From: Tridacna crocea
Lineage: Eukaryota; Mollusca; Bivalvia; Cardiida; Cardiidae
Assembly (NCBI GenBank): GCA_943736015.1
Contig: OX031065.1
Location: forward strand, 26,798,427 to 26,862,426
Direction of reading: 5' to 3'
DNA: 64,000 nucleotides
The notes under the pieces were generated by a model. That model searched no databases. It had not been told where the DNA came from and saw only the letters and a program-made list of their open reading frames with translations. Positions within the stretch are counted from its first letter, which is position 1. Each line of letters starts with the position of its first letter. The position numbers and the translations under genes are program-made. This document shows positions 1 to 64,000 of the stretch, one piece after another.

Positions 1-412
1 CAGAACAACTATGAGCCACATGGTGTTATGGACTTCCGGTCTCTCTCAGGTGTAGTATAAATCACGGTTTTTAAAGAGCGCGATCATCCAGAACGACATG
101 CTAGTGTATACATGTGAGGCCAAAGGCTTTACGAAAATAATGGCAGTAGTTTCTAATTCTAATAAATTCTAATTTATTTAAGAGGTAATGTTATACTGGA
201 AAGGGTCCACAATTTATAATTGCCCATTAATGGCTATGGAATGACATTAGAGAATTATAAATAATAGCTAAATTAGAATAGCCGTTTTTTTTCCTCTCTC
301 TGTCATACCACCACGAGGATTATGTTTGAAAACATAATTGTATTGATTATATTCGGAAATAATTAGCCAAAAAATTAAAATGTCTATTTTTATCATGAAA
401 GTTCTTCATTCA
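1..412. other. AT-rich non-coding DNA, nothing recognised
   Basis: No coding frame, RNA gene or known repeat is visible. It is presumed intron or 5' flank of the zinc-finger gene that starts downstream. Confidence 0.5.
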
Positions 413-630
413 TAACCCTTTTTTTTAAACTACTTTTAGAAAAAGATTTTTGAAAACAATGTAGGAAAAGGAGAAAATGCTGGTAACCAGCATTTTCTCC
501 TTTTGTCCACAGTGTTTCTTCTATCTTGTCCAAGCCAATTTCCAGAATTTTATCCACAAGTAATTTGGTGTCTTTGCATTTTACCAGAGTTTGGCTGGGT
601 CAGAAGTTTTCTCATGTGGTAAAGGGTTGA
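413..630 (+). mobile_element. MITE-A copy, diverged left end
   Basis: The hairpin lies at about 455-525. The right end GGTAAAGGG abuts TTGA, a decayed TTAA, at 627-630, which also serves as the left flank of the next copy. Confidence 0.8.
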
Positions 631-854
631 CTCTTTACCACATGAGAAAATTTTAGACTGGTCCAAATTGAAAGCATTTGCAGACAACAAAATAAAGGTG
701 ACCGAAAATTTGAATTTGTTCTGAGAAGGGTAGAAAACACTTTGGGAAAAGGAGAAAATGCTGGTTACCAGCATTTTCTCCTTTTCCCACAGTGTTGTCA
801 AACCGCGTCTTTCTCAGGGGCGTCAAAAGTAGGAATTGTGTTGTAATGGGTCAA
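627..854 (-). mobile_element. MITE-A copy
   Basis: Full-length reverse copy with the CTGGTTACCAG centre that marks this strand. It shares its left target tetramer with the preceding copy, forming a head-on pair. Confidence 0.88.
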
Positions 855-1028
855 ACCTGTGCTTAGTAATCAGGTAGTCTTATAACTGACCATAGGAAAA
901 CAGATTTGGAAAACTTTGGTAATGCTATTCAATAGCCAGCCTTTTCTCACATTGTTTGCCTATGCATCTCAGTGGCACATCCTGTCATTTTAGCCATATA
1001 TATGTGCTTTGTTGTCTGCAACAAAGCT

Positions 1029-1252
1029 TTGACCATAATTATGATCCCAAGTTTGGATGACCCTGAAGAAGAGGGCATTGGAAAACATCGCAGGAAAAGG
1101 AGGAAATGCTGGTAACCAGCATTTTCTCCTTTTCCCGCAATGTTTTCTATCCTATCACTAAACAATTGCACTGTTTGAGCCATTGAAATTGTCCTCTGCA
1201 AATGCTCTCAGTTTGTACGAGGCTAAAATTTTGTCATCTGGTAAAGGGTTGT
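1029..1252 (+). mobile_element. MITE-A copy
   Basis: Full-length but older copy. TTGA at 1029 and GGTAAAGGGTT at 1241 mark the ends, and the right half has the CCATTGAAATTG variant. Confidence 0.82.
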
Positions 1253-1363
1253 AATGGTAAACTTGAATTGTAAAGGCTTGATCAGACTGGCAAACTGATA
1301 TGTAGAGGAGGGCAACAGACAAAAACAGGCGGATCTGGTGACAAAATTAATCTCCTACGCCAC

Positions 1364-1590
1364 TTAACTCTTTACCAGACGACAAAATCTTGGACTGGTC
1401 CGAATTCAAAGCATTTTCAGATGACATTATAAATATGGCTCCAAAATTGAAACTTGTTTCGGGAAGGGTAGAAAATATTGTTGGAAAAGAGAAATGCTAG
1501 TTACCAGCATTTTCTCCTTTTCATACAATGTTTTCAAAAGACTTCTTTCTCAGGGTCATTAAAAGTCGGGATTGTGTGGTAAAGAGTTGG
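1364..1590 (-). mobile_element. MITE-A copy
   Basis: TTAACTCTTTACCA at the left and GGTAAAGAGTT at the right. A few bases are missing from the left hairpin arm near 1485. Confidence 0.87.
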
Positions 1591-2132
1591 CTCATGCAAT
1601 TGATGTGTGGAGTGAAGAAGCCACAATGAATGCATGAGCGCAACACATGTATAAAAAAACATGCATGTTTACCGGATATGTTCCGGATAATAAATAGTCT
1701 ATTATAAACATACGATCCATGGAAATGTACCGAACACCAAAGTAGGAGGAAGGTATCAGTCACATGACATGTCGAGGGTAAAACTAGGTGCATCCGAAGT
1801 CTTGTCATTTACACGTCTCTGTCCGTTTTGTCTGGTGGACATTTTTTAACATGCTCAAAACTTCCCACTGGATGGGATGAACTTCAACAGATGTCATGGG
1901 ACTAGTAGCAGATTCATCTGATAAGAAACGGATATAAAACGTATATGAAAGGACACTAACGGATAAAATGATTTTTTATCCGTTACTCATCTGTTAGCTA
2001 GGTGTGACCAAATCTTAAGTTCTTCACTAAACAACAACATGAATGACTTCTCAATGATTAACCTAAAGCATTGGCATCATGAGGAATTCAATGAGGTCCA
2101 AATATTAGAAATTATCAATGAATAATTAGTCC
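1591..2132. other. Non-repetitive DNA with a small hairpin
   Basis: No gene is seen. A 12-bp perfect stem with a 5-nt loop, TAACGGATAAAA paired with TTTTATCCGTTA, lies at 1957-1985. Its role is unknown. Confidence 0.4.
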
Positions 2133-2181
2133 ACATTGCAAGGAAAAAAGAGAAAATGCTGGCAACCAGCATTTTCTCCTT
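2133..2181. mobile_element. MITE-A hairpin fragment
   Basis: Only the palindromic core is left. It joins abruptly to the TATACCCC-type repeat at about 2182. Confidence 0.7.
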
Positions 2182-2300
2182 ATACCCCATCAAAGCGAAT
2201 GTTTTCGGGGGGTATACTGGAATCAGCCTGTCTGTCTCTGTGTCTGTCAGGTTGTCCGTCTGTGTACAAAATACTGAAGTAATTGCCTGTTTCTGTCAAA
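2182..2300 (+). repeat. GGGGGTATA / CTGTCTGTC dispersed repeat
   Basis: A GGGGGGTATACTGG start is followed by a run of CTGTCTGTCTC and TTGTCCGTCTGTG, as in the related copies near 22655 and 25085 (reverse). The class is not known to me. Confidence 0.5.
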
Positions 2301-2365
2301 GCGCTGGCTGGGGTATTAAGTCACATTCAGTGACAGCTCTAGTTTCTCCTCTGGGATGTTAGGGT

Positions 2366-2612
2366 CCTGTGTGGGTCAGTGGTAAAGTGTAGAATCACTC
2401 TGACCTGGAGGCCCCAAGTGCAAGCCACACTGAATTTAATGAGTGTTGTCGGAGTGTCCTTGGGAAAGACACTTCAAAGTCCCAGCCTATTACTAGTGAA
2501 ACCCAGGAAATACGTGAACATGTAAGCTGTCACCTTATATGACTGAAATAATGTTGATAGGTAATGTTGATAGCGGCCTAAAACACTATTCAATCAATCA
2601 CTCAATCACTTT
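2366..2612 (+). mobile_element. tRNA-derived SINE, group 1
   Basis: The head carries an A-box-like GGGTCAGTGGTAAAGTG and a weakened B box. The body has GGAGTGTCCTTGGGAAAGAC, and the tail ends in CAATCAATCACTCAATCAC. The body aligns along its length with the copy at 55371-55599. No clear target duplication was found. Confidence 0.75.
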
Positions 2613-3273
2613 TCTCTCATGTTAAAACAGGAGATTATTCGGTAAGGAAAAAGAGAAGATTATTTGGTTATGATGAAACATGCGATATTTGAAAAATAAA
2701 TGAAAAATTGTTTCAGATGGGATTTGTTAATTAAAAAAAAAAATGAAAAATGCTCATAATATGTTTTCCCAATTTTGTCACATGATTTTCTCAGGTTGTC
2801 TGTTAAAGAACATTTAGATTTTGGAGTCAAGACTTAATAGGGTTTAAAGAAACAAGAAAAAAAAAGATCCAAAGTGGGAAAGATGTTTGGGCTTATAAAT
2901 GGGGAGTAATTATAAGAATAATTGAAGAAAGATAGTTTTAGAAGAATTAATGTGGCATAAGTTAGATTGAAGGATTTTTCCCTTTGAAATGAAAAGCCTG
3001 AGCAATTCAATTTAAATCGTAATAGGTTTAATATCGTCAGGTTTTAATGACCTTTTGAATTATTCATGTCAGCAAATTAGGAGATTGGTCGGTCCTCTTT
3101 TTTTTTATTTCAAAAAGAAGAAAAGCGATCAGGGAATATTTTTGAAGTGATTTGATTGAAAACAAATTCATGCTATTGAAATTAATTCTAGAATAATTAG
3201 TTTTCTTGTTATTACTGTCACACAGGTTTAAGGAGAGTATGGAAAAGCAGCCATTGCTATATTTTTTGTTTGA
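2613..3273. other. Non-repetitive AT-rich DNA
   Basis: About 660 bp without a recognised repeat or coding frame. It contains several TAATT motifs (for example near 3193), so a conserved non-coding element is possible but unproven. Confidence 0.35.
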
Positions 3274-3422
3274 TTAGTAACCAGCATTTTCACCTTTTTC
3301 CACAACTTTTTCTATCCTGCTTGAAACAAATTTCAAATTTTGAGTTGCACTAATGTTATTTTGTTGTCAGCAATTGCATTCAATTTATTACGGTCTAAAA
3401 TTTTGTTGCTTGGTAGAGTTAA
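3274..3422 (+). mobile_element. MITE-A copy, 5'-truncated
   Basis: It begins within the hairpin's right arm and runs to GGTAGAGTTAA. The TTAA at 3419-3422 is shared with the next copy. Confidence 0.82.
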
Positions 3423-3625
3423 CTCATTACCAGACGACATAAATATTTTAGACTAGTCCAAATCAAAAGCATTTGTAGATGACAAGATAAAAGTGACTGT
3501 AAACATTGTGGGAAATTTAAAGGAGAAAATGCTGGTTACTAGCATTTTCTCCTTTTCCCACAATGTTTTCAAAAGGCTTCTTTTCCAGATGCGTCAAAAG
3601 TAGGGATTGTGTGGTAATGGGTTAA
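3419..3625 (-). mobile_element. MITE-A copy, internally shortened
   Basis: Has the CTCATTACC / GGTAATGGG type of ends. About 25 bp between the AAGTGACTG motif and the hairpin are missing. Confidence 0.86.
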
Positions 3626-3798
3626 AGGGTAAGGTATTAAAAACATGTAGCAATATATCCAAGTTAAACTTTTGATTGCAGAAAAAGAATGATCCATCTT
3701 CATTATGATTATCATTTAAAAAAAAAGTTGTAAAATATTTAATATTGATCAAACTGTAAATCTGCTTTTAAAAACACTTATGTCATACATTTAACCTC

Positions 3799-4027
3799 TT
3801 AACTCTTTACCAAACAACATAATTTTAGACTGATCAAAATTGGAAGTATATTCAGATGACAAAATTAATGTGACTCAAAAGTTGAAATTTGGTTTGGGAA
3901 GGATAGAAAACATTGTGGGAAAAGGAGAAAATGCTGGTTACCAGCATTTTCTCCTTTTCCCACAATGTTTTCTATAGGCTTCTTTCTCAGGGTTGTCAAA
4001 AGTAGGGATTGTGTGGTAATGGGTTAA
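3799..4027 (-). mobile_element. MITE-A copy, well preserved
   Basis: TTAA at both ends (3799-3802, 4024-4027). The hairpin is at about 3908-3974 with a GGTTACC centre. Confidence 0.92.
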
Positions 4028-4032
4028 GCCTT

Positions 4033-4250
4033 TTGACCCACTACCACCCAGTGAGGACCCTGAGAAAGAAGACTGTTGAAAAATTTGTGAAAAAGGATAA
4101 AATGCAGGTTGCCAGCATCTTCTCCTTTTACCACAAAGTTTTCTACCTTTAACAAAACAAACTTCACATTTTCAGTCACTTTTATTTTGTTTTCTGCAAA
4201 TGCTTTTGATTTGGACAAGCCTAAAATATTGTTGTTTGGTAATGAGTCAA
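4033..4250 (+). mobile_element. MITE-A copy, diverged
   Basis: TTGACCCACTACCA at the left and GGTAATGAGTCAA at the right. The hairpin centre has changed to GGTTGCC. It lies only six bases from the previous copy. Confidence 0.82.
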
Positions 4251-4275
4251 ATAAATCTAGTTTTCACAATCCTTA

Positions 4276-4395
4276 AAAAGAATGTTACGAAAACATTGTG
4301 AGGAAGGAGAAAATATTTTTTCTCCTTTTACATTTATCAAGCAGTCCTGAATCTTGATGACCTGAATAAAGAAAACTTTTGAAACATTTGGAAGA
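4276..4395. mobile_element. MITE-A fragments
   Basis: A shortened hairpin lacking the CTGGT centre (4283-4340) is followed by a left-end piece, GATGACCTGAATAAAG. Confidence 0.6.
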
Positions 4396-4404
4396 AAACA
4401 AGAC

Positions 4405-4462
4405 AGTATTGATCAATGATCAGACTTCATGTTTTATATAGTCTGATCTAATTTACACTGGC
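4405..4462. mobile_element. MITE-C palindrome
   Basis: GATCAGACTTCATG pairs with TAGTCTGATC around a short loop. This is a diverged core of the GATCAGACTGCA family. Confidence 0.65.
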
Positions 4463-5963
4463 TGCAAAGGTAGCTTTGAGCATGAGTGGCTCTCTAAGAG
4501 TTTAGACGTTGTTGTCATGTGAAGAGCCAATTTTAATAAAGCCATACTTACACAGCTTGCCTAAAAAAGACTATCGCAGTGAAGTTGCAAAGGTCTTTGA
4601 GAGGTTGCAATGGCATCCCCAAAGGTTGGGGGACTGAATTATACGCAGCCAGTATTTCGAACTTGCACAAGAATCTGGCAGTGGTTATTTGCAGAGATGG
4701 GTTGCAACGCAAACTTCATCGTAGATTATGCGCTGACTGATTGGCAATATGTCAGCGTGTGTTTTTGCCAAGTTCTCTTGGCCACCTTGTGCTGACCCGT
4801 CTGTAAGTAATCACCGCAGATGCAGTGAACTATCAAGATCTGCACACTTGTGGCAATATCGCCAATAGTTTGCAACAGAGTTTCAAGCATGGACAGATCG
4901 TCACTGACTTCAATGTGATTTCAAATGGCACCTGACTAGTCCACAACAGTTCCTCATCATGGGTGCATTCTCATGAAACATGGCTGACTCCATTCTCAGA
5001 TACAAAACAAAATCACCTTGGTTTTCCATTACCAATTCCCTCATTTGATTTTCAAAGTTGTCCAACGTTGACCTTCTTAAAATCTAGGCTTTCAGCCAGT
5101 ACTACCTTTGCTTTCTCTAGCACCCTGCTTAGGTAGACCATCTAAATGAATGCAATATCATACCAATATCAGCTGTAACTGCATACATGTTACCATTCTG
5201 ACGACATGAATAGAAATGATATATCTACTGATAGAGTATAGATTTCAATCACCTTAATGTAACTAATGCTGTTTAGAATTGAAATAGTCACCGAAGGTTT
5301 GTCGATTACTCGCCAAACGGTCTAAACAAATTGCACAACAATGACGGAATATGTACCAAATAATTGCCGACTAATTGCTGCACAATCACTGACTAGTTTC
5401 GAACCTTATCACCAAATGCTTGGGGATCATGTGTGTATTCCATATATGGGCATAGATTAGTTGCAGCAGTCTCATCAGTTGCAGACCCCATCGCTGATAA
5501 ATCAGTCGCAGAGCATTCACATGGCCATCGCTTTTAGCTCTGTGTTACTGTAATAAAAGTGTAGTTTAAAGGATTCGCTTGTCCTGTTTTCACCATCTAA
5601 TCTTGGTTCAGAACTTGCGCTTAACTCCATGACTAGATTGGCTGAGGCAGAACATAATATATAATACAGAGTTAGACTTTTGCATATTTGGTATGAGAAA
5701 CTTGGAGACTTGTGTGTTTTCTTGTGTAACTTCTTGATGAATTTTGGAGACATATACAAATTTAGATTAATTACATGTGATTAATTTAAATAATTAAGAG
5801 CTTTGACATTGATTGAAAATGTAATTAAGATTTTCATCATTAGTCCAGGTAAAAACACTTAATTTATTTCAAAGTAATGAACCAATTTTGTATGTTTACC
5901 TTGTTTCCTCCACTCACAATAAGCTTGATTTTGTAGCAGGGCTGCTTTGGAAGACAGTGTTGA
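4463..5963. other. Non-repetitive DNA, no gene recognised
   Basis: About 1.5 kb with the highest sequence complexity upstream of the exon. Short frames exist, but none shows a domain, a convincing splice context or codon bias. Confidence 0.4.
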
Positions 5964-6108
5964 GGTATTGCTATACCATATTGCCCATTGTTTCAGCATC
6001 TGCCTATGTGTCATCATGCAAAAACTTGGCATTTTCTCATATCTATACCTTGTTGCCCACTGTTTCACTGCCTATGCTTCATAATGCGAAAACTTGGCAT
6101 TTTCTCAT
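5964..6108 (+). repeat. Tandem duplication, ~68-bp unit, two copies
   Basis: The motif ACTTGGCATTTTCTCAT recurs 68 bp apart (6024 and 6092), with the preceding GCCCATTGTTTCA / GCCCACTGTTTCA also repeated. The units are clearly diverged. Confidence 0.75.
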
Positions 6109-6154
6109 GTCTATCTCATATATAAAAAAAAAAACATTAATTTTATATACCACT

Positions 6155-6402
6155 AGTTGTCCGCCTGTCTTCCAATCCGTCCGTCTGTGAACAATTTCTT
6201 GTGTGCGTATTTCTACCGTTTTCATTGGAATAAGTTCAAACTTACCATGGATAATCTCTTTGATGTGTAGATGAGCATGTGACTTTTAAAATTTAGATAT
6301 CTGAAGGCATTCTAGATTTTCACCTGTTTTACTGGCAAGACCCTTTGGGCGTATATGTGTTGCTTTGTGAAGCTCTTGTTCACTTGATATTCTTACTTAA
6401 TT
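6155..6402 (+). repeat. CCGTCCGTCTG-type dispersed repeat
   Basis: Begins TTGTCCGCCTGTC and CCGTCCGTCTGTG, then an AT-rich body. It is interrupted at 6403 by a MITE-A copy and may continue at 6632 into the degenerate array. Confidence 0.4.
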
Positions 6403-6631
6403 TTAATCCATTACCACACAATCCCTACTTTTGACGTCCCTGAGAAAGAAGCCTTTAGAAAACATTGTGGGAAAAGGAGAAAATGCTGGTAACCAGCATT
6501 TTGTCCTTTTCCCACAATGTTTGCTACCCTTCACAAAACAAATTTCAAATTTTCAGTCACTTTTTTTTTGTCATCTGCAAACGCTGTCAATTTGGACAAG
6601 TCTATAATATTGTCGTTTGGTAATGAGTTAA
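6403..6631 (+). mobile_element. MITE-A copy, well preserved
   Basis: TTAA at 6403-6406 and 6628-6631. Ends are CCATTACCAC and GGTAATGAG. One arm base differs (ATTTTGTCC instead of ATTTTCTCC). Confidence 0.92.
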
Positions 6632-6744
6632 AGACCAGCTACTGTGACAGAGCTGTAGTACCGGCATGTTGTAGGGGCTCTGGAGTCACCTTGCACACTG
6701 TCAGTCTGTCTCCTAAAGTCTTGTCTGTCAGCAAAAATTTCAAA

Positions 6745-7215
6745 GTATAAAAGCCATTGACATCAGATACAGATATATTATATTGGGAACACGTGCATTG
6801 CAAAAGATATTAAGTAACTCTGATTTCATTGTTTTTGGAGTTACTGCCTTAAGTTTTTTTCTCAACAGCATGAGTTCAAAATTATAAAAGCATCAAACTT
6901 CAAATACAGCTAGATCACATTAAGGACAAGTGCAGTGCATAAGATCTATGTAATTTGTCTTCAGTAATTTGGGACTTACTGCCTTGTGTTACTGAACATT
7001 TTGAGTTTTTTGTCTTGAGCTTTACTTGCAAAGTATTAAAAACCAATGTTTTCCTATTTAAAATACAGGATATCACATAAAAGACAAGAGAAGTTTGTAT
7101 GATCAGTAGGTCCATCATCATTTTCTTTAAAACTATTGCCCCAAGTTGTTTTTTTTTGCCTAAAGCATTATTTTCAAAACATAGTTGCTATTGACTTGAA
7201 AATTCAAATAAGAAT
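6745..7215 (+). repeat. Degenerate tandem array, ~145-bp unit
   Basis: Three to four diverged units are marked by TATAAAAGC / TATTAAAAAC starts, a GTGCATTGC / GTGCAGTGCA motif and GAGTTACTGCC / GACTTACTGCC. It looks like an old satellite-like repeat; the class is not assigned. Confidence 0.5.
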
Positions 7216-8492
7216 AGGTTAGGTTGAGGTCACAAGAGCAGTCAACAAGACATGCAACTGTTTCTTGTTGTACTGTTTCTGAAAATTTTTTGGTACAATG
7301 TGTTCGGTATTCTTTGAGTTTTCATTCAAATTTTTAGTTTCTGTCAGGCTCATAACTTCCAAAACTGATAGTTGATGGGATTTTTAGTGCTGATATTTGG
7401 TCAAATAATGGTTTTATTTGACTGGATCCTTGCAGTTCTATCAACATCATACCGACCTGGGTCAACAGCGGTTTTGAAATGAGGCATGTGATTACAGAGC
7501 TTTGCGGAAATATGGCATTGCATGTGATCTTGAACATGTATTATTTAAAAAGAAAATTGAAAGTCAGGATAGTGTGGTAAAGACTGATAAAGATTTTTGA
7601 GTAAAGGACAAATCTCTGTCTTGGCATTGTCTGGTCGTAATTAAAACGGCCATCACTTTTGAAAGTGGTCAGTTTTTGGAGAAGACCAGAATTCAGTGTA
7701 CACCGTAATTACATCACATAAACTCCTAATTCAATCACGCCATAATTACTGTTCCCATGGCAACCAAATTCCTTTCCACTAATTACCACGGTCAAACCTA
7801 GTGGTCATTGATTGTCCAGATTTAAAGTCGTTAAAAAAACTGTCACATCCAAGATGTGTCAGGGTACATTTCAAGCAGATCGTGGTGTAGCGTAGCTCTT
7901 ACACTTGTAAGCGGAGTTGTCAATTTCACAGTGGTTTCTCCCTTTGTTTACCTCGAAATGATTTCACAACTTTTACCTGTTAATTTTACCCTAAAGCTCT
8001 ATCATGACTATTTATCTGTGAAGATTAATCCTTCTCCCTATATTGATGCATCCTTCCTGAGTGTCACCCATTAAATAGTTATAGAAAAAGAAGCCAGCCT
8101 TTGCAGTTAATGAAATTTTCTAGTACAATTCTCTGTCAGAACCAGGCTCTCAATTACTGATACTTTTTTTGTCGAAAATGTTAGGGAAATACAAGTTTCT
8201 TTAAAATTAAATTCATTGATAGAAATCAAACGTGATGATGTTTTGAATAAAGGTTTCTTTTGCATCAAATATAAAGGTGTAATCAACAATTAAATACAAG
8301 TAACATTGGTTTTTCTCAGGTTGTATTTTGTCATTTAATGGTCAGTTTAAATGGAGGATCCCTACTACAGTTGTGTTGATATTTTGTCTTTTCTTCTGTA
8401 TGTCTTTGTGTGAAAGGTGATTCAAAGAGGAAACTTTTTAACTTAACAGTGTTCAGGTAGTCTCATCTCTAAATGATGGATAAAAGTACCTT
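7216..8492. other. Repeat-poor interval
   Basis: About 1.3 kb with only a MITE-A right-end scrap near 7556-7590. It includes the TAATTA cluster listed separately. No coding frame is convincing. Confidence 0.45.
7638..7785. promoter_or_regulatory. Candidate enhancer: homeodomain site cluster
   Basis: Four TAATTA sites lie within 148 bp (7638, 7706, 7743, 7780), plus TAATTC at 7727 and an imperfect RFX-like palindrome, GTTCCCATGGCAAC, at 7751-7764. TAATTA is the common core for antennapedia- and paired-class homeodomains. Function is inferred from motif density only. Confidence 0.35.
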
Positions 8493-8757
8493 CTTAATTA
8501 CCTGATACATGTGACTGTGAAGTTGAAAGTGGGATTTCTTTTTCAATCTTTATGGAAAAATTGTGTAGAAAGGAGACTTGACTCAGGTGTTATACCATTT
8601 AGTAATGTAGTCAACTTACATGCTGACTTAATTACCTGATACATGTGACTGTGAAGTTGAAAGTAGGATTTCTTTTTCAATCTTTATGGAAAAATTGTGT
8701 AGAAAGGAGACTTGACTCAGGTGTTACATCATTTAGTAATGTAGTCAACTTACATGC
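8493..8757 (+). repeat. Tandem duplication, 134-bp unit, two copies
   Basis: The unit starting CTTAATTACCTGATACATG at 8493 is repeated at 8627 with only a few differences. The next MITE-A copy starts right where the second unit ends. Confidence 0.93.
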
Positions 8758-8909
8758 AAATTTGAAATTTGTTTTGTGAAGGGTAGAAAACATTGTGGGA
8801 AAAGGAAAAAATGCTGGTTACCAGCATTTTCTCCTTTTCCCACAATGTTTTCTGAGGGCTTTTTTCTCAGGGGTGTCAAAAGTAGAGATTGTGCGTGGTA
8901 ATGGGTTAA
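8757..8909 (-). mobile_element. MITE-A copy, 5'-truncated
   Basis: Starts at the GAAATTTGTTTTGTG motif and runs to GGTAATGGGTTAA. The TTAA at 8906-8909 is shared with the next copy. Confidence 0.85.
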
Positions 8910-9130
8910 CTCTTTATCAGATGACAACATTTTAGACCGGTCTAAACTGAGAGCACTTGCACACGACAAATTAAATTATTCAAAATTGAAAATTGTCTTA
9001 GAAAGGGTAGAAAACATGGAAAATAGAGAAAATGCTGGCTACCACCATTTTCTCCTTTTCCCACAATGTTTTCAAAAGGCTTCTATCTCAGAGGGTCGTA
9101 AAAATGAGGGATTATTTGGTAAAGGGTTAA
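8906..9130 (-). mobile_element. MITE-A copy, diverged
   Basis: TTAACTCTTTATCA to GGTAAAGGGTTAA. The hairpin has lost pairing in the left arm (AACATGGAAAATAG). Confidence 0.86.
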
Positions 9131-9313
9131 AGATTGTGTTTAAAATCATGATTTTTGCTGATTGTTGGCATTACTAAAACTTACAGGCCCAATAGTGGCC
9201 AAAAATCAAACCAGATGTTAAGATGCATAGAACTTGAATTCATACCATTTAAAAATAAAATAAAAAATGTTGAGATGACAGTCTGTTACAGTGTGGAATT
9301 AATATGAAAAGAG

Positions 9314-9542
9314 TTAACCCTTTACCACACAATGATGACTTTTGATGACCCTGAGGTAGAAGCCTCTTTAAAACATTGTGGGAAAAGGAGCAAATGCTGG
9401 TGAACGGCATTTTCTCCTTTTCCCAAGATGTTTTCTACCCTTACCAAATCAAATTTTGATTCGTCAGCCACATTTATTTTGTCTTCTGAAAATGCTTTCA
9501 ATTTGGACCAATGTATAAATTTGTCATTTGGTAAAGAGTTAA
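9314..9542 (+). mobile_element. MITE-A copy
   Basis: TTAA at both ends. The centre reads GGTGAACGG, so the innermost pairing is disturbed. Confidence 0.9.
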
Positions 9543-9899
9543 GCCAACAGACAATAAACAAAACAGATCTAAGATATATTTTCATAATGTTGCTATGTAT
9601 TTAGTTCTAGACAATGAAAGAAAAAGCCATTACTGTATTACAAAATGGTCTTAGAAAATTAATGTTCATTAGAAAATCTATGTCCATTGTCAGGCCAGGA
9701 TGTAATTTGAGTGCAGTAATTATTGTCCTTTGTGGTGAAATGTAGGACATAAACTTTCCGAGAATCTTTTGTAGACAGCCATTGTATAAGTCTTGACTAA
9801 ACAACAAAATTTTTATTCTTGTTTCAAATTGAAAAAGATGACAGATGACAGGTTTAGCCCTTATATAAAACACTTAAATCTGCCTTTTAATTAGCCTGA
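9543..9899. other. Non-repetitive DNA
   Basis: Nothing recognisable was seen in this 357-bp stretch. Confidence 0.4.
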
Positions 9900-9965
9900 C
9901 AGAAAAGGCAATGCTGGTAACCAGCATTTTCTTCTTTTCCCACAATGTTTTCTACACTTCTAAAA
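9900..9965 (+). mobile_element. MITE-A hairpin fragment
   Basis: Keeps GGTAACCAGC and CCCACAATGTTTTCTAC only. Confidence 0.65.
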
Positions 9966-9991
9966 GTTACATACCATTATTTGAAACATAT

Positions 9992-10210
9992 ATAGCTCTT
10001 TATCGAAAAACACAGTCCCAAGACTAGCTGAACTGAAAGTATTTGCATGCAGCAATGTAAGTAAACGTGGCTAAAAGTCTTAGATTTATACCAGAATGGG
10101 TTAGAAAACATTGCCAGAATAGGAGAAAATACCTGTTATTAGCATTTTCTCCTTTCTCCACAGTATTTTCCTAAGGCTTTTTTCTCAGGGATTGTGCGGT
10201 AAAAGGTTCA
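9992..10210 (-). mobile_element. MITE-A copy, diverged
   Basis: CTCTTTATCG start, hairpin near 10088-10155, GGTAAAAGGTTCA end. The flanking TTAA has decayed on both sides. Confidence 0.75.
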
Positions 10211-10375
10211 TTTGTTGACTGCAGATGCTTTCAATTTGGATATGATTAAAAATATGTCATAATGGAAAAGGACAAAATGCTGGTTACCAGTGCAGCAGTT
10301 TCTCCTTTTACCACAGTGTTTGAAACCTTTTTTTTTCATGGTTGTTACATGGCAGGATTGTGTTACAGATCAATG
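10211..10375. mobile_element. Scrambled MITE-A fragments
   Basis: A right-end piece (ACTGCAGATGCTTTCAATTT) is followed by a reverse-orientation hairpin piece from about 10260. The two halves do not form one collinear copy. Confidence 0.55.
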
Positions 10376-10652
10376 ATTGATGACGAAACAACCCTTTCCC
10401 AATTTTGCAGTATCACAGCTGGAGTTGCTCAAGCCAAAATATCTCCAATAAACAGACAGTGTAGATTCATGATCAGATAGCACACAAATAGCACATCATC
10501 AGCTTGTAGTCTGATCTTGACCTTCAGTCTGTTTTTGGAATGGCACTGAACTCATTATTAGACAAAAACACTTGTTTACATTAATTTGTAGCTAGCATTT
10601 TAGCCTTTCTGCTGAAAGTTTTCAAAAGCTCTATTTTCAAGGGCTATTAAAA

Positions 10653-10875
10653 TTAACCAAAGAATCCCAGGTTTTTATGCTCTAGAAGAAGAAGCCGTCT
10701 GAAAGCATCGTGGGAAAAGGAGGAAATGCTGGTCACCAGTATTGTCTCCTTTTCCTACGATGTTTTTTTAATCTTCTAAAGTCAAGTTTCAATTTTTGAA
10801 TCATGATTATTTTATTGTCTGCAAATGCTTTCAATTTGGACAAGTCTAAAAACTTGTTTTGTGGTAAAGAGTTAA
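10653..10875 (+). mobile_element. MITE-A copy just upstream of the coding exon
   Basis: TTAA at 10653 and 10872-10875. Its right end is 52 bp from the splice acceptor. The arms show a paired change at 10709 and 10759 relative to the family. Confidence 0.88.
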
Positions 10876-10903
10876 GGCCCTAATACAGGTGAATAAACAT
10901 CAA

Positions 10904-10927
10904 TGTTTTTTTTCTATATCATTTCAG
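10904..10927 (+). other. Splice acceptor region of the ZFHX exon
   Basis: A T-rich tract (TTTTTTTTCTATATCATTTC) ends in AG at 10926-10927. It is the best acceptor before the start codon. Use is inferred, not shown. Confidence 0.65.
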
Positions 10928-11024
10928 ACAGTGGCCATGCAAATGGACAGAAGACTCCTACTATCAAAATGGAATAGATGACTCACAGCATTGACTCTTT
11001 CAAGTTCTGTGAAGGGGGCTAGGA
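10928..11024 (+). promoter_or_regulatory. 5' leader in the first coding exon, with short uORFs
   Basis: If the acceptor at 10926-10927 is used, 97 nt of leader precede the start codon. It holds ATGs at 10937 (14 codons, stop 10979-10981), 10969 (two codons) and 10978 (14 codons, stop 11020-11022). The last stop falls two bases before the main ATG. A TGA in the main frame at 11010-11012 shows that translation cannot enter from an upstream exon in this frame. Confidence 0.55.
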
Positions 11025-14000
11025 ATGGCCCTTGAATCATCCAGCCCCTATGGGGTTGGGGAGTCAGCCCTGTCATCAGGGAAAACAATGTTTCCCGATT
11101 CAGAGACTATAGAAAAGTTTACATATCCATTCAAAAGCAGTGGTAATTTTACATCAGTTTTCAACAGTACATCGCTGTCCAATGCAGTATTAAATACAAG
11201 CGTAGGCCATTCCACTCATGCTGAAAGCAAACAATCTGAAAAGAAATCTTCACCTTTGTCATCTAGAATCCCTGAAAATATCACAAATGAGAGCCCAATG
11301 GAAGTGGATGATGCTAAACCAGACAGTCATGAAATGGCAAAACTGGGTATGACCACAAACAGTGAAGTAGAACCGGAAAAAGAGACAGACAGAAAAGTTG
11401 AGGAATTATCTGATAATGAAGATCTTGTTGAATGTGGGAACTGTGACAATGAGTTTCAATGCTTACAAGACTATATGGACCATACTTGTGCTGGTAACAA
11501 AAGTATAGATGGTCGTAAAAATGAAGCGGCAACAGGTAACAGTGCCATGGTCAGTGTGAAAGATTGCATACCTAGTGCAAATGCTGAGGGAAAAGATGAA
11601 CTCAGTGATGTAGAAAGTTTTGATGGTAAGATAGTATACAATCCTGATGGATCTGCGTATATCATTGAAGGAGACTCTGATAGTGACATTGAATCCATCA
11701 TCGATCTCCCTCAGAAAGAAGGGGTTATTATTGATAGAAAAGGAAAAACTGATGAACCCTCTACACAGCCTTTTCCTCTTATTGACAATGCATTTTTTGT
11801 GCCCAGAAATCCAAGCTCTTTTATGAACAATAATTTTGTAATGCCCCAACAACAAACTCCAATAATGCACAGTTACCGTGTATATGATCTGCGATCAGGA
11901 AAGCACAAATCTCAAAACTCAGGTGAAAGTGTACAGGACTGTAATAATTCCAGATTATCATCGTCATTGTTGTCATCTTCATCTAAAATAGATCCAGATT
12001 CATCTACCTCAGAAGCATTAACATCATCAAAAACATCAGCCTCACATGTACAGTCATCCAAAGTGACATCTGTCCCAACAAAGCCAATCCTCATGTGCTT
12101 TATATGTAAGCTTTCCTTTGGGTTTTCTAAGTCTTTCATTTCACATGCATCAAATGAACATTCAATGGCACTGACATCAAAAGAGCATGAAATCATGTCT
12201 CAGAAGAACTCTTCAGCTATTATTCAAGGTATTGGAAAGGACAAGGAACCTCTGATGTCATTTCTAGAGCCAATCAAATCTACTGGATGGGAATCTTCAT
12301 CTGATGCTGTTAAAAACCTTTCAAGTGATTTTGGATCAAATAAAGCTAGTGTACTGAAGGAGACAACAAGTGTAAGCTATGTATATACCAAGCCAAAACT
12401 ATCAGATTCATTTAAAGATTCAGGTTTTACACTTAGTCCTAAACATTCAAAAGATATTTCTGTGAAAGAGATGAAAGATAGGTTTGGTAAATATGATAGT
12501 GATAGCCCTTCAAGTTCACTTGGATTGAATTCTGTATCAAATAGGCCTAACATGTATGAGAACAGTACAAGTGAGATGCATGGCATCAATGAAATTCAAA
12601 AACTGAAACTAGATTTAAGTGACTCAGACTCTCAATCAAGCTTTTCTCTGAATCCAATGCAAAGATACATGACAGAGGATTTCAAATCCCAATCTCCTAA
12701 GCCATATTTGCCACCATTTCCATCCTCCCAGAGACAAGGGTTTTATGGTATGTGTGAAGAACATCCAAATGGTAGAGCCCAGGGTGTAGAATGCCCAAGT
12801 TGTGACATGGTATTAAGTTCTTCACAGTCACTTGGAGGTCACATGACAATGATGCATTCGAGAAACTCATGTAAGACACTAAAATGCCCAAAATGTAACT
12901 GGCACTATAAATACCAGGAGACTTTAGAAATACACATGAAGGAAAAACATCCAGAAGGGGACCAAAAATGCATGTATTGTTTGACTAATCAACCCCATCC
13001 TCGTCTAGCCCGTGGGGAAAGTTACTCTTGTGGCTATAAGCCTTATAGATGTGAAGTCTGTAACTATTCTACAACAACAAAAGGCAATCTGAGTATACAC
13101 ATGCAGTCAGACAAACACCTGAACAATGTACAAGACTTGGCACAGGGAAATGGAGATATCTCAGTCCAGAAACATCAGGTAACTGCTGCCCAACAAATGT
13201 CTCAACCACCTACACCAACCCTTCCAGCCCCTTCACCAGCCCCATCCTCCAAAACTCCACCCCACCAGCATCTTGTCCAGCAACATCAGAACTCAGTCCC
13301 ACACCCACACCAGAGTTCCCACTCCCAACAGCATGTTCCACAGCCACATCCCAGTAACTCACAGGATCTCATGAAAAAGAATAAGCCTAAACCAACCTGG
13401 AGATGTGATGTGTGTAATTATGAAACTAATGTAGCAAGAAATCTACGCATTCACATGACAAGTGAAAAACATACGCACAACATGATGGTACTACAGCAGA
13501 ATATGAAACACATGCAGAGAGATATGCAGCTTCATCAGATGAACCAGCTGGTCATGTTACAACAAGATCCTTCATTTATGGGTCTGTCTGGACCAATACC
13601 TGGAGGGATTACTTTTCCATATGATGGATCTTTGATGATGGGGGGTATGCCACCAGGGTTTGGAGAGGCACCCATGGATCTTAGTAAAGAAAATGGTGTT
13701 GGAGTAGGCCCTGATGGGATGCTAGAGTTACAAGATGTTAACAGATTGTTCCAGTGTTGTGTCTGCAATGTTTTTGGTACAGATTCACTAGAATCTTTGC
13801 ATCAACACTTGCAGTTAGATCGTACAAAATTACATGAGCATGAAAATATCACAGTATCCAGTGGGACATATATATGCAACCTCTGCCAATACAAGACTAA
13901 CTTGAAGGCAAATTTTCAGCTTCACTGCAAGACAGACAAGCATATACAGCGTCTACAACTTGTAAATCACATCAAAGAAGGAGGCACCAACAATGAATGG

Positions 14001-14385
14001 CGTCTAAAATACCTCAATGTAAGTAACCCTGTTCAGGTGCGCTGCAATGCATGTGACTACTACACAAATAGCATCCACAAATTACAAATCCACACAGGAA
14101 ATCCTCGGCATGAAGCTAGTGCTCAGCTTTTCTGTCACCTTCAATCACAGGACAGCAAGATGTCACCAACAAGTGGCAAGTACTACCAGTGCACATTGTG
14201 CAAGTTCAATGCCCGGTCAAAACTTGGACTGATGCAGCATGTTCACTCCATGCAACACCTACACAGTGAAAGTTTGAAGCAGATGGAAATGAAGGAAGCT
14301 GGACAGCTAGAGATTGATATTGGTGACATCTTTACAGTTAGAGAGGAGGAGGATGATAAAAGCACAGTCAAGTATGATGAGGAAG
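11025..14385 (+). CDS. ZFHX3/4: ZFHX3/ZFHX4-like zinc-finger homeobox protein, first coding exon (N-terminal ~1120 residues)
   Basis: Nuclear transcription factor of the ATBF1/zfh2 family, which in animals acts in neuronal and muscle differentiation. Visible C2H2 fingers include an atypical CxxC...HxC at residues 137-155, then 358-379, 590-611, 621-642, 676-698, 794-816, an atypical one at ~911-928, and 951-973, 1007-1029 and 1056-1078. Family signatures are IVYNPDGSAYIIE (203), YRVYDLR (284), SAIIQGIGKDKEPL (397), GGHMTMMHSRNSCKTLKC (604) and LARGESYSCGYKPYRCEVC (661). Residues ~723-778 are rich in Pro, Gln, His and Ser. The ATG has G at -3 and +4, and an in-frame stop lies at 11010. The end is set by the donor AAG|GTAAGAG at 14386 (phase 1), where similarity stops being expected. 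The frame stays open to 14621, but that tail is read as intron. Homeodomains, several per protein in this family, lie in exons not found here, so this is a partial gene. MITE copies are absent from the exon. Confidence 0.93.
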
Positions 14386-14391
14386 GTAAGA
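14386..14391 (+). other. Splice donor of the ZFHX exon
   Basis: GTAAGA after GAAG matches the metazoan donor consensus closely. It splits codon 1121 after its first base. The intron that follows shows no further exon to the window end. Confidence 0.75.
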
Positions 14392-14544
14392 GCACTTTGC
14401 ATGATGTACTTAAGTATAGTGAGAGTCCCATGTTTAGCTTTGTCCTTGCGAACTCAAGAAATTCATTCTTTTTTTGGATGGTCAAGAAAGCGATTTTTAG
14501 AGCTGCTGGAAATGAACTGAGCCAAGGTTTTGCATCTGGAAGCA

Positions 14545-14606
14545 GATGGTGTAGATTTAAGATCAGACTGCATGTTCTGTACAGTCTGATCTTGATCTAC
14601 ACCATC
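14545..14606. mobile_element. MITE-C palindrome inside the read-through ORF
   Basis: GATGGTGTAGAT pairs with ATCTACACCATC, and GATCAGACTGCATG with GTACAGTCTGATC. It supplies some of the codons of the false 3' extension of the zinc-finger ORF. Confidence 0.85.
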
Positions 14607-14682
14607 TTCAAAAGGCAATAAAATGATTATTTGAATGTATCATTCTGGAATTTCTTGAAAAAAAAAACACCACATCATCATT

Positions 14683-14826
14683 TCAATTCTTTACCAAACA
14701 AAGAAATTGTTGACTTGTTGAATTGAAAGCATGTTGCAGACAAATAAATTGCGGCTGAATCCATGAGATGTGTCTTTCGAAGTTTTCGAATTGGGCAAGC
14801 CTGATATATTGTCGTTTGGTAATGAT
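14683..14826. mobile_element. MITE-A fold-back remnant without hairpin
   Basis: A reverse left end (TCTTTACCAAACAAAGAAATT) faces a forward right end (GTCGTTTGGTAATGA). The hairpin core is missing. Confidence 0.6.
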
Positions 14827-14988
14827 ATCTTTTGATATTTATTGTTAATTTTGCGGCTGCATCGCCTATCATGCTTGCTAAAAGGACCAAAGTTAACAAT
14901 TCAGCAAAAATGAAATAATTAATTTCCTCTTACATAGACTTGAAAAAATGTTGACAAGTGAAGAGATGATCAACATTTATTGTAACTG

Positions 14989-15206
14989 TTAACCACACCA
15001 TGCCTACTTTTAACGACCCTGGGAAAGAAGCCTTTTGAAAACATTGTTGGAAAAGGAGAAAATGCTGGTAACCAGCATTTTCTTCTTTTTACCACAATGT
15101 GTTCTACCCTATAAAAAAAAATTTGCACTACTTGAGCCGCATTGAAATTGTTGTCTGCAGATGCTTTCAGTTTGGACAGGCTACAATTTTGTTGTCTGGG
15201 GGTTGA
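14989..15206 (+). mobile_element. MITE-A copy, terminal deletion
   Basis: TTAACCACACCATGCC lacks the CCTTTA part of the terminal repeat. The rest runs to TTGTCTGGGGGTTGA. Confidence 0.85.
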
Positions 15207-15337
15207 CCATATAATTCAAAGATTTAATCACACAAAGAGCAACAGCTTTCGAAAACATTGCTGAATATGTGGAAAATGCTGACGACCACAATTGTTGTTC
15301 AATGCCAATGTCACCTCACATAACTTTTACAAAGGGC

Positions 15338-15392
15338 ATAGATCAAGGATCAGACTGCATGTTTGTGCTGTCTGATCTTTGATCTATACCAT
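15338..15392. mobile_element. MITE-C palindrome
   Basis: ATAGATCAAGGATCAGAC pairs with GTCTGATCTTTGATCTAT across a GTGC-containing loop. Confidence 0.8.
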
Positions 15393-15481
15393 TGGCTTCA
15401 TGATGCTAATCTTTTACAAAAATGGGCTCCAGTTCTAATGAAAATTTGACTTTTATACAACAATTTAGTGAGCAGAGAAAG

Positions 15482-15698
15482 TTTACTCTTTACCAAATAG
15501 CAAATCTGTCAACTGGTCTAACTTGAAGGCTTTGCCAGACCAAAGGAAATTTGGCTCTAATGATAAGATTTGTATCCAAAAGGCCAGCAAACATTGTGGG
15601 GCAAGGAAAAATTGCATTTTCTCCTTTTCCCATAATGCTTTCAAAAAGCCTTCTTCCATAGGGTCATTCAAACATAGAACTGTATAGTGAAGGGTTAT
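15482..15698 (-). mobile_element. MITE-A copy, diverged
   Basis: TTTACTCTTTACCA to GTGAAGGGTTA. The left arm of the hairpin is shortened, leaving AAGGAAAAATTGCATTTTCTC. Confidence 0.75.
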
Positions 15699-16682
15699 AA
15701 CTTTCCACTGAAGGAATACTACATTAGTAACATTACACCCACCTTGAGTGTGTTCCATGGGAAAAGGGAGATAATTCAGAGCAGTAAACTGAACTATTCT
15801 TTAACAGTTTACTCCAGTTTGGGAAACAAGTGGTAGTTGTCTTCAGATATTGAACTTTCTTAAACTTGTGGTTTAATTACATTTAGAAGCAAAAGACAGA
15901 TATAAAACACTTCCTTAGGATGAAAGTGATGTATAATATATTCTAGGCTTTATTACTTTTTTTTCTGGATTTTTTTTTTTATATAGAAACCTAACTCTCT
16001 ATACATATCAATTTAGACAGGGAATCCATAGGAATCACTGAAGATTTCAATCAAAATCCCAATGTTCTTGCTTAAGTTTTATCTGTTTGCTCGTTACTTA
16101 CTGAATTGAATATTTTTGTTGCCATGGTAACTAGACAATAGCCAGGAAAGACTTATGTAAGAACTGGGGCCTTGAAATTACATTTATACAGCATCCGAAG
16201 AGTTCAATATTTTTAATGATGTTTCTTTCTCCTCTTCAATTTTTCCCCCACTTCAAGTAAATGTAATTTTGATGTATTGTCTTTTTATGTGTACTGGTGT
16301 TTCAAGGATAGGCTTCTTGTGTCAAACAAATAGTTTGTAAGCGCTGTAAACTGTCGTAAGTTGATTGTTCTCGGGCATGTTTGAACGAGGCGGCATCATT
16401 AACTGCGTGTAAGTATATCTTGGATTATCTGTTTTTGCAGATATATTGATTTTCAAAGTTCCAGGGGCCTGCGACTGTATGTTATTGTTATCTAGGTCTA
16501 GAAAAGAATTTGATTAATAGCAATATGCATGAATTACGCTCCATGTATGTTTCGGGATTTTTAGACAATATGTAATGTAACGCCTAGTCAGGCAGACTGG
16601 CAGGCTGTGCCTTTACTAGAAAAAATGTAGTACCTTATTTAGATAGCATTAATTTGGAAGTGAGGGCAATTTGACATTTTGT
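15699..16682. other. Repeat-free island in the intron
   Basis: About 980 bp without any MITE, unusual for this intron. It contains the RFX-type palindrome at 16118-16131 and a GC-richer block around 16340-16410. Candidate conserved regulatory DNA; no exon was recognised. Confidence 0.45.
16118..16131. promoter_or_regulatory. RFX X-box-like palindrome
   Basis: GTTGCCATGGTAAC fits the RFX consensus of two GTNRCC half-sites as inverted repeats with a 2-bp gap. Binding is inferred. Confidence 0.5.
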
Positions 16683-16911
16683 TTCACTCTTTACCACACA
16701 ATCGCAACTTTAAACGACCCTGAGAAATAAGGATTTTGAAAACACTGTGGGAAAAGGAGGAAATGCTGGTAACCAGCATTTTCTCCTTTTCCCACAATGT
16801 TTACAATCCTTCTCAAATGAGATTTCATTTTTTGATTCACATATAATTTGTGGTCTGCAAATGCTTTCAATATGGACCAGTCTAAAGTTTTGTCATTTTG
16901 TAAAGGGTGAA
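16683..16911 (+). mobile_element. MITE-A copy
   Basis: TTCACTCTTTACCAC to TTGTAAAGGGTGAA. The hairpin is intact, with an ACACTGTGGG left arm. Confidence 0.88.
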
Positions 16912-17120
16912 TCAATCCTTTGGTTTCGACAACTTCATCCAGAAGGATGTTGAAAACATTTTTGGAAAAGGAGAAAATACTGGGAACTAACATTTTCTCT
17001 TTTTCAAGTAATATTTTCTTCTTTTTTAAAAGAGGAACTTTAGTATATCAGCCACATTGAATTTATTATCTCTAGATATTTTAGACAAGTCTAAAATTTT
17101 GTCATTTTGCAAAGAGCTCA
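16908..17120 (+). mobile_element. MITE-A copy, old
   Basis: Directly abuts the previous copy. The left end is badly decayed; the right end is TTGTCATTTTGCAAAGAGC. Confidence 0.65.
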
Positions 17121-17371
17121 CAAGGCTAAAATCCAAAATGATCAGAAAACTTTTGGATGAAAAAATGTAAATTGCAAAGAAAACTTCCCTTTATACTATT
17201 CTTTTCTTGTGTATGTCATTTTGAAATTTTTTGTTACTATTTATTTATTACATAGAACATATAGATATACTAAGGTATCTTTAAGATAGAATTTAATGAA
17301 AATAAAACAGAAATAAAATGTAATAGAAAGAACTTAGTAGGAAGTTCTTAAAAACATTTGCATTGTGTTCT
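17121..17371. other. AT-rich DNA, nothing recognised
   Basis: About 250 bp between two MITE-A copies with no visible feature. Confidence 0.35.
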
Positions 17372-17550
17372 TTAACTCTTTACTACACGACAAAAGTTTG
17401 GACAAGACCAAAGTGAAAACATAATTATGCAGACAACAAATCAGTGCTAAATCAAGATAATGATCTTTGTCTTTGAAAGAGTAAAAAACATTGTTGGAAA
17501 AGGAGAAAGAGTTGGTAACCAGCATTCACGTTTTCCAACAAGAATATTGT
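17372..17550 (-). mobile_element. MITE-A copy, 3'-truncated
   Basis: TTAACTCTTTACTACACGAC start. The hairpin's right arm is shortened to CATTCACGTTTTCC and the right third is missing. Confidence 0.72.
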
Positions 17551-17553
17551 TGG

Positions 17554-17618
17554 TTTACTTCAAAAACCTCGTAACTACAGCTTATAATAAGCTGTAGTTA
17601 CAAGGTTTTCGAAGTAAA
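17554..17618. repeat. Unrelated 32-bp-arm palindrome
   Basis: TTTACTTCAAAAACCTCGTA and its near-perfect complement flank a single A at 17586, with two mismatches in 32 pairs. It shares no sequence with the MITE-A, -B or -C hairpins. Confidence 0.8.
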
Positions 17619-17636
17619 TTGATGATATTCAGTATT

Positions 17637-17830
17637 TCAACTCTTTACAAAAGAAAAGGATTTTCGACTAGACCTAATTTGAAGCACAACCAAGGAAACA
17701 GATGATTAGTCCCTTTAAAATAATAAGAATACAATGTCGAAAAAGAAGAAAAAGGTTACCAGAAATTTATCCCTTTCCCACATTTTATGCTTTCTAAAGC
17801 TTTCTTCTTGGAATTGTGAAAACCAGACAA
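17637..17830 (-). mobile_element. MITE-A copy, highly diverged
   Basis: CTCTTTACAAAAG start, a GTCGAAAAAGAAG left arm, GGTTACCAG centre and CCCACATTTTATGCTTTC right arm. Confidence 0.6.
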
Positions 17831-18049
17831 CAAAATTTTTGTCTCTATGTTGAAAGCTTTTGAAAATGACAAACTGAACCTTGCTGAAATGATAGAATTT
17901 GTCATTTGAAGATACAGAAAACATTGTGGAAAAAAAGAAAAAAATTGCTGGTTTACAACATTTTCTCCTTTTCTCACAATGCTTTCAAAAAATCTTTTTT
18001 TTTTTCCTTTCATTGTCAGTGAAATTCAGATTTGTTCGGTAGTGGGCCA
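17830..18049 (-). mobile_element. MITE-A copy, highly diverged
   Basis: TGTTGAAAGCTTTTG start region, hairpin at about 17915-17992 with an expanded A-run, and a right end around TTCGGTAGTGGG. Confidence 0.6.
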
Positions 18050-18226
18050 AATGGATACATGGAAAGTCTTGCCATAAAAAAAAAGCATTTAATGGCCATC
18101 AGTAGGTATAATAACCATATAAATTGGCCACATATTAAGTAAATCATCTCTGGGTTTTAAAATCAATAGCTTCAAAGTGTTCCTGTCTTACCCTCTTTCC
18201 ATGTTTTAATTTCTTCGGAGCTTTCC

Positions 18227-18450
18227 CCACCAAATGATAATTTTTCTTTTACCAAACTACATTGAAAGCATTTGCAGACAACATAATTATGAATTGTAGT
18301 TGAAATAATGATATCTGTTTTTGATAGCTAGAAAACATGGTGGGTAAAGGAGAAAATGCTGGTAACCTGCATTTTCTCCTTTTCCCACAAGATTTTCAAG
18401 ATTTCCTTCTATTTAGCGTTGCTAAAAGTGGGCATTGTGTTATAGTGAAA
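18227..18450 (-). mobile_element. MITE-A copy, diverged
   Basis: TTTACCAAACTACATTGAAA, then a well-paired hairpin whose centre is GGTAACC rather than the GGTTACC expected on this strand. Confidence 0.72.
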
Positions 18451-18699
18451 GAAAAAGAGGTTATCCTGGTTATTTCATTGTTAAAGTGTTTTGGAACAAT
18501 TCTAGTTGTTCTAGTAGGCCTTGCAGATAGAGATCAGGCTGCACAGATTTATATTTAAGTCTGTGTTCCATGCTGGCAGGTAATTTAAGAAGCAATGTGG
18601 CAAGTACGGTCTTGCAAATTAACTCGATCTATACCACACTGAAAGTGGTATGGAAGACACATGTAGCAAGGAATAGTAAATAAAATACATCAAACTTGG

Positions 18700-18913
18700 A
18701 AAGTTGGTACCAAACTGCAAAGTTTTTAGACTTGTTCACACTTAATTATTGCATCAAGTTTGGAAATAAATTCAGTGTGGCTCAAATAATGAAAAAAATT
18801 ATTTTGATAGGGTTAAAAACATTGCTGGATAAGGAGAAAATGCGGGTTACCAGCATCTTCTCCTTTGCCCTTGGGGGGTCATTAAATCATTGTATTGTGT
18901 GGTAAAGGGTTAA
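18700..18913 (-). mobile_element. MITE-A copy, shortened right arm
   Basis: TACCAAACTGCAAAGTTTTT to GGTAAAGGGTTAA at 18910. The bases after TCTCCTTTGCCC jump to GGGGGGTCATT, so part of the right arm is gone. Confidence 0.75.
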
Positions 18914-19444
18914 GATGTCAGCAGAAACAGAGAAATTCCCTGGCTTGACCAATTTGTGTTTTTTCCACCATGTTTTCTAATATTTTGATAGTGTTTCCAA
19001 TGTCTTAGAATATGTCAGTGTGAGGGAAAATAGTTTAATTTCGCTAATGGCTAGGTTTCTTCCAATTAAAGACAATACATTGACTCTGTCTGGGCCGGGG
19101 AAAAGAATATTCGTAGTTTATTGTCATTGTTCAATATATATTGCTATTTTTATAGGACTTTTCTTATAGTCTCCCTTTCTTATTATTAGACTAAACTTAG
19201 ATCTAATTATTTTACATTTAGTCTGGATACTAATATTGGCTGATTTCCTCCCACTGCATGGGAAAATATTATTAATGAAGAAAAGCATAGATATGTTATT
19301 GTTGTGAGTGGGAAGAAGAAATGAAAGTTTGAATTGATTTATTTCAGTTTTCTTCTGAAATCTGAAAAAAACATTTGACACACTGGGTCAAGGATAAGGT
19401 TGATGTTTTGGCAATTCTTTGTATTCTGTATGAGAGTCTTGATC
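18914..19444. other. Mostly non-repetitive DNA
   Basis: Holds one weak MITE-A scrap (TTCCACCATGTTTTCTA near 18962). No gene was recognised. Confidence 0.4.
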
Positions 19445-19677
19445 CTAACTTTTACCAAACAAACCCTGGTTTTTACAACCCTGAGATAGAAGACTTTGGA
19501 AAGCATTGTGGGTAAAGGTGAAAATGCTGGTCACCAGCATTTTCTCCTTTACCCACAATGTTTTCTTCCCTGCCAGAAATGAATTTCAATTTTTGAGTTA
19601 ACGTTAATTTGTATTGTCGTCTTCAGATGTTTTCAATATGGATTGGTCTAAAATTTTGTTGTTTGGTAAAGAGTTAA
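19445..19677 (+). mobile_element. MITE-A copy with paired arm changes
   Basis: TTTTACCAAACAAACCC to TTTGGTAAAGAGTTAA. Arms carry GGGTAAAGG and CCTTTACCC, a matched A-to-T / T-to-A pair at 19513 and 19551. The centre is GGTCACC. Confidence 0.88.
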
Positions 19678-19739
19678 AATGCAGCCTGGAACTAAGTTGG
19701 ATTTTATTAAAACTTTTATTTTTACCTCAAGATTGTAAT

Positions 19740-19883
19740 TTAACCCTTTACCATAGAACCCAGCATTTTCTCCTTTTTGAACATTGCTCACTCTCTTTTT
19801 CAAAACTTTGTTATATTTTGAGTCAGATTTCATTCATTGTCTGCCAGTACATGAATTGTACTTTCAGTATGGACTAGAGTTAA
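19740..19883 (+). mobile_element. MITE-A copy missing the left hairpin arm
   Basis: TTAACCCTTTACCA joins almost at once to CCCAGCATTTTCTCC. The left spacer and left arm are deleted. Confidence 0.78.
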
Positions 19884-19938
19884 ATGATATGGATATTTTC
19901 AGGTAGAATGAAAGAAAAAAAAAAGACAGCTTAATTGA

Positions 19939-20165
19939 TTAACTCTTTCCCAAGCAAAGCCTGGTTTTCAAGACCCTGGAAAAGAAGCCTTTTGAAAACA
20001 TTGTGGGAAAAGGAGGAATGCTGGTAACCAGCTTCTTCTCCTTTTCCCACAATGTTTTCTAACCTCCAAGACCAAATTTCAATATTTTAGTCTGGTTAAT
20101 TTTGTTGTCTGCAACTGCTTTCAATTTGGACCAGTCTTAAATTTTGTCGTTTGGTAAAGATTTAA
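19939..20165 (+). mobile_element. MITE-A copy
   Basis: TTAACTCTTTCCCAAGC to TTTGGTAAAGATTTAA. The left arm has lost two A's (GGAGGAATGCTGG). Confidence 0.87.
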
Positions 20166-20257
20166 ATTTTAAGAATGTTTCATTGAGAAACACTAATCAC
20201 AACATTATTATGGCTATCAAGTTTTTATCAATTCAAAATGAAACAGCATGTCCTATG

Positions 20258-20300
20258 CAGTCTGATCTTTATCTACACTTAGAAAGAGCACACAATGTTT
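20258..20300. mobile_element. MITE-C half-palindrome
   Basis: Only one arm remains: GCAGTCTGATCTTTATCTAC. Confidence 0.5.
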
Positions 20301-20374
20301 TTTTTTCACAAACTGTCGGCAAGAGACAAAAGAATTTGCAATTTCAAGGCGGTCTTGGCAAGATTATCCTGTGA

Positions 20375-20445
20375 GAGATCAGACAATGAAGAACTAAGAT
20401 CAGAGTGCATGTTCCATGTCATGAGATTTGATCGTGGCTTGATGC
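20375..20445. mobile_element. MITE-C palindrome, decayed
   Basis: AAGATCAGAGTGCATGTTCC faces CATGAGATTTGATCGTGG. Pairing is partial. Confidence 0.5.
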
Positions 20446-20675
20446 TCAACTCTTAACCAAACAATCTCTGGTTTTCACAACTCTGTGAAAGAAGCCTTTT
20501 GAAAACATTGTGAGAAATTGAGAAAATGCTGATAGCCAGTATTTTCTCCTTTCACTGCAATGTTTTCTACCCTTCCAAAAACAAATTTCAAATTTTTGAC
20601 TCAGTTTAATTTTGTTGTCTTGCTAATGCTTTCAATTTGAAGCAGTCTAAAAATTTGTCGTCTGGTGAAGAGTAA
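20446..20675 (+). mobile_element. MITE-A copy, diverged
   Basis: TCAACTCTTAACCAAAC to GTCTGGTGAAGAGTAA. The centre is GATAGCC. Confidence 0.82.
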
Positions 20676-20905
20676 TAAACCTTTACCAGACTAAAACGAT
20701 TTGTCCTTGTCCAAATTGAACCATTTGCAGACGAGAATTTCAATGTGGCTCAAATGGTACAATTTTTCCTTGATAGGAAAGAAACATACATTGTGGAAAA
20801 AGGAGAAAATGCTGGTTACCAGCATTTTCTCCTTTTCCCACTATGTTTTCAAAAGGCTTCTTTCCCAGGGGTGTTAAAAGTCATCATTGTATGGTAAGGG
20901 GTTAA
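20676..20905 (-). mobile_element. MITE-A copy
   Basis: ACCTTTACCAGAC to GGTAAGGGGTTAA. It lies back to back with the previous copy. Confidence 0.87.
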
Positions 20906-21606
20906 TCTCACGGTTACATGACTTAAAGCATGTGGGTTTATTATTTTTTTCTCAACCATTTATGGTTATTTTTGTTTTTTATATGTCTCAGGTGGGCTAG
21001 TGATATTTGCTGTACTTTAAAATATTTCTAAATATATTCTTTTAAAAATTAAGATTGATACTGAAGAAAAAAAATCTCAGAACTATGTAAGAAATATGAG
21101 TTTATTTTTTTCAGCCGTTGCTGTGTGGGCTTTGTCTTTTGAGGTTATGTAACCTCACACTGGACTTTTTCTGAGTTACAATTCGTTCACGAACATGAAA
21201 GAAAGAAACAAATTCATAGCTGAAATACAAACTGCATCTGGTGGGATTCGAACCTATGCAGACAAGATATCCTCGCTTTTTTGGAGGTTTAAAAGACCAA
21301 CACCATTGGTGTTATAGTTGTCCCAGCACAAAAATTTATCGTGCTTAAGGCTATGAGTATAGCTAATTCCCACATTTTGTTGTCTTACAATGAAAGAGTC
21401 AATTCAAACAGATATATCTGATCTGCCAGTCAAAAAGGGACCGTCTTGGAACTGCGACAAGACTTAAGTGTTGACAAATGTAAACTTAGGTCAGACTGCG
21501 AGGGTTGTGCAGGCTGACAAGGATTGACACTTTTCGCTTATATGATATTTTCTGTATGAAGAGTGGTTATTCTGCCTTACTGTAGAATCATTTTTGAACT
21601 ATAAGT
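20906..21606. other. Repeat-poor DNA with a tRNA B-box-like stretch
   Basis: The reverse strand near 21239-21265 reads GCATAGGTTCGAATCCCACC, matching a tRNA T-arm/B box. No cloverleaf could be built around it, so a SINE remnant is likelier than a tRNA gene. Confidence 0.4.
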
Positions 21607-21834
21607 TTAACCCATTACACACAATCCCTACTTTTGACGACCCTGAGAAAGAAGCCTTTAGAAAACATTGTGGGAAAAGGAGAAAATGCTGGTAACCAGC
21701 ATTTTCTCCTTTTCCCACAATGTTTTCTACCCTTCTGGAAACAAATTTTAATTTTTTATTTACGTTTATTTTGTCATCTGCAAATGCTTTTAATTTGGAC
21801 CACTCTAAAATTTTGTTGTTTGGTAAAGGGTTAA
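21607..21834 (+). mobile_element. MITE-A reference copy (TTAA, piggyBac-like)
   Basis: Length is 228 bp. TTAA flanks both sides (21607-21610, 21831-21834). Order of parts: CCCATTACACACAATCCC end; spacer with GACCCTGAGAAAGAAGCC; hairpin with arms 21661-21693 and 21695-21727 around a single A; spacer with TCTGCAAATGC; GGTAAAGGG end. The arms are perfectly complementary over 33 bp, and the centre always fits GGTNACC. TTAA targets with CCC/GGG termini are typical of piggyBac elements. There is no coding capacity, so movement would need a transposase from elsewhere. The forward direction is defined by this copy. Confidence 0.92.
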
Positions 21835-22009
21835 ATTGACCTGCACTATCTTTGATCTGTTTTCATCTAATTGATGGATGTACTGAATTCCTGGATAGTC
21901 CCTTTTTGCGGGATGGGTCACACATAAGTCCTGATATTTCTCCTATAATATTATGTTTTAGTTTTCTGTAAGTCAAAAATTTTTCATCCGCATTATAATT
22001 TCAATAGGA

Positions 22010-22133
22010 ATAATTCCATCATTTGATGGTCTTGTGAAAGAGATAACCAACCCACATAAATATATAAGTTCTGATATTTGCCGTACCTTGTTGGTGTTGT
22101 ACCAGCATAAGATCTGTCATAAGTGCTAAAACT
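22010..22133 (+). repeat. Local repeat LR, first copy
   Basis: TTCCATCATTTGATGGTCTT and AGTTCTGATATTTGCCGTAC match the units at 22435, 22565 and 23288. Confidence 0.7.
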
Positions 22134-22425
22134 TTGATTCTTTACCACACAATCCAGACTTTTGACAAAACTGAGAAAGAGAGCCCTTGAAAACATTGTT
22201 GGAAAAGGAGAAAATGCTGGTAACCAGCATTTTCTCCTTTTTCTCATATTGTTTTCTGCCCTTTCCAAATCAAATTTCCATATTTGATTCACATTTTCCC
22301 ATAATTATTGTTTTCTGCCCTTTCCAAATCAAATTTCCATATTTGATTCACAAAATTTTTGTTGTCTGCAATTGAAGCTTTCAATTTGGATTAGACCAAA
22401 ATTTTGTCATTTGGGAAAGAGTTAA
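22134..22425 (+). mobile_element. MITE-A copy with internal 59-bp tandem duplication
   Basis: TTGATTCTTTACCACAC to TTTGGGAAAGAGTTAA. The segment beginning GTTTTCTGCCCTTTCC at 22251 recurs at 22310, which makes this copy about 60 bp too long. Confidence 0.88.
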
Positions 22426-22434
22426 ATTTGGAGG

Positions 22435-22650
22435 ATTCCAACATTTGATGGTCTTACAACAGAGACAACCCACAAAGATATATATTAGATCTGATATTAC
22501 TCTTATATTGTTGTTGTTGTCGTCCAGTACAAAGTTCGTCATCTGCAAATACTTTAATTTAGAAATAGATGATTCCAACATTTGATGGTCTTACAAAAGA
22601 GACAACCCACCAACGCATAGTAGTTCTGATATTTCTCTTATTATACCCAC
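22435..22650 (+). repeat. Local repeat LR, tandem units
   Basis: A ~130-bp unit (GATTCCAACATTTGATGGTC, then GAGACAACCCAC, then TTGTTGTTGTTGTCG, then CATCTGCAAATAC) is followed directly at 22565 by the start of another. The second is interrupted near 22645. Confidence 0.8.
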
Positions 22651-22862
22651 CAAAGGCAGAGGGATATACAGCTTTAGTGTTGTCCATCAGTTTATGCATC
22701 CGTCTGTCGGTCTGTTTGTCTGTCCGGGTGAATACCTCCAGTACCATGGGACAGAATTTCATGAAACTTAATATGTATGTACAATAACCCATTCTGCCGA
22801 GACCCAGTTTTTTTTTTTTATTTGATGCAAAATGGCCTTTTTCAGCAGGGGATATTATCATT
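22651..22862 (+). repeat. GGGATATAC / CCGTCTGTC dispersed repeat
   Basis: GAGGGATATACAGC, CATCCGTCTGTCGGTCTG, TTTCATGAAACTTAATATG, TTTGATGCAAAATGG and AGCAGGGGATAT occur in the same order, reversed, at 25085-25320. It appears inserted in an LR unit. Confidence 0.75.
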
Positions 22863-22940
22863 TCAACGAAATTGCTTATATTGTTATTGTAGTTGTACAA
22901 AATTTCTATATTTAAATTGAAGTATTGGCAGGTGACAAAT

Positions 22941-23400
22941 TTTGTACAGGGAGACAACACAACTACAACAACAATTCAAAAGAAACATCAGAACTAATAT
23001 ACATCTGTGTGGGTTGTCTCTTTTGTAAGACCAAAAAATGTTGGAATCATCCGTATCTAAATTCAAGTATTTGCAAATGCAATGTAGATCAGAGCTCCAG
23101 ATAAGAGGGAGTGATAGTATTCTACATCCTTTTAATAATTTCTTGTCAAAACCCTATGTTGTGGGTACTCATTAGAATCGTCTCATTGAGACGATTCTAA
23201 TGAGTACCCACAACATAGGGTTTAGGGGAGAATAATTCATATTTTCAATTTTGAAATCAAAATCACTCCCTTTATCTGGAGCTCTGTAGATGATTCCAAC
23301 ACTTTTTTGGTCATACAAAAGAGACAACCCACATAGATGTATATTAGTTCTGATATTTCTCTTGTATTGTTGTTGTAGTTGTTGTCTCCCGCACAACACT
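22941..23400. repeat. Inverted pair of LR repeats with perfect palindrome centre
   Basis: A reverse LR unit (from GGGAGACAACACAACTAC) mirrors a forward one ending near GTTGTTGTCTCCC. The junction is a perfect 37-bp-arm palindrome at 23149-23223 centred on T 23186. GAGCTCCAGATAA at ~23091 is mirrored at ~23272. Confidence 0.88.
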
Positions 23401-23512
23401 GATGGTGAGATAAGTAATGGCACATATGGCAGACGATATAATTTATGGATTTTAATTATTTCAGACCTGGATTATGGATAGCTCTTCAGACATGATATCA
23501 ACCCTCTATACC

Positions 23513-23670
23513 TTAATTGTGATCCCGAGTTTTAGTGATCCTGACTTAAAGAAAGCATTTGAAAACATTGTGGTAACCAGTATTTTCTCCTTTTTCCACA
23601 ATATTTTCTACCCCTCCGAAAAGAAATTTCAATATTTTTTGTCACATTTTTCTTTTTCCTTGTCTGCAAA
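23513..23670 (+). mobile_element. MITE-A copy missing the left arm interior, 3'-truncated
   Basis: TTAATTGTGATCCCGAG start. ACATTGTGG joins directly to TAACCAG, so the inner left arm is deleted. Confidence 0.75.
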
Positions 23671-23721
23671 GTTGGAAGTGCCTTATACTTGACTGTCTCG
23701 GAAAAAATTTACTCCTTTAAT

Positions 23722-23918
23722 TTAACAATTTCTGGTTTTAACCAACCTTAGGAAGAAGCCCTGCAAAAATATTTTGAAAAAGGAAAATACTGGTAACTGT
23801 CATTTTTTCCTTTTCCTACAATGTTAAATACTACTCTTCCAAAGTCAAGTTTCAATATTTGATCCATGTTTGTCTTCTGCAAATGCTTTCAATTTGAAAA
23901 TGACTAAATCTGTCAGTC
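23722..23918 (+). mobile_element. MITE-A copy, diverged
   Basis: TTAACAATTTCTGG start, GGTAACTGTC centre, and CTGCAAATGCTTTCAATTTG before a decayed right end. Confidence 0.75.
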
Positions 23919-24019
23919 CTGAAGGAACCCAGTCACCATCTTAAGTCTAGAAATAAGTAGGAAAATAATAGGTATTTAAACATTGAAGAATCTATTGGCA
24001 TAGCCCACCGTGGAGATTA

Positions 24020-24070
24020 ACTATAAGACTGCATATTTTGTGCAATCTGACCTTGATCTACACTGGCTTT
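24020..24070. mobile_element. MITE-C palindrome, decayed
   Basis: AAGACTGCATATTTTGTGCA faces CAATCTGACCTTGATCTAC. Confidence 0.6.
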
Positions 24071-24117
24071 GAAGGCAGCTGAAATTATTAGTGAAAGATT
24101 CTTAAACCCTTATCCTG

Positions 24118-24345
24118 TTAACTCGTTACCAAATGAAATATTTTAGGCTTGTCCAAATTGAAAGCATTTGCAGAGGACAAAATAAAAGTGAATGAAAATT
24201 TGACATTTGTTTCGTGAAGGATAGAAAACATTGTGGGAAAAGGAGAAAATGCTGGTTACCAGCATTTTCTCCTTTTCCCACAATGTTTTCTAAGGGCTTC
24301 TTTCTCAGGGTAGTCAAAAGTAGGGATTGTGTGGTAATGGGTTAC
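24118..24345 (-). mobile_element. MITE-A copy, GGTAATGGG-type
   Basis: TTAACTCGTTACC to GGTAATGGGTTAC. Very close to the copies at 36483, 43974 and 54377. Confidence 0.92.
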
Positions 24346-24546
24346 CATAAGTAAATAATATAAAAAAAATTCAAGCTGATTGTAAAAACTCGACAAAATG
24401 TTATGCCAAACTGGTTTCTTGAGGATAAATTTCTCCAAATCGTGCAGGGTAGATTCAAGATCAGACTGCATGTTCAGTGCAGTCTGATCTTGATCTACAC
24501 TATCTGCAAAAAGTCAGTGAGTCTTGCTTAGCAGCTTAAGGGTTAA
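24346..24546 (+). mobile_element. MITE-C element, right end resolved
   Basis: Palindrome at 24449-24502 (AAGATCAGACTGCA / TGCAGTCTGATCTTG). The right end TTAGCAGCTTAAGGG meets TTAA at 24543-24546, which is also the left flank of the next MITE-A copy. The left boundary is a guess. Confidence 0.7.
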
Positions 24547-24771
24547 CCCTTTACCACACAATCCTGATTTTTAACACCCCTGTGAAAGAAGCCTTTTGAA
24601 AACATTGTGGGTAAAGGAGAAAATGCTGGTAACCAGCATTTTCTCCTTTTCCCACAATGTTTTCTACACTCCCAAAATCAAAAATCAATTTTTGGTTCAC
24701 TTTTATTTTGTCGTCTGCAAATGCTTTCGATTTGGAGTAGTCCAAAATTTTGTCGTTTGGTAAAGAGTTAC
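24543..24771 (+). mobile_element. MITE-A copy, well preserved
   Basis: TTAACCCTTTACCAC to TTTGGTAAAGAGTTA. The left arm has TGGGTAAAGG, unmatched in the right arm. Confidence 0.91.
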
Positions 24772-25084
24772 GGTTTACTTTGCCTCTTGATTTTAATTAG
24801 TCTACTGGCTATAGAGGTTTTTTTTTTGTCAGAAAATAATAAGATAGATGGGGTATTGTTAATGGCAGGGGATGTTTTTATTGGGCTTTTTCTCTTAAAG
24901 TATGTATATCTATCTGATGTAGACTTTTAATCATTATTTCTGTATTATGATAGGATCCCATGATAGGTTATTTTGTTGAGTTCTTCGGTGCAGGATGTCA
25001 TTGGTTTGAGCACTTTGCTGGTTCAGAATTAACAGTCAGTTTCGTTGAAATGATATCCCTCGATGAAAAAGAGACCTTCACAAA
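24772..25084. other. Non-repetitive DNA
   Basis: No feature seen. The short open frame ending at 24930 starts in the preceding MITE and shows no domain. Confidence 0.4.
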
Positions 25085-25320
25085 ATTTACGTCACTGTTT
25101 ATCTCATAATAATTTCCAGTTCACCATTTTGCATCGAATAAAAAAACAGGGTATATATAGGTGGAGTAGGCTGTTGTAAACATGTATAAAGTTTCACAAA
25201 ATTGCATCCAATGGTATAGGAGATACTGTCCCAGACAGACACACGGACAGATGGACAGACACACAAACAATGCTCAAACTACTGTATATCCCCGTGCTTT
25301 TTGCAGGGGATAAGAAATCA
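25085..25320 (-). repeat. GGGATATAC / CCGTCTGTC dispersed repeat, reverse
   Basis: ATTTTGCATCGAATAAAAAA, ATAAAGTTTCACAAAATTG, CAGACAGACACACGGACAG and TATATCCCCGTGC mirror the copy at 22651. Confidence 0.7.
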
Positions 25321-25529
25321 AGAGCAGTACTACTTTTGGATGCTAACCTTCAGGTGTGGCCATTTGATTTTTATTTAAAATTCTCTGTTGAAAAATTGGT
25401 ATAAGCGTCTCGAAAATGTGTTAATGATTACCTCCCCTTGTATGTTTAGCTCTTTTAATAATGAACAGCTTATCCAAATTTGAAGAATATATCCTCGGTA
25501 ATCAGTAAAGAGAGGTATGATAAAATGTT

Positions 25530-25757
25530 TTAACTCTTTACCACACAATCCCGACTGTTAACGACCCTGAGAAAGAAAGCTTTTGAAAACATTGTGGGAA
25601 AAGGAGAAAATGCTGGTAACCAGCATTTTCTCCTTTTCCCACAATGTTTTCTACCCTTCCCAAAACAAATTTCACTTTTTGAGTCATGTTTATTTTGATG
25701 TCTGCAAGTGCTTTCAATTTCGACAAGTCCAAATTTTGTTTGTTTGGTAAAGATTTG
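25530..25757 (+). mobile_element. MITE-A copy, well preserved
   Basis: TTAACTCTTTACCACAC to TTTGGTAAAGATTTG. Perfect hairpin. Confidence 0.91.
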
Positions 25758-25902
25758 TGTTTGCATCATGGCAACAATGGCGCAGATGCTTGTACAGGGC
25801 TGTGGCTATAATTCTTCTCACTTTTTTGAACTGGTGACCCAATCAGTTGCCTATGGTGGATTATAATGACTGTATATAGAAAATATGAACAAATCTTAAA
25901 GT

Positions 25903-26117
25903 TGCCCCATTACAAAACAATCCCTTTCTTTAAAGACCCCGGAAAGAAGAAAACTTTTGAAAATGTTGTGGGCCAAGAAGAAAAGGCTGGTAAACTGTTT
26001 TTTCTCCTTTTCTTAAAATGTTTTTAACATTTTCTGGTACAAATCAAATTTCATTTAATGCCTGCAGATGCTTTCAATTTGGACCAGTCTAAAATTTTAT
26101 GGTTTAGTGAAGGTTTA
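25903..26117 (+). mobile_element. MITE-A copy, diverged
   Basis: CCCCATTACAAAAC to GGTTTAGTGAAGG. The hairpin centre is GGTAAAC and pairing is poor. Confidence 0.72.
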
Positions 26118-26654
26118 CAAATTGAGATCATATTTATTGTTTATCAATGAATATTATATATTCATACCCATTTTGGAAAAAAAAGATACAATTAGAAATG
26201 TATTCAAAACTGTTTGAGGTTGGAAAACAAGAAAGAGAATTGTTTGGATTGTATCTGACAACAGTTTGCATTAAATTATCAAAGAAATAATCTTTCTCAT
26301 AATATAAAGTTTTAAATAAGTTAGTTGCATAACAAGGATTGAATAGTGGTTTAGCATTTTACCATTGCTCATTTAAGGGAGTTATTCCCCAGTGTTTGGT
26401 ACAAGATTGTCTCAACAGTGTCTTACATTATTATTTTTTTTAAATCAATATTTTTTGTCACCTCTTTTATATATTGTTTTTGTTTGGCAAAGTTTTAGTT
26501 TTAAACTTTCACAATGAAGGAAACGCCAATGAAACAGGTCTTATTTGAAACTTGTATTTACATATTATCCTTTCTGTTAAATTACCAAATAAACTGCTCT
26601 CTGTTTCACCAACTTTTCTTTAGGTTTGATCTGAAAAAAACTAATTTCGTGGGG
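26118..26654. other. AT-rich DNA, nothing recognised
   Basis: About 540 bp free of the MITE families. Confidence 0.4.
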
Positions 26655-26882
26655 AGATAAAATCATAGATTTGTCCATAGTAAAAGCATTTGCAGACAAT
26701 AAATTAAATGTTACTCAAAACATGCAAGTTATTACTAATGTCTGTTAAAGGGATGAAAACATTTGGGGAGGAGAAAATGCTGTTTTCATTTGCTATTTTC
26801 TAGAATTTCCTCCTTTCCTACAGTCTCTTTCAAACAGCTTTTTTCTCACAGTAGTTATAAGACAAAATTGTGTTATAAAAAT
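26655..26882 (-). mobile_element. MITE-A copy, highly diverged
   Basis: ATTTGTCCATAGTAAAAGC and GCATTTGCAGACAATAAATT are clear. The hairpin has an insertion in its centre. Confidence 0.62.
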
Positions 26883-26907
26883 AGTAAAATAGTAAGGAAG
26901 ATAATAT

Positions 26908-27127
26908 ATTTCAGACCAAATTATAGACTGGTCTAAATTGAAAGCATTTGCAGACAAGACAATTTTAACGTGACTGAAAAGTTGAAATTTGGTTTTGGAA
27001 GAGTTGACAACATTTTGGGAAAAAAAGAAAATGCTGGTCACGAGCATTTTCTCCTTTTCTCACAATGTTTTCAAGAGGCCTCTTTCTAAGGATGGTTAAA
27101 AGTCGGGATCGTATGGTGAAGAGTTAA
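26908..27127 (-). mobile_element. MITE-A copy
   Basis: Left terminus missing. ATTATAGACTGGTCTAAATT to ATGGTGAAGAGTTAA. The centre is GGTCACG. Confidence 0.83.
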
Positions 27128-27439
27128 TGAATGCAGTTGATAAGAATATTGAACATTTCTAACATTGATTTGAAAGTTTCATTCAAATTAAGGTGTAACA
27201 CACGGAATGGTTATGTGGGTAGGAAAAAGTGTAGGGGTTTCTTTTGTCTGTGTTAGAAGAAAAGAAGCACATAACACAAAGAAGCTAATCACAAGTTCCC
27301 AGGCCACTATGAAAATATTCTATTAAGCAATAATTGCCTACAGGATGATTAATTTGGCTGAGTCATGTGACATACGGTCAGTTACGACTTTATGACCTCC
27401 ATGGATGAGCTTTGAATCTTGGCACATTTAGGTGCTTTT
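27128..27439. other. Repeat-free DNA with AP-1/E-box-like motifs
   Basis: TGAGTCATGTGAC at 27359-27371 combines an AP-1 heptamer with TCATGTGA. ATTAAT and CAATAATTG motifs lie just upstream. Regulatory role not shown. Confidence 0.3.
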
Positions 27440-27508
27440 GCAGACTGTGTATAGCAAAATCTGACTGCACAGAACATGCAGACTGATCATTGATCAACAC
27501 AGTGTCTG
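27440..27508. mobile_element. MITE-C palindrome
   Basis: CAGACTGTGTATAGC...CTGACTGCACAG pairs with CATGCAGACTGATCATTG...CACAGTGTCTG. Confidence 0.7.
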
Positions 27509-27677
27509 CTGTCAATGATGAGAAAGTGCTGTGTAAAATTACCTTTGAAATGCCTACAAGTGGTTTTGTATACTGACCAAAGTTAATACTTAAAACACTG
27601 AGTTAGTGAAATACTATGTTCAGTTACGAGGAAACTCAAATAAAGGTTGTTTTTGCCAGAATACATTAAAAGGTAGA

Positions 27678-27738
27678 GACAGTGTAGATCCAAGATTGGA
27701 CTGCACATTCTGTACAGTCAGATCTTGGTCTACAGTGT
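27678..27738. mobile_element. MITE-C palindrome
   Basis: CAGTGTAGATCCAAGATTGG faces CAGATCTTGGTCTACAGTG. Confidence 0.8.
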
Positions 27739-27987
27739 AAGTAATATAAGACAGGGTCATTGCAACCAGAGTTGAATTATTGATGCGCAATTTGCTGTCC
27801 AAGAGATAATTAAAAACTATCTTTTGATATATCTGTAAAGACGCTTTTACATTGATAAACGTCTAAATCAACTAACAGTATATAATTAAGTCTTTGATTT
27901 GATAGGTGGAGAAATTAAAATTCCTTATTTTTCTGTTTTTCCCAATATTTCACTCTAGAATATTGCAAGGGGCTAAAATTTAGGCAG

Positions 27988-28198
27988 TTAACCCTTTACC
28001 AAACAATCCCTGATTTTTACGACCCTGAACACATTGTGGGGAAAAAGAGAAAATGCTGGTAACCAGTATTTTCTCCTGTTACCTCAATGTTTTTACCCTG
28101 CTGGAAACAAATTTTGATTTTTGAGTTTCGTTTATTTTGTCGTCTGCAATTGCTTTCAATTTGGACCAGTCTGAAATTTTGTCGCTTGGTAAAGTCAA
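27988..28198 (+). mobile_element. MITE-A copy, spacer deletion
   Basis: TTAACCCTTTACCAAAC to CTTGGTAAAGTCAA. About 15 bp between GACCCTGA and the hairpin are missing. Confidence 0.87.
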
Positions 28199-28254
28199 AG
28201 TAACTTGTGTTCCGGGACCATCCAAGGGAGGTAGCTCTAAACTGTCCAAAATAC

Positions 28255-28447
28255 TTATCAAAATTGAACACAATTACAGCAGACAAATATGGCTAAAATA
28301 TTAGGATTTGTTCTTGAAAGGGTCCAAACCACGGCGGGAAAAGGAGAAAATACTGGTTACCAGCATTTTCACCTTTTCCCACAATGTTTTCAAAGGGCTA
28401 TTCTTTCCTCTGGGCTGGTAAAACAGTTCCGTGTGACGAAGGGTTAG
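28255..28447 (-). mobile_element. MITE-A copy, left end missing
   Basis: Starts in the AATTACAGCAGACAAATATG region. Hairpin at ~28328-28390, end GTGTGACGAAGGGTTA. Confidence 0.75.
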
Positions 28448-28549
28448 GAAAAGTGGTTTCTTGCAGCAGTTTGTCTTTCAGGTTTGATAAGTTACTTTAA
28501 GAATGCATCGAGAAGCAACTCATGGTTAACTCCTGAAGCAGAGGGTTGC

Positions 28550-28789
28550 TTAACCCTTTACCACACAATGATGACTTTTAACTATCCTGAGGTATTCTTA
28601 AGCCTGTTGAAAACATTGTGGGAAAAGGAGAAAATGCTGGTAATTAGTTACCAGCACTTTCTCCTTTTCCCACAAAGTTTTCTCCTCTATCAACGGAAAA
28701 TTGCATCATTTGAGCCACTATGAAATTTCCATCTTCAAATGCTTTAGAGTTCGATAGGTCTAAAATTCTGCTGTATGGTAAAATGTTAA
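28550..28789 (+). mobile_element. MITE-A copy with expanded hairpin centre
   Basis: TTAACCCTTTACCACAC to TATGGTAAAATGTTAA. The centre reads CTGGTAATTAGTTACCAG, an extra 7 bp that keeps the symmetry. Confidence 0.88.
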
Positions 28790-29155
28790 TACAGAATGTC
28801 ATGTAAGACAGGTTTGAATCTAATTAAGATTACCCAAAAAATATAAAGGACATGTTTTTGCTGCTTTTATCAGCATGATTATGACACTCTTGACTGTACA
28901 ACTTAGTGATATTTTGTGATCTGTTTGGCCAAGCAATGAATTAGTGATAAGAAAAAGTTTGTCTTTTCCAATTAGTCAAGAGGTGTTAGGTATTTCATGG
29001 TATTTGGTCACCTAAAAGAATAGTATGATTTCTATCAACTATCTGTATGGGGAAAGTAGCCAATTTCTTTGAAATAATATTGTGCATAGAACTGGGGCTA
29101 TTATAGTTAGCTACCAATTGATGTACCTGTAACAGAAATCCTGTGGAAAAAGGCG
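28790..29155. other. Mostly non-repetitive DNA
   Basis: A weak SINE group 2 trace (GGGGAAAGTAGCCAATTTC, 29049) is the only recognisable item. Confidence 0.35.
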
Positions 29156-29385
29156 TTAACTCTTTACCATACAATCCTGACTTTTAACGAACTTTTAGAA
29201 AGAAAGCCTTGGAAAACATTGTGGGAAAAGGAGAAGATGCTGGTAACCAGCATTTTCTCCTTTTCCCACAATGTTTTCTACCCTGTCCAAATCAAATTTA
29301 AATTTTTGATTCACATTTATTTTGTCGTCTGCAAATGCTTTCAATTTGGACTGGTCCAATTTATTTTCATTTTGTAAAGAGTTAA
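29156..29385 (+). mobile_element. MITE-A copy, well preserved
   Basis: TTAACTCTTTACCATAC to TTTTGTAAAGAGTTAA, with TTAA at both sides. Confidence 0.91.
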
Positions 29386-29537
29386 ACACTAAAGTATGAA
29401 CCAAACTGAATGTACATGTAATTATTCTTTGAAAAACAAACATACTTTTTTCCAAATTACCTTTTGTAACTGCTGTCTTTGTCATTTGCACACAGTCTGA
29501 TCAAAATCTACACTGTCCTGCCCATGGTATTCTAATG

Positions 29538-29754
29538 TTAACATGTTATCACACAATGTCGACTTTTAATGACTCTGGGGAAGATAGCTTTTGAAAACAT
29601 TGCGGGAAAAGGAGAAAATGCTGGTAACCAGCATTTTCTCCTTTTCCCACAATATTTTCTACCAAATCAAAGAAAATTTGCATTGAAATTATCGTCTGCA
29701 AATGCTTTCAATTTGGACATTAGGCTAAAATGTTGACGTCTGGTAAAAAGTTAA
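29538..29754 (+). mobile_element. MITE-A copy, ATTGAAATT variant
   Basis: TTAACATGTTATCACAC to TCTGGTAAAAAGTTAA. The right spacer has the GCATTGAAATTATCG form. Confidence 0.87.
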
Positions 29755-30149
29755 ATTGCTCAACAATCCAAGTGGACCACATTGCTATGACAGTGGACAA
29801 AGCTAAGCCTTTCACATGAAAGGAAGCAACCTTTGTTTGTTGAATTTTCAATAGTTTTTGTTACAATTTTTTCTGTGTGCCCTTTTCCTTCTGCTGATAG
29901 CCTGTTGATGCCTTTGCGGGTGACAAATGAAAACATTGTGACTAAAGGGTAAAAGGCCGAGAAATGAGCAAATTCTGCTTTTGTCAAAAGCTTCTTCAGA
30001 TATCAGAGCTAGATTCTATTGTCTGTAAGTTTTATCCAATTCTTTTATATGGAAACTTTTATGAAAATTTCAATTCAGAAATGTTGTGATGGGTTTACCC
30101 TTTACATGGTGTTGGAGTCTTGTGATACTTGTTGGGGTAGTGAGCATGA
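29755..30149. other. Non-repetitive DNA
   Basis: No gene or repeat recognised apart from AAAACATTGTGACTAAAGGG near 29930, a possible hairpin-arm scrap. Confidence 0.35.
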
Positions 30150-30186
30150 AGATCAGACTGCTAAGAGCATGCAGTCTGATCTTGTC
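30150..30186. mobile_element. MITE-C palindrome, short
   Basis: AGATCAGACTGC and GCAGTCTGATCT flank TAAGAGCAT. Confidence 0.8.
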
Positions 30187-30286
30187 TATTATATAACTGT
30201 GAAATATTCAGACCAGAGTAGCAATGAATTTGTAGCATTTGAATTTCTTCTACAGATTGAATTTATCTCTTCCTGTGCTAAGAAAA

Positions 30287-30503
30287 TTAACTCGTTACCA
30301 GACAACAAAATTTTAGCCCTGTCCAAACTGAAAACATTTGCAGACCACATTTCAATGTGGCTCAAATGGTGCATGTTTATGATAGGGTAGAAAACATTAT
30401 TGGAAAAGGAAAAAATGCTGGTTACCAGCATTTCAGATTACTTGCTTTCAAAAGGCTTCTTTCTCAGGGTCGTCAAAAGTCATTATTGTGTGGTAAAGGT
30501 TAA
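30287..30503 (-). mobile_element. MITE-A copy, right arm shortened
   Basis: TTAACTCGTTACCAGAC to GTGGTAAAGGTTAA. GGTTACCAGCATTTC is followed by AGATTACTTGC instead of the arm. Confidence 0.85.
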
Positions 30504-30570
30504 ATGGATATCCCAAGGTAGTTCTAAGATGATAGAAGCAGTTATTGTAAGTATATCAAATGATACAGTG

Positions 30571-30632
30571 GATGGTGTAGATGATGGATCAGACTGTGCA
30601 TTCTATACACTCTGATCTTGATCTACACTTTC
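30571..30632. mobile_element. MITE-C palindrome
   Basis: TGTAGATGATGGATCAGACT faces CTCTGATCTTGATCTACAC. Confidence 0.8.
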
Positions 30633-31329
30633 CACATAAACAATTAAATCTAGGTTCTGGGTAGCAAGGATTATAATATTTACGTGAAAGGGCTTCACCA
30701 GTGTGTGGTGGTCCAGGTGAAATGTTGGTCTGTGTTTTTTAGTTAAAATATTTAATGATGAACAATGAGTTATTTTTCCTAACAAATGACTGATTGAAAA
30801 AGTTCTGTTTGATTAGGGGCACCTTTAGGTATTGGAACAGCTCTGTATTTGTCTTGCATTGTATTAAAGCTGTCCTTATGTCAACAAATATATTTAGATC
30901 ATGTTATCGGCCCCATTCCAGCTTATCGCTGTCCGTAATGATCAGACTTCAAGTAAAATGAAGAGTTGAAAGACAAAACTTTGTTTGCACAGTCTAAAGA
31001 AATTGGATTGCATTCATTTGTCGGGATCTTGACAAAGTCTTTGTGACAGCAAGTGCACTATGTTTGAACCTGGTTCCATAAATTTTTTTCTGCTTTTTTG
31101 ACCTGATCAGGACTGAGCACAAAATGCTTTTTAGAGGATAATGTAGATCAAGATTTTAAAGTACATCACATGAAGTTGAGTGTCGGATTTTAAAGGCTAA
31201 TTTGTGTGGCACCCTACGCAAAAAAAAGTTGAAATTACATTTATAATAAGAGTACTTTTCCCAAAATGTTCATAATGTTAAGCACCCTGAAGAGATAAAG
31301 GGATAAGTAATTTATTCTGATACCATTTC
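30633..31329. other. Repeat-free DNA
   Basis: About 700 bp. ACAAAGTCTTTGT at 31033-31045 is a short inverted repeat of SOX/TCF-like cores. No coding frame is supported. Confidence 0.35.
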
Positions 31330-31500
31330 TTCTCTCCCTTTTAACAAACAATCCTGAGTATTAAGGATCCTGAGAAAGACGGCTTTTGGAAAAAAATTTG
31401 TGGTGAAAGATTTTCGTTTTCCCAGAATGTTTTCTGTCCTATCAATGACAAATCTAATCTGAGATTCATTCATTTTGTCGTCTGCAAATGCTTTCAAGAA
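31330..31500 (+). mobile_element. MITE-A copy, diverged, right end lost
   Basis: AACAAACAATCCTGAG, GATCCTGAGAAAGACGGC and TCGTCTGCAAATGCTTTCAA are retained. The hairpin centre is deleted. Confidence 0.7.
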
Positions 31501-31715
31501 GATTTTTGAACTTGACCCAAATTCAAAGCATTTGTTGATGACCAAAGAAATGTAGCTTGAGAAATGATTCTTCCTTTGTAATGGTGAAAAGCATTGTGGG
31601 AAAAGAAGGAAATACTGGTAAAAAAGCATATTTTGTTCTCCTTTTCCCTCATTGTTTTCAATACCCATCCTTAGGGTTGTTGAAACACAGGACTGTTGCA
31701 AGTTGTTTTAAGACA
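31500..31715 (-). mobile_element. MITE-A copy, diverged, left end lost
   Basis: GACCCAAATTCAAAGCATTT, GAAAAGCATTGTGGGAAAAG and a right end that fades after AGGACTGTTGC. Confidence 0.65.
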
Positions 31716-31837
31716 GGATGATGTTTGGTATTCAGTCAGGGATAAAGGTGAAGCCATCATAAACAATTTGGGCTATCAATTTGTTCAACATGGAAGCTCA
31801 TTTGTGGTATGATCCCCTTGAATTACACTTTACCGAT

Positions 31838-32050
31838 TTAACTCTAACATTGACTGGTCCAAGTTGAAAGCATTTTCAGACACAAAACAAATGTGACTCA
31901 AACATTGAAATTTGTTAAGTGAAGGGTAGTAAACATGGCAGGAAAAGGAGAAAATGCTAGTTACCAGCATTTTCTCCTTTTCCTACAGTGTTTTCAAAAG
32001 CTTTCTATCTCAAGGTTGTGAAAAGTCGGGATCGTGTGGTAAAGAGTTAA
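31838..32050 (-). mobile_element. MITE-A copy
   Basis: TTAACTCTAACATTG lost the TTACCA segment. The other end is GTGGTAAAGAGTTAA. Confidence 0.87.
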
Positions 32051-32723
32051 GATCGTTTTGGTGCACTCATTTGCATAGGGCTACAAAATGTTAATTCATT
32101 AAAAGTAATGCCCCTGAGAACAGTGTACCTGTAGATCAACTTCTACATTGTTTTGTACTGTTATAATCCTAGCAACAAGGACACCAGAATGAAATATCGA
32201 AAGGACTCAAGACATTGTTTTAAGTAGGAAGAACGTGAAAATTCAATCGAGGACAGGGGTGAATTGAATGTGTTGCCATTAGCAACCCTGGGGCCATTTT
32301 GGTCTCTGCCTTTTTAATGGATGGGGGGATGAAAAAGTCTGCTTTATCTTTTCATATTATAATCCTAATTGTGAAAAGGTGATCGCATATTTTATTTGGT
32401 GATTGCCTTGAAAGGAATACCTCTGAGTCATTTTTCAGTTAATTTCTAAAGTCTTTTCCGACGATATTCACTTGATGTATACAATTTATAAATTATGAAA
32501 AGAAATGATAATGACGATTTACATTTATGTTTATAGAGATACCCTTTCGCCTTGTCTATATAAGGCCGTAGATTTATTTAACCCATTGACCTCGAGACTG
32601 CCAAAGATTTGCCGTTGATGAAATCTTATCCAGACTTTAACCATTCTACTCCTGGGCTCAAAGTTTATCATCTTCCAGCTGTCTACATTCGGAAACGGTG
32701 TGGTACAAGAATAAATTGCTTGT
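32051..32723. other. Repeat-free island
   Basis: About 670 bp without MITEs. It contains the RFX-like palindrome at 32272-32286 and an AT-rich block at 32450-32540. Candidate regulatory DNA. Confidence 0.4.
32272..32286. promoter_or_regulatory. RFX X-box-like palindrome
   Basis: GTTGCCATTAGCAAC fits GTNRCC, a 3-bp gap, then RGYAAC. Binding is inferred. Confidence 0.5.
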
Positions 32724-32948
32724 TTAACTCTTTACCAAAAAACAAAATTGAAGAAATTTTCAAATCAAAGTTATTTTCAGACTTCAATTTATATTTGGCT
32801 CTAAGATTGGAACTTGTCTTTGATATAATTGAAAGCATTGTGGGTAAAGGAGAAAATGCTGGTTACCAGCATTATCTCCTTTACCCACAATGCTTTCGAA
32901 AGGCTTTTTCTCAAGTTTGTTAAAACATGGGCCTATTTGAGAAAAGGA
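32724..32948 (-). mobile_element. MITE-A copy with two paired arm changes
   Basis: TTAACTCTTTACCAAAA start. Matched substitutions at 32835/32893 and 32845/32883 keep the hairpin paired. The right end decays after CAAGTTTGTTAAAAC. Confidence 0.83.
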
Positions 32949-33007
32949 AAATGAGCAATAATGTCAGTTGCTACAAAGTTTTGTTCTGCAAATTTGTGTC
33001 TGGAAAC

Positions 33008-33290
33008 GGTTGCTCTTTACTAAATAATCCAATTGCTGTTGCAAACCTGACACCAGGTGAAAACATTTTGGAAGAAAAATCAGTGACGGCACCCACCATT
33101 TTCCTGAATATTCCTGCATGCTTTCTACCCTTTGGAAAAAAGAAAGCTTTGATAGGTGCATTTACTACTGTGATGCATTGGAAATATTGTTGAAAGCAGT
33201 GAATAACTTTATAAAACCCTTTCAAGGACAAATTTCATAATTTTAGCCATGTTTAATTTGATGGCAGCCTTTTTGGTTTTGGAACTCTAA
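33008..33290 (+). mobile_element. MITE-A copy, very old
   Basis: GCTCTTTACTAAATAATCC, GGTGAAAACATTTTGG and GCATGCTTTCTACCCTTTGG survive. The hairpin is unrecognisable. Confidence 0.5.
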
Positions 33291-33314
33291 GAATTCTATT
33301 GTCTTGTATAGACT

Positions 33315-33547
33315 TTAACCCTCTTCCACACAATCCAGAGTTTTTAACGACGTTAAGGCAAAAGCCTTTTGAAAACATTGTGGGAAAAGGAGAAAATGCT
33401 GGTTACCAGCATTTTCTCCTTTTTCCACAATGTTTTCCTCCCTGTTGTAGACAAGCTCCTGCATTTTAGCCACATTTAAATTGTTGTCTGCAAAATGCTT
33501 TCACTTTCAGGAGAAGATTACTGTTTTGTCTTATGGAAAATAGTTAA
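33315..33547 (+). mobile_element. MITE-A copy with flipped hairpin centre
   Basis: Outer parts are forward (TTAACCCTCTTCCACAC to TATGGAAAATAGTTAA), but the centre is GGTTACC, the reverse form. Confidence 0.85.
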
Positions 33548-33654
33548 CCATGGTCATTCAAACCACTATATGTCTGAAAATAGGCTTTCTTGTTTGGAAA
33601 ACACATTGTCCTGACAAAAGCTTTTTGGCCAAAGTATCATGTTATAAAAGACAA

Positions 33655-33705
33655 TGTAGATTTTAGATCAGATTGCAAGTTCTTGGCTGTCTGATTCTAT
33701 TCTTC
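33655..33705. mobile_element. MITE-C palindrome, decayed
   Basis: GTAGATTTTAGATCAGATTG faces GCTGTCTGATTCTATTC. Confidence 0.6.
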
Positions 33706-33743
33706 AAATATACCTGAAATAATGGTATTAGGTTAACAAAATT

Positions 33744-33920
33744 TAATTCTTTACCCTCCAGTCATATTGGAAACCCATGTTTTGTAAAATTCGGACTGTG
33801 ACTCAAGCATCCAATGCAGATTGTGAAGTGATGAAAGGAGAAAAATATTTACCACTTTGTACATTTTCTCCTTTTGTAACAAGATTTTCAAATTTAAGCT
33901 GCAGAGGAGCCAGAATGTTA
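33744..33920 (-). mobile_element. MITE-A copy, very old
   Basis: TTTAATTCTTTACC and GTGATGAAAGGAG...TTTCTCCTTTTG are the recognisable parts. Confidence 0.5.
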
Positions 33921-34309
33921 CATGGAGGGAAAAAGTATAAGTGCCAAAAGAAGACATGAAAGACGGGAGGTAGAGATAGACATTCGGTTAATTGAAATTA
34001 TGCACCCTTCAAGTGACCTCCAGATTGAAAAAGTTTACAATAGACATTTGGAAAACTTAGCTTAATTTCTATTGGTCTTTAGATACAGAATGTTTATAAT
34101 ATCTGTGTGTAGAAATTATTAGACGGAAAGTTATGAGATATTTTTAATGAGCGTGATGGAGAAATATAGCCATGACGGGAGTGCTGGTATCGCATAACAG
34201 TTTATTGGGTAAGCTGTGATTTTACTGTTTTTTTTTTCAGTCATTTTGTGTTAAAAAAAATTTAGGCTTTGATAAGATTATCTTAATACATATTTGTGTG
34301 TCAGTCTCG
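33921..34309. other. Non-repetitive DNA
   Basis: Nothing recognised. Confidence 0.35.
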
Positions 34310-34531
34310 ATCTTCAACCTTTATCAAGACTCTAATGGTTTTATGTCCTGCCTGGAGAAGGCTTTATATAACATTGTGCGAAAAAGAGATAATGATGATA
34401 ACCAGCATTTTCTCCTTTTCCCAAAGTATTTTACCCTGTATCAAGAACCCAAGTCCCATTACTTAAGGCAAAGTTGCAGATTTTCAGTCTGCAAAATGCT
34501 TTTAGTTTGGACAAGTCTAAAGTTATTTTAA
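34310..34531 (+). mobile_element. MITE-A copy, diverged
   Basis: ACATTGTGCGAAAAAGAG, GATAACCAGC centre, CAGTCTGCAAAATGCTTTTAG, and a right end ACAAGTCTAAAGTTATTTTAA. Confidence 0.65.
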
Positions 34532-34590
34532 CTATGTACCAAACAACAAAAAATGTAGATTTGTCAAACTTGAAAGCATTTTGAGACAAC
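34528..34590 (-). mobile_element. MITE-A left-end fragment
   Basis: TTAACTATGTACCAAACAAC to GCATTTTGAGACAAC, cut off at the next copy's TTAA. Confidence 0.7.
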
Positions 34591-34819
34591 TTAACCCATT
34601 ACCACTCAATCCCTACTTTTGACGCCCCTGAGAAAGAAGCCTTTTGAAAACACTGTTGGAAAAGGAGAAAATGCTGGTAACCAGCATTTTCTCCTTTTCC
34701 TACAGTGTTTTCTACCCTTCCAAGAACAAATTTCTATTTTTCAGTCACCTTTATTTTGTCGTCTGCAAATGCTTTTAATTTGGACCAGACCAAAATTTTC
34801 TCGTGTGGTAATGGGTTAA
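34591..34819 (+). mobile_element. MITE-A copy, CCCATTACC-type
   Basis: TTAACCCATTACCACTC to GTGGTAATGGGTTAA. It shares the TTAA at 34816-34819 with the next copy. Confidence 0.93.
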
Positions 34820-35052
34820 CCCTTTACCAGTCACAATAACAACTTTTAACGACCCTAAGGAAGAAGCCTTTTGAAAACTTTGTGAGAAAAGGAGAAAATG
34901 CTGGTAACCAGCAATTTCTACTTTTCCCACAAAGTTTTCTATTTTATCAACAACAAAAAAAAAATGCATCATTTGAGCCACTACGAAATTATCATCTGTA
35001 AATACTTTCAAGGTGGGTAGGTCTAAAATTCTGCTGTGTGGTAAAGTGTTAA
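34816..35052 (+). mobile_element. MITE-A copy
   Basis: TTAACCCTTTACCAGTC to TGTGGTAAAGTGTTAA. The right spacer has the CCACTACGAAATTATC form. Confidence 0.9.
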
Positions 35053-35091
35053 ATCTGGCTCAAAATTTCTCTTCAACATGGTAGAAAGGAT

Positions 35092-35278
35092 TCAAACGAC
35101 AAAATCTTAGACTTGTTTAAGTAACTCAAAAACTGAAATTTGTTTCCAGCAGTGTAGAAAACATTGCGGGGAAAAGAGACAATGCTGGTTACCAGCATTT
35201 TCTCCTCTTTTCCACATTGTTTTCAAAGGCTTCTTGCATAGGGTTGTCAAAAGTCGGGATTGTGTGGTAAAGGGTTAA
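35092..35278 (-). mobile_element. MITE-A copy, left end missing
   Basis: AAACGACAAAATCTTAGAC to GTGGTAAAGGGTTAA. A further hairpin scrap (GATGGTTTCCATC) lies at ~35280-35340. Confidence 0.82.
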
Positions 35279-35349
35279 AGGTGAAAATGATGGTTTCCAT
35301 CATGTTCCCTCTTTCGTAAAATGTTTTCAAACAGCTTCCTCTTTAGATT

Positions 35350-35567
35350 TATTAGCCCTTTACCACACAGTCCCAGCTTTAAAAGACCCTGTGAAAGAAG
35401 CCTTTTATAAACATTGTGGAAAAGGAGAAAATGCTGGTAATCAGCATTTCTGTTTTTCCCACAATGTTTTCTTCCTTTCCTATAAAGAATTTGTTTTTGG
35501 TCCCATTTATTTTTCAGTTGCTCTCAATTTGAACCTGTCTTAAATTTTGTCAGTCAGTACGGAGCTA
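35350..35567 (+). mobile_element. MITE-A copy
   Basis: TTAGCCCTTTACCACAC start, GGTAATC centre, and a right end that decays to GTCAGTACGGAGCTAAA. Confidence 0.82.
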
Positions 35568-35666
35568 AAATAAACGATGGATTGTTAGGTAAAGGATTGA
35601 CTCAAAAGGAGTTGAGTGTTTATTAGATAGGCTCCATGATCCTGTGATAGGGATTTTTTTAGGGGT

Positions 35667-35810
35667 TTAAACCCTTTCACACACGATGCTGAGTTTTAAC
35701 AACCTTGTGGAAAAGGGCCTTAGAAAACATTGTTGGAAAAGGAGAAAATGCTGGTTACCAGCATTTCCTCCTTTTACCATAGAGGTTTCAAGCACTTTAT
35801 TCCAGAGGAC
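35667..35810. mobile_element. MITE-A fold-back with two left-type flanks
   Basis: TTAAACCCTTTCACACACG precedes the hairpin, and CAAGCACTTTATTCCAGAGG, the complement of a left spacer, follows it. Both flanks are therefore left-type around a GGTTACC centre. Confidence 0.65.
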
Positions 35811-35841
35811 AAAAAAATATAATATAATTTAATATAAGGAC

Positions 35842-36073
35842 TTAACCCTTTACCAGACAATCCCGACTTTTAACGACCCTGAGAAAGAAGCCTTTTGAAA
35901 AGTTAGTGGAAAAGGGAGAAAATGCTGGTAACCTGAGCATTTTCTCCTTTTCCCACAATATTTTCTACCCGTCACAAAACAAATGTTTAATATTCAATCA
36001 CTTTTATTTTGTCGTCTGCAAATGCTTTCAATTTAGACCAGTCTGAAAATTTGTCGTAAAGTAAATGGGTTAA
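35842..36073 (+). mobile_element. MITE-A copy
   Basis: TTAACCCTTTACCAGAC to GTAAATGGGTTAA. The centre is GGTAACCTGAGC. Confidence 0.9.
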
Positions 36074-36297
36074 CCCATTACCACTCAATCCCTACTTTTG
36101 ACGCCCCTGAGAAAGAAGCCATTTTAAAACACTGTGGGAAAAGGAGAAAATGCTGGTAACCAGCATTTTCTCCTTTTCCCAAAGTGTTTTCTACCCTTCC
36201 CAGAAAAAAATTCTATTTCTGATCACCTTTATTTTGTCGTCTGCAAATGCTTTCAGTTTGGACCAGTCCAAAATTTTCTCATGTGGTAATGAGTTAA
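36070..36297 (+). mobile_element. MITE-A copy, CCCATTACC-type
   Basis: Shares TTAA 36070-36073 with the previous copy. Ends at GTGGTAATGAGTTAA. Confidence 0.93.
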
Positions 36298-36323
36298 AGC
36301 AGCATCTTGCCATTATATGTAAA

Positions 36324-36774
36324 TCAACTCTTTACCACACAAGCCTAGCTTTTAACGACCCTTTGAAAGAAGCCTATAGAAAACATTGAGGGAAAAGGGG
36401 AAAATGCTGGCTATGGGGAAAATGGTTAGCATTTTCTCCTTTTCCTTTAATTTTTTCTACCCTTTCGAAGTCAGAAGTCATCTTAACTCATTACCAAACG
36501 ACAATATTTTAGGCTTGTCTAAATCCAAAGCATTTGCAGACGACAAAATATATGTGACTGAAAATTTGAAATTTGTTTTGTGAAGGTAGAAAACATTGTG
36601 GAAAAAGGAGAAAATGCTGGTTACCAGCATTTTCTCCTTTTCCCACAATGTTTTCTAAGGGCTTCTTTCTCAGGGGCGTCAAAAGTAGGGATTGTGTGGT
36701 AATGGGTAAAGAATTTGCCATCTGCAGATACCTTGAAATTGGACCAGTCCAAAGATTTGTCGTTTTGTAAAGAA
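36324..36774 (+). mobile_element. MITE-A host copy interrupted by another MITE-A
   Basis: TCAACTCTTTACCACAC begins it and the left spacer, hairpin and CTACCCTTTCGAAGTC follow. It breaks at a TTAA (36483) and resumes after 36709 with TTTGCCATCTGCAGATACC and CAAAGATTTGTCG. Its hairpin centre has an insertion. Confidence 0.85.
36483..36709 (-). mobile_element. MITE-A copy nested in the copy at 36324-36774
   Basis: TTAACTCATTACCAAAC to GTGGTAATGGGTAA. A GGTAATGGG-type copy with few differences, so younger than its host. Confidence 0.92.
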
Positions 36775-37230
36775 ATGTTTCAGGAACTTCTATCTTTGTC
36801 ACACACACACATGGATGCAGACTTTGTATATATAGATAATCATTCAAATGTATGAAGTTCCCAATATTCTGGAACTGTGGCAGTTTTAACTAACTTAATA
36901 TAGATATTCTCTGGTAAGCTTTGTTTGATGAGAATAGTGTTGGTTGTGTCTGGAGAGAAAGCTAGAGCCTTGTTGACAGACTGGGTCTAGTGTTTTATCT
37001 TCTTTTATGGATTATTTAGACCAATTAACGGTCATCTTTTAGCCGCTGTGTGAGAAAGCTTGTTATATTTTTAGAAAAAAAATATGGAGACGGGATAATG
37101 TACATGGCGTCGTCCTGCAGGAATGTGTAAGCTTGGTTTTGTTTTGATTGGCAATGGTGATATTTATGAGGATTTTTTTTAACATATGGATAACTTACAT
37201 GAGTTTACGTTTAATTTAAAAATACAACGT
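36775..37230. other. Repeat-free DNA
   Basis: About 450 bp. ACCAATTAACGGTCATC and TTTTGATTGGC motifs were noted. No gene was seen. Confidence 0.35.
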
Positions 37231-37291
37231 GAAACATTGTGGCAAAAGGAGAAATTGCTTGTTCCAAGCAATTTATCCTTTCACCATGAAT
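37231..37291. mobile_element. MITE-B-like hairpin fragment
   Basis: GAAACATTGTGGCAAAAGG with GAAATTGCTTGT / CCAAGCAATTT. The inner arm is a third sequence version of the same hairpin plan. Confidence 0.65.
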
Positions 37292-37637
37292 GTTAAGCCT
37301 GCTGCAAAGTAAAGAATATGATCTGCAGTAGGTAATGTATAAAATTTCTTGTCTGCTGCTGTGTCTAGTTTTTTGTCCCTATATAGATAATTTACACTAT
37401 TTTCTCTTCTTGACCTATTTTCTTGAGTGTTTATTGGATTTTCTTTTCTTCTGCTTTTCTCCACCATTTCTTGTTGATATGGTCACTGTGCTGAGAAAAT
37501 GTCAGAATGGAAATGTCAGACTGGACTCTTGTTTTTTATCCTTCTGTCCCTATAGATGAGTTGAAGAGTGATAGCCAGTCTTTGACCTAAGTTTTATATT
37601 GAAATATGATTCCAGTAGGGATTCAATTTTGGTTCTT
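37292..37637. other. Non-repetitive pyrimidine-rich DNA
   Basis: No feature recognised. Confidence 0.35.
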
Positions 37638-37873
37638 TTAACCCTTCACCACTCAATAACGAGTTTTAATGAACCATTTAGGAAAAGGGTCTTGAAAGGG
37701 TCTTGAAAGGATTGCAAGAAAATGGAGAAAATGCTGGTTGCCATCATTTTCTCATTTTTCTTGATGTTTTCTGTCTTGTTAATGCTGATATTACCAGTAC
37801 GTTTTCTTCTTCCACAGGGGTTTCAAAAGTTTTTTACTTCAAGGATGCTAAAACTAGAGATTGTGAGTAATAA
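37638..37873. mobile_element. Two facing MITE-A fragments
   Basis: A forward left half from TTAACCCTTCACCACTC, with a duplicated GGGTCTTGAAA, meets a reverse right half (TTACCAGTACG to GAGATTGTGAGTAATAATG). Confidence 0.65.
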
Positions 37874-37934
37874 TGCACAAAATTTATGATTTTTATCGTT
37901 TTAAGTTGGGGAAAAAAATGCCTGAAATAGTGCT

Positions 37935-38138
37935 TTAACTCTTTACCAAACAACAAAATTTTAGACCGATCCAAATTGGAAGCATCTGCAGACAACAAAA
38001 TAAAAGTGACTGAAAACTTGAAATTTCTTTTGAAAAGGGAAGAAAACATTACCAGCATTTTCTCCTTTTCCCATAATGTTTTCAGAAGGCTTCTATCTCA
38101 AGGTCATGAAAAGTCAGGATTGTGTGGTAAAGGGTTAA
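37935..38138 (-). mobile_element. MITE-A copy missing most of the left hairpin arm
   Basis: GAAAACATT joins directly to ACCAGCATTTTCTCC. Ends TTAACTCTTTACCAAAC and GTGGTAAAGGGTTAA are intact. Confidence 0.88.
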
Positions 38139-38181
38139 TAATTTTCAATTCGATTATGTATCATAATAGCTTACAGTCCTA

Positions 38182-38236
38182 ATCAAAGATCAGACTGCAT
38201 GTTCTGTGCATTCGATTCATGGTCTGCACTGTCTGC
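38182..38236. mobile_element. MITE-C palindrome
   Basis: AAAGATCAGACTGCATGTTC faces GATTCATGGTCTGCACTG. Confidence 0.65.
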
Positions 38237-38249
38237 AAAAATTAAGTCA

Positions 38250-38385
38250 CTGGATTTATATCAGAGAAGTATGAAACACTTTGGGGATGGGAAAAATGCT
38301 GGAGATAATCATTTTCTCTTTCCTTCAGTGTTTTCTGAAGAAGCTTTCATTCTCAGGGTTGTGAAAAGTCGGCTCTCTATTGTGT
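38250..38385 (-). mobile_element. MITE-A copy, left half missing
   Basis: GAAACACTTTGGGGATGGG to TCAGGGTTGTGAAAAGTCGG. Confidence 0.65.
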
Positions 38386-38411
38386 CGATAATGCCAATAA
38401 ATGAAATGAAA

Positions 38412-38856
38412 GTAACTCTTTACCACACGATCCAGACTTTTAACAGTTCATCCCATCAGGCATTTCTGTAGTATCTCTAATTGACCCTAAATAACAGCAA
38501 GGATATGAAGTATGTGTATATGACACCTTTTGATAGCATAGAAAACATTGTGACAAAAGGTGAAATTGATCGTCACAAGCAATTTCACCTTTTGCCACAA
38601 TGATTTCCAAAGGCACCCACAAGCAGTGCGTACTAATAAGTGTCTATGGAGTAAAGGGTAAAGGACCCTGAGAAAGAAGCATACAGAAAACGTGGGAAAA
38701 GGAGAGAATGCTGGTAACCAGCATTTTTTTACTTTTCCCACAATAATTTCTACCTAATCAGTCAGAAATCATAATATTAACAAGATTTGATTTGTTTTCT
38801 GCAGATGTTTTGAATTTGTTCCAGTCCAAAAAATTGTCATTTGGTAAAGAGTTTAA
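38412..38856 (+). mobile_element. MITE-A host copy interrupted by MITE-B
   Basis: ACTCTTTACCACACGATCC runs to ACTTTTAAC, breaks, and resumes after 38662 with GGACCCTGAGAAAGAAGC, the hairpin and TTTGGTAAAGAGTTTAA. Confidence 0.87.
38440..38662 (+). mobile_element. MITE-B copy nested in MITE-A
   Basis: TTAA, then a decayed CCCATCAGGCATTTC end, hairpin at ~38538-38604 (GAAATTGATCGT / ACAAGCAATTTC) and TATGGAGTAAAGGG. The insertion site is the TTAA in the host's ACTTTTAACGACC motif. Confidence 0.85.
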
Positions 38857-39135
38857 GGGTGAAGTTTTATGTCCATTTATGATAGATTTGAAAAATTTCC
38901 AAAGATAAAGCCAAATTTGTCCTAATTAATTTACCTGAACATCTGCTTGTTTCACTCATGATGAGATATTGTTTTATCTCTCTTTCATTTCTGTTTGAAG
39001 GGTTGGCAGTATTGGAGGTAAATTTCTGTATTCTAAAATAAATGTTAAAATCTATACAGATATACGACTTTTTTTATTGCTGCTGTAGGAAGCAGGTTTT
39101 TGAAAACATTTTTTGAAAAAGGAGCAGCAAACTTG
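38857..39135. other. AT-rich DNA with a MITE-A scrap
   Basis: GGAAGCAGGTTTTTGAAAAC with AAAAAGGAG near 39090-39125 is a left-arm remnant. Confidence 0.4.
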
Positions 39136-39384
39136 TTAACTCATTACGAAACAACAAAATTTTAGGTTTGTGTCCTAATCGAAAGCATTTGCAAATGACA
39201 AGATGAAAGTGACTGGAAATTTAAAATTTGTTTTATGAAGTGTAGAAAACATTGTGGGAAAAGGAGAAAATGCTGGTAACAAAATGCTGGTTACAAAATG
39301 CAGTTTTCTCCTTTTTCCACAATGTTTTCCAAAGGCTTCTTTCTCAGGGTCGTCAGAAGTAGGGATTATGTGGTAGTGGGTTAA
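39136..39384 (-). mobile_element. MITE-A copy with triplicated centre
   Basis: AAAATGCTGGTAAC, AAAATGCTGGTTAC and AAAATGCAG follow each other at 39268-39303. Ends TTAACTCATTACGAAAC and GTGGTAGTGGGTTAA are intact. Confidence 0.88.
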
Positions 39385-39904
39385 AAAGCTGTTGTTGTGT
39401 TTCCACTACTGCTTTCCATAAATATGCAAAAAGGAGAATTTAGACATTTATATAATTTGTCGACTTGGATCAGCCTGCCAACTCTGCGCAGAGAAATCGG
39501 AAACACTTTCCATTTTAATGTTATTTCTGTTTTGCGCAAGTCTACCTTTGGACAAAATCTAATGTAGTCGTAAAGTGCCGTCTTGGATTAGCCTGTGTGA
39601 CCTGGGAGCTCTGAGGAATAGGTATGCCCTATGCTTATAATGCCCTATGGATCTTAAAATATAACCTAATCAATCCAGTTTTCACAATGTATGATTATCA
39701 ATGGTATATTTGGTACCTAGTTGCTTTGAAAGCAACAGACAAGGTGTGTATCCAGGATCTCAAAATCATTTTTCATGTCGGATCTCACTTACAATAAATG
39801 TTGTTAGAACTTATTTATAGTTGTCTTTACCAGTCAATTCTAATAGGTACCAGCAACAGAGGTTCAAACTGAAAAACAAGAAGAAAAGACATATAGAGGA
39901 TATT
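39385..39904. other. Non-repetitive DNA
   Basis: About 520 bp with mixed GC. No gene, RNA or listed repeat was recognised. Confidence 0.35.
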
Positions 39905-40050
39905 TGTGTTTTTCGGTGAAAGATCGAAATTTATTTCATCAAGTGGACACCATCAGTAATATTTTCACAAGTTGTGCAACCACAAGTGAAAATATTACCG
40001 ATGATGTTCACAAGATAAAATAAATTGCGATTTTTCACAAAAAAAAACAA
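39905..40050. repeat. Imperfect long hairpin
   Basis: ATTTATTTCATCAAGTGGAC...GTAATATTTTCACAAGTTG pairs with its near complement across TGCAA, arms about 46 nt. The outer GTTTTTCGGTGAAAGATCG is roughly mirrored by GCGATTTTTCACAAAAA. Confidence 0.75.
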
Positions 40051-40059
40051 CAACAAATA

Positions 40060-40357
40060 TTCTTTTTATTTCATGCTTTCAACCCTTTCTTGGAGGAGCT
40101 TTATCTTTTTCTTTTCCAATATTTCCCGTGGCATACCCCTCCGGCATAGCAATGCATTACAATATTACGTCATGCGAGAGAAATGTAATGTAAATGACAT
40201 CATATTTCTATCTGTTTGTAAGGCACACGCAATTAACCTAGACAACAAGAACTTGAAAATTGGTATTTTCACTGGTGGTAGCCTACCAGTGTAAGATCGA
40301 AAAATATTTTCACTGCTGTTCCACGATATCCTACCGGAAAGCATGAAATGAAATACT
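40060..40357. mobile_element. Element with ATTTCATGCTTTC inverted termini
   Basis: ATTTCATGCTTTC at ~40070 and GAAAGCATGAAAT at ~40340 bound about 300 bp with no coding capacity. A small GGTAGCCTACC palindrome lies near 40277. The family is unknown. Confidence 0.5.
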
Positions 40358-40799
40358 TTAATATAGCTGGATGTTTAAACTTCAATGACAAACCTGTAAG
40401 TAACAGTGGAGTAATCCAATTAATTTTACATGAAGTTTCTTTAGTTACTAAACATTGCCAAGGGGACATTTTTTCTCATCTAAAATTAGATCTTGTACAA
40501 AGATTGCTAATTAACAATGAATTGGTGCTACAAAAAATTCAGATGGACATTTTCAGTGTGGAAAAATTATTAAAAGAATTGTGTCATTGTTGATCAAAAT
40601 CAAGGTCACTGGGTCATGTTCAAAGAATGATTTTGCCAAACATCTGGAGGTAGCACTGCTCCAATGATATTTACTGAAACTTCAACTGTTTGTAACTGTA
40701 ATAGAACTTCAAAAATGTTTTAAACTTTGATTTCATCTTTTGTATTCTAGATTCCTATTTTCCCTTGTGCCTTTTGTAATAGTGGTTGCCTTGCAACTA
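40358..40799. other. Non-repetitive DNA
   Basis: An 81-codon open frame at 40348-40593 shows no domain or homology cue. Confidence 0.35.
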
Positions 40800-40835
40800 A
40801 TTGTGCAGTCTGATCTTTGATCTACACTCTTAGCT
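40800..40835. mobile_element. MITE-C half-palindrome
   Basis: GTGCAGTCTGATCTTTGATC without the partner arm. Confidence 0.5.
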
Positions 40836-40871
40836 TTGATGAAACATTCTGAAGTAGAGAAATCAGGGTCT

Positions 40872-41055
40872 GTATTCACCAACCAATCTCTTGAGCAGTC
40901 TTTGTCTTATCCTGCAAGACTTTCAAAGTTCGAAAGTAACAGAACTTCTGATTGGATAAGTGAAATGGTTTAGCCAATCAGAAGGTGTGTTGCTTTCATA
41001 TTTGGAAAAATCTGGAAAATAAGACTAAGAATGTTCTTGGAAATGGTTGGTGTAC
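40872..41055. repeat. Long-palindrome repeat D
   Basis: TATTCACCAACCA faces TGGTTGGTGTAC at the ends. GAAAGTAACAGAACTTCTG mirrors CAGAAGGTGTGTTGCTTTC inside. The same plan recurs at 56004-56188. Confidence 0.8.
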
Positions 41056-41124
41056 GTAGAATAGGAACCCTGATAATTATAGTTGGTTGGGTTAAATTTC
41101 TAGACTGAATGTGTGCATTGGTTT

Positions 41125-41267
41125 TATTTTGGCACTCCAAAGACTGAAAGCATTGTAGAGGAAAGAAAAAAAGTATGGTTACCAGCATTTTCTTCTTTTC
41201 CCACAATGTTTTTAAAAGGAAAGGCTTCTGAGGGTTGTTAAAACTCAATGTTATGTGCTAATAGGTT
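41125..41267 (-). mobile_element. MITE-A copy, left half missing
   Basis: GAAAGCATTGTAGAGGAAAG, GGTTACC centre, and a right end near ATGTGCTAATAGG. Confidence 0.68.
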
Positions 41268-41304
41268 CAGGTGAATGGACTGGAATATCTTACTAAATAT
41301 GGAT

Positions 41305-41372
41305 AGACTATAGATAAATGATCAGACTCCACACTTTTCTGTGCAGCCTGATCTTGAGACACACTGTCTTGA
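41305..41372. mobile_element. MITE-C palindrome
   Basis: AATGATCAGACTCCACAC faces CTGTGCAGCCTGATCTTG. Confidence 0.7.
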
Positions 41373-41599
41373 AAGCATCTACAGTAACTGTTGTGCTAGG
41401 CACTTATAGGATAAAAGGATAGATAAATAGATATTTTTGTCTGACAATTGGGAATTCAGTAAGTTTGCAAAGACAATTACAAAAACGACAGAATTTCAAT
41501 TTTCCAGGAAAAATTGCTGATTTAAAATGGCGACAGAATGGTAACTTAAAATTTCCCTGGGTACACTTGATTTGTTTCGAATCTTTTTTAGGCCTTTTC

Positions 41600-41765
41600 C
41601 GAAAAATCCCGTACTTATACAACCTGGAGTGAGATAGCCTTTGGAGATAATGAGGGAAAAGATGACAATGCTGGTTACCAGCATGATATCTTTTTTCCAC
41701 AATCTTTTCTTTCCTTTCAAAAACAAAATTCTTCTTTTGAGCTATGTTTAAATGGTCAAAAGTTG
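41600..41765 (+). mobile_element. MITE-A copy, diverged
   Basis: AGATAGCCTTTGGAGATAATG, GGTTACC centre, TTTTGAGCTATGTTTAAATGG. Both termini are lost. Confidence 0.6.
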
Positions 41766-41854
41766 TTCACTATAAAAAAAGGACCAATACAACATTAGGG
41801 TAGGTAACTATGAAAAGTTTTTTGACACAGTTATGCCCCCTTTTCAAATTAAAT

Positions 41855-41985
41855 TTTCGCTGTTTCTCCTTTTTTCACAGTGTTTCCTAGTTTTCACTAG
41901 ACTAATTTCAGGTTTTAGTCACACTTATCTTGCTGTCTGCAATTGCTTTCAACTTGGATGAGTCTTAAATTTTTTACAACTTGTC
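41855..41985 (+). mobile_element. MITE-A right-half fragment
   Basis: TTTCTCCTTTTTTCACAGTG to GCTTTCAACTTGGATGAGTC. Confidence 0.68.
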
Positions 41986-43035
41986 AAGATATCAGTGGTT
42001 TCCAGTGTTTACTGTTGGACTTGATAATAGCCATTGTTAATAATGATAAAATATAAAACAACTAATTTATATGTACTTTTTTTTTTTAAATTTGAGTTTG
42101 GAAGATTCTACAAACCCATAAAAGGTAATTGGTACGCATTCACCTCGTCAGGGAGTACCAATCCCGTTAATGACTACTTTTTGAAAGACAACCTTTTCTT
42201 TAAGAGATTTAATTCATTTCAAAGCAAATACAGCAATTTATATCCCAAACAAAGGTAATTTCATCAAATTTCTATAGTCTATAAAACTTTTTAAAACATC
42301 AAAATTATTTCACATTAACACAAGGAGAAAGAATTATAATATTCTTTATGATAATATTTCAATGGCTAGCATTAAGATGAGATCTAAACCAACTTATCAG
42401 ATGGGGAAATGTTCTTCACTAAAAAGTCCTATTCAAACAACGGCGCTTAATTTATCATTAAAGTTAACACGATATAGACACTAATTCAAACATCAGAGCG
42501 AACAATGGCTACCCCGACCTTGTATACATAGCTGATTAGAAATTTAATAATAAATAGCCTCGAACAAAGGCTTGAAGTCTTTTCTTGGTGGTTTCAATGC
42601 AGTATTTTCATTAACTCTTTTTGTGTATTTTTGCTTTCTTCAGCTTTCTGCAATCACATTATACAGGATAATCTCTGCGAAATCGGAGAAATTTTGCAAG
42701 AAAAAATGACACCACATAGCTCATGATACCCCTGTATCTTCTTGAGTCAGATGAACTTACGCTGTACTGGTTTGCCAAATGTATCTTTGGTTGGTGCAGA
42801 TGTTAATTGGATGTGTTAATGAGGTAAAGGGTATTTATATCTGAGACACATTAAAATTAGGAAATTACCAATGAACTTGGTGAAATGAAAAGGTTTTGTG
42901 ATTGAAAAACACCGCCAAACCCTTTCTTTATATTTGAACCTTTTAATATGTTCCCTGTTACTACCAAAGAAAAAGTTCATGTCATCTGTTTTGTCTTGTC
43001 ATTTGATCTGTAAGGTAACTGTTTCTTTTTTTGTT
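41986..43035. other. Repeat-poor DNA
   Basis: About 1 kb without the MITE families. The open frame at 42034-42258 has no recognisable domain. Confidence 0.4.
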
Positions 43036-43253
43036 TTGACCCAAACACAATGATGACTTTTGATGACCCTGAGGAAGAAGCCTCTCGAAAACATTGTGGG
43101 AAAAGAGGAAAATTCTGGTAACCAGCATTTTCTCCTTTTACCACAAAGTTTTCTACCCTGTTAAAGAAAAATTGGGTCATTTTGGTCACAATGAAATTGT
43201 TGTCTGGAAATGGTTTCAGTTTGGATGGGTCTAAAATTCTGCCCTGTGGTTAA
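43036..43253 (+). mobile_element. MITE-A copy, ATTGAAATTG variant
   Basis: TTGACCCAAACACAATG to CTGCCCTGTGGTTAA. Terminal repeats are shortened on both sides. Confidence 0.83.
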
Positions 43254-43478
43254 CCCATTACTACTCAATCCCTACTTTTGACACCCCTGAGAAAGAAGCC
43301 TTTTGAAAACACTGTGGGAAAAGGAGAAAATGCTGGTAACCAGCATTTTCTCCTTTTCCCACAGTGTTTTCTACCCTTTCCAGAACAAATTTCAATTTTT
43401 CAGTCACCTTTATTTTGTTGTCTGCAAATGCTTTCAATTTGGACCAGTCCAAAATTTTCTCGTGTGGTAATGAGTTAA
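43250..43478 (+). mobile_element. MITE-A copy, CCCATTACT-type with paired arm change
   Basis: Shares TTAA 43250-43253. ACACTGTGGG and CCCACAGTGT carry a matched change at 43312/43364. Ends at GTGGTAATGAGTTAA. Confidence 0.93.
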
Positions 43479-43569
43479 GGGTTAAATGCTAAATTGTAGC
43501 AGACATGTTCCTTCCATAAAAAAGACAGGTATTTCAAGTTCAAGACTGATTTTGAATAGAGTTATCTTG

Positions 43570-43640
43570 TAGATCGAAGATCAGATGGTATTGACGAGAT
43601 TGCATGTTGTTTGAAGTCTCATCATGGGTTAAACTGTAGA
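43570..43640. mobile_element. MITE-C palindrome, decayed
   Basis: GTAGATCGAAGATCAGATGG is retained. The second arm is heavily changed. Confidence 0.5.
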
Positions 43641-43748
43641 ATTTTTATCTTTTGACTTACTGATAAGATTTTAGACATGTACTTATCAACAGCAATAATT
43701 TTGAAGATGACATAAAAGTTGCATTCAAATGATGGAATTTAATTGTCT

Positions 43749-43977
43749 TTAACCCTTTACCAAACAATCCCTGGTTTTTACGACCCTAAGATAGCAGCCT
43801 TTTGAAAACATTGTGGGAAAAGGAGAAAATGCTGGTAACCAGCATTTTCTCTTTTTCCCACAATGTTTTCTATCCTTTCGAAACAACCTTTGAAATTTTT
43901 TGTCACATTTATTTCATCGTCTGCAAATGCTTTCAATTTGGAACAGTCTAAAATTTTCTTGTGTGGTAAAGAGTTAA
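43749..43977 (+). mobile_element. MITE-A copy, first of a chain of three
   Basis: TTAACCCTTTACCAAAC to GTGGTAAAGAGTTAA. Confidence 0.92.
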
Positions 43978-44203
43978 CTCATTACCAAATGACAAAATTT
44001 TAGGTTTGCCCAAATTTGAAACCATTTGCAGACGACAAAATAAAAGTGACTGAAAATTTGAAATTTGTTTTGAGAAGGGTAGAAAACATTGTGAGAAAAG
44101 GAGAAAATGCTGGTAACCAGCATTTTCTCCTTTTTTCACAATGTTTTCTCAAGGCTTCTTTCTCAGGGGCGTCAAAAGTAGGGATTGTGTGGTAATGGGT
44201 TAA
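43974..44203 (-). mobile_element. MITE-A copy, second of the chain
   Basis: Shares TTAA on both sides with its neighbours. TTAACTCATTACCAAATG to GGTAATGGGTTAA. Confidence 0.93.
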
Positions 44204-44405
44204 CTCATTACCAAATTACAAAATTTTGGACTAGTCCAAATTGAAAGCATTTGCAGGCAACAAAATGGATGAAATATTGAAATTCATTCAGGGAACTTGG
44301 TAGAAAACATTGTAGAAAAAGGAGAAAATGCTGGTTACCGGCATTCTCTTCTTTTCCTACAGTGTTTTCAGAAGGCTTCTTTCTCAGGGTGTTTGGGATT
44401 GTGAT
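44200..44405 (-). mobile_element. MITE-A copy, third of the chain, right end lost
   Basis: TTAACTCATTACCAAATTAC start. After TCAGGGTGTTTGGGATTGTG the terminal repeat is absent. Confidence 0.87.
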
Positions 44406-44947
44406 TCTTTTTGTGTATTTATTTTGTATTATGGGCCAGAGGCCTTTATTTTATTTAAGTAAAAAGTGGGTTCCTATCTATTTTATTGTTTCATATTTAA
44501 TAGTCAGATGGCCAAGTATAGAACATTTTAATTCATTTCATTAAAATTTATTAGAAATAGTTTGAAAGGATTTTAAATGTCCAGCAGTCTTTGTTAGAAA
44601 CAAACCCATCCTAGAATGACACTAATTAATTTTCACACTGAGAAAATCACCTGACAGTGAAGGTATTTCAAAATAGACGAATTGTCTTGAATTTCAATGA
44701 AAATGGGGAAAATGATTTATAAAAGCCAGACCTCTTTTGATCAATTAAAATAAGATAAAATACCTGGCTTTGACAGATGAAAAGTTGGAAAATTAAAATA
44801 ACTATACATGTGACATTTATTTTCATTGTACTTTCGCTCTCACTCAGTCATTTTGCTGTTTTATGCAATGTTTTCTGTTATGCAAAGTCTCACTGAATTG
44901 TTACCCCAAAGGCTGCAAAGCATGACTCAAGGACCTTTTCAGAACAA
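44406..44947. other. AT-rich DNA
   Basis: No gene or MITE was seen. Confidence 0.4.
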
Positions 44948-45095
44948 TATGGATCAAGATCAGATTGCACAGAATGTGCAGTCTGATCTTGGATCAACAC
45001 TGTCCAAAAAGCAGATATTTTTCCCCTAAAACTTGAAATGGCAACATTTTATTTTTTACTGTCAATTTGAAACTAACTAACAGTATAGGGGTTAA
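44948..45095 (+). mobile_element. MITE-C element, right part
   Basis: GGATCAAGATCAGATTGCAC and GTGCAGTCTGATCTTGGATC form the hairpin. CAGTATAGGGGTTAA closes it at TTAA 45092-45095. Confidence 0.8.
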
Positions 45096-45321
45096 AGAAT
45101 TCATTTGTTTGTAGACAACAAATTAAAGGCTACTTGCATCTTTGCCTTTTCCATTAATGTTTTTAAAGGCATTTTGCTGATTGTTTTCCAAAGATTAAAT
45201 ATTTTTGCTAAGACTTAAAATGATGTCATTCAGGTTGCATGTAGCTGTTCTTAGACAAAGCCAGAATACAAAACATTTTAATAAAAGAATTTGTCCTTTC
45301 CCCACAAAGTTTTTTTAAATT

Positions 45322-45580
45322 TCACCTTTACTACATGACAAAATTGGGACTTAATCAGATTCAAAGCATTTGCTCAGGACAAATTAAACATAGCTCAGAT
45401 GACAATTATTCTGCTTTTGATATGGTAGAAAATGTTGTGGGAAAAGGAGAAAATGCTGGTTAACAGCACCTCCTCCTTTCCTCACAATGTTTTTAAAGGG
45501 TTTCTCTTTCAGGCTCCTTTTCTTACAATGTTTTCAAAGGGCTTCTCTTTCAGGGTCGTGAAACTTGGGATTGTGTGGAT
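45322..45580 (-). mobile_element. MITE-A copy with right-arm duplication
   Basis: CACCTTTACTACATGAC start. The stretch ACAATGTTTTTAAAGGG with TTTCTCTTTCAGG is repeated in tandem between 45485 and 45556. Confidence 0.78.
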
Positions 45581-45769
45581 GAGAAACACATTTGATATGT
45601 CGACTTTGAATTTAGACCAGTCAAACTTTGTGTCACTTGGCATGAGAGTTTATGTTGTGAGAGTAAAGATAGGTCCTCAGTTAATGGGAGTAAGGAAAGA
45701 AAGAGTCTTTCAAACTTTCAAACAATATCTTAATTTCCTGAATTGTAAATCTAAACTTTGATGACACAT

Positions 45770-45815
45770 ATATGATAGAACATGCAGAGACAGATTTTGA
45801 TCTGCACTGTCTAAT
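45770..45815. mobile_element. MITE-C half-palindrome
   Basis: AGACAGATTTTGATCTGCAC near 45789 resembles one arm. Confidence 0.4.
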
Positions 45816-45915
45816 GCTTTGAAAGACTTAAGGTCAAAGACAGTCTAGAACATTAAGTTTTTGAGTCTTGATACCTGGCTTAATTTGCCTCTTTTGATTT
45901 TAAGAAGTCCGCCTT

Positions 45916-46122
45916 ATTTTACGTGGCTCAGTGGCTAGGGTATTTTACTTGGAACTGGTGGTTGGAAGATGGATACCCACTTGAGGCAAATTCACTTTCA
46001 GGCAAGTTTTTGCCTCTCCCCTGCTGCACGTAAGTTAAGTAAGTCAATGACTTGAATGCAAGTTGTATGAGCACTTGTGTAAGAAAGCCAGGAAACCCAA
46101 GGATAGATGCACTGACTGCCGT
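45916..46122 (+). mobile_element. tRNA-derived SINE, group 2, 3'-truncated
   Basis: A-box-like TGGCTCAGTGGCTAGGG. The body ends AAGAAAGCCAGGAAACCC and CACTGACTGCCG, matching the reverse copies at 46860 and 48742. It abuts a MITE-A copy. Confidence 0.72.
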
Positions 46123-46345
46123 CTTTACCAAAAGACTAATTTATAGACTAGTCGAAATTGAAAGCATTTGCAGACGACAGAATTAATGTGCCTAAAAAAT
46201 TAAAATTTGATTTGGAAAGGGTAGAAAACATTGTTGGAAAAGGAGAAAATGCTGGTTACCAGCATTTTCTCCTTTTCCTACAATGTTTTCAAATGCTTTT
46301 TTTCTTAGGGTCGTTAAAAGTCGGAAATGTGTGGTAAAGAGTTAA
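46123..46345 (-). mobile_element. MITE-A copy
   Basis: CTTTACCAAAAGAC to GTGGTAAAGAGTTAA. The left terminal few bases are gone at the SINE junction. Confidence 0.86.
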
Positions 46346-46379
46346 GGCAGCATTCTTGGAACTTGACTGTATAGTAAAG

Positions 46380-46584
46380 GACAAAAGTTTCGACTCTTCC
46401 ACATTGCAGAATAAGTACAACTTAAAGAGTAGCTTTTATGGTGATATATGGTTTGTAAAGGGTAGAAAACTGTTGAAACATGAGAAAATTCTGGCTACCA
46501 CCGTTTCCAACTTCTCATTGGGTGCTTTCCAAAAGCTTTCCTCCGTACAGGAGTAAGTGCAAGGGGAACACTCAGTAAAGGATT
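46380..46584 (-). mobile_element. MITE-A copy, very old
   Basis: AAAGGGTAGAAAACTG, GGCTACCACCG centre, ACTCAGTAAAGGATTAA end. Confidence 0.6.
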
Positions 46585-46742
46585 AAAGTGTCTTTGTAAT
46601 CAAGTTGTTATGGAGGGGTATGATAAATTAAAATGTTATGTTTGTTCAAAACAAATCAGGGCAAGTTTTTATCAATATTCTAAATTAGGAACATTTCTTT
46701 TAACATCACCCTGTACAGGTAGTTATCTCCCATTGGCCTTTT

Positions 46743-46860
46743 CTCTTCACCAGATTACAAAATGGTTGACTTGGCCAAATTCAAAGCATTTGCAGACAAC
46801 AAATTAAGATATAGTTCATGTTATTAGATTTTTGTCTTTGAGGGTCCAGAATGTTTCAAA
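46743..46860 (-). mobile_element. MITE-A left half, interrupted by a SINE
   Basis: TTCACCAGATTACAAAATGG and GCATTTGCAGACAACAAATT. It breaks at CAAAAG, where the SINE enters. Confidence 0.65.
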
Positions 46861-47060
46861 AGTCGGTAGCGCACATGTGTTTCCTGGCTTTTCATAGCAG
46901 TACTTACACAACGTTCTTTACAAAGCCACCGACTACTTTTCTCACATGCTTCAGCAGAGGTGAGAGACGAAAACACGGTGAAAAAGAAAGTTCTCCACAA
47001 CCGGGTATCAAACTCACAGGTCATGAGTCTAACACGCTCACCACTGAGCCACCCAGGTAG
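46861..47060 (-). mobile_element. tRNA-derived SINE, group 2, reverse
   Basis: Read on the reverse strand, the head is GGGTGGCTCAGTGGTGAGCG (A box) followed by GAGTTTGATACCCGG (B box). CAAAAG at both ends may be a short target duplication. The tail is missing. Confidence 0.75.
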
Positions 47061-47111
47061 GCACAAAAGCTTTCAATTTGTTCGAGTCATTAGTTGTGAA
47101 AGAATTAAGGA

Positions 47112-47340
47112 TTAAACCATTACCACACAATCCCTTCTTTTGACGCCCCTGAGAAAGAAGCTTTTTGAAAACACTATGGGAAAAGGAGAAAATGCTGGTA
47201 ACCAGCATTTTCTCCTTTTCCCACAGTGTTTTCTATTCTTCCCAGAACAAATTTCTATTTTTTAGTCACCTTTATTTTGTTGTCTGCAAATGCTTTCAAT
47301 TTGGACCAGTCTAAAATTTTCTCGTGTGGTAAAGAGTTAA
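47112..47340 (+). mobile_element. MITE-A copy, well preserved
   Basis: TTAAACCATTACCACAC to GTGGTAAAGAGTTAA. Confidence 0.93.
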
Positions 47341-47507
47341 TCAAAAAAAAAAGAAAGAGCAAGATGATCCTCACTGAAATGTATTATGATGTTTATTTCA
47401 TAAAAACACAGGTGTATGATACATAAATGATAAAAATGGAGCAGACATAATCACACTGGCATGTCACTGCTTGCTGTTTCGGCCCTTCATTATGCAATCC
47501 GGGGTTT

Positions 47508-47736
47508 TTAACCCTTTACCCCATAAGGCATTTCTTTGGCATCTCTAATTGACCCAAAATGACAGCAAGGATGAAGCCATTTCTTATGTGCAAATGACAC
47601 CTTTTGATAGCACAGAAAACATTGTGACAAAAGGTGAAATTGCTCGTTACGAGCAATTTCACCTTTTGCCACAATGTTTTCCAAAGGCTCCTACAAGCAA
47701 TGTGTAGAAATGAGTATCTATGGAGTAAAGGGTTGA
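47508..47736 (+). mobile_element. MITE-B reference copy
   Basis: Length is 229 bp. TTAA, CCCTTTACCCCATAAGGC end, hairpin arms 47615-47647 and 47649-47681 (33 bp each, one mismatch, one-base centre), TATGGAGTAAAGGG end and decayed TTGA. The outer arm, GAAAACATTGTG, is shared with MITE-A; the inner arm, GAAATTGCTCGT, is not. Confidence 0.9.
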
Positions 47737-47882
47737 TAATCTTTGAGACAAATATGCTATTTGAAAACATTGTGGGAAAGGGAAAAAATGCTGGTTTTAA
47801 AATGCTGGAAACCAGCATTTTTTCCTTTTCCCATAATGTTTACCTATCCTCTCATTAACAAGTTTCATCATTTGAGCCACAT

Positions 47883-48110
47883 TTAACCCATTACCACACG
47901 AGAAAATTTTAGACTGGTCCAAACTGAAAGCATTTGCAGACGACAAAATAAATGTGACTGAAAAATTGGAATTTGTTCTGGGAAGGGTAGAAAACACTGT
48001 GGGAAAGGAGAAAATGCTGGTTACCAACATTTTCTCCTTTTCCCACAGGGTTTTCAAAAGGCTTCTTTCTCAGGGGCGTCAAAAGTAGGGATTGTGTGGT
48101 AATGGGTTAA
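47883..48110 (-). mobile_element. MITE-A copy nested in 47479-48398
   Basis: TTAACCCATTACCACACGAG to GTGGTAATGGGTTAA. Confidence 0.93.
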
Positions 48111-48335
48111 CCCTTTACCAAACAATCCCCTGTTTTCATGACACTTGGAAAGAACGCTTTTGAAAACATCGGGGGGGAAAGGGGGAAATGCTGGTAACCA
48201 GCACTTTATCCTTCTCTCACCATGTTTTCTACCCTATCAGAGGCCTAAAGCACATTTAAAGGGATTCTGAATTTGTCGTCTGTCGATGCTGTCAGTTTTG
48301 AAGAGTCTAAATTTTGATGTTTAGGAAAGGGTAAA
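48107..48335 (+). mobile_element. MITE-A copy nested in 47479-48398
   Basis: TTAACCCTTTACCAAAC to TTTAGGAAAGGGTAAA. More diverged than its neighbour, with which it shares the TTAA at 48107. Confidence 0.87.
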
Positions 48336-48442
48336 TTTGTCACGTGCAAATCCTCTCAATTGCCCCAAATCTGAAATTTTGTTGTCTGGTAAAGAATCGG
48401 CTAATACTCCATATAAGTGGACTAAAGGATTTTTCAGATTAC

Positions 48443-48669
48443 ATAACCCATTACCACACAATCCCTATTTGACGCACCTGAGAAAGAAGCCTTTAGAAAA
48501 CATTGTGGGAAAAGGAGAAAATGCTAGTAACCAGCATTTTCTCCTTTTCCCACAATGTTTTCTACCCTTCACAAAACGAATTTCAAATTTTCGGTCACTT
48601 TTATTTTGTCGTCTGCAAATGCTTTCAATTTGGACAAGTCTTAAATACTGTTGTTTGGTAATGAGTTAA
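48443..48669 (+). mobile_element. MITE-A copy, well preserved
   Basis: ATAACCCATTACCACAC to TTTGGTAATGAGTTAA. Confidence 0.92.
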
Positions 48670-48741
48670 CCTAATCTATGATAATTGTTTGCTTTGTTTC
48701 TAAAATTATTTTGGAGTTACCTGATGGCTGTAAGAGAGTAG

Positions 48742-48928
48742 TTGGTTGGTTGGTTGTATTGGGGTTTAACGCCACTTTAACAGCTAAAGTCATATCATGG
48801 CAGTCGGTGACGCACATGTGTTTCCTGGCTTTCCTACACCGGTACTTACACAATTTCTTTCCAAAGCCACCGACTACTTTTCTCACACACGCTCCGACAC
48901 GCTCACCACTGACCCATCCGGGCGAGCA
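48742..48928 (-). mobile_element. tRNA-derived SINE, group 2, with tail and target duplication
   Basis: On the reverse strand: GGGTCAGTGGTGAGCGTGTC head, body with AAAGCCAGGAAACACATGTG, and a CCAACCAACCAAC tail. TAAGAGAGTAG (48731) and TAAGAAAGTAA (48929) look like an imperfect target duplication. The B-box segment is deleted. Confidence 0.78.
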
Positions 48929-49059
48929 TAAGAAAGTAAGACATACCTGTCCAATGCAGATCCAACTTAACCCTGGACGGATTGAACCCATATTTTGTAG
49001 TAGGTGCAGATATCGAAGATCAAGAGTGGGCTGCAGCATTCAGGAAGGGGGGGGGTGTG

Positions 49060-49240
49060 TTTCATTCCACCCCACCAGTGACCATTTGTATCGATGATGG
49101 TTATGTGGGAAAACAGCCAGTGGCTTTGAAAGAAAATTGTGCAGACTGGTAAGAGGGATTCCAGGAAAGCATGGCTGCTGCGATATATAACTGATAATGT
49201 TGAAAATGGCGTTTAACACCAAACAATCAGTCAAACCATT
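49060..49240 (+). mobile_element. SINE group 2-like 3' region
   Basis: GTTATGTGGGAAAACAGCCAG, GTGGCTTTGAAAG, then AATGGCGTTTAACACCAAAC and a CAATCAGTCAAAC tail. Confidence 0.65.
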
Positions 49241-49308
49241 TATATAGCATTAAAATAGTTGATCGTTACAGATTCATTATCATATCAATTTGTAGAGTAG
49301 TTTGCAAA

Positions 49309-49530
49309 TTAAGTCAAACAACAAAATTATGGACTTGTCCAAACTCAAAGCATTTGCAGACGACAAAATAAACGTGATTCAGTAATTGAAATTTTATCTG
49401 GAAAGGGTAAAAACATTGTGGGAAAAGGGGAAAATGTTGGTTACCAGCATTTTCTCCTTTTCCTAAATTGTTTTCAAAGGCTTTCTTTTTCAGGGTCGTT
49501 AAAAGTCGGGATTATGTGGTGAAGAGTTAA
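49309..49530 (-). mobile_element. MITE-A copy, left terminal repeat shortened
   Basis: TTAAGTCAAACAAC lacks CTTTACC. The right end is ATGTGGTGAAGAGTTAA. Confidence 0.86.
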
Positions 49531-49540
49531 ATCACCTTGA

Positions 49541-49672
49541 ATTACCAGCATTTCCACCTTTTCCCACAGTATTTTTTACCCTTTACATATAGGAGAAACT
49601 CCACAAGTTTAGATGCATCCTTTTTGTCATCCACAAGTGCATTCAGTATGAAACAGTCTAAAATTTTGTTCC
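49541..49672 (+). mobile_element. MITE-A right-half fragment
   Basis: TTACCAGCATTTCCACC to GTCTAAAATTTTGTTCC. Confidence 0.7.
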
Positions 49673-49684
49673 ATACTACCTTAT

Positions 49685-49875
49685 ATAGCTTCAAGAACTG
49701 AGAGAGAAAGCTTTACAAAACAAGGGAAGAAAAAAAGAATTTTCTGCTATTCCCATAATGTTATTTTACCTATTTATTGATAGAAAAGTTTTGTGTCAGA
49801 TTTAGTTTCTCATCTGCAATTGGTTTGAATTTAGACATGTGTATGAAAAATTTTGTTGCCTGGTGAAGAGTTTGA
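49685..49875 (+). mobile_element. MITE-A copy, old
   Basis: ACTGAGAGAGAAAGC, a reduced hairpin, then CATCTGCAATTGGTTTGAATT and GTTGCCTGGTGAAGAGTTT. Confidence 0.65.
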
Positions 49876-49902
49876 AACAGCTTATCATGCTAAATAAACG
49901 CA

Positions 49903-50131
49903 TTAATTCTGTGCCAAATATCAAAGTTTTAGACTGGTTCATATTGAAAGAATTTGTAGATGACAAATTAAAGACCACGCAAATGGTAGAAATTATCCTT
50001 GATAAAGTAGAAATCATTGTGGGAAAAGGAGAAAATGCTGGTTACCAGCATTTTCTTCTTTTCCCACTATGTTTTCAAGAGACTTCTATTTGAGGGTCGT
50101 TAAATCTCGGGATCGTTTGATAAAGGGTAAA
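49903..50131 (-). mobile_element. MITE-A copy
   Basis: TTAATTCTGTGCCAAAT to TTGATAAAGGGTAA. Confidence 0.85.
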
Positions 50132-50206
50132 AAATTTTAGCCAATTTAAAAAAAAACCCAAATTTTGCTGTTTCAAAGGTTACTTTTTGGGGAAGACACT
50201 ATGTCC

Positions 50207-50316
50207 ATATCGGACAATGTAGACCGTAGATCAGACTGCACATTATGTGCAGTCTGATCTTGATCTACGCTGTCTGCAAGGGGTCAGTTAGTTGTGTTTA
50301 GCAGCCTAAGGGTTAA
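50207..50316 (+). mobile_element. MITE-C element, clear hairpin and right end
   Basis: GTAGATCAGACTGCACA pairs with TGTGCAGTCTGATCTTGATC, flanked by GACAATGTAGAC and CTACGCTGTC. TTTAGCAGCCTAAGGG ends at TTAA 50313-50316. Confidence 0.82.
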
Positions 50317-50483
50317 GCCAGCATTTCAAACAATAAATCGAAATCAGATTAGTGAAATTATTTCAATGTGGCCACTTAAACGTGTCATAATCAATATGTA
50401 TTAATTAATATTGGATCAACATGTATAATTGGTGAAAAAAACATTCATCTATAATAACTGTATGAATATTTTATTCAAATGTA
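50317..50483. other. AT-rich DNA
   Basis: Nothing recognised. Confidence 0.35.
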
Positions 50484-50711
50484 TTGGACTCTTTACAACA
50501 TTACAAAGTTTTTTAAGTTGTCCAAATCAAATGCATCTATAGTCAGCAAACTAAATATGGCCCAGATGATAGGATTTTCTCTGTGAAAAGATAAAAAAAT
50601 ATTGCGGGGAAAATGCTGGTTATCAGAAATTTTACCTTTTCCCACAATATTTTAAAAGAGTTAAATCTCTGCTAGAGGTGTTGAAATTCTGGATTGTTTT
50701 GTAAAGGGTAA
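50484..50711 (-). mobile_element. MITE-A copy, diverged
   Basis: TTGGACTCTTTACAACATT to TTTGTAAAGGGTAA. The left arm is shortened. Confidence 0.8.
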
Positions 50712-50774
50712 AATCTCTTTAGTTTTGGCATGCTAGCAGGCAACACGACATACTTCTATGGGGGAAAGGAGTTG

Positions 50775-50812
50775 AGATAAGACTGTACAGAATTTGCAGT
50801 CTGATCTGTCAT
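50775..50812. mobile_element. MITE-C palindrome, short
   Basis: AAGACTGTACAGAATTTGCA faces CAGTCTGATCTG. Confidence 0.6.
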
Positions 50813-50891
50813 TTACTTTGCTTATTATCTTTTCAATTCCAATTTGTACTAACAATCTTAGGAAGTTTCTGTTTCATACACTACTCAAGGT

Positions 50892-51120
50892 TTAACCCAT
50901 TACCACACAATCCCTACTTTTGACGCCCCTCAGAGTGAAGCCTTTAGAAAACATTGTGGGAAAAGGAGAAAATGTTGGTAACCAGCATTTTCTCCTTTTC
51001 CCACAATGTTTTCTACCCTTCACAAAACAAATTTCAAATTTTCAGTCACTTTTATTTTGTCTTCTGCAAATGCTTTTAATTTGGACCAGTCTAAAATTTT
51101 GTTGTTTGGTAATGGGTTAA
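50892..51120 (+). mobile_element. MITE-A copy, well preserved
   Basis: TTAACCCATTACCACAC to TTTGGTAATGGGTTAA, TTAA at both ends. Confidence 0.93.
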
Positions 51121-51756
51121 ACCCTTAACCTGAAACAACGAAACTTTTGACTTTTGCAAATTGAAGAAAACGATAATTGTAGTTGACAAAGTGTGAATTG
51201 AAGAAATTTACAAAATGTCTCTATTCTGCAGCCAAATTGGGTCAACTTTCACTTCAAATGCTACTTTAGTTTTTAACATACTATTGACAACTTGGTTTGC
51301 ATTTATGGCCTGGTGAAGATCAAGATCAAACAGCACAAAAATGTGCTGCTGTACCATCAAAGTTTATGTTCTTTCAAAAGCTAATACTGTCATTTGAACA
51401 AATACTGAAAGTTTAATTTGGCTATACTAGTTTCTAAATAAATTAAAGTCTAAAATTTTGTAAACTAGTAAAGCATTATATGTAGGTTTTCTTTTTTGCA
51501 TGTGGCATTTGGATTTTCCCAATGTACATAACCTGGAGATAATCAAAGTTGATTTCAACTGTGAAGATCTCATCAGGGGAAATAACTCTCGCTGATCATT
51601 TATGACATTTTTTGTCAACTTTTGGTGCACAAATTAAATCTTGATTATTTTTCTTTGTGAGTGTAAATGGCAGATAAATTTCCAGTTCATTTTAGTATGT
51701 ATTCCATATATGGCTATCTCTGTCTCAGTTTTGTTGTTAAGGTAACATCCTTTAAT
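51121..51756. other. Mostly non-repetitive DNA
   Basis: A possible MITE-A left-end scrap lies at 51121-51165 and a decayed MITE-C core at ~51315-51350 (GATCAAGATCAAACAGCAC). No gene was seen. Confidence 0.4.
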
Positions 51757-51798
51757 TTAACCCTTTACCAAACAGCCCAGTGCTTTGCACCCCTTTAA
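51757..51798 (+). mobile_element. MITE-A left-end fragment
   Basis: TTAACCCTTTACCAAACAG, cut by the next copy's TTAA. Confidence 0.75.
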
Positions 51799-52023
51799 CC
51801 CTTTCCCAAACAATCCCTGGTTTTTACGGGTCAGGAATAGAAGCCTTTTGAAAACATTGTGGGAAAAGGAGAAAATGCTGGTAACCAGCATTTTCTCCTT
51901 TTCACACAATGTCTTCTACCCTATCATATAGAAAAATCATCTTTTTAGCAGCTGTTAGTTTGTCATCTGCAAAATGCTTTCAATTTGGTCTGGTCCAAAA
52001 TTTGCCGTTTGGGAAAGGGTTAA
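51795..52023 (+). mobile_element. MITE-A copy with matched CCC/GGG end change
   Basis: TTAACCCTTTCCCAAAC to GTTTGGGAAAGGGTTAA. The TTTCCCA end is mirrored by TGGGAAA. Confidence 0.92.
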
Positions 52024-52242
52024 CCCTTTACCACACAATCCCAAGTTTTAATGACTGTGGTAAGGAAGTCTTCTGAAAACATTGTGGGAAAAGGAGAAAA
52101 TGCTGGTAACCAGCATTTTCTCCTTTTCCCACCATGTTTTCTCGTCTCTTCAAAAGTGAGTCATGTTTTATAATAATTTTATTGTGAGCAAATGCTTTCG
52201 ATTTTGAAAAGTCTAAAATTTTGTTGTTTGGTAAAGAGTTAA
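52020..52242 (+). mobile_element. MITE-A copy
   Basis: Shares TTAA 52020-52023. Ends at TTTGGTAAAGAGTTAA. Confidence 0.91.
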
Positions 52243-52261
52243 GCCTTAGCCTCAGCTGAGT

Positions 52262-52345
52262 GTGACTCACTGACCTTATATGGACAGTGTAGATTAAGAT
52301 CACACTGCATTGAACTTGCAGTCTGATGTTGGATCCACATTGGCC
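52262..52345. mobile_element. MITE-C palindrome
   Basis: GACAGTGTAGATTAAGATC faces CAGTCTGATGTTGGATCC. Confidence 0.75.
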
Positions 52346-52447
52346 TATTGGGAGATATTTTTCACCAAAACAAAACTTGGAAATAGCAATATTTAGATTT
52401 TTACTTTCAAATCAAGAATTTCATTGTAGGTATTTAGCAAGATAAGT

Positions 52448-52505
52448 GTAAAAAACATGCTGGTAAATGGAGAAAATACTGTTTACCAGCATTTCCTCCT
52501 TTAAA
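52448..52505. mobile_element. MITE-A hairpin fragment
   Basis: ACATGCTGGTAAATGG and TTTACCAGCATTTCCTCC. Confidence 0.55.
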
Positions 52506-52686
52506 TAACTCATTACCAAATTACATTATTTTTGGCCTGTCCAAATTGAAAGCATTTGCAGACAACAAAATAAAAGTGACTGAAAATTTGAAATTTGTTT
52601 TGTGAAAGGTAGTAATAATAATAATGTTTTCTATTTACTTCTTTCTCAGGGTCGTCAAAAGTAGGGATTGTGTGGTAATGGGTTAA
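52505..52686 (-). mobile_element. MITE-A copy with hairpin replaced by a TAA run
   Basis: CTCATTACCAAATTAC to GTGGTAATGGGTTAA, but GTAGTAATAATAATAATG stands where the 67-bp hairpin should be. Confidence 0.88.
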
Positions 52687-52689
52687 AGC

Positions 52690-52838
52690 ATTTCGAAGGG
52701 GATAAAATGAAATATAGCAAAGGATGGTTTCTGTCTAGGAAGCAGAAAACTTTGTGGGAAAAGGAGAAAATACTTTTTACTGAGCATTTTCTAGGCATTT
52801 TTTCCTTCTCACTGAATGTTTCAAGAGGGCTACTTTTA
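52690..52838 (-). mobile_element. MITE-A fragment, diverged
   Basis: AACTTTGTGGGAAAAGGAG and TTTCAAGAGGGCTACTTTTAA with a disturbed centre. Confidence 0.55.
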
Positions 52839-53050
52839 ACCCTTCAAGTGCTGGAACCAACTTATCTTGTTTCTGTGGATGGTGTAGATCAAGATCAGAC
52901 TGCACAGAATGTGCAGTCTGATCTTAGATCTACACAGTCCACTATATTGTTACATATTCTGGCCCCAAAACAGCTTGCTACAGCAATATTTCGGATGGTT
53001 TTCCTGTTTTAAATTGTCTCGTGTTTTTATTCAGCACTTTTAGGGTTTAA
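52836..53050 (+). mobile_element. MITE-C reference copy, both ends seen
   Basis: About 215 bp. TTAA 52836 with CCCTTCAAGTGCTG, and CAGCACTTTTAGGG with TTTAA at 53046-53050, form inverted termini. The hairpin at ~52880-52940 has GTAGATCAAGATCAGACTGC and its complement. This is another TTAA/CCC...GGG element without coding capacity. Confidence 0.85.
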
Positions 53051-53216
53051 AAGGTTATTAATACTCAAGGTTCTGTGGTTAAAAATCAGCCCATATCCCA
53101 TTTTGCATTTTTTTGACTGCTTATGCAGAGAAGATCAAACTTGTCTATACAAAGGTTGATACAAAGACACAGATGATATTTAATTTTTGTAATTATGCCA
53201 TTTTTTCCCTGTGTTT

Positions 53217-53450
53217 ATATCCCTTTTCCACACAATCCTAAGTTTTAACAACACTTGAAGAAGACAGCTTTTTGAAAACATTGTGGGAAATGAAGAAAAT
53301 GCTGGTAACCAGCATTTTCTCAATTTCCTGCAATGTTTTTTTGACCCATTCCCAGATAAAATTTCGCTTTTAAGCTACATTTGCATTTGTTGGCTTCAAT
53401 GACTTCCAATTTGGACAAATCCAAAAGTTTGCTATTTGGTAATGGGTTAA
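53217..53450 (+). mobile_element. MITE-A copy
   Basis: CCCTTTTCCACACAATCC to TTTGGTAATGGGTTAA. The arms are partly unpaired. Confidence 0.85.
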
Positions 53451-53497
53451 AAGCAATTTTGGTTGAGACCTGAAAGAGGCAAGAGAAGTAGTTAAGA

Positions 53498-53703
53498 GTA
53501 AACCCCTTCCAAACAAACCCATGTATTCACTAGCTGCAGGTATTGAAAATGTTGTTGGAAAAAAGACATTTTCCCATTTTGCCACATTATGCTTTCTGTC
53601 CTTTTGAAAACAAAAATTCCATCACTTGAGCTATATTTAAATTGTTTTCTTCAAATCGTCTCAATATTGTCTAGTCTAGAAATTCATCTCGTTAGGTAAA
53701 CAG
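53498..53703 (+). mobile_element. MITE-A copy, old
   Basis: ACCCCTTCCAAACAAACCC, reduced hairpin, CTAGTCTAGAAATTCATC and TTAGGTAAACAGC. Confidence 0.68.
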
Positions 53704-54064
53704 CTGAACACATTTGTGCAAAGGTTTTGAAACTTAAGATTGTTGCGAAATTAATTTTGTGTCATTACCATATCTGTACCTTTGCGGAAAGTTGGGTAGA
53801 TTTTCAGCGGGTAATTATGTTGACCCGTCACAATATCCCAGAATGCCGCAGGTAAAAACAAACATGAGATTACACTTGCGTCCCGGGTATAAATTATTGG
53901 ACAGGCTTCGCTAATCAGGGACAAAAGGAAATTTTGTAATTTAAGCCCTTCCACTCATTTAGACTTTTACCCCTTCTTGATTGTGATATTTAATGGGCTT
54001 TTATCTTACATCTTGGCTGGTGTATTGTATAGACACAAAAACCTTGGCAGGATAGATATATAAA
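53704..54064. other. Repeat-free island of higher complexity
   Basis: Includes GGGTAATTATGTTGACCCG, GCCGCAGG and TTGCGTCCCGGGTATAAATT. A conserved non-coding element is possible; no exon was recognised. Confidence 0.35.
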
Positions 54065-54293
54065 TTACCCCTTTACCACACAATACTGACTTTTAACGAG
54101 CTTGAGAAAGAAGCCTTCTGAAAACACTGTAGGAAAAGGAGAAAATGCTGGTAACCAGCATTTTCTCCTTTTCCCACAATGTTTTCTTCTCTTTCCAAAA
54201 GGATTTTCAAATTTCCAGTCACTTTTATTTTGTTGTCTGCAAATGCTTTCAATTTGGATCAGTCTAAAATTTTGTCATTTGGTAAAGGGTTAA
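54065..54293 (+). mobile_element. MITE-A copy
   Basis: TTACCCCTTTACCACAC to TTTGGTAAAGGGTTAA. Confidence 0.91.
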
Positions 54294-54376
54294 CCCTTAT
54301 CATGTTTTGTGTATAATTTCTTAATGGATGAAACATGATTTTGCACATCAGCTTATATCAAAGATTTAGATGTTTA

Positions 54377-54605
54377 TTAACTCATTACTAAACGATGAAA
54401 TTTTAGACTGGTCCAAATTGAAAGCATCTGCAGACGACAAAATAAAAATGACTGAAAATTTGAAATCTGTTTCGTGAAGGGTAGAAAAAATTGTGGGAAA
54501 AGGAGAAAATGCTGGTTACCAGCACTTTCTCTTTTTCCCACTATGTTTTCTAAAGGCTTCTTTTTCAGGGGCGTCAAACATAGGGATTGTGTGGTAATGG
54601 GTTAG
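54377..54605 (-). mobile_element. MITE-A copy, GGTAATGGG-type
   Basis: TTAACTCATTACTAAAC to GTGGTAATGGGTTAG. Confidence 0.92.
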
Positions 54606-54905
54606 CCCTTGTGCCAAGTATGGTAGCTAAGTCAATACTGTACAGTGTTTGAAGCCAGTGGGTTTTGGGTTTTGATTCCACAGTGCGGCAAAATTCTTTT
54701 TGATGGTTGATGATTACAAGTCATATTTACTGAATCCATTTTTTTTCTCACTGCTGATCATTGTTTTATGGTTATGTGGGAAAGTAGCCAATGGTTTGGG
54801 TAAAATATTGTGTGAACCACTGGTAAAACAAAATCCAGGAAGCATGGATAGTTGCACTGGCTGCAGTGACATTGATTAAAATAGCATTAAAAATAATGTA
54901 ACCCA
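54606..54905 (+). mobile_element. tRNA-derived SINE, group 2-like
   Basis: Head GTATGGTAGCTAAGTCAA and GGGTTTTGATTCCAC resemble A and B boxes. The body GTTATGTGGGAAAGTAGCC matches 49078 and 57754. The tail is degenerate. Confidence 0.62.
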
Positions 54906-54989
54906 CCATACAGTCAAATTAAAAGTACTAGAAGATGATATTATAAATTTAATGCTTGAAAGAGACAGTTTTACAAATTATGTCTTGAT

Positions 54990-55305
54990 GCTTCACCAGA
55001 TGACAAAACTTTACCCCTTTTTAAATTGAAATGATATTTTTAATGTCCACTGCTACACTCTAAATCGGGACCAAATTGTCCTTGACCTTGCAGAGGTCGA
55101 CCTGTATTTTGTTGCCTTCAATAAGGTGCAATTTGTTTTAGTAGTGAAAGTGCTAAAATACATTGTGCAACTGTTTTTTGATGGTAAAGAAAACATTGTG
55201 GGAAAAGGAGAAAATGCTGGTTACCAGCATTCTCTCCTTTTCCCACAATGATTTCAAAAGGCTTGTTTCCAAGGGTCAACAAGTCATCATTGTGTGGTAA
55301 AAAGT
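54990..55305 (-). mobile_element. MITE-A copy split by a foreign segment
   Basis: Left end CTTCACCAGATGACAAAAC, hairpin at ~55190-55258, right end GTGTGGTAAAAAG. The segment 55045-55161 between them is not MITE-A. Confidence 0.7.
55045..55161. repeat. Inverted duplicate, first member
   Basis: GTCCACTGCTACACTCTAAA and AGTAGTGAAAGTGCTAAAAT recur in reverse at 56595-56665. This member has ~46 extra bases in the middle. Confidence 0.85.
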
Positions 55306-55306
55306 A

Positions 55307-55683
55307 AAGTCTTCGCCAAATGATAAAATCTAATATTTGTCCAAATTGGAAGCATAATGGCAGACAACATGGGTCCAATGTGGCTCAGTGGTAAAGTGCA
55401 GGACTCTTGACCTGGAGGTCCCAAGTTCGAGCCTCACTGGCTCCACTGGGTTTTCTTTCAGGAGTGTCCTTGGGCAAGACACTTTAGAGCGTAGTGTAAT
55501 ACTAGTGAAACCCTGGAAACATAAATAATGTGAACTGTCGCTGTGATATGACAAATACTGTTGAAAGCGGCTTAAAACACCATTCAAACAAACAAACAAG
55601 CAGACAACATAAATTTACTGAAACATTGAAATTTGTTTTAGCATGGTTAATCAAAAACTTGGGATTGTGTTGTGAAGGGTTAA
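55307..55683 (-). mobile_element. MITE-A host copy split by a SINE
   Basis: CTTCGCCAAATGATAAAATC to GTTGTGAAGGGTTAA. The hairpin region is absent. The SINE sits at 55371-55599. Confidence 0.78.
55371..55599 (+). mobile_element. tRNA-derived SINE, group 1, with 11-bp target duplication
   Basis: GCAGACAACAT flanks it exactly (55360-55370 and 55600-55610). A box GTGGCTCAGTGGTAAAGTGC and B box CCCAAGTTCGAGCC are well kept. The body has GAGTGTCCTTGGGCAAGACA. The tail is CAAACAAACAAACAA. It is about 229 bp and moved by reverse transcription, using another element's machinery. Confidence 0.9.
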
Positions 55684-56003
55684 GTCATTCAGATTGGGGT
55701 ATTGAAGAAGAAATTCTATTCTTAAAACAAATTAGTGCTCTTATCTCTTTTTTATCTCAATATCCCTTATCTCAATTTCATGGATTCATCCAGAATTAAA
55801 ATAAAGGTAATATGAGGTGCTTTAGGTGCACAAAAAAATTCAAACTAATTCTTAATCTGCACTGTTTGATATTTTGATATTATTTTATACATATTTTATT
55901 TAATAAAGATCCTTGAAATTGCTCGAGGTTGGTCTAGCTCTAAGGGCCTATGGTCTCTTACCTCTATTATATTTGTTATGCGAAATCAAAAGTCATAAGG
56001 CTC
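55684..56003. other. AT-rich DNA
   Basis: No feature recognised. Confidence 0.35.
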
Positions 56004-56188
56004 AGTATTCACCAGCTGTTCTTGAGAATATTTTAGTCTTATTCTCCACGATATTCAAAGTTTGAAAGTAACACAACTTCTGATTGCTAAACCAAATGGT
56101 TTAGCCAATCAGAAGGTGTGTAACCTTCAAATATAGAAAATTTTAGAGCATAAGACAAAGAACGTTCTTAAAAATGATTGATGAATAT
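56004..56188. repeat. Long-palindrome repeat D, second copy
   Basis: GTATTCACCAGCTGTTCTT faces ATTGATGAATAT. The centre is ATTGCTAAACCAAATGG / TTTAGCCAAT. It aligns with 40872-41055. Confidence 0.82.
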
Positions 56189-56227
56189 GGTTGGTGGAAC
56201 ATGTCATCAGGTTAGAACAAAATAGTA

Positions 56228-56448
56228 ACGATTCACCACACACTTCTGTGTTTTTACGACCCATAGGAAAAAGCTTTTGAAAACATTGTAGGAAAACCAG
56301 ATTTTTTTTTCTGGTAACCATCATTTCTTTTTTTCCCACAACAGTTCTTTCTACTCTCTCTAAGCCCCCTAGCCACTTGTAATTCTTTGTCTGCAAATGA
56401 TTCCATTAATTTTTGACAATACTAAAATTTTGTAGTTTGATGACTTTT
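56228..56448 (+). mobile_element. MITE-A copy, diverged
   Basis: CGATTCACCACACACTTCTG, a T-run in the left arm, and a right end GTAGTTTGATGACTTT. Confidence 0.68.
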
Positions 56449-56594
56449 AGAGTGAATGCAGATTTTGTGATGGAGTAGAATTTTTGTCTATGTTATAATT
56501 TTTATTTGTCTACAATCCAGATACTGGACTTGCAAGCCAACTTAAAAAAAACTTAACAAATTTTAAAAGATAGTGAAAAGAAATTAATACTTAT

Positions 56595-56665
56595 GTATTT
56601 TAGCACTTTCACTACTAAAACAAATTGCACCTAAATTGGTCCCGATTTAGAGTGTAGCAGTGGAC
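56595..56665. repeat. Inverted duplicate, second member
   Basis: GTATTTTAGCACTTTCACTA through GAGTGTAGCAGTGGAC is the near-exact reverse complement of 55045-55161 minus its middle. Confidence 0.85.
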
Positions 56666-56732
56666 AGTGTCGATCAAAGATCATACTGCACGTTCTGTAC
56701 AGTCTGATTTTAATTTACACTGTTTACAAAAG
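56666..56732. mobile_element. MITE-C palindrome
   Basis: GATCAAAGATCATACTGCAC faces GTACAGTCTGATTTTAATT. Confidence 0.75.
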
Positions 56733-56943
56733 CTTCTGGTGTCTTCAGGTATCAAAAGAGTTTAATCTAAGGGTGTAATGTTTAACCAGGCACTTGTGAT
56801 AAGAAATGACTCTAAGCTATTCATTATGGGTATCATAAATTCATATTTCACTGTCTTAATGCGGCAGGTACATCCTTGTATCTACAAACGCAATTAAAGA
56901 TTTCAATAAACACACACTCCTCTCATTTTCATAGAGGGAAACA
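56733..56943. other. Non-repetitive DNA
   Basis: Nothing recognised. Confidence 0.35.
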
Positions 56944-57161
56944 TTAATTCTTTACCACACAAAATCTATTTGACTTGTCCAAATTCTAAGTTTTTGAAGA
57001 GGACAAATTAAATGTTAGTGAAGCAATAGTATGTATGGGGTAGAAAGCATTGTTGGAAAAGAAGAAAATGCTGTTTACCAGCATTTTCTTCTTTTCCGAC
57101 AATACTTTCAAAACACTTTTTTCTCAGGGTTGTTCATGCTGATTGGGTGGTAAAGGGTTAA
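56944..57161 (-). mobile_element. MITE-A copy
   Basis: TTAATTCTTTACCACAC to GTGGTAAAGGGTTAA. The arms read GAAGAAAATGC and GCATTTTCTTC, a matched change. Confidence 0.87.
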
Positions 57162-57312
57162 ACCTTTATTTGAAATGAGATAGATTTTGTATTATATTTT
57201 ACTCTTTTTTTTTTTTCGTCAGAACTGTTTGGCACTGTTGATGGCAATGAAATTTCTTCGTTCTGTTTTCCGTAAAGTCCTTTGGCAAGGCATTGCAGCC
57301 CTTTTACAGAAC

Positions 57313-57435
57313 AGTAAACCCTTACCATGTGTCAGAATTTTATACCTGTCACAGTTCAGTGTAGCTAAATTGATGATATCTGTCTGTAATGAATGAAAAC
57401 TATAATGTTGGAAAAGGAGAAAATGTTAATGGGTC
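57313..57435 (-). mobile_element. MITE-A fragment, old
   Basis: AAACCCTTACCATGTGTCAG at the left and AATGTTGGAAAAGGAGAAAA at the right. The remainder is lost. Confidence 0.55.
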
Positions 57436-57690
57436 TGTTCTTGTCTGGTTGTCTTTTATTCTTTCCTTTTACATTCTTTCCTCTCCTTGTACATCTGGAT
57501 CGTGCAATTGCTTGTCTTGCAGGCACCATCTTCTTGAACCTTCAAAGAGGAATCAGAATAATGGATGACAATTTTGAAATGCAGTATATTTCTTCATCTA
57601 AGCCCCGGTACTTCAATAACCTGTTGGCATCACAAAGGACTTGAGAAGAGAGAGATGCTGGGTTGATCACCCAGTCGACTAATTTCTTTC
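57436..57690 (+). other. Non-repetitive block with an open frame after a TTGCAG
   Basis: CTTGTCTTGCAG ends at about 57521 and an open frame of ~40 codons follows to 57644. No known domain was recognised and no clear donor follows, so it is not called as an exon. Confidence 0.25.
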
Positions 57691-57800
57691 CGAGGATTGA
57701 CAACAGTCATTGGGCCAGGATTCATTCCCTTCTCACCACTGACCATTGTGGGAAGGTAGCCAGTGGCTTGGAAAGAATATTGTGAGGAATCATAGTAAAA
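57691..57800 (+). mobile_element. SINE group 2-like fragment
   Basis: ACCACTGACCATTGTGGGAA and GTAGCCAGTGGCTTGGAAAG match the bodies at 49078 and 54770. Confidence 0.6.
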
Positions 57801-57827
57801 GTTTTAAGTTTTAGGTTTTACCCCTTT

Positions 57828-58247
57828 ACCACACAATCCCACCTTTGAACGACTGGGAAAAATTGAATTTTTTCAAACATTGTGGTGGCCAACATTTCCT
57901 CCTTTTCCCACAATGTTTTCCACCTAATCCATGGTAAATTTCTGATTTTCACTTAACATTTATTTTGTTGTTTTAACCCTTTCCTCTATAGATACTCATT
58001 TCTATGCATTGCTTGTAGGAGCCTTTGGAAAACATTGTGGCAAAAGGTGAAATTGCTCGTGACAAGCAATTTCACCTTTGGCCTCAATGTTTTCTATGCT
58101 ATCAGAAGGTGCCATATACACATAAGAAACTTGCTGTTATTTAGGGTCAATTAGAGATACCATAGAAATGCCTTATGGAGTAAAGGGTTAAGAGAAATAC
58201 CTTTCAATTTGAAGTAGTCTAAAATTTTGTCATTTGGTTAAGATTCT
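57828..58247 (+). mobile_element. MITE-A host copy interrupted by MITE-B
   Basis: CCCCTTTACCACACAATCCC, a reduced left arm, then ATTTATTTTGTTGT. It resumes after 58191 with CTTTCAATTTGAAGTAGTC and TTTGGTTAAGATT. Confidence 0.82.
57973..58191 (-). mobile_element. MITE-B copy nested in MITE-A, reverse
   Basis: TTAACCCTTTCCTCTATAG to TATGGAGTAAAGGGTTAA, TTAA at both ends. Hairpin GAAATTGCTCGTGACAAGC at ~58049. Confidence 0.9.
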
Positions 58248-58449
58248 TGTTTTATCAAGGTGTTGAACATGATCATCTCAAATTAGACAACAAAATATTT
58301 TGTGTGCAATGGGTAGTCAAAATGATAGGTATGTTACAGTTACTGAATATTAGTTTATTACTTGAGCATCCTTTCTTTACTCTGTCAATTATAGATACAG
58401 ATCCCAAATGAATGTACTCCTGAATTGTGCCGATACTAATGTTCAACTT
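58248..58449. other. Non-repetitive DNA
   Basis: Nothing recognised. Confidence 0.35.
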
Positions 58450-58641
58450 TATTACTCTTTACCAAATGACCAAATTTTCTACTTTTCCAAATTGAAAGCA
58501 TAAGCAGACAACAAACATGATTGAAAATTTGAGAATAGGAAAAGGAGAAAATGCTGGTTAGGTGCATTTTTCTCCTTTTCCTATGATGTTTTGAAGGGCT
58601 TTCTTTCTCAGGGTCTTTAGAAGTCTGGATTGTTGTAAACA
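58450..58641 (-). mobile_element. MITE-A copy, shortened
   Basis: CTCTTTACCAAATGACC to TCTGGATTGTTGTAAACAG. A spacer segment before the hairpin is missing. A further left-end scrap follows to 58680. Confidence 0.78.
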
Positions 58642-58705
58642 GTCTAATCCCAAATGAAAGCATTTGCAAATGACATTATGCACCTTAAATAAGCGGGTAT
58701 GTCTT

Positions 58706-58934
58706 TTAACTCTTTACCAAACAACAAACTTTTAGACTGTTCCAAATTTAAAGCATTTGCAGACAACGAAATAAATATGACTAAAAATTTCAAAGGTTGT
58801 TTTGAAAGGGTAGAAAACATTGTGGGAAAAGGAGAAAATGCTGTTTACCAGCATTTTCTCCTTTTCCCACAATGTTTTCAGAAGGCCTCTTATTCATGGT
58901 CGTTAAAAGTCGGGATTGTGTGGTAAAGGGTTAA
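58706..58934 (-). mobile_element. MITE-A copy, well preserved
   Basis: TTAACTCTTTACCAAAC to GTGGTAAAGGGTTAA. Confidence 0.92.
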
Positions 58935-58936
58935 AG

Positions 58937-59052
58937 CTTAGAAAACATTATGGCAGTGGGAGAAAAGGCTGCTTACCATCCCATAGTTTTCTCCTTTGCC
59001 AAATTTTTTCCGAAAGCCTTTTTCTTCACAGGTATATTTGGTAAAGGGTGAA
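58937..59052 (-). mobile_element. MITE-A copy, left half missing
   Basis: GAAAACATTATGGCAGTGGG to TTTGGTAAAGGGTGAA. A forward right-end scrap follows at 59072-59112. Confidence 0.7.
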
Positions 59053-59290
59053 TGGTTTATAAATACATCAGTGTGTATAAGTCTAGAATTTTGTTGTTTG
59101 GTGAAGGGTAATACTCTAAATTTTATCTGAATGACTGAGTGTAAAATGTCATATTTATTTTTATGGTGAAATATAGATAATAAGTTGTTATTGCAAAAAA
59201 TTTTATGCTCCAGATTTTACCATAGAAACGGTTTCAGGTTCATGATAAGATTTCGTGATTAACCGATTTCCATGGATAATTGACTTAATA

Positions 59291-59506
59291 TTAATGCCAA
59301 ATTTTTGGACTTGCCCAAATTCAAAGCATTTCCAGAGGATAAAATAAATGCAGCTCAAGTCATGATTTGAGTCTTTGTTAGAGTAGAAAAGATGGTGGGA
59401 AAAAGAGAAAATGCTGGATACCTGCATTTTCTTCTTTTTCCAAAATATGACAAAAGCCTTCTTCTTCATGGTCATTGTAACTCAGGATTTTGTGGGAAAG
59501 GGTTAA
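59291..59506 (-). mobile_element. MITE-A copy, first of a chain of four
   Basis: TTAATGCCAAATTTTTGG lacks part of the terminal repeat. The right end is GTGGGAAAGGGTTAA. Confidence 0.85.
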
Positions 59507-59730
59507 ACCTTTACTAAACAATCCCTGGTTTTTACGACTCAGAGAAAGAAGCTTTCTGAAAACATTGTGGGAAAAGGAGAAAATGCTGGTAACCAGCATT
59601 TTCTCCTTTTCCCACAATGTTTTCTACTCTTCCGAAGTAAAGTTTCAATTTTATAGTGACCTTACTTTGTCACCTGCTAATGCTTTCAATTTGGAACAGT
59701 CTAATATTTTATTGTTTGGTAAAGGGTTCT
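59503..59730 (+). mobile_element. MITE-A copy, second of the chain
   Basis: TTAAACCTTTACTAAAC to TTTGGTAAAGGGTTC, perfect hairpin. Confidence 0.91.
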
Positions 59731-59924
59731 TTACCTGGGACACAACACAACCTCAGATTTTGTGAAGTTTGGCAATTTGTATGTGACTCGGTAATAGTGG
59801 CTCACTTGAAAGGATAGAAAGCACTGAGGGAAAAAGAGGACAATGCTGGTTACCTTTCCTGCTTCAACAATGTTTTCTGAAGTTTTATGTCGTCAAAACA
59901 CCTGATTGTATGGTAAAGGGTTAA
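59727..59924 (-). mobile_element. MITE-A copy, third of the chain, diverged
   Basis: TTCTTTACCTGGGACAC to ATGGTAAAGGGTTAA. The right arm is heavily shortened. Confidence 0.8.
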
Positions 59925-60154
59925 CTCTTTTCCAAACCACATAGTTTTAGACTAGACTAGTCCAAATTGGAAGCATCTGCAAACGACAAAATTAGGGCAA
60001 CTGGAAAATTGAAACTTGGTTTGGGTAGGGTAAAAAATATTGTTGGAAAAGGAGAAAATGCTGGTTACCAGCATTTTCTCCTTTTCCCACAGTGTTTTCT
60101 GTATGCTTTTTTCCCAGGGTCGTTAAAAGTCGGGATTGTGTGGTAAAGGCTTAA
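59921..60154 (-). mobile_element. MITE-A copy, fourth of the chain
   Basis: TTAACTCTTTTCCAAAC to GTGGTAAAGGCTTAA. A five-base ACTAG duplication lies near 59953. Confidence 0.9.
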
Positions 60155-60640
60155 GCACAATTTTGCAAAAGGAATTTTGTTTATTATCCCACCGTTTTTC
60201 CTGCAGGCTTGCATGTTTCGGACAAATGTCATGTTCTCTGGGTTATAAATAAGTGAAAACAATGCAATCAAAGGATGTGAAACAAAATGTATATTTTTAT
60301 TGTGTGTCAACCCACAGCTAGATCTCCCAATTATTATGTTACGATGAAAATAATTACCAAACAACAGATTTTTAAACTGGTCCAAATTGAAAGCATTTTG
60401 TAGATGACAAAAAGCAGCTTCCAGAAAGGTAGCACAAAAGCTTAGCTTCAGAAAGGGCTGCAAATGAAATCAGAATATGTTTTCTGCTCTTACCATAGTT
60501 ATAATACACCATATAATGTAAAAAAAGTTATAAATGCATTCACCAAAATTTGTAAATTGTACTTTTTCTAAACCCACAAAGCACCAAGTAACCTCAGCGG
60601 ACATTCTCGGAGTCTGGAACTAAAGACCCAGATAATTACT
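60155..60640. other. Mostly non-repetitive DNA with a MITE-A left-end scrap
   Basis: TTACCAAACAACAGATTTTT to GTAGATGACAAAAAGCAGC (60355-60425) is the only repeat seen. Confidence 0.45.
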
Positions 60641-60861
60641 TTAACTCTTTACCTGAGATGACAAAATTTTAGACTGGTCCAAATTGAAAGCAGTTTTAGA
60701 CAACAAAAGAAATGTACATCAAAAATTAAAATTTGTTTCCAGCAGGGTAGAAAACATTGTGGAAAAGGGCATTACCAGCATTTTCTTCTTTTCCCACATT
60801 TTTTTCCAAAGGCTTCTATCTCAGAAATGTAAAAACCAGGAATTGTATGGTAAAGGGTTAA
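60641..60861 (-). mobile_element. MITE-A copy missing part of the left arm
   Basis: TTAACTCTTTACCTGAG to ATGGTAAAGGGTTAA. GTGGAAAAGGGC joins directly to ATTACCAGC. Confidence 0.88.
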
Positions 60862-61040
60862 CTCTTTATCAAATGACAATTTTAGACTAAGTCCAAATTG
60901 AAAGCATTTGCAGAGGACAAAATAAAAGTGACTGAAAATTTGAATGTTGGTTTTGGAAGATTTTTAAAGAAAGCATTGTGGGAAAAGGAGAAAATGCTGG
61001 TTATCACACAGCATTATAAATGCTCAAAGGTTTTCAGAAT
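60858..61040 (-). mobile_element. MITE-A copy, right end lost
   Basis: Shares TTAA 60858-60861. TTAACTCTTTATCAAATG to a scrambled right arm after GGTTATCACACAGC. Confidence 0.83.
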
Positions 61041-61066
61041 CGGATTATTGCATCTTTTTTTGTCCA

Positions 61067-61288
61067 TTAACCCATTACCACACAATCCCTACTTTTGATG
61101 ACCCTTAGATAGAAGCCTTTAGAAAACATTGTGGGAAAAGGAGAAAATGCTGGTAACCAGCATTTTCTCCTTTTTCCACAATGTTTTCTACCCTTCACAA
61201 AACAAATTTTAAATTTTCAGTCACTTTTATTTTGCCGTCTGCAAATGCTTCAATTTGGACAAACCAATAATGTTTGGTAATGAGTTAA
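61067..61288 (+). mobile_element. MITE-A copy
   Basis: TTAACCCATTACCACAC to TGTTTGGTAATGAGTTAA, with a small deletion near ACAAACCAATAATG. Confidence 0.91.
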
Positions 61289-61449
61289 AAGAAGGATCTG
61301 CCATTACACAGTAGGCACATGATTCAGACATGGATATTAGTAATAGTATTCCTATTCAAATAAACTTGTGATGCTTTGTATGCATTTCTCTGTGGGATAC
61401 CACTGTTTAGCCCCGATATTGCTCAACACTATCACAGGTGGGTGTTTTT

Positions 61450-61510
61450 TTGGACAGTGAAGATCAAGATCAGATTGTACAGAAGATGCAGTCTGATCAT
61501 GGTTTTGTAT
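61450..61510. mobile_element. MITE-C palindrome
   Basis: GACAGTGAAGATCAAGATC and GATGCAGTCTGATCATGG. Confidence 0.7.
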
Positions 61511-61837
61511 TGTTTTTATCTTGTGAGTTACTATTGACCAAAAAATGTCTATAGAAATGCAATAAATTGGTGTTATGTTCTGACTGAAAGTGATGAATTC
61601 TTCCATTTTGTATACTTCATGAGACATACTGTTTTATGTGCTCTGGAATCAGACAGACTTTTAGTCCATCTTTTAGTTTGTTTGTCAGTTACAGACAACA
61701 CACTCATTTTATAATGGGTTAATAAATGTTACTAATGTTAATTAATGTTACTTAATAAAATGTAGATAGTGCACCAAATAAAAAATGGAAAAAAAAAACC
61801 CAACAACAACAGACAGTGCAGGTAGTTTGAATGAAAA
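61511..61837. other. AT-rich DNA
   Basis: Contains short repeats of AATGTTACT(T)AAT near 61725-61760. No gene was seen. Confidence 0.35.
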
Positions 61838-62110
61838 TTAACCTTTTACCTGAAGGTGAAATTATAGACATGACCAAATAAGCATTTGCAACAAAATCAG
61901 ATGAGCTATATGTAACACTTGATGGAACCTGTATTTAAGTCTTCAATACCATGCAGTCCCAAGTTTTAATGACCCTCAAGAAATCATTGTTAGAGAAGGA
62001 GAAAATTTTCTCCTTTCCTTTCCCAACAATGTTTTCTACCCCATGAAAGGCAGATTTCATGTTTTGAGTGGCATTTGATTTATCATCTGCAAATTAACTA
62101 CATTTTTGTT
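61838..62110. mobile_element. Two MITE-A fragments
   Basis: A reverse left end (TTAACCTTTTACCTGAAGG) is followed by a forward copy (CCATGCAGTCCCAAG to CATCTGCAAATTAAC) with a reduced hairpin, GGAGAAAATTTTCTCC. Confidence 0.65.
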
Positions 62111-62139
62111 GTTCTAGTTCAGTCAGTTACTATAGTATA

Positions 62140-62253
62140 AAACATTGCAGACAAAGGACCAAATACTGCTAATAAGCTTCCTATAATAATATTCCCAATA
62201 CGCTTTTTCTTGAAAGGTCATATAGACACCAGATTTGTTTAGTAGAAGGTTAA
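62140..62253 (-). mobile_element. MITE-A copy, left half missing, diverged
   Basis: AAAACATTGCAGACAAAGG to TTTAGTAGAAGGTTAA. Confidence 0.62.
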
Positions 62254-62463
62254 ATTTTACCAGACGACTTTTTTAGACTTGATCAGATTGAAAGACAAGA
62301 AAATAAAATTAATGTAGGTCATTTGATGATCACAGTGTTTGATAGGATGGAAAAAAATGTGGGAAAATGCTGTTTACCAGCATTTTCTCCTTTTTTCACA
62401 ATCTTTTCTAAAACCTTCTTTCTGAAAGTTATTAAAATTTAGGATTGTGTGGTAAAGGGTTGA
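62250..62463 (-). mobile_element. MITE-A copy, left arm shortened
   Basis: TTAAATTTTACCAGAC to GTGGTAAAGGGTTGA. Shares TTAA 62250-62253. Confidence 0.83.
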
Positions 62464-62856
62464 GCAACTTTTTTGTCCTTGTGTCAAATCTAAATTATAC
62501 GGCCCTGCGTCTAATACAGTAATTAAGAGCTATCAGTTGATATGTGTGTCGGAATTCCAACTTTCATTAAACTATGCAAGGGGAGTGTTGAATTTTTTGT
62601 CTCCGGGTTTTTCTGTTTCAAATTGAGGTAATTAAATCCGGTGGATTTCAATAGCAGTAATTTGCATACATCTCATTATGACCAGTTTTTGAAAGAGGGA
62701 AAAAAAACAACATTGAAATTTGAATCTTCAGTCATGTTATTTTTTTTGGTAAATGGTGTCATTATCTCCAGATTTTTAATTATAGAAAAGTGCTGTATCA
62801 CAAAATTCATGTCCTAGGGTAGCTTGAATTCTGTTCCTTGATCACCTGATAAGCCT
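62464..62856. other. Repeat-free island with octamer and TAATTA sites
   Basis: TAATTA at 62520 and 62629 and a perfect ATTTGCAT octamer at 62660-62667 lie within ~150 bp. Candidate POU/homeodomain enhancer; not shown to function. Confidence 0.35.
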
Positions 62857-62940
62857 GGGTCCATATTCACTTGAACCACTCTTAAGAACATTCCTAGTGT
62901 TGGGCTCCAGAATTGTCTAAATGTGTACATTGCAGGAGTT
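62857..62940. repeat. Long-palindrome repeat D, half copy
   Basis: CATATTCACTTGAACCACTC and CTTAAGAACATTCCTAGTG match the left end of the D family. The mirror half is absent. Confidence 0.5.
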
Positions 62941-62959
62941 CTGATTCAACACGTTTTTT

Positions 62960-63065
62960 TTCCCCCATTCAAAGACAAATCTTGTCACTCGAGTCCTGTG
63001 AAGTTTGTTGTTTGCAAGTACATTCAATGGGACAAGGCTAAAAATTTGTCATATGTTGAAGAATC
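62960..63065 (+). mobile_element. MITE-A right-half fragment
   Basis: TTTGTTGTTTGCAAGTACATT to TTTGTCATATGTTGAAG. Confidence 0.6.
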
Positions 63066-63069
63066 AAAT

Positions 63070-63282
63070 TTTTAACAAGCAACAAAATTTCAAACTTATT
63101 TAAACTGATAGCATTTGCAGACGACAAAATAAATATGGATGTGAAATCAAGATTTGTTTTGGGAAGCGTACATAAAGATTGTGGGAAAAGGAAAAAAGGC
63201 TGTTTTCTCCTTTTTCCACAGTGTTTTCAAATGCTTTCAACCTCAGAGCCATGAAAACCAGGGCTTATCTAAGAAAGGTTTA
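63070..63282 (-). mobile_element. MITE-A copy, centre deleted
   Basis: AACAAGCAACAAAATTTC, GCATTTGCAGACGACAAAAT, then GGAAAAAAGGCTG joining TTTTCTCC. The right end is decayed. Confidence 0.78.
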
Positions 63283-63405
63283 ACAACACTGAAGGTGAAG
63301 GCTTTTGAAAATATTTTGGGAAAAGGAGAAAATAACAGTGATTAGCAGTTTCTTCTTTTCCCACAACACATCCTACCCTATCAAACATACTTTGGCTTTT
63401 GAAGC
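63280..63405 (+). mobile_element. MITE-A fragment
   Basis: ACACTGAAGGTGAAGGC with a hairpin whose centre is GTGATTAGC. Confidence 0.62.
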
Positions 63406-63539
63406 TTCAAATTTGTGGTATATAGAAACCTTAAATATATTTATTTTACATCGATTGAGAAACAAGTTCAATCCATTTACAGTAATCTCTCTCAATTATG
63501 CTTCCTTGGAACTCACCAGTACTCGACCCGAATATGTGA

Positions 63540-63645
63540 GCCACTGAAAAACCCCAAAGTTGACACCCACTCCTGGGTATCAAACACAGGACCTTTTGGT
63601 TACAGGGCAGATGCTGTACCTCACAGCCTTGAACACCACAGAAAC
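63540..63645 (-). mobile_element. tRNA-derived SINE head, decayed
   Basis: On the reverse strand GGCTGTGAGGTACAGCATC and GTGTTTGATACCCAGG resemble A and B boxes. No body or tail match was found. Confidence 0.4.
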
Positions 63646-64000
63646 TTTCAGCTTTAGGAAATTCTTAAATTCTTTTGTTTGGTATAGAGTGAAATGCCAT
63701 AGAGAATTTTGTCCTTGTTCATTATGTTGGTACAGTGGATAAGGGCCAAAGTGCATTATCAAATCCTCATAAAAGATAATAAACACTTGTAAAGGGAAGT
63801 TATAGATGACACATAAGGCAAGGAAGCCCAGAGAAGCCCAAATGATATGCAGTGTTTTCATAAAAGCCCATTTTTTGACACCCGAGCCCTAAATTACTTT
63901 TTAAGATAATATAGCCCATGCTTGGCTGGGTACACTGTTACTCATTAAAGAATCAAATTAAATGACAAAAAACTTCCATCCTTGAATATTTTACATACAA
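63646..64000. other. Non-repetitive DNA to window end
   Basis: Nothing recognised except a short TTTGGTATAGAGTGAA that may be a MITE-A right-end scrap at ~63677. Confidence 0.35.

What the first reader, a model, noticed from the sequence alone, without database searches (positions are those of the whole stretch)
413..63405. About 100 hairpin-bearing TTAA elements (MITE-A) in one gene intron and its flank
Seen: copies of one ~228-bp element recur every few hundred bases on both strands, ending in CCC...GGG next to TTAA and built round a 33-bp-arm, 1-nt-centre palindrome. They cover very roughly a third of the window and are absent from the coding exon. Known: TTAA targets and CCC/GGG ends are typical of piggyBac. 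Inference: a highly successful non-autonomous piggyBac family. A long perfect hairpin at the centre is not a usual part of piggyBac MITEs, so it may be a distinctive feature of the family.
Basis: partly seen in the sequence, partly recalled or inferred. Interest (0 to 1): 0.8.

Follow-up and report, generated by a model that had tools for sequence, protein, structure and literature searches.

The report
Half-million palindrome-cored piggyBac mini-transposons
A short parasitic DNA element, apparently moved by piggyBac-type enzymes and carrying a near-perfect hairpin sequence, has multiplied to about half a million copies in this one-gigabase genome, and its hairpin has stayed largely symmetrical while the rest of the element changed.

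Summary
The window carries about 95 copies of a ~229-bp TTAA element with a 67-bp palindrome (33-bp arms, 1-nt centre); hits cover 40-43% of the window and none of the ZFHX-like exon. It is genome-wide: 481,095 palindrome cores with at most 3 mismatches in 1.05 Gb, 0 in the reversed-pattern control; the window is twofold enriched.

The piggyBac reading is supported. Autonomous partners exist: PF13843 elements whose left ends share up to 38 bp with the MITE end, including a 7.2-kb lineage with five copies nearly identical over 4.1 kb.

New here: the palindrome is a shared module. MITE families A, B and C carry it at the same place. Between them it differs mostly by paired, complementary changes, although A and B flanks show no detectable similarity. 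At one base pair tested genome-wide, mirrored double mutations are 5.8 times expectation, a non-mirrored control 2.0 times.

Closest precedent: coral CMITEs, piggyBac MITEs with a conserved, non-palindromic core. The palindrome's role is inferred, not shown. Host not identified.

The parts
413..63405 (.). Region with about 95 palindrome-cored piggyBac MITE copies on both strands
6403..6631 (+). Complete family-A element, 229 bp, TTAA at both ends, A-type ends (TCCATTACCA / CTCATTACCA); strand here and below: ACACAATCCC-bearing end first
3799..4027 (-). Complete family-A element, TTAA at both ends
9314..9542 (+). Complete family-A element, T-type ends (CCCTTTACCA / CTCTTTACCA), TTAA at both ends
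36070..36297 (+). Complete family-A element; a 106-nt stretch holding its palindrome folds as single-stranded DNA to -33.4 kcal/mol (shuffle mean -9.5)
36126..36190 (.). Hairpin of the 36070-36297 copy as folded
34591..35052 (+). Two complete family-A elements in tandem sharing one TTAA (34591-34819 and 34816-35052)
   Evidence: 20 of 141 MITE ends in the window share their TTAA with another inverted end
47508..47736 (-). Family-B element: different flanks, palindrome GGTGAAATTGCTCGT/ACGAGCAATTTCACC
57973..58191 (+). Family-B element, TTAA at both ends
38440..38662 (-). Family-B element, one end degraded
51795..52023 (+). Element with a family-C left flank and a family-A right flank (CCCTTTCCCA at both ends)
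11013..14396 (+). Coding exon without any element, ZFHX3-like C2H2 zinc fingers (PF24056 E 4.9e-19)

Best explanation
These are non-autonomous piggyBac-superfamily transposons (MITEs), cut and pasted into TTAA sites in trans by several co-resident piggyBac transposases. Shown: TTAA borders, C[C/T]C ends, autonomous piggyBac elements with matching ends, about half a million copies, and very recent movement of one autonomous lineage. Also shown: the internal 67-bp palindrome is shared by at least three MITE families, lies 55 bp from one end and 104-107 bp from the other, and differs between families mostly by paired changes. Inferred: mobilisation of the MITEs by those transposases, and a cis-acting role of the palindrome that raises the element's success as a substrate, most likely as a hairpin/cruciform hinge or a symmetrical binding site in an element too short and stiff for its two ends to meet easily. 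Sources that keep it leave more copies, and replication template switching between the arms supplies the paired changes.
For: Autonomous partners with matching ends. MITE ends match L050 (35/39 for the T-type consensus), L049 (32/39 for the A-type, tied with L050) and L074 (34/39 for family C), against medians of 17-19/39 over 17 piggyBac ends. In 96 MITE ends the TIR letter T/A at position 8 is linked to three subterminal sites (Fisher 6.5e-14, 3.4e-08, 4.1e-13; related copies, so not independent events). Copies: 481,095 cores, control 0; 44,529 family-B-type cores, control 0. Palindrome conserved across lineages: 0 of 67 versus 11 of 162 consensus differences between 37 T-type and 14 A-type copies. 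Divergence from consensus 3.9% inner, 8.3% outer, 11.7% TIR, 15.8% flanks in 113 flank-anchored copies, CpG sites excluded. A versus B: 4 paired complementary changes and 1 unpaired, chance about 1.5e-6, with flanks at z 0.6 and 1.0 yet equal lengths (55/67/107). Arms co-vary within copies: 28 complementary doubles against 11.8 in stratified permutations, n=115, 0 of 2000 permutations reach it. Genome-wide at one pair, mirrored doubles 82 versus 14.2 expected, non-mirrored 43 versus 21.5, p 5e-9.
Against: No autonomous element that I read carries the palindrome near its ends; cores found inside three of them lie in or look like inserted MITE copies (judged by eye), so the transposase itself does not seem to need it. 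Among the 9 mutually closest pairs of copies the inner palindrome is not clearly slower than the flanks (5.6% vs 8.4%, p 0.08; outer arms 8.8%); an earlier, non-independent binning of window pairs did show 2.8% inner versus 9.4% flanks in its closest 43 pairs, so the point is open. Paired changes can arise by template switching without selection. The other MITE end matches no autonomous end beyond the TIR (best 21/39), so its origin is unknown. Family B's partner is not found (best 26/39, L047 right end). L050's right end rests on its inverted repeat and on likeness to the second lineage (32 of 45), not on a second copy; L074 has stops in its transposase and no right end found. No transposition, excision or expression data.
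Confidence: 0.62

Rival explanations
1. The palindrome is self-maintaining baggage: replication template switching between the arms keeps correcting one arm from the other, so it stays perfect without any function, and it was simply part of the first prolific MITE.
For: Arms co-vary within single copies, with many different paired changes (19 kinds among 29). Template switching is reported to homogenise inverted-repeat arms and invert spacers (PMC8604942, passages) and to create compensatory changes (PMC8794818, abstract). Centre A->T is slightly over-represented (10 of 17 changes versus 339 of 944 in flanks, p 0.07). The closest pairs show no clear constraint after insertion.
Against: Template switching makes arms alike but does not hold them to the ancestral sequence; 29 and 28 of 33 positions of the two arms are the same in A and B while their flanks have no detectable similarity. 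Spacer inversion is rare: the centre is A in 111 of 128 family-A copies. The excess of mirrored doubles is small, about 54 loci against 3,234 single mutants at that pair.
Confidence: 0.25
2. The palindrome is a binding site for piggyBac cysteine-rich domains, which bind palindromes as dimers, and acts as an extra transposase-loading site in place of the subterminal repeats that the MITEs lost.
For: piggyBac and piggyBat transposases bind palindromes with their C-terminal CRDs (PMC11707139, passages). The L050 ORF ends in a Cys/His-rich segment (by eye). L050's left end has about four subterminal repeats, of which the MITE keeps one (by eye).
Against: The palindrome is far longer than the 12-19-bp palindromic sites described there and is not seen near the autonomous ends that I read. 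Paired A-T/T-A and G-C/C-G swaps alter the sequence such a site would need.
Confidence: 0.15
3. The hairpin acts as RNA: transcribed copies form 33-bp stems that feed small-RNA or editing pathways, and this selects for the palindrome.
For: Very strong fold (z -10.3, folded as DNA) and copies beside a coding exon.
Against: At four of the five sites with paired changes between family consensuses the change is a transversion pair swap that cannot pass through a G-U intermediate. No Rfam match in the window. No transcript data. The closest copies show no clear constraint after insertion.
Confidence: 0.07
4. Another TTAA-using superfamily (Kolobok, Sola3) drives the elements.
For: TTAA alone is shared by Kolobok T2-MITEs (PMC6004289, passages); for Sola3 recalled.
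Against: Ends are C[C/T]C, not the RR of Kolobok; autonomous elements with the same ends encode PF13843 transposases. Kolobok and Sola transposases were not searched for.
Confidence: 0.02

Closest known systems
CMITE families I-VI of Acropora corals (Wang et al. 2010, PMC2872659; parts 1-3 of 4 of the text read)
   Same: piggyBac-linked MITEs with TTAA duplications and CCC ends. Several families with different ends share a conserved internal region; one family shares its TIR with an isolated autonomous piggyBac; adjacent copies occur (as tandem arrays there, as shared TTAA here).
   Different: CMITEs are about 100 bp and about 1,600 copies in A. millepora (paper's estimate). Their 60-bp internal consensus has no long palindrome (longest perfect arm 5 bp) and no similarity to this one (p 0.50). 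Here the shared core is a 67-bp palindrome with paired changes and about 300 times more copies.
piggyBac superfamily autonomous transposons (piggyBac, piggyBat)
   Same: DDE_Tnp_1_7 transposase, TTAA target, CC[C/T]-type ends, subterminal repeats at one end
   Different: The autonomous elements found here are 6.4 and 7.2 kb, with an apparent intron (by eye); the MITEs lack coding sequence and carry the palindrome
Pokey MITEs (mPok1, mPok2) of Daphnia (PMC4912750, search listing only)
   Same: piggyBac-type MITEs beside autonomous copies (superfamily from the PMC3849761 listing)
   Different: rDNA-linked according to the listing; copy number and internal structure not compared here
T2-MITE of Xenopus (Kolobok; PMC6004289, passages)
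   Same: TTAA target, prevalent and long-lived MITE subfamilies
   Different: AGGRR ends and Kolobok transposase

Membership tests
piggyBac superfamily (non-autonomous member) | TTAA target site at both ends | tested here: met
   29 of 63 paired elements have exact TTAA at both ends, 53 of 63 at one or both; flanks differ right outside TTAA in autonomous copies
piggyBac superfamily (non-autonomous member) | CC[C/T]T-type terminal motif in inverted ends | tested here: inconclusive
   One end has C at its second base in 71 of 109 ends read; the other end is CTC[T/A] in consensus; third and fourth bases vary between T and A types. Autonomous L050 itself begins CTCT and L049 CCCA, so the motif is loose in this genome
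piggyBac superfamily (non-autonomous member) | Autonomous partner with matching ends encoding a PF13843 transposase | tested here: met
piggyBac superfamily (non-autonomous member) | Precise excision restoring one TTAA | not testable with these tools
   No relatives or second haplotype held
MITE | Short, uniform length, non-coding, inverted ends, high copy number | tested here: met
   Family A median 229 bp, IQR 227-229 over 132 copies; 481,095 cores
CMITE-like (piggyBac MITE families sharing an internal core) | Internal region more conserved between families than the ends | tested here: met
   A vs B: 57 of 66 palindrome positions equal (centre left out), flanks z 0.6 and 1.0; B rests on 9 copies
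CMITE-like (piggyBac MITE families sharing an internal core) | Same internal sequence as coral CMITEs | tested here: not met
   Local score 7.5, shuffle mean 7.6
Kolobok MITE (T2-type) | RR (AGG) termini next to TTAA | tested here: not met
   Termini are C[C/T]C

The most novel reading that the evidence does not exclude
A perfect palindrome is itself the heritable, selected module of a MITE superfamily. It has been carried, at fixed spacing, between MITE families served by different piggyBac transposase lineages, keeps its symmetry by paired changes, and is the cis feature that let these elements reach about half a million copies, roughly a tenth of a 1-Gb animal genome.
Probability: 0.35. Interest if true: 0.78.

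Novelty: new variant of a known kind. Interest (0 to 1): 0.62.

Why it matters
What makes some MITEs enormously successful is an old question, and the origin and role of the conserved internal region of the coral CMITEs were left open in 2010. Here is a second case, unrelated in core sequence, with autonomous partners, half a million copies, natural sequence variants and a physical hypothesis (hairpin or cruciform) that a simple transposition assay can test. The copy set is also a large natural record of how palindromes mutate and stay symmetrical. It bears on genome-engineering vectors, since piggyBac is widely used.

Tried and rejected
Kolobok as driver: rejected on termini and on the transposases found next to matching ends; Kolobok and Sola genes themselves were not searched. 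Chance palindromes: 0 in shuffles. Palindrome as part of the autonomous element: not found near the ends read. Other piggyBac lineages (L014-L019 TTAACCCTTTATATAC, L020/L035 TTAACCCTTTCAGTGC, L021/L022/L030/L032 TTAACCC[T/A][T/A]GTCATGC, L048, L051) were compared and rejected as partners because they do not match the MITE ends beyond the tip.

Profiles built from families B and C drifted to family A through the shared palindrome (discarded, redone with flanks only). One search's classification into A/B/C failed because the centre was offset; only its palindrome totals are used. The first arm test did not control for copy age and was replaced. A claim that the palindrome is constrained after insertion was dropped: the 9 mutually closest pairs do not show it clearly, although a cruder binning did. 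Frequent spacer inversion was not supported. The exact core gave 0 matches in viral and prokaryote contigs. Rfam: no match.

Rows dropped: loci L039-L046 (chosen by the palindrome) and duplicates, 19 of the 30 loci L009-L038 and 6 others (L052, L057-L059, L061, L062), mostly near-identical to loci kept, loci L017, L018, L022-L037, L052, L057-L059, L061, 11 of 62 copies of mixed or other end type, loci L039-L046 and copies with 200 or fewer aligned positions (132 to 113), and for the pairs those with flank distance outside 0.005-0.25, loci L039-L046 (132 to 115). Only exact duplicates were removed from the copy set, so a few MITEs inside related piggyBac copies count more than once. In one search only 46 of 82 double mutants were printed with letters; 28 of 46 was counted by hand, as was the single-mutant spectrum from the 100 rows.
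Full report
OBSERVATION. The window (contig C10, 26,798,427-26,862,426 of a 1.05-Gb assembly in 31 contigs) is densely packed with copies of one element. A fuzzy search for the 39-bp palindrome core gave 94 hits, none in three shuffles. Iterated nhmmer gave a 229-bp consensus running from TTAACTCTTTACCA to TGGTAAAGGGTTAA. The palindrome occupies consensus 108-174, with 33-bp arms and a 1-nt centre. Hits cover 40-43% of the window depending on the round, 0% of the coding exon and 45% of the rest. The exon has ZFHX3-like zinc fingers. Of 63 elements with both flanks recognisable, 35 are plus and 28 minus; 29 have exact TTAA at both ends and 53 at one or both. Of 141 ends, 20 share their TTAA with a neighbouring copy, consistent with copies inserting into TTAA at the ends of earlier ones.

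GENOME-WIDE. The 31-bp core with up to 3 mismatches occurs 481,095 times, its reversed control 0 times; 183,553 are exact. At 229 bp each this would be about 10.5% of the genome (an estimate that assumes full length and leaves out more diverged copies). The window holds 59 such cores, 2.0 times the genome mean. CCCTTTACCA occurs 146,823 times against 3,090 for the control.

AUTONOMOUS PARTNERS. A PF13843 search found 118 matches; I looked at the 30 loci returned and at longer stretches for eight places, so most matches were not examined. Three lineages carry MITE-like ends. (1) L050: inverted ends TTAACTCTTTCCCACACA 6,376 bp apart, about four subterminal repeats of the type AACAATCCCGACTTTTAACGACCC, and a 481-aa ORF with a full PF13843 domain; nearest solved structures are piggyBat and piggyBac. 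Of 40 scored matches to its left end, 28 cover the first 38-39 bp at 97-100%; the 8 of these that I read (L063-L065, L067-L071) run straight into the MITE palindrome. Only one full-length copy was seen. (2) The L049/L025-L029 lineage: left end TTAACCCATTACCG, right end TTAACTCATTACCA, about 7.2 kb. Five copies on C3, C5, C9, C10 and C15 differ by 1-3 mismatches and 0-17 gap positions over 4.1 kb, so it moved very recently. Outside TTAA the copies differ on the left, and on the right in the two compared, C5 and C9. The copies read carry MITEs inside. (3) L074: left end TTAACCCTTTCCCAAACAAGCCC, upstream of a PF13843 match with two stops; no right end found. Right ends of (1) and (2) agree at 32 of 45 positions. 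The other piggyBac lineages whose ends I read begin with CCC but do not match the MITEs further.

END LINEAGES. In 96 MITE ends followed by the palindrome, the T or A at TIR position 8 is tightly linked to three subterminal positions, and the two haplotypes resemble lineages (1) and (2), though the A-type consensus scores equally against both (32/39). TIR letters at the two ends of one element agree in 30 of the 34 window pairs with T or A at both ends (40 pairs in all). The T-type (37 copies) and A-type (14 copies) consensuses differ at 11 of 162 flank positions and 0 of 67 palindrome positions.

THE PALINDROME AS A SHARED MODULE. Some palindromes have another sequence, GGTGAAATTGCTCGT, matched on the other arm. 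They lie in a second family, B, with ends TTAACCCTTTACTCCATAG and TTAACCCTTTACCCCATAAGG; 44,529 such cores with up to 2 mismatches occur genome-wide, 0 in the control. A third family, C, has ends CCCTTTCCCAAACAAGCCC (like L074) and a GGAGAAATTGCTCGT-type arm. Paired elements found in all DNA held: 132 A, 9 B, 5 C, 3 mixed. Consensus palindromes: A versus B, four sites changed on both arms in complementary fashion plus one unpaired; A versus C, three sites changed on both arms, two complementary and one not; B versus C, three complementary and two unpaired. The chance of the A-B pattern with random placement is about 1.5e-6. Away from the TIRs (and, on the short side, the 10 bp next to the palindrome, 8 of which agree) A and B flanks are no more alike than shuffles (z 0.6 and 1.0), yet lengths are the same, 55 + 67 + 107; family C is 55 + 67 + 104 and its flanks are related to A (z 4.1 and 10.9). 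B and C rest on few copies.

HOW THE PALINDROME EVOLVES. In copies found by their flanks, the inner palindrome differs from consensus at 3.9%, outer arms 8.3%, TIRs 11.7% and flanks 15.8%, CpG sites excluded (113 copies). Between the 9 mutually closest pairs the difference shrinks (5.6% inner, 8.8% outer, 8.4% flanks; p 0.08), which suggests that mutation after insertion is ordinary and that conservation acts on the lineages that keep transposing. A cruder binning of window pairs gave 2.8% inner against 9.4% flanks for its closest 43, non-independent, pairs, so this is not settled. Within copies, mutations in one arm are mirrored in the other: 46 double changes against 23.6, and 28 complementary against 11.8, in permutations matched for arm divergence (n=115). 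Genome-wide at one pair: 183,553 exact, 1,602 and 1,632 single, 82 double (14.2 expected); a non-mirrored pair gave 43 against 21.5. Of 46 readable mirrored doubles 28 are complementary, against 39% expected from the single-mutant spectrum (p 0.002). Template switching between arms, reported in other systems, can supply such pairs. It would also flip the centre; in family A the centre is A in 111 of 128 and T in 10, a weak excess of T (p 0.07).

MECHANISM. Shown: MITEs with the ends of several resident piggyBac lineages, one of them recently mobile. Inferred: these transposases move them, and the palindrome helps the MITE as a substrate. The fixed spacing, the survival of the palindrome when flanks change, and its absence from the autonomous ends that I read point to a MITE-specific cis role. 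A 229-bp DNA is stiff; a palindrome that extrudes or bends would let the ends meet. A binding site for the palindrome-binding CRDs of piggyBac transposases (PMC11707139, passages) is possible, but the palindrome is far longer than those sites. Self-maintenance without function is the main rival.

LITERATURE. Searches of the open-access library turned up one close precedent, the coral CMITEs (parts 1-3 of 4 read). Like these, they are piggyBac MITE families with different ends and a conserved core, whose origin and role were left open. Their core is not a long palindrome and is unrelated in sequence. I found no report of the present family in those searches' listings; repeat databases such as Repbase or Dfam could not be searched, so the family may be catalogued there. 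A survey of bivalve transposons (PMC10294476, passages) reports abundant, unclassified MITEs.

VERDICT. The piggyBac assignment is near certain (about 0.97). The finding is a new variant of a known kind: CMITE-like piggyBac MITEs with a palindromic shared core and extreme copy number.

Noticed in passing
17542-17630: A different palindrome (44-nt arms, 84% complementary, 1-nt centre) with relatives of its core in L011 and L048: another MITE-like repeat not related to MITE-A.
   Followed up: partly
23165-23207: A perfect 20-bp-arm palindrome GTACTCATTAGAATCGTCTC with a relative in L045: a further unrelated palindromic repeat.
   Followed up: no
14540-14620 and 15335-15392: Two copies of an inverted-repeat element around GATCAGACTG...CAGTCTGATC or similar, distinct from MITE-A (read).
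   Followed up: no
8493-8757: Tandem duplication of a 134-bp unit, 97% matches, ending just where a truncated MITE-A copy begins.
   Followed up: no
2330-2600: Repeat-like stretch with GTGTCCTTGGGAAAGACACTTCAAAG, resembling invertebrate SINE-type repeats (recalled, not tested).
   Followed up: no
L014-L019 (C10, C18, C3, C4, C12): A second recently mobile piggyBac lineage with TTAACCCTTTATATAC ends, about 2.77 kb, copies 98.8-99.9% identical, whose ends do not match MITE-A.
   Followed up: partly
G000:C8:50.4 Mb, C8:56.7 Mb, C13:4.5 Mb: Clusters of degraded PF13843 matches within short distances, i.e. piggyBac relic clusters.
   Followed up: no
L053 (C13:4480068): Deletion derivative of the L050-type element: its first 72 bp are joined to sequence just upstream of the transposase gene.
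   Followed up: partly
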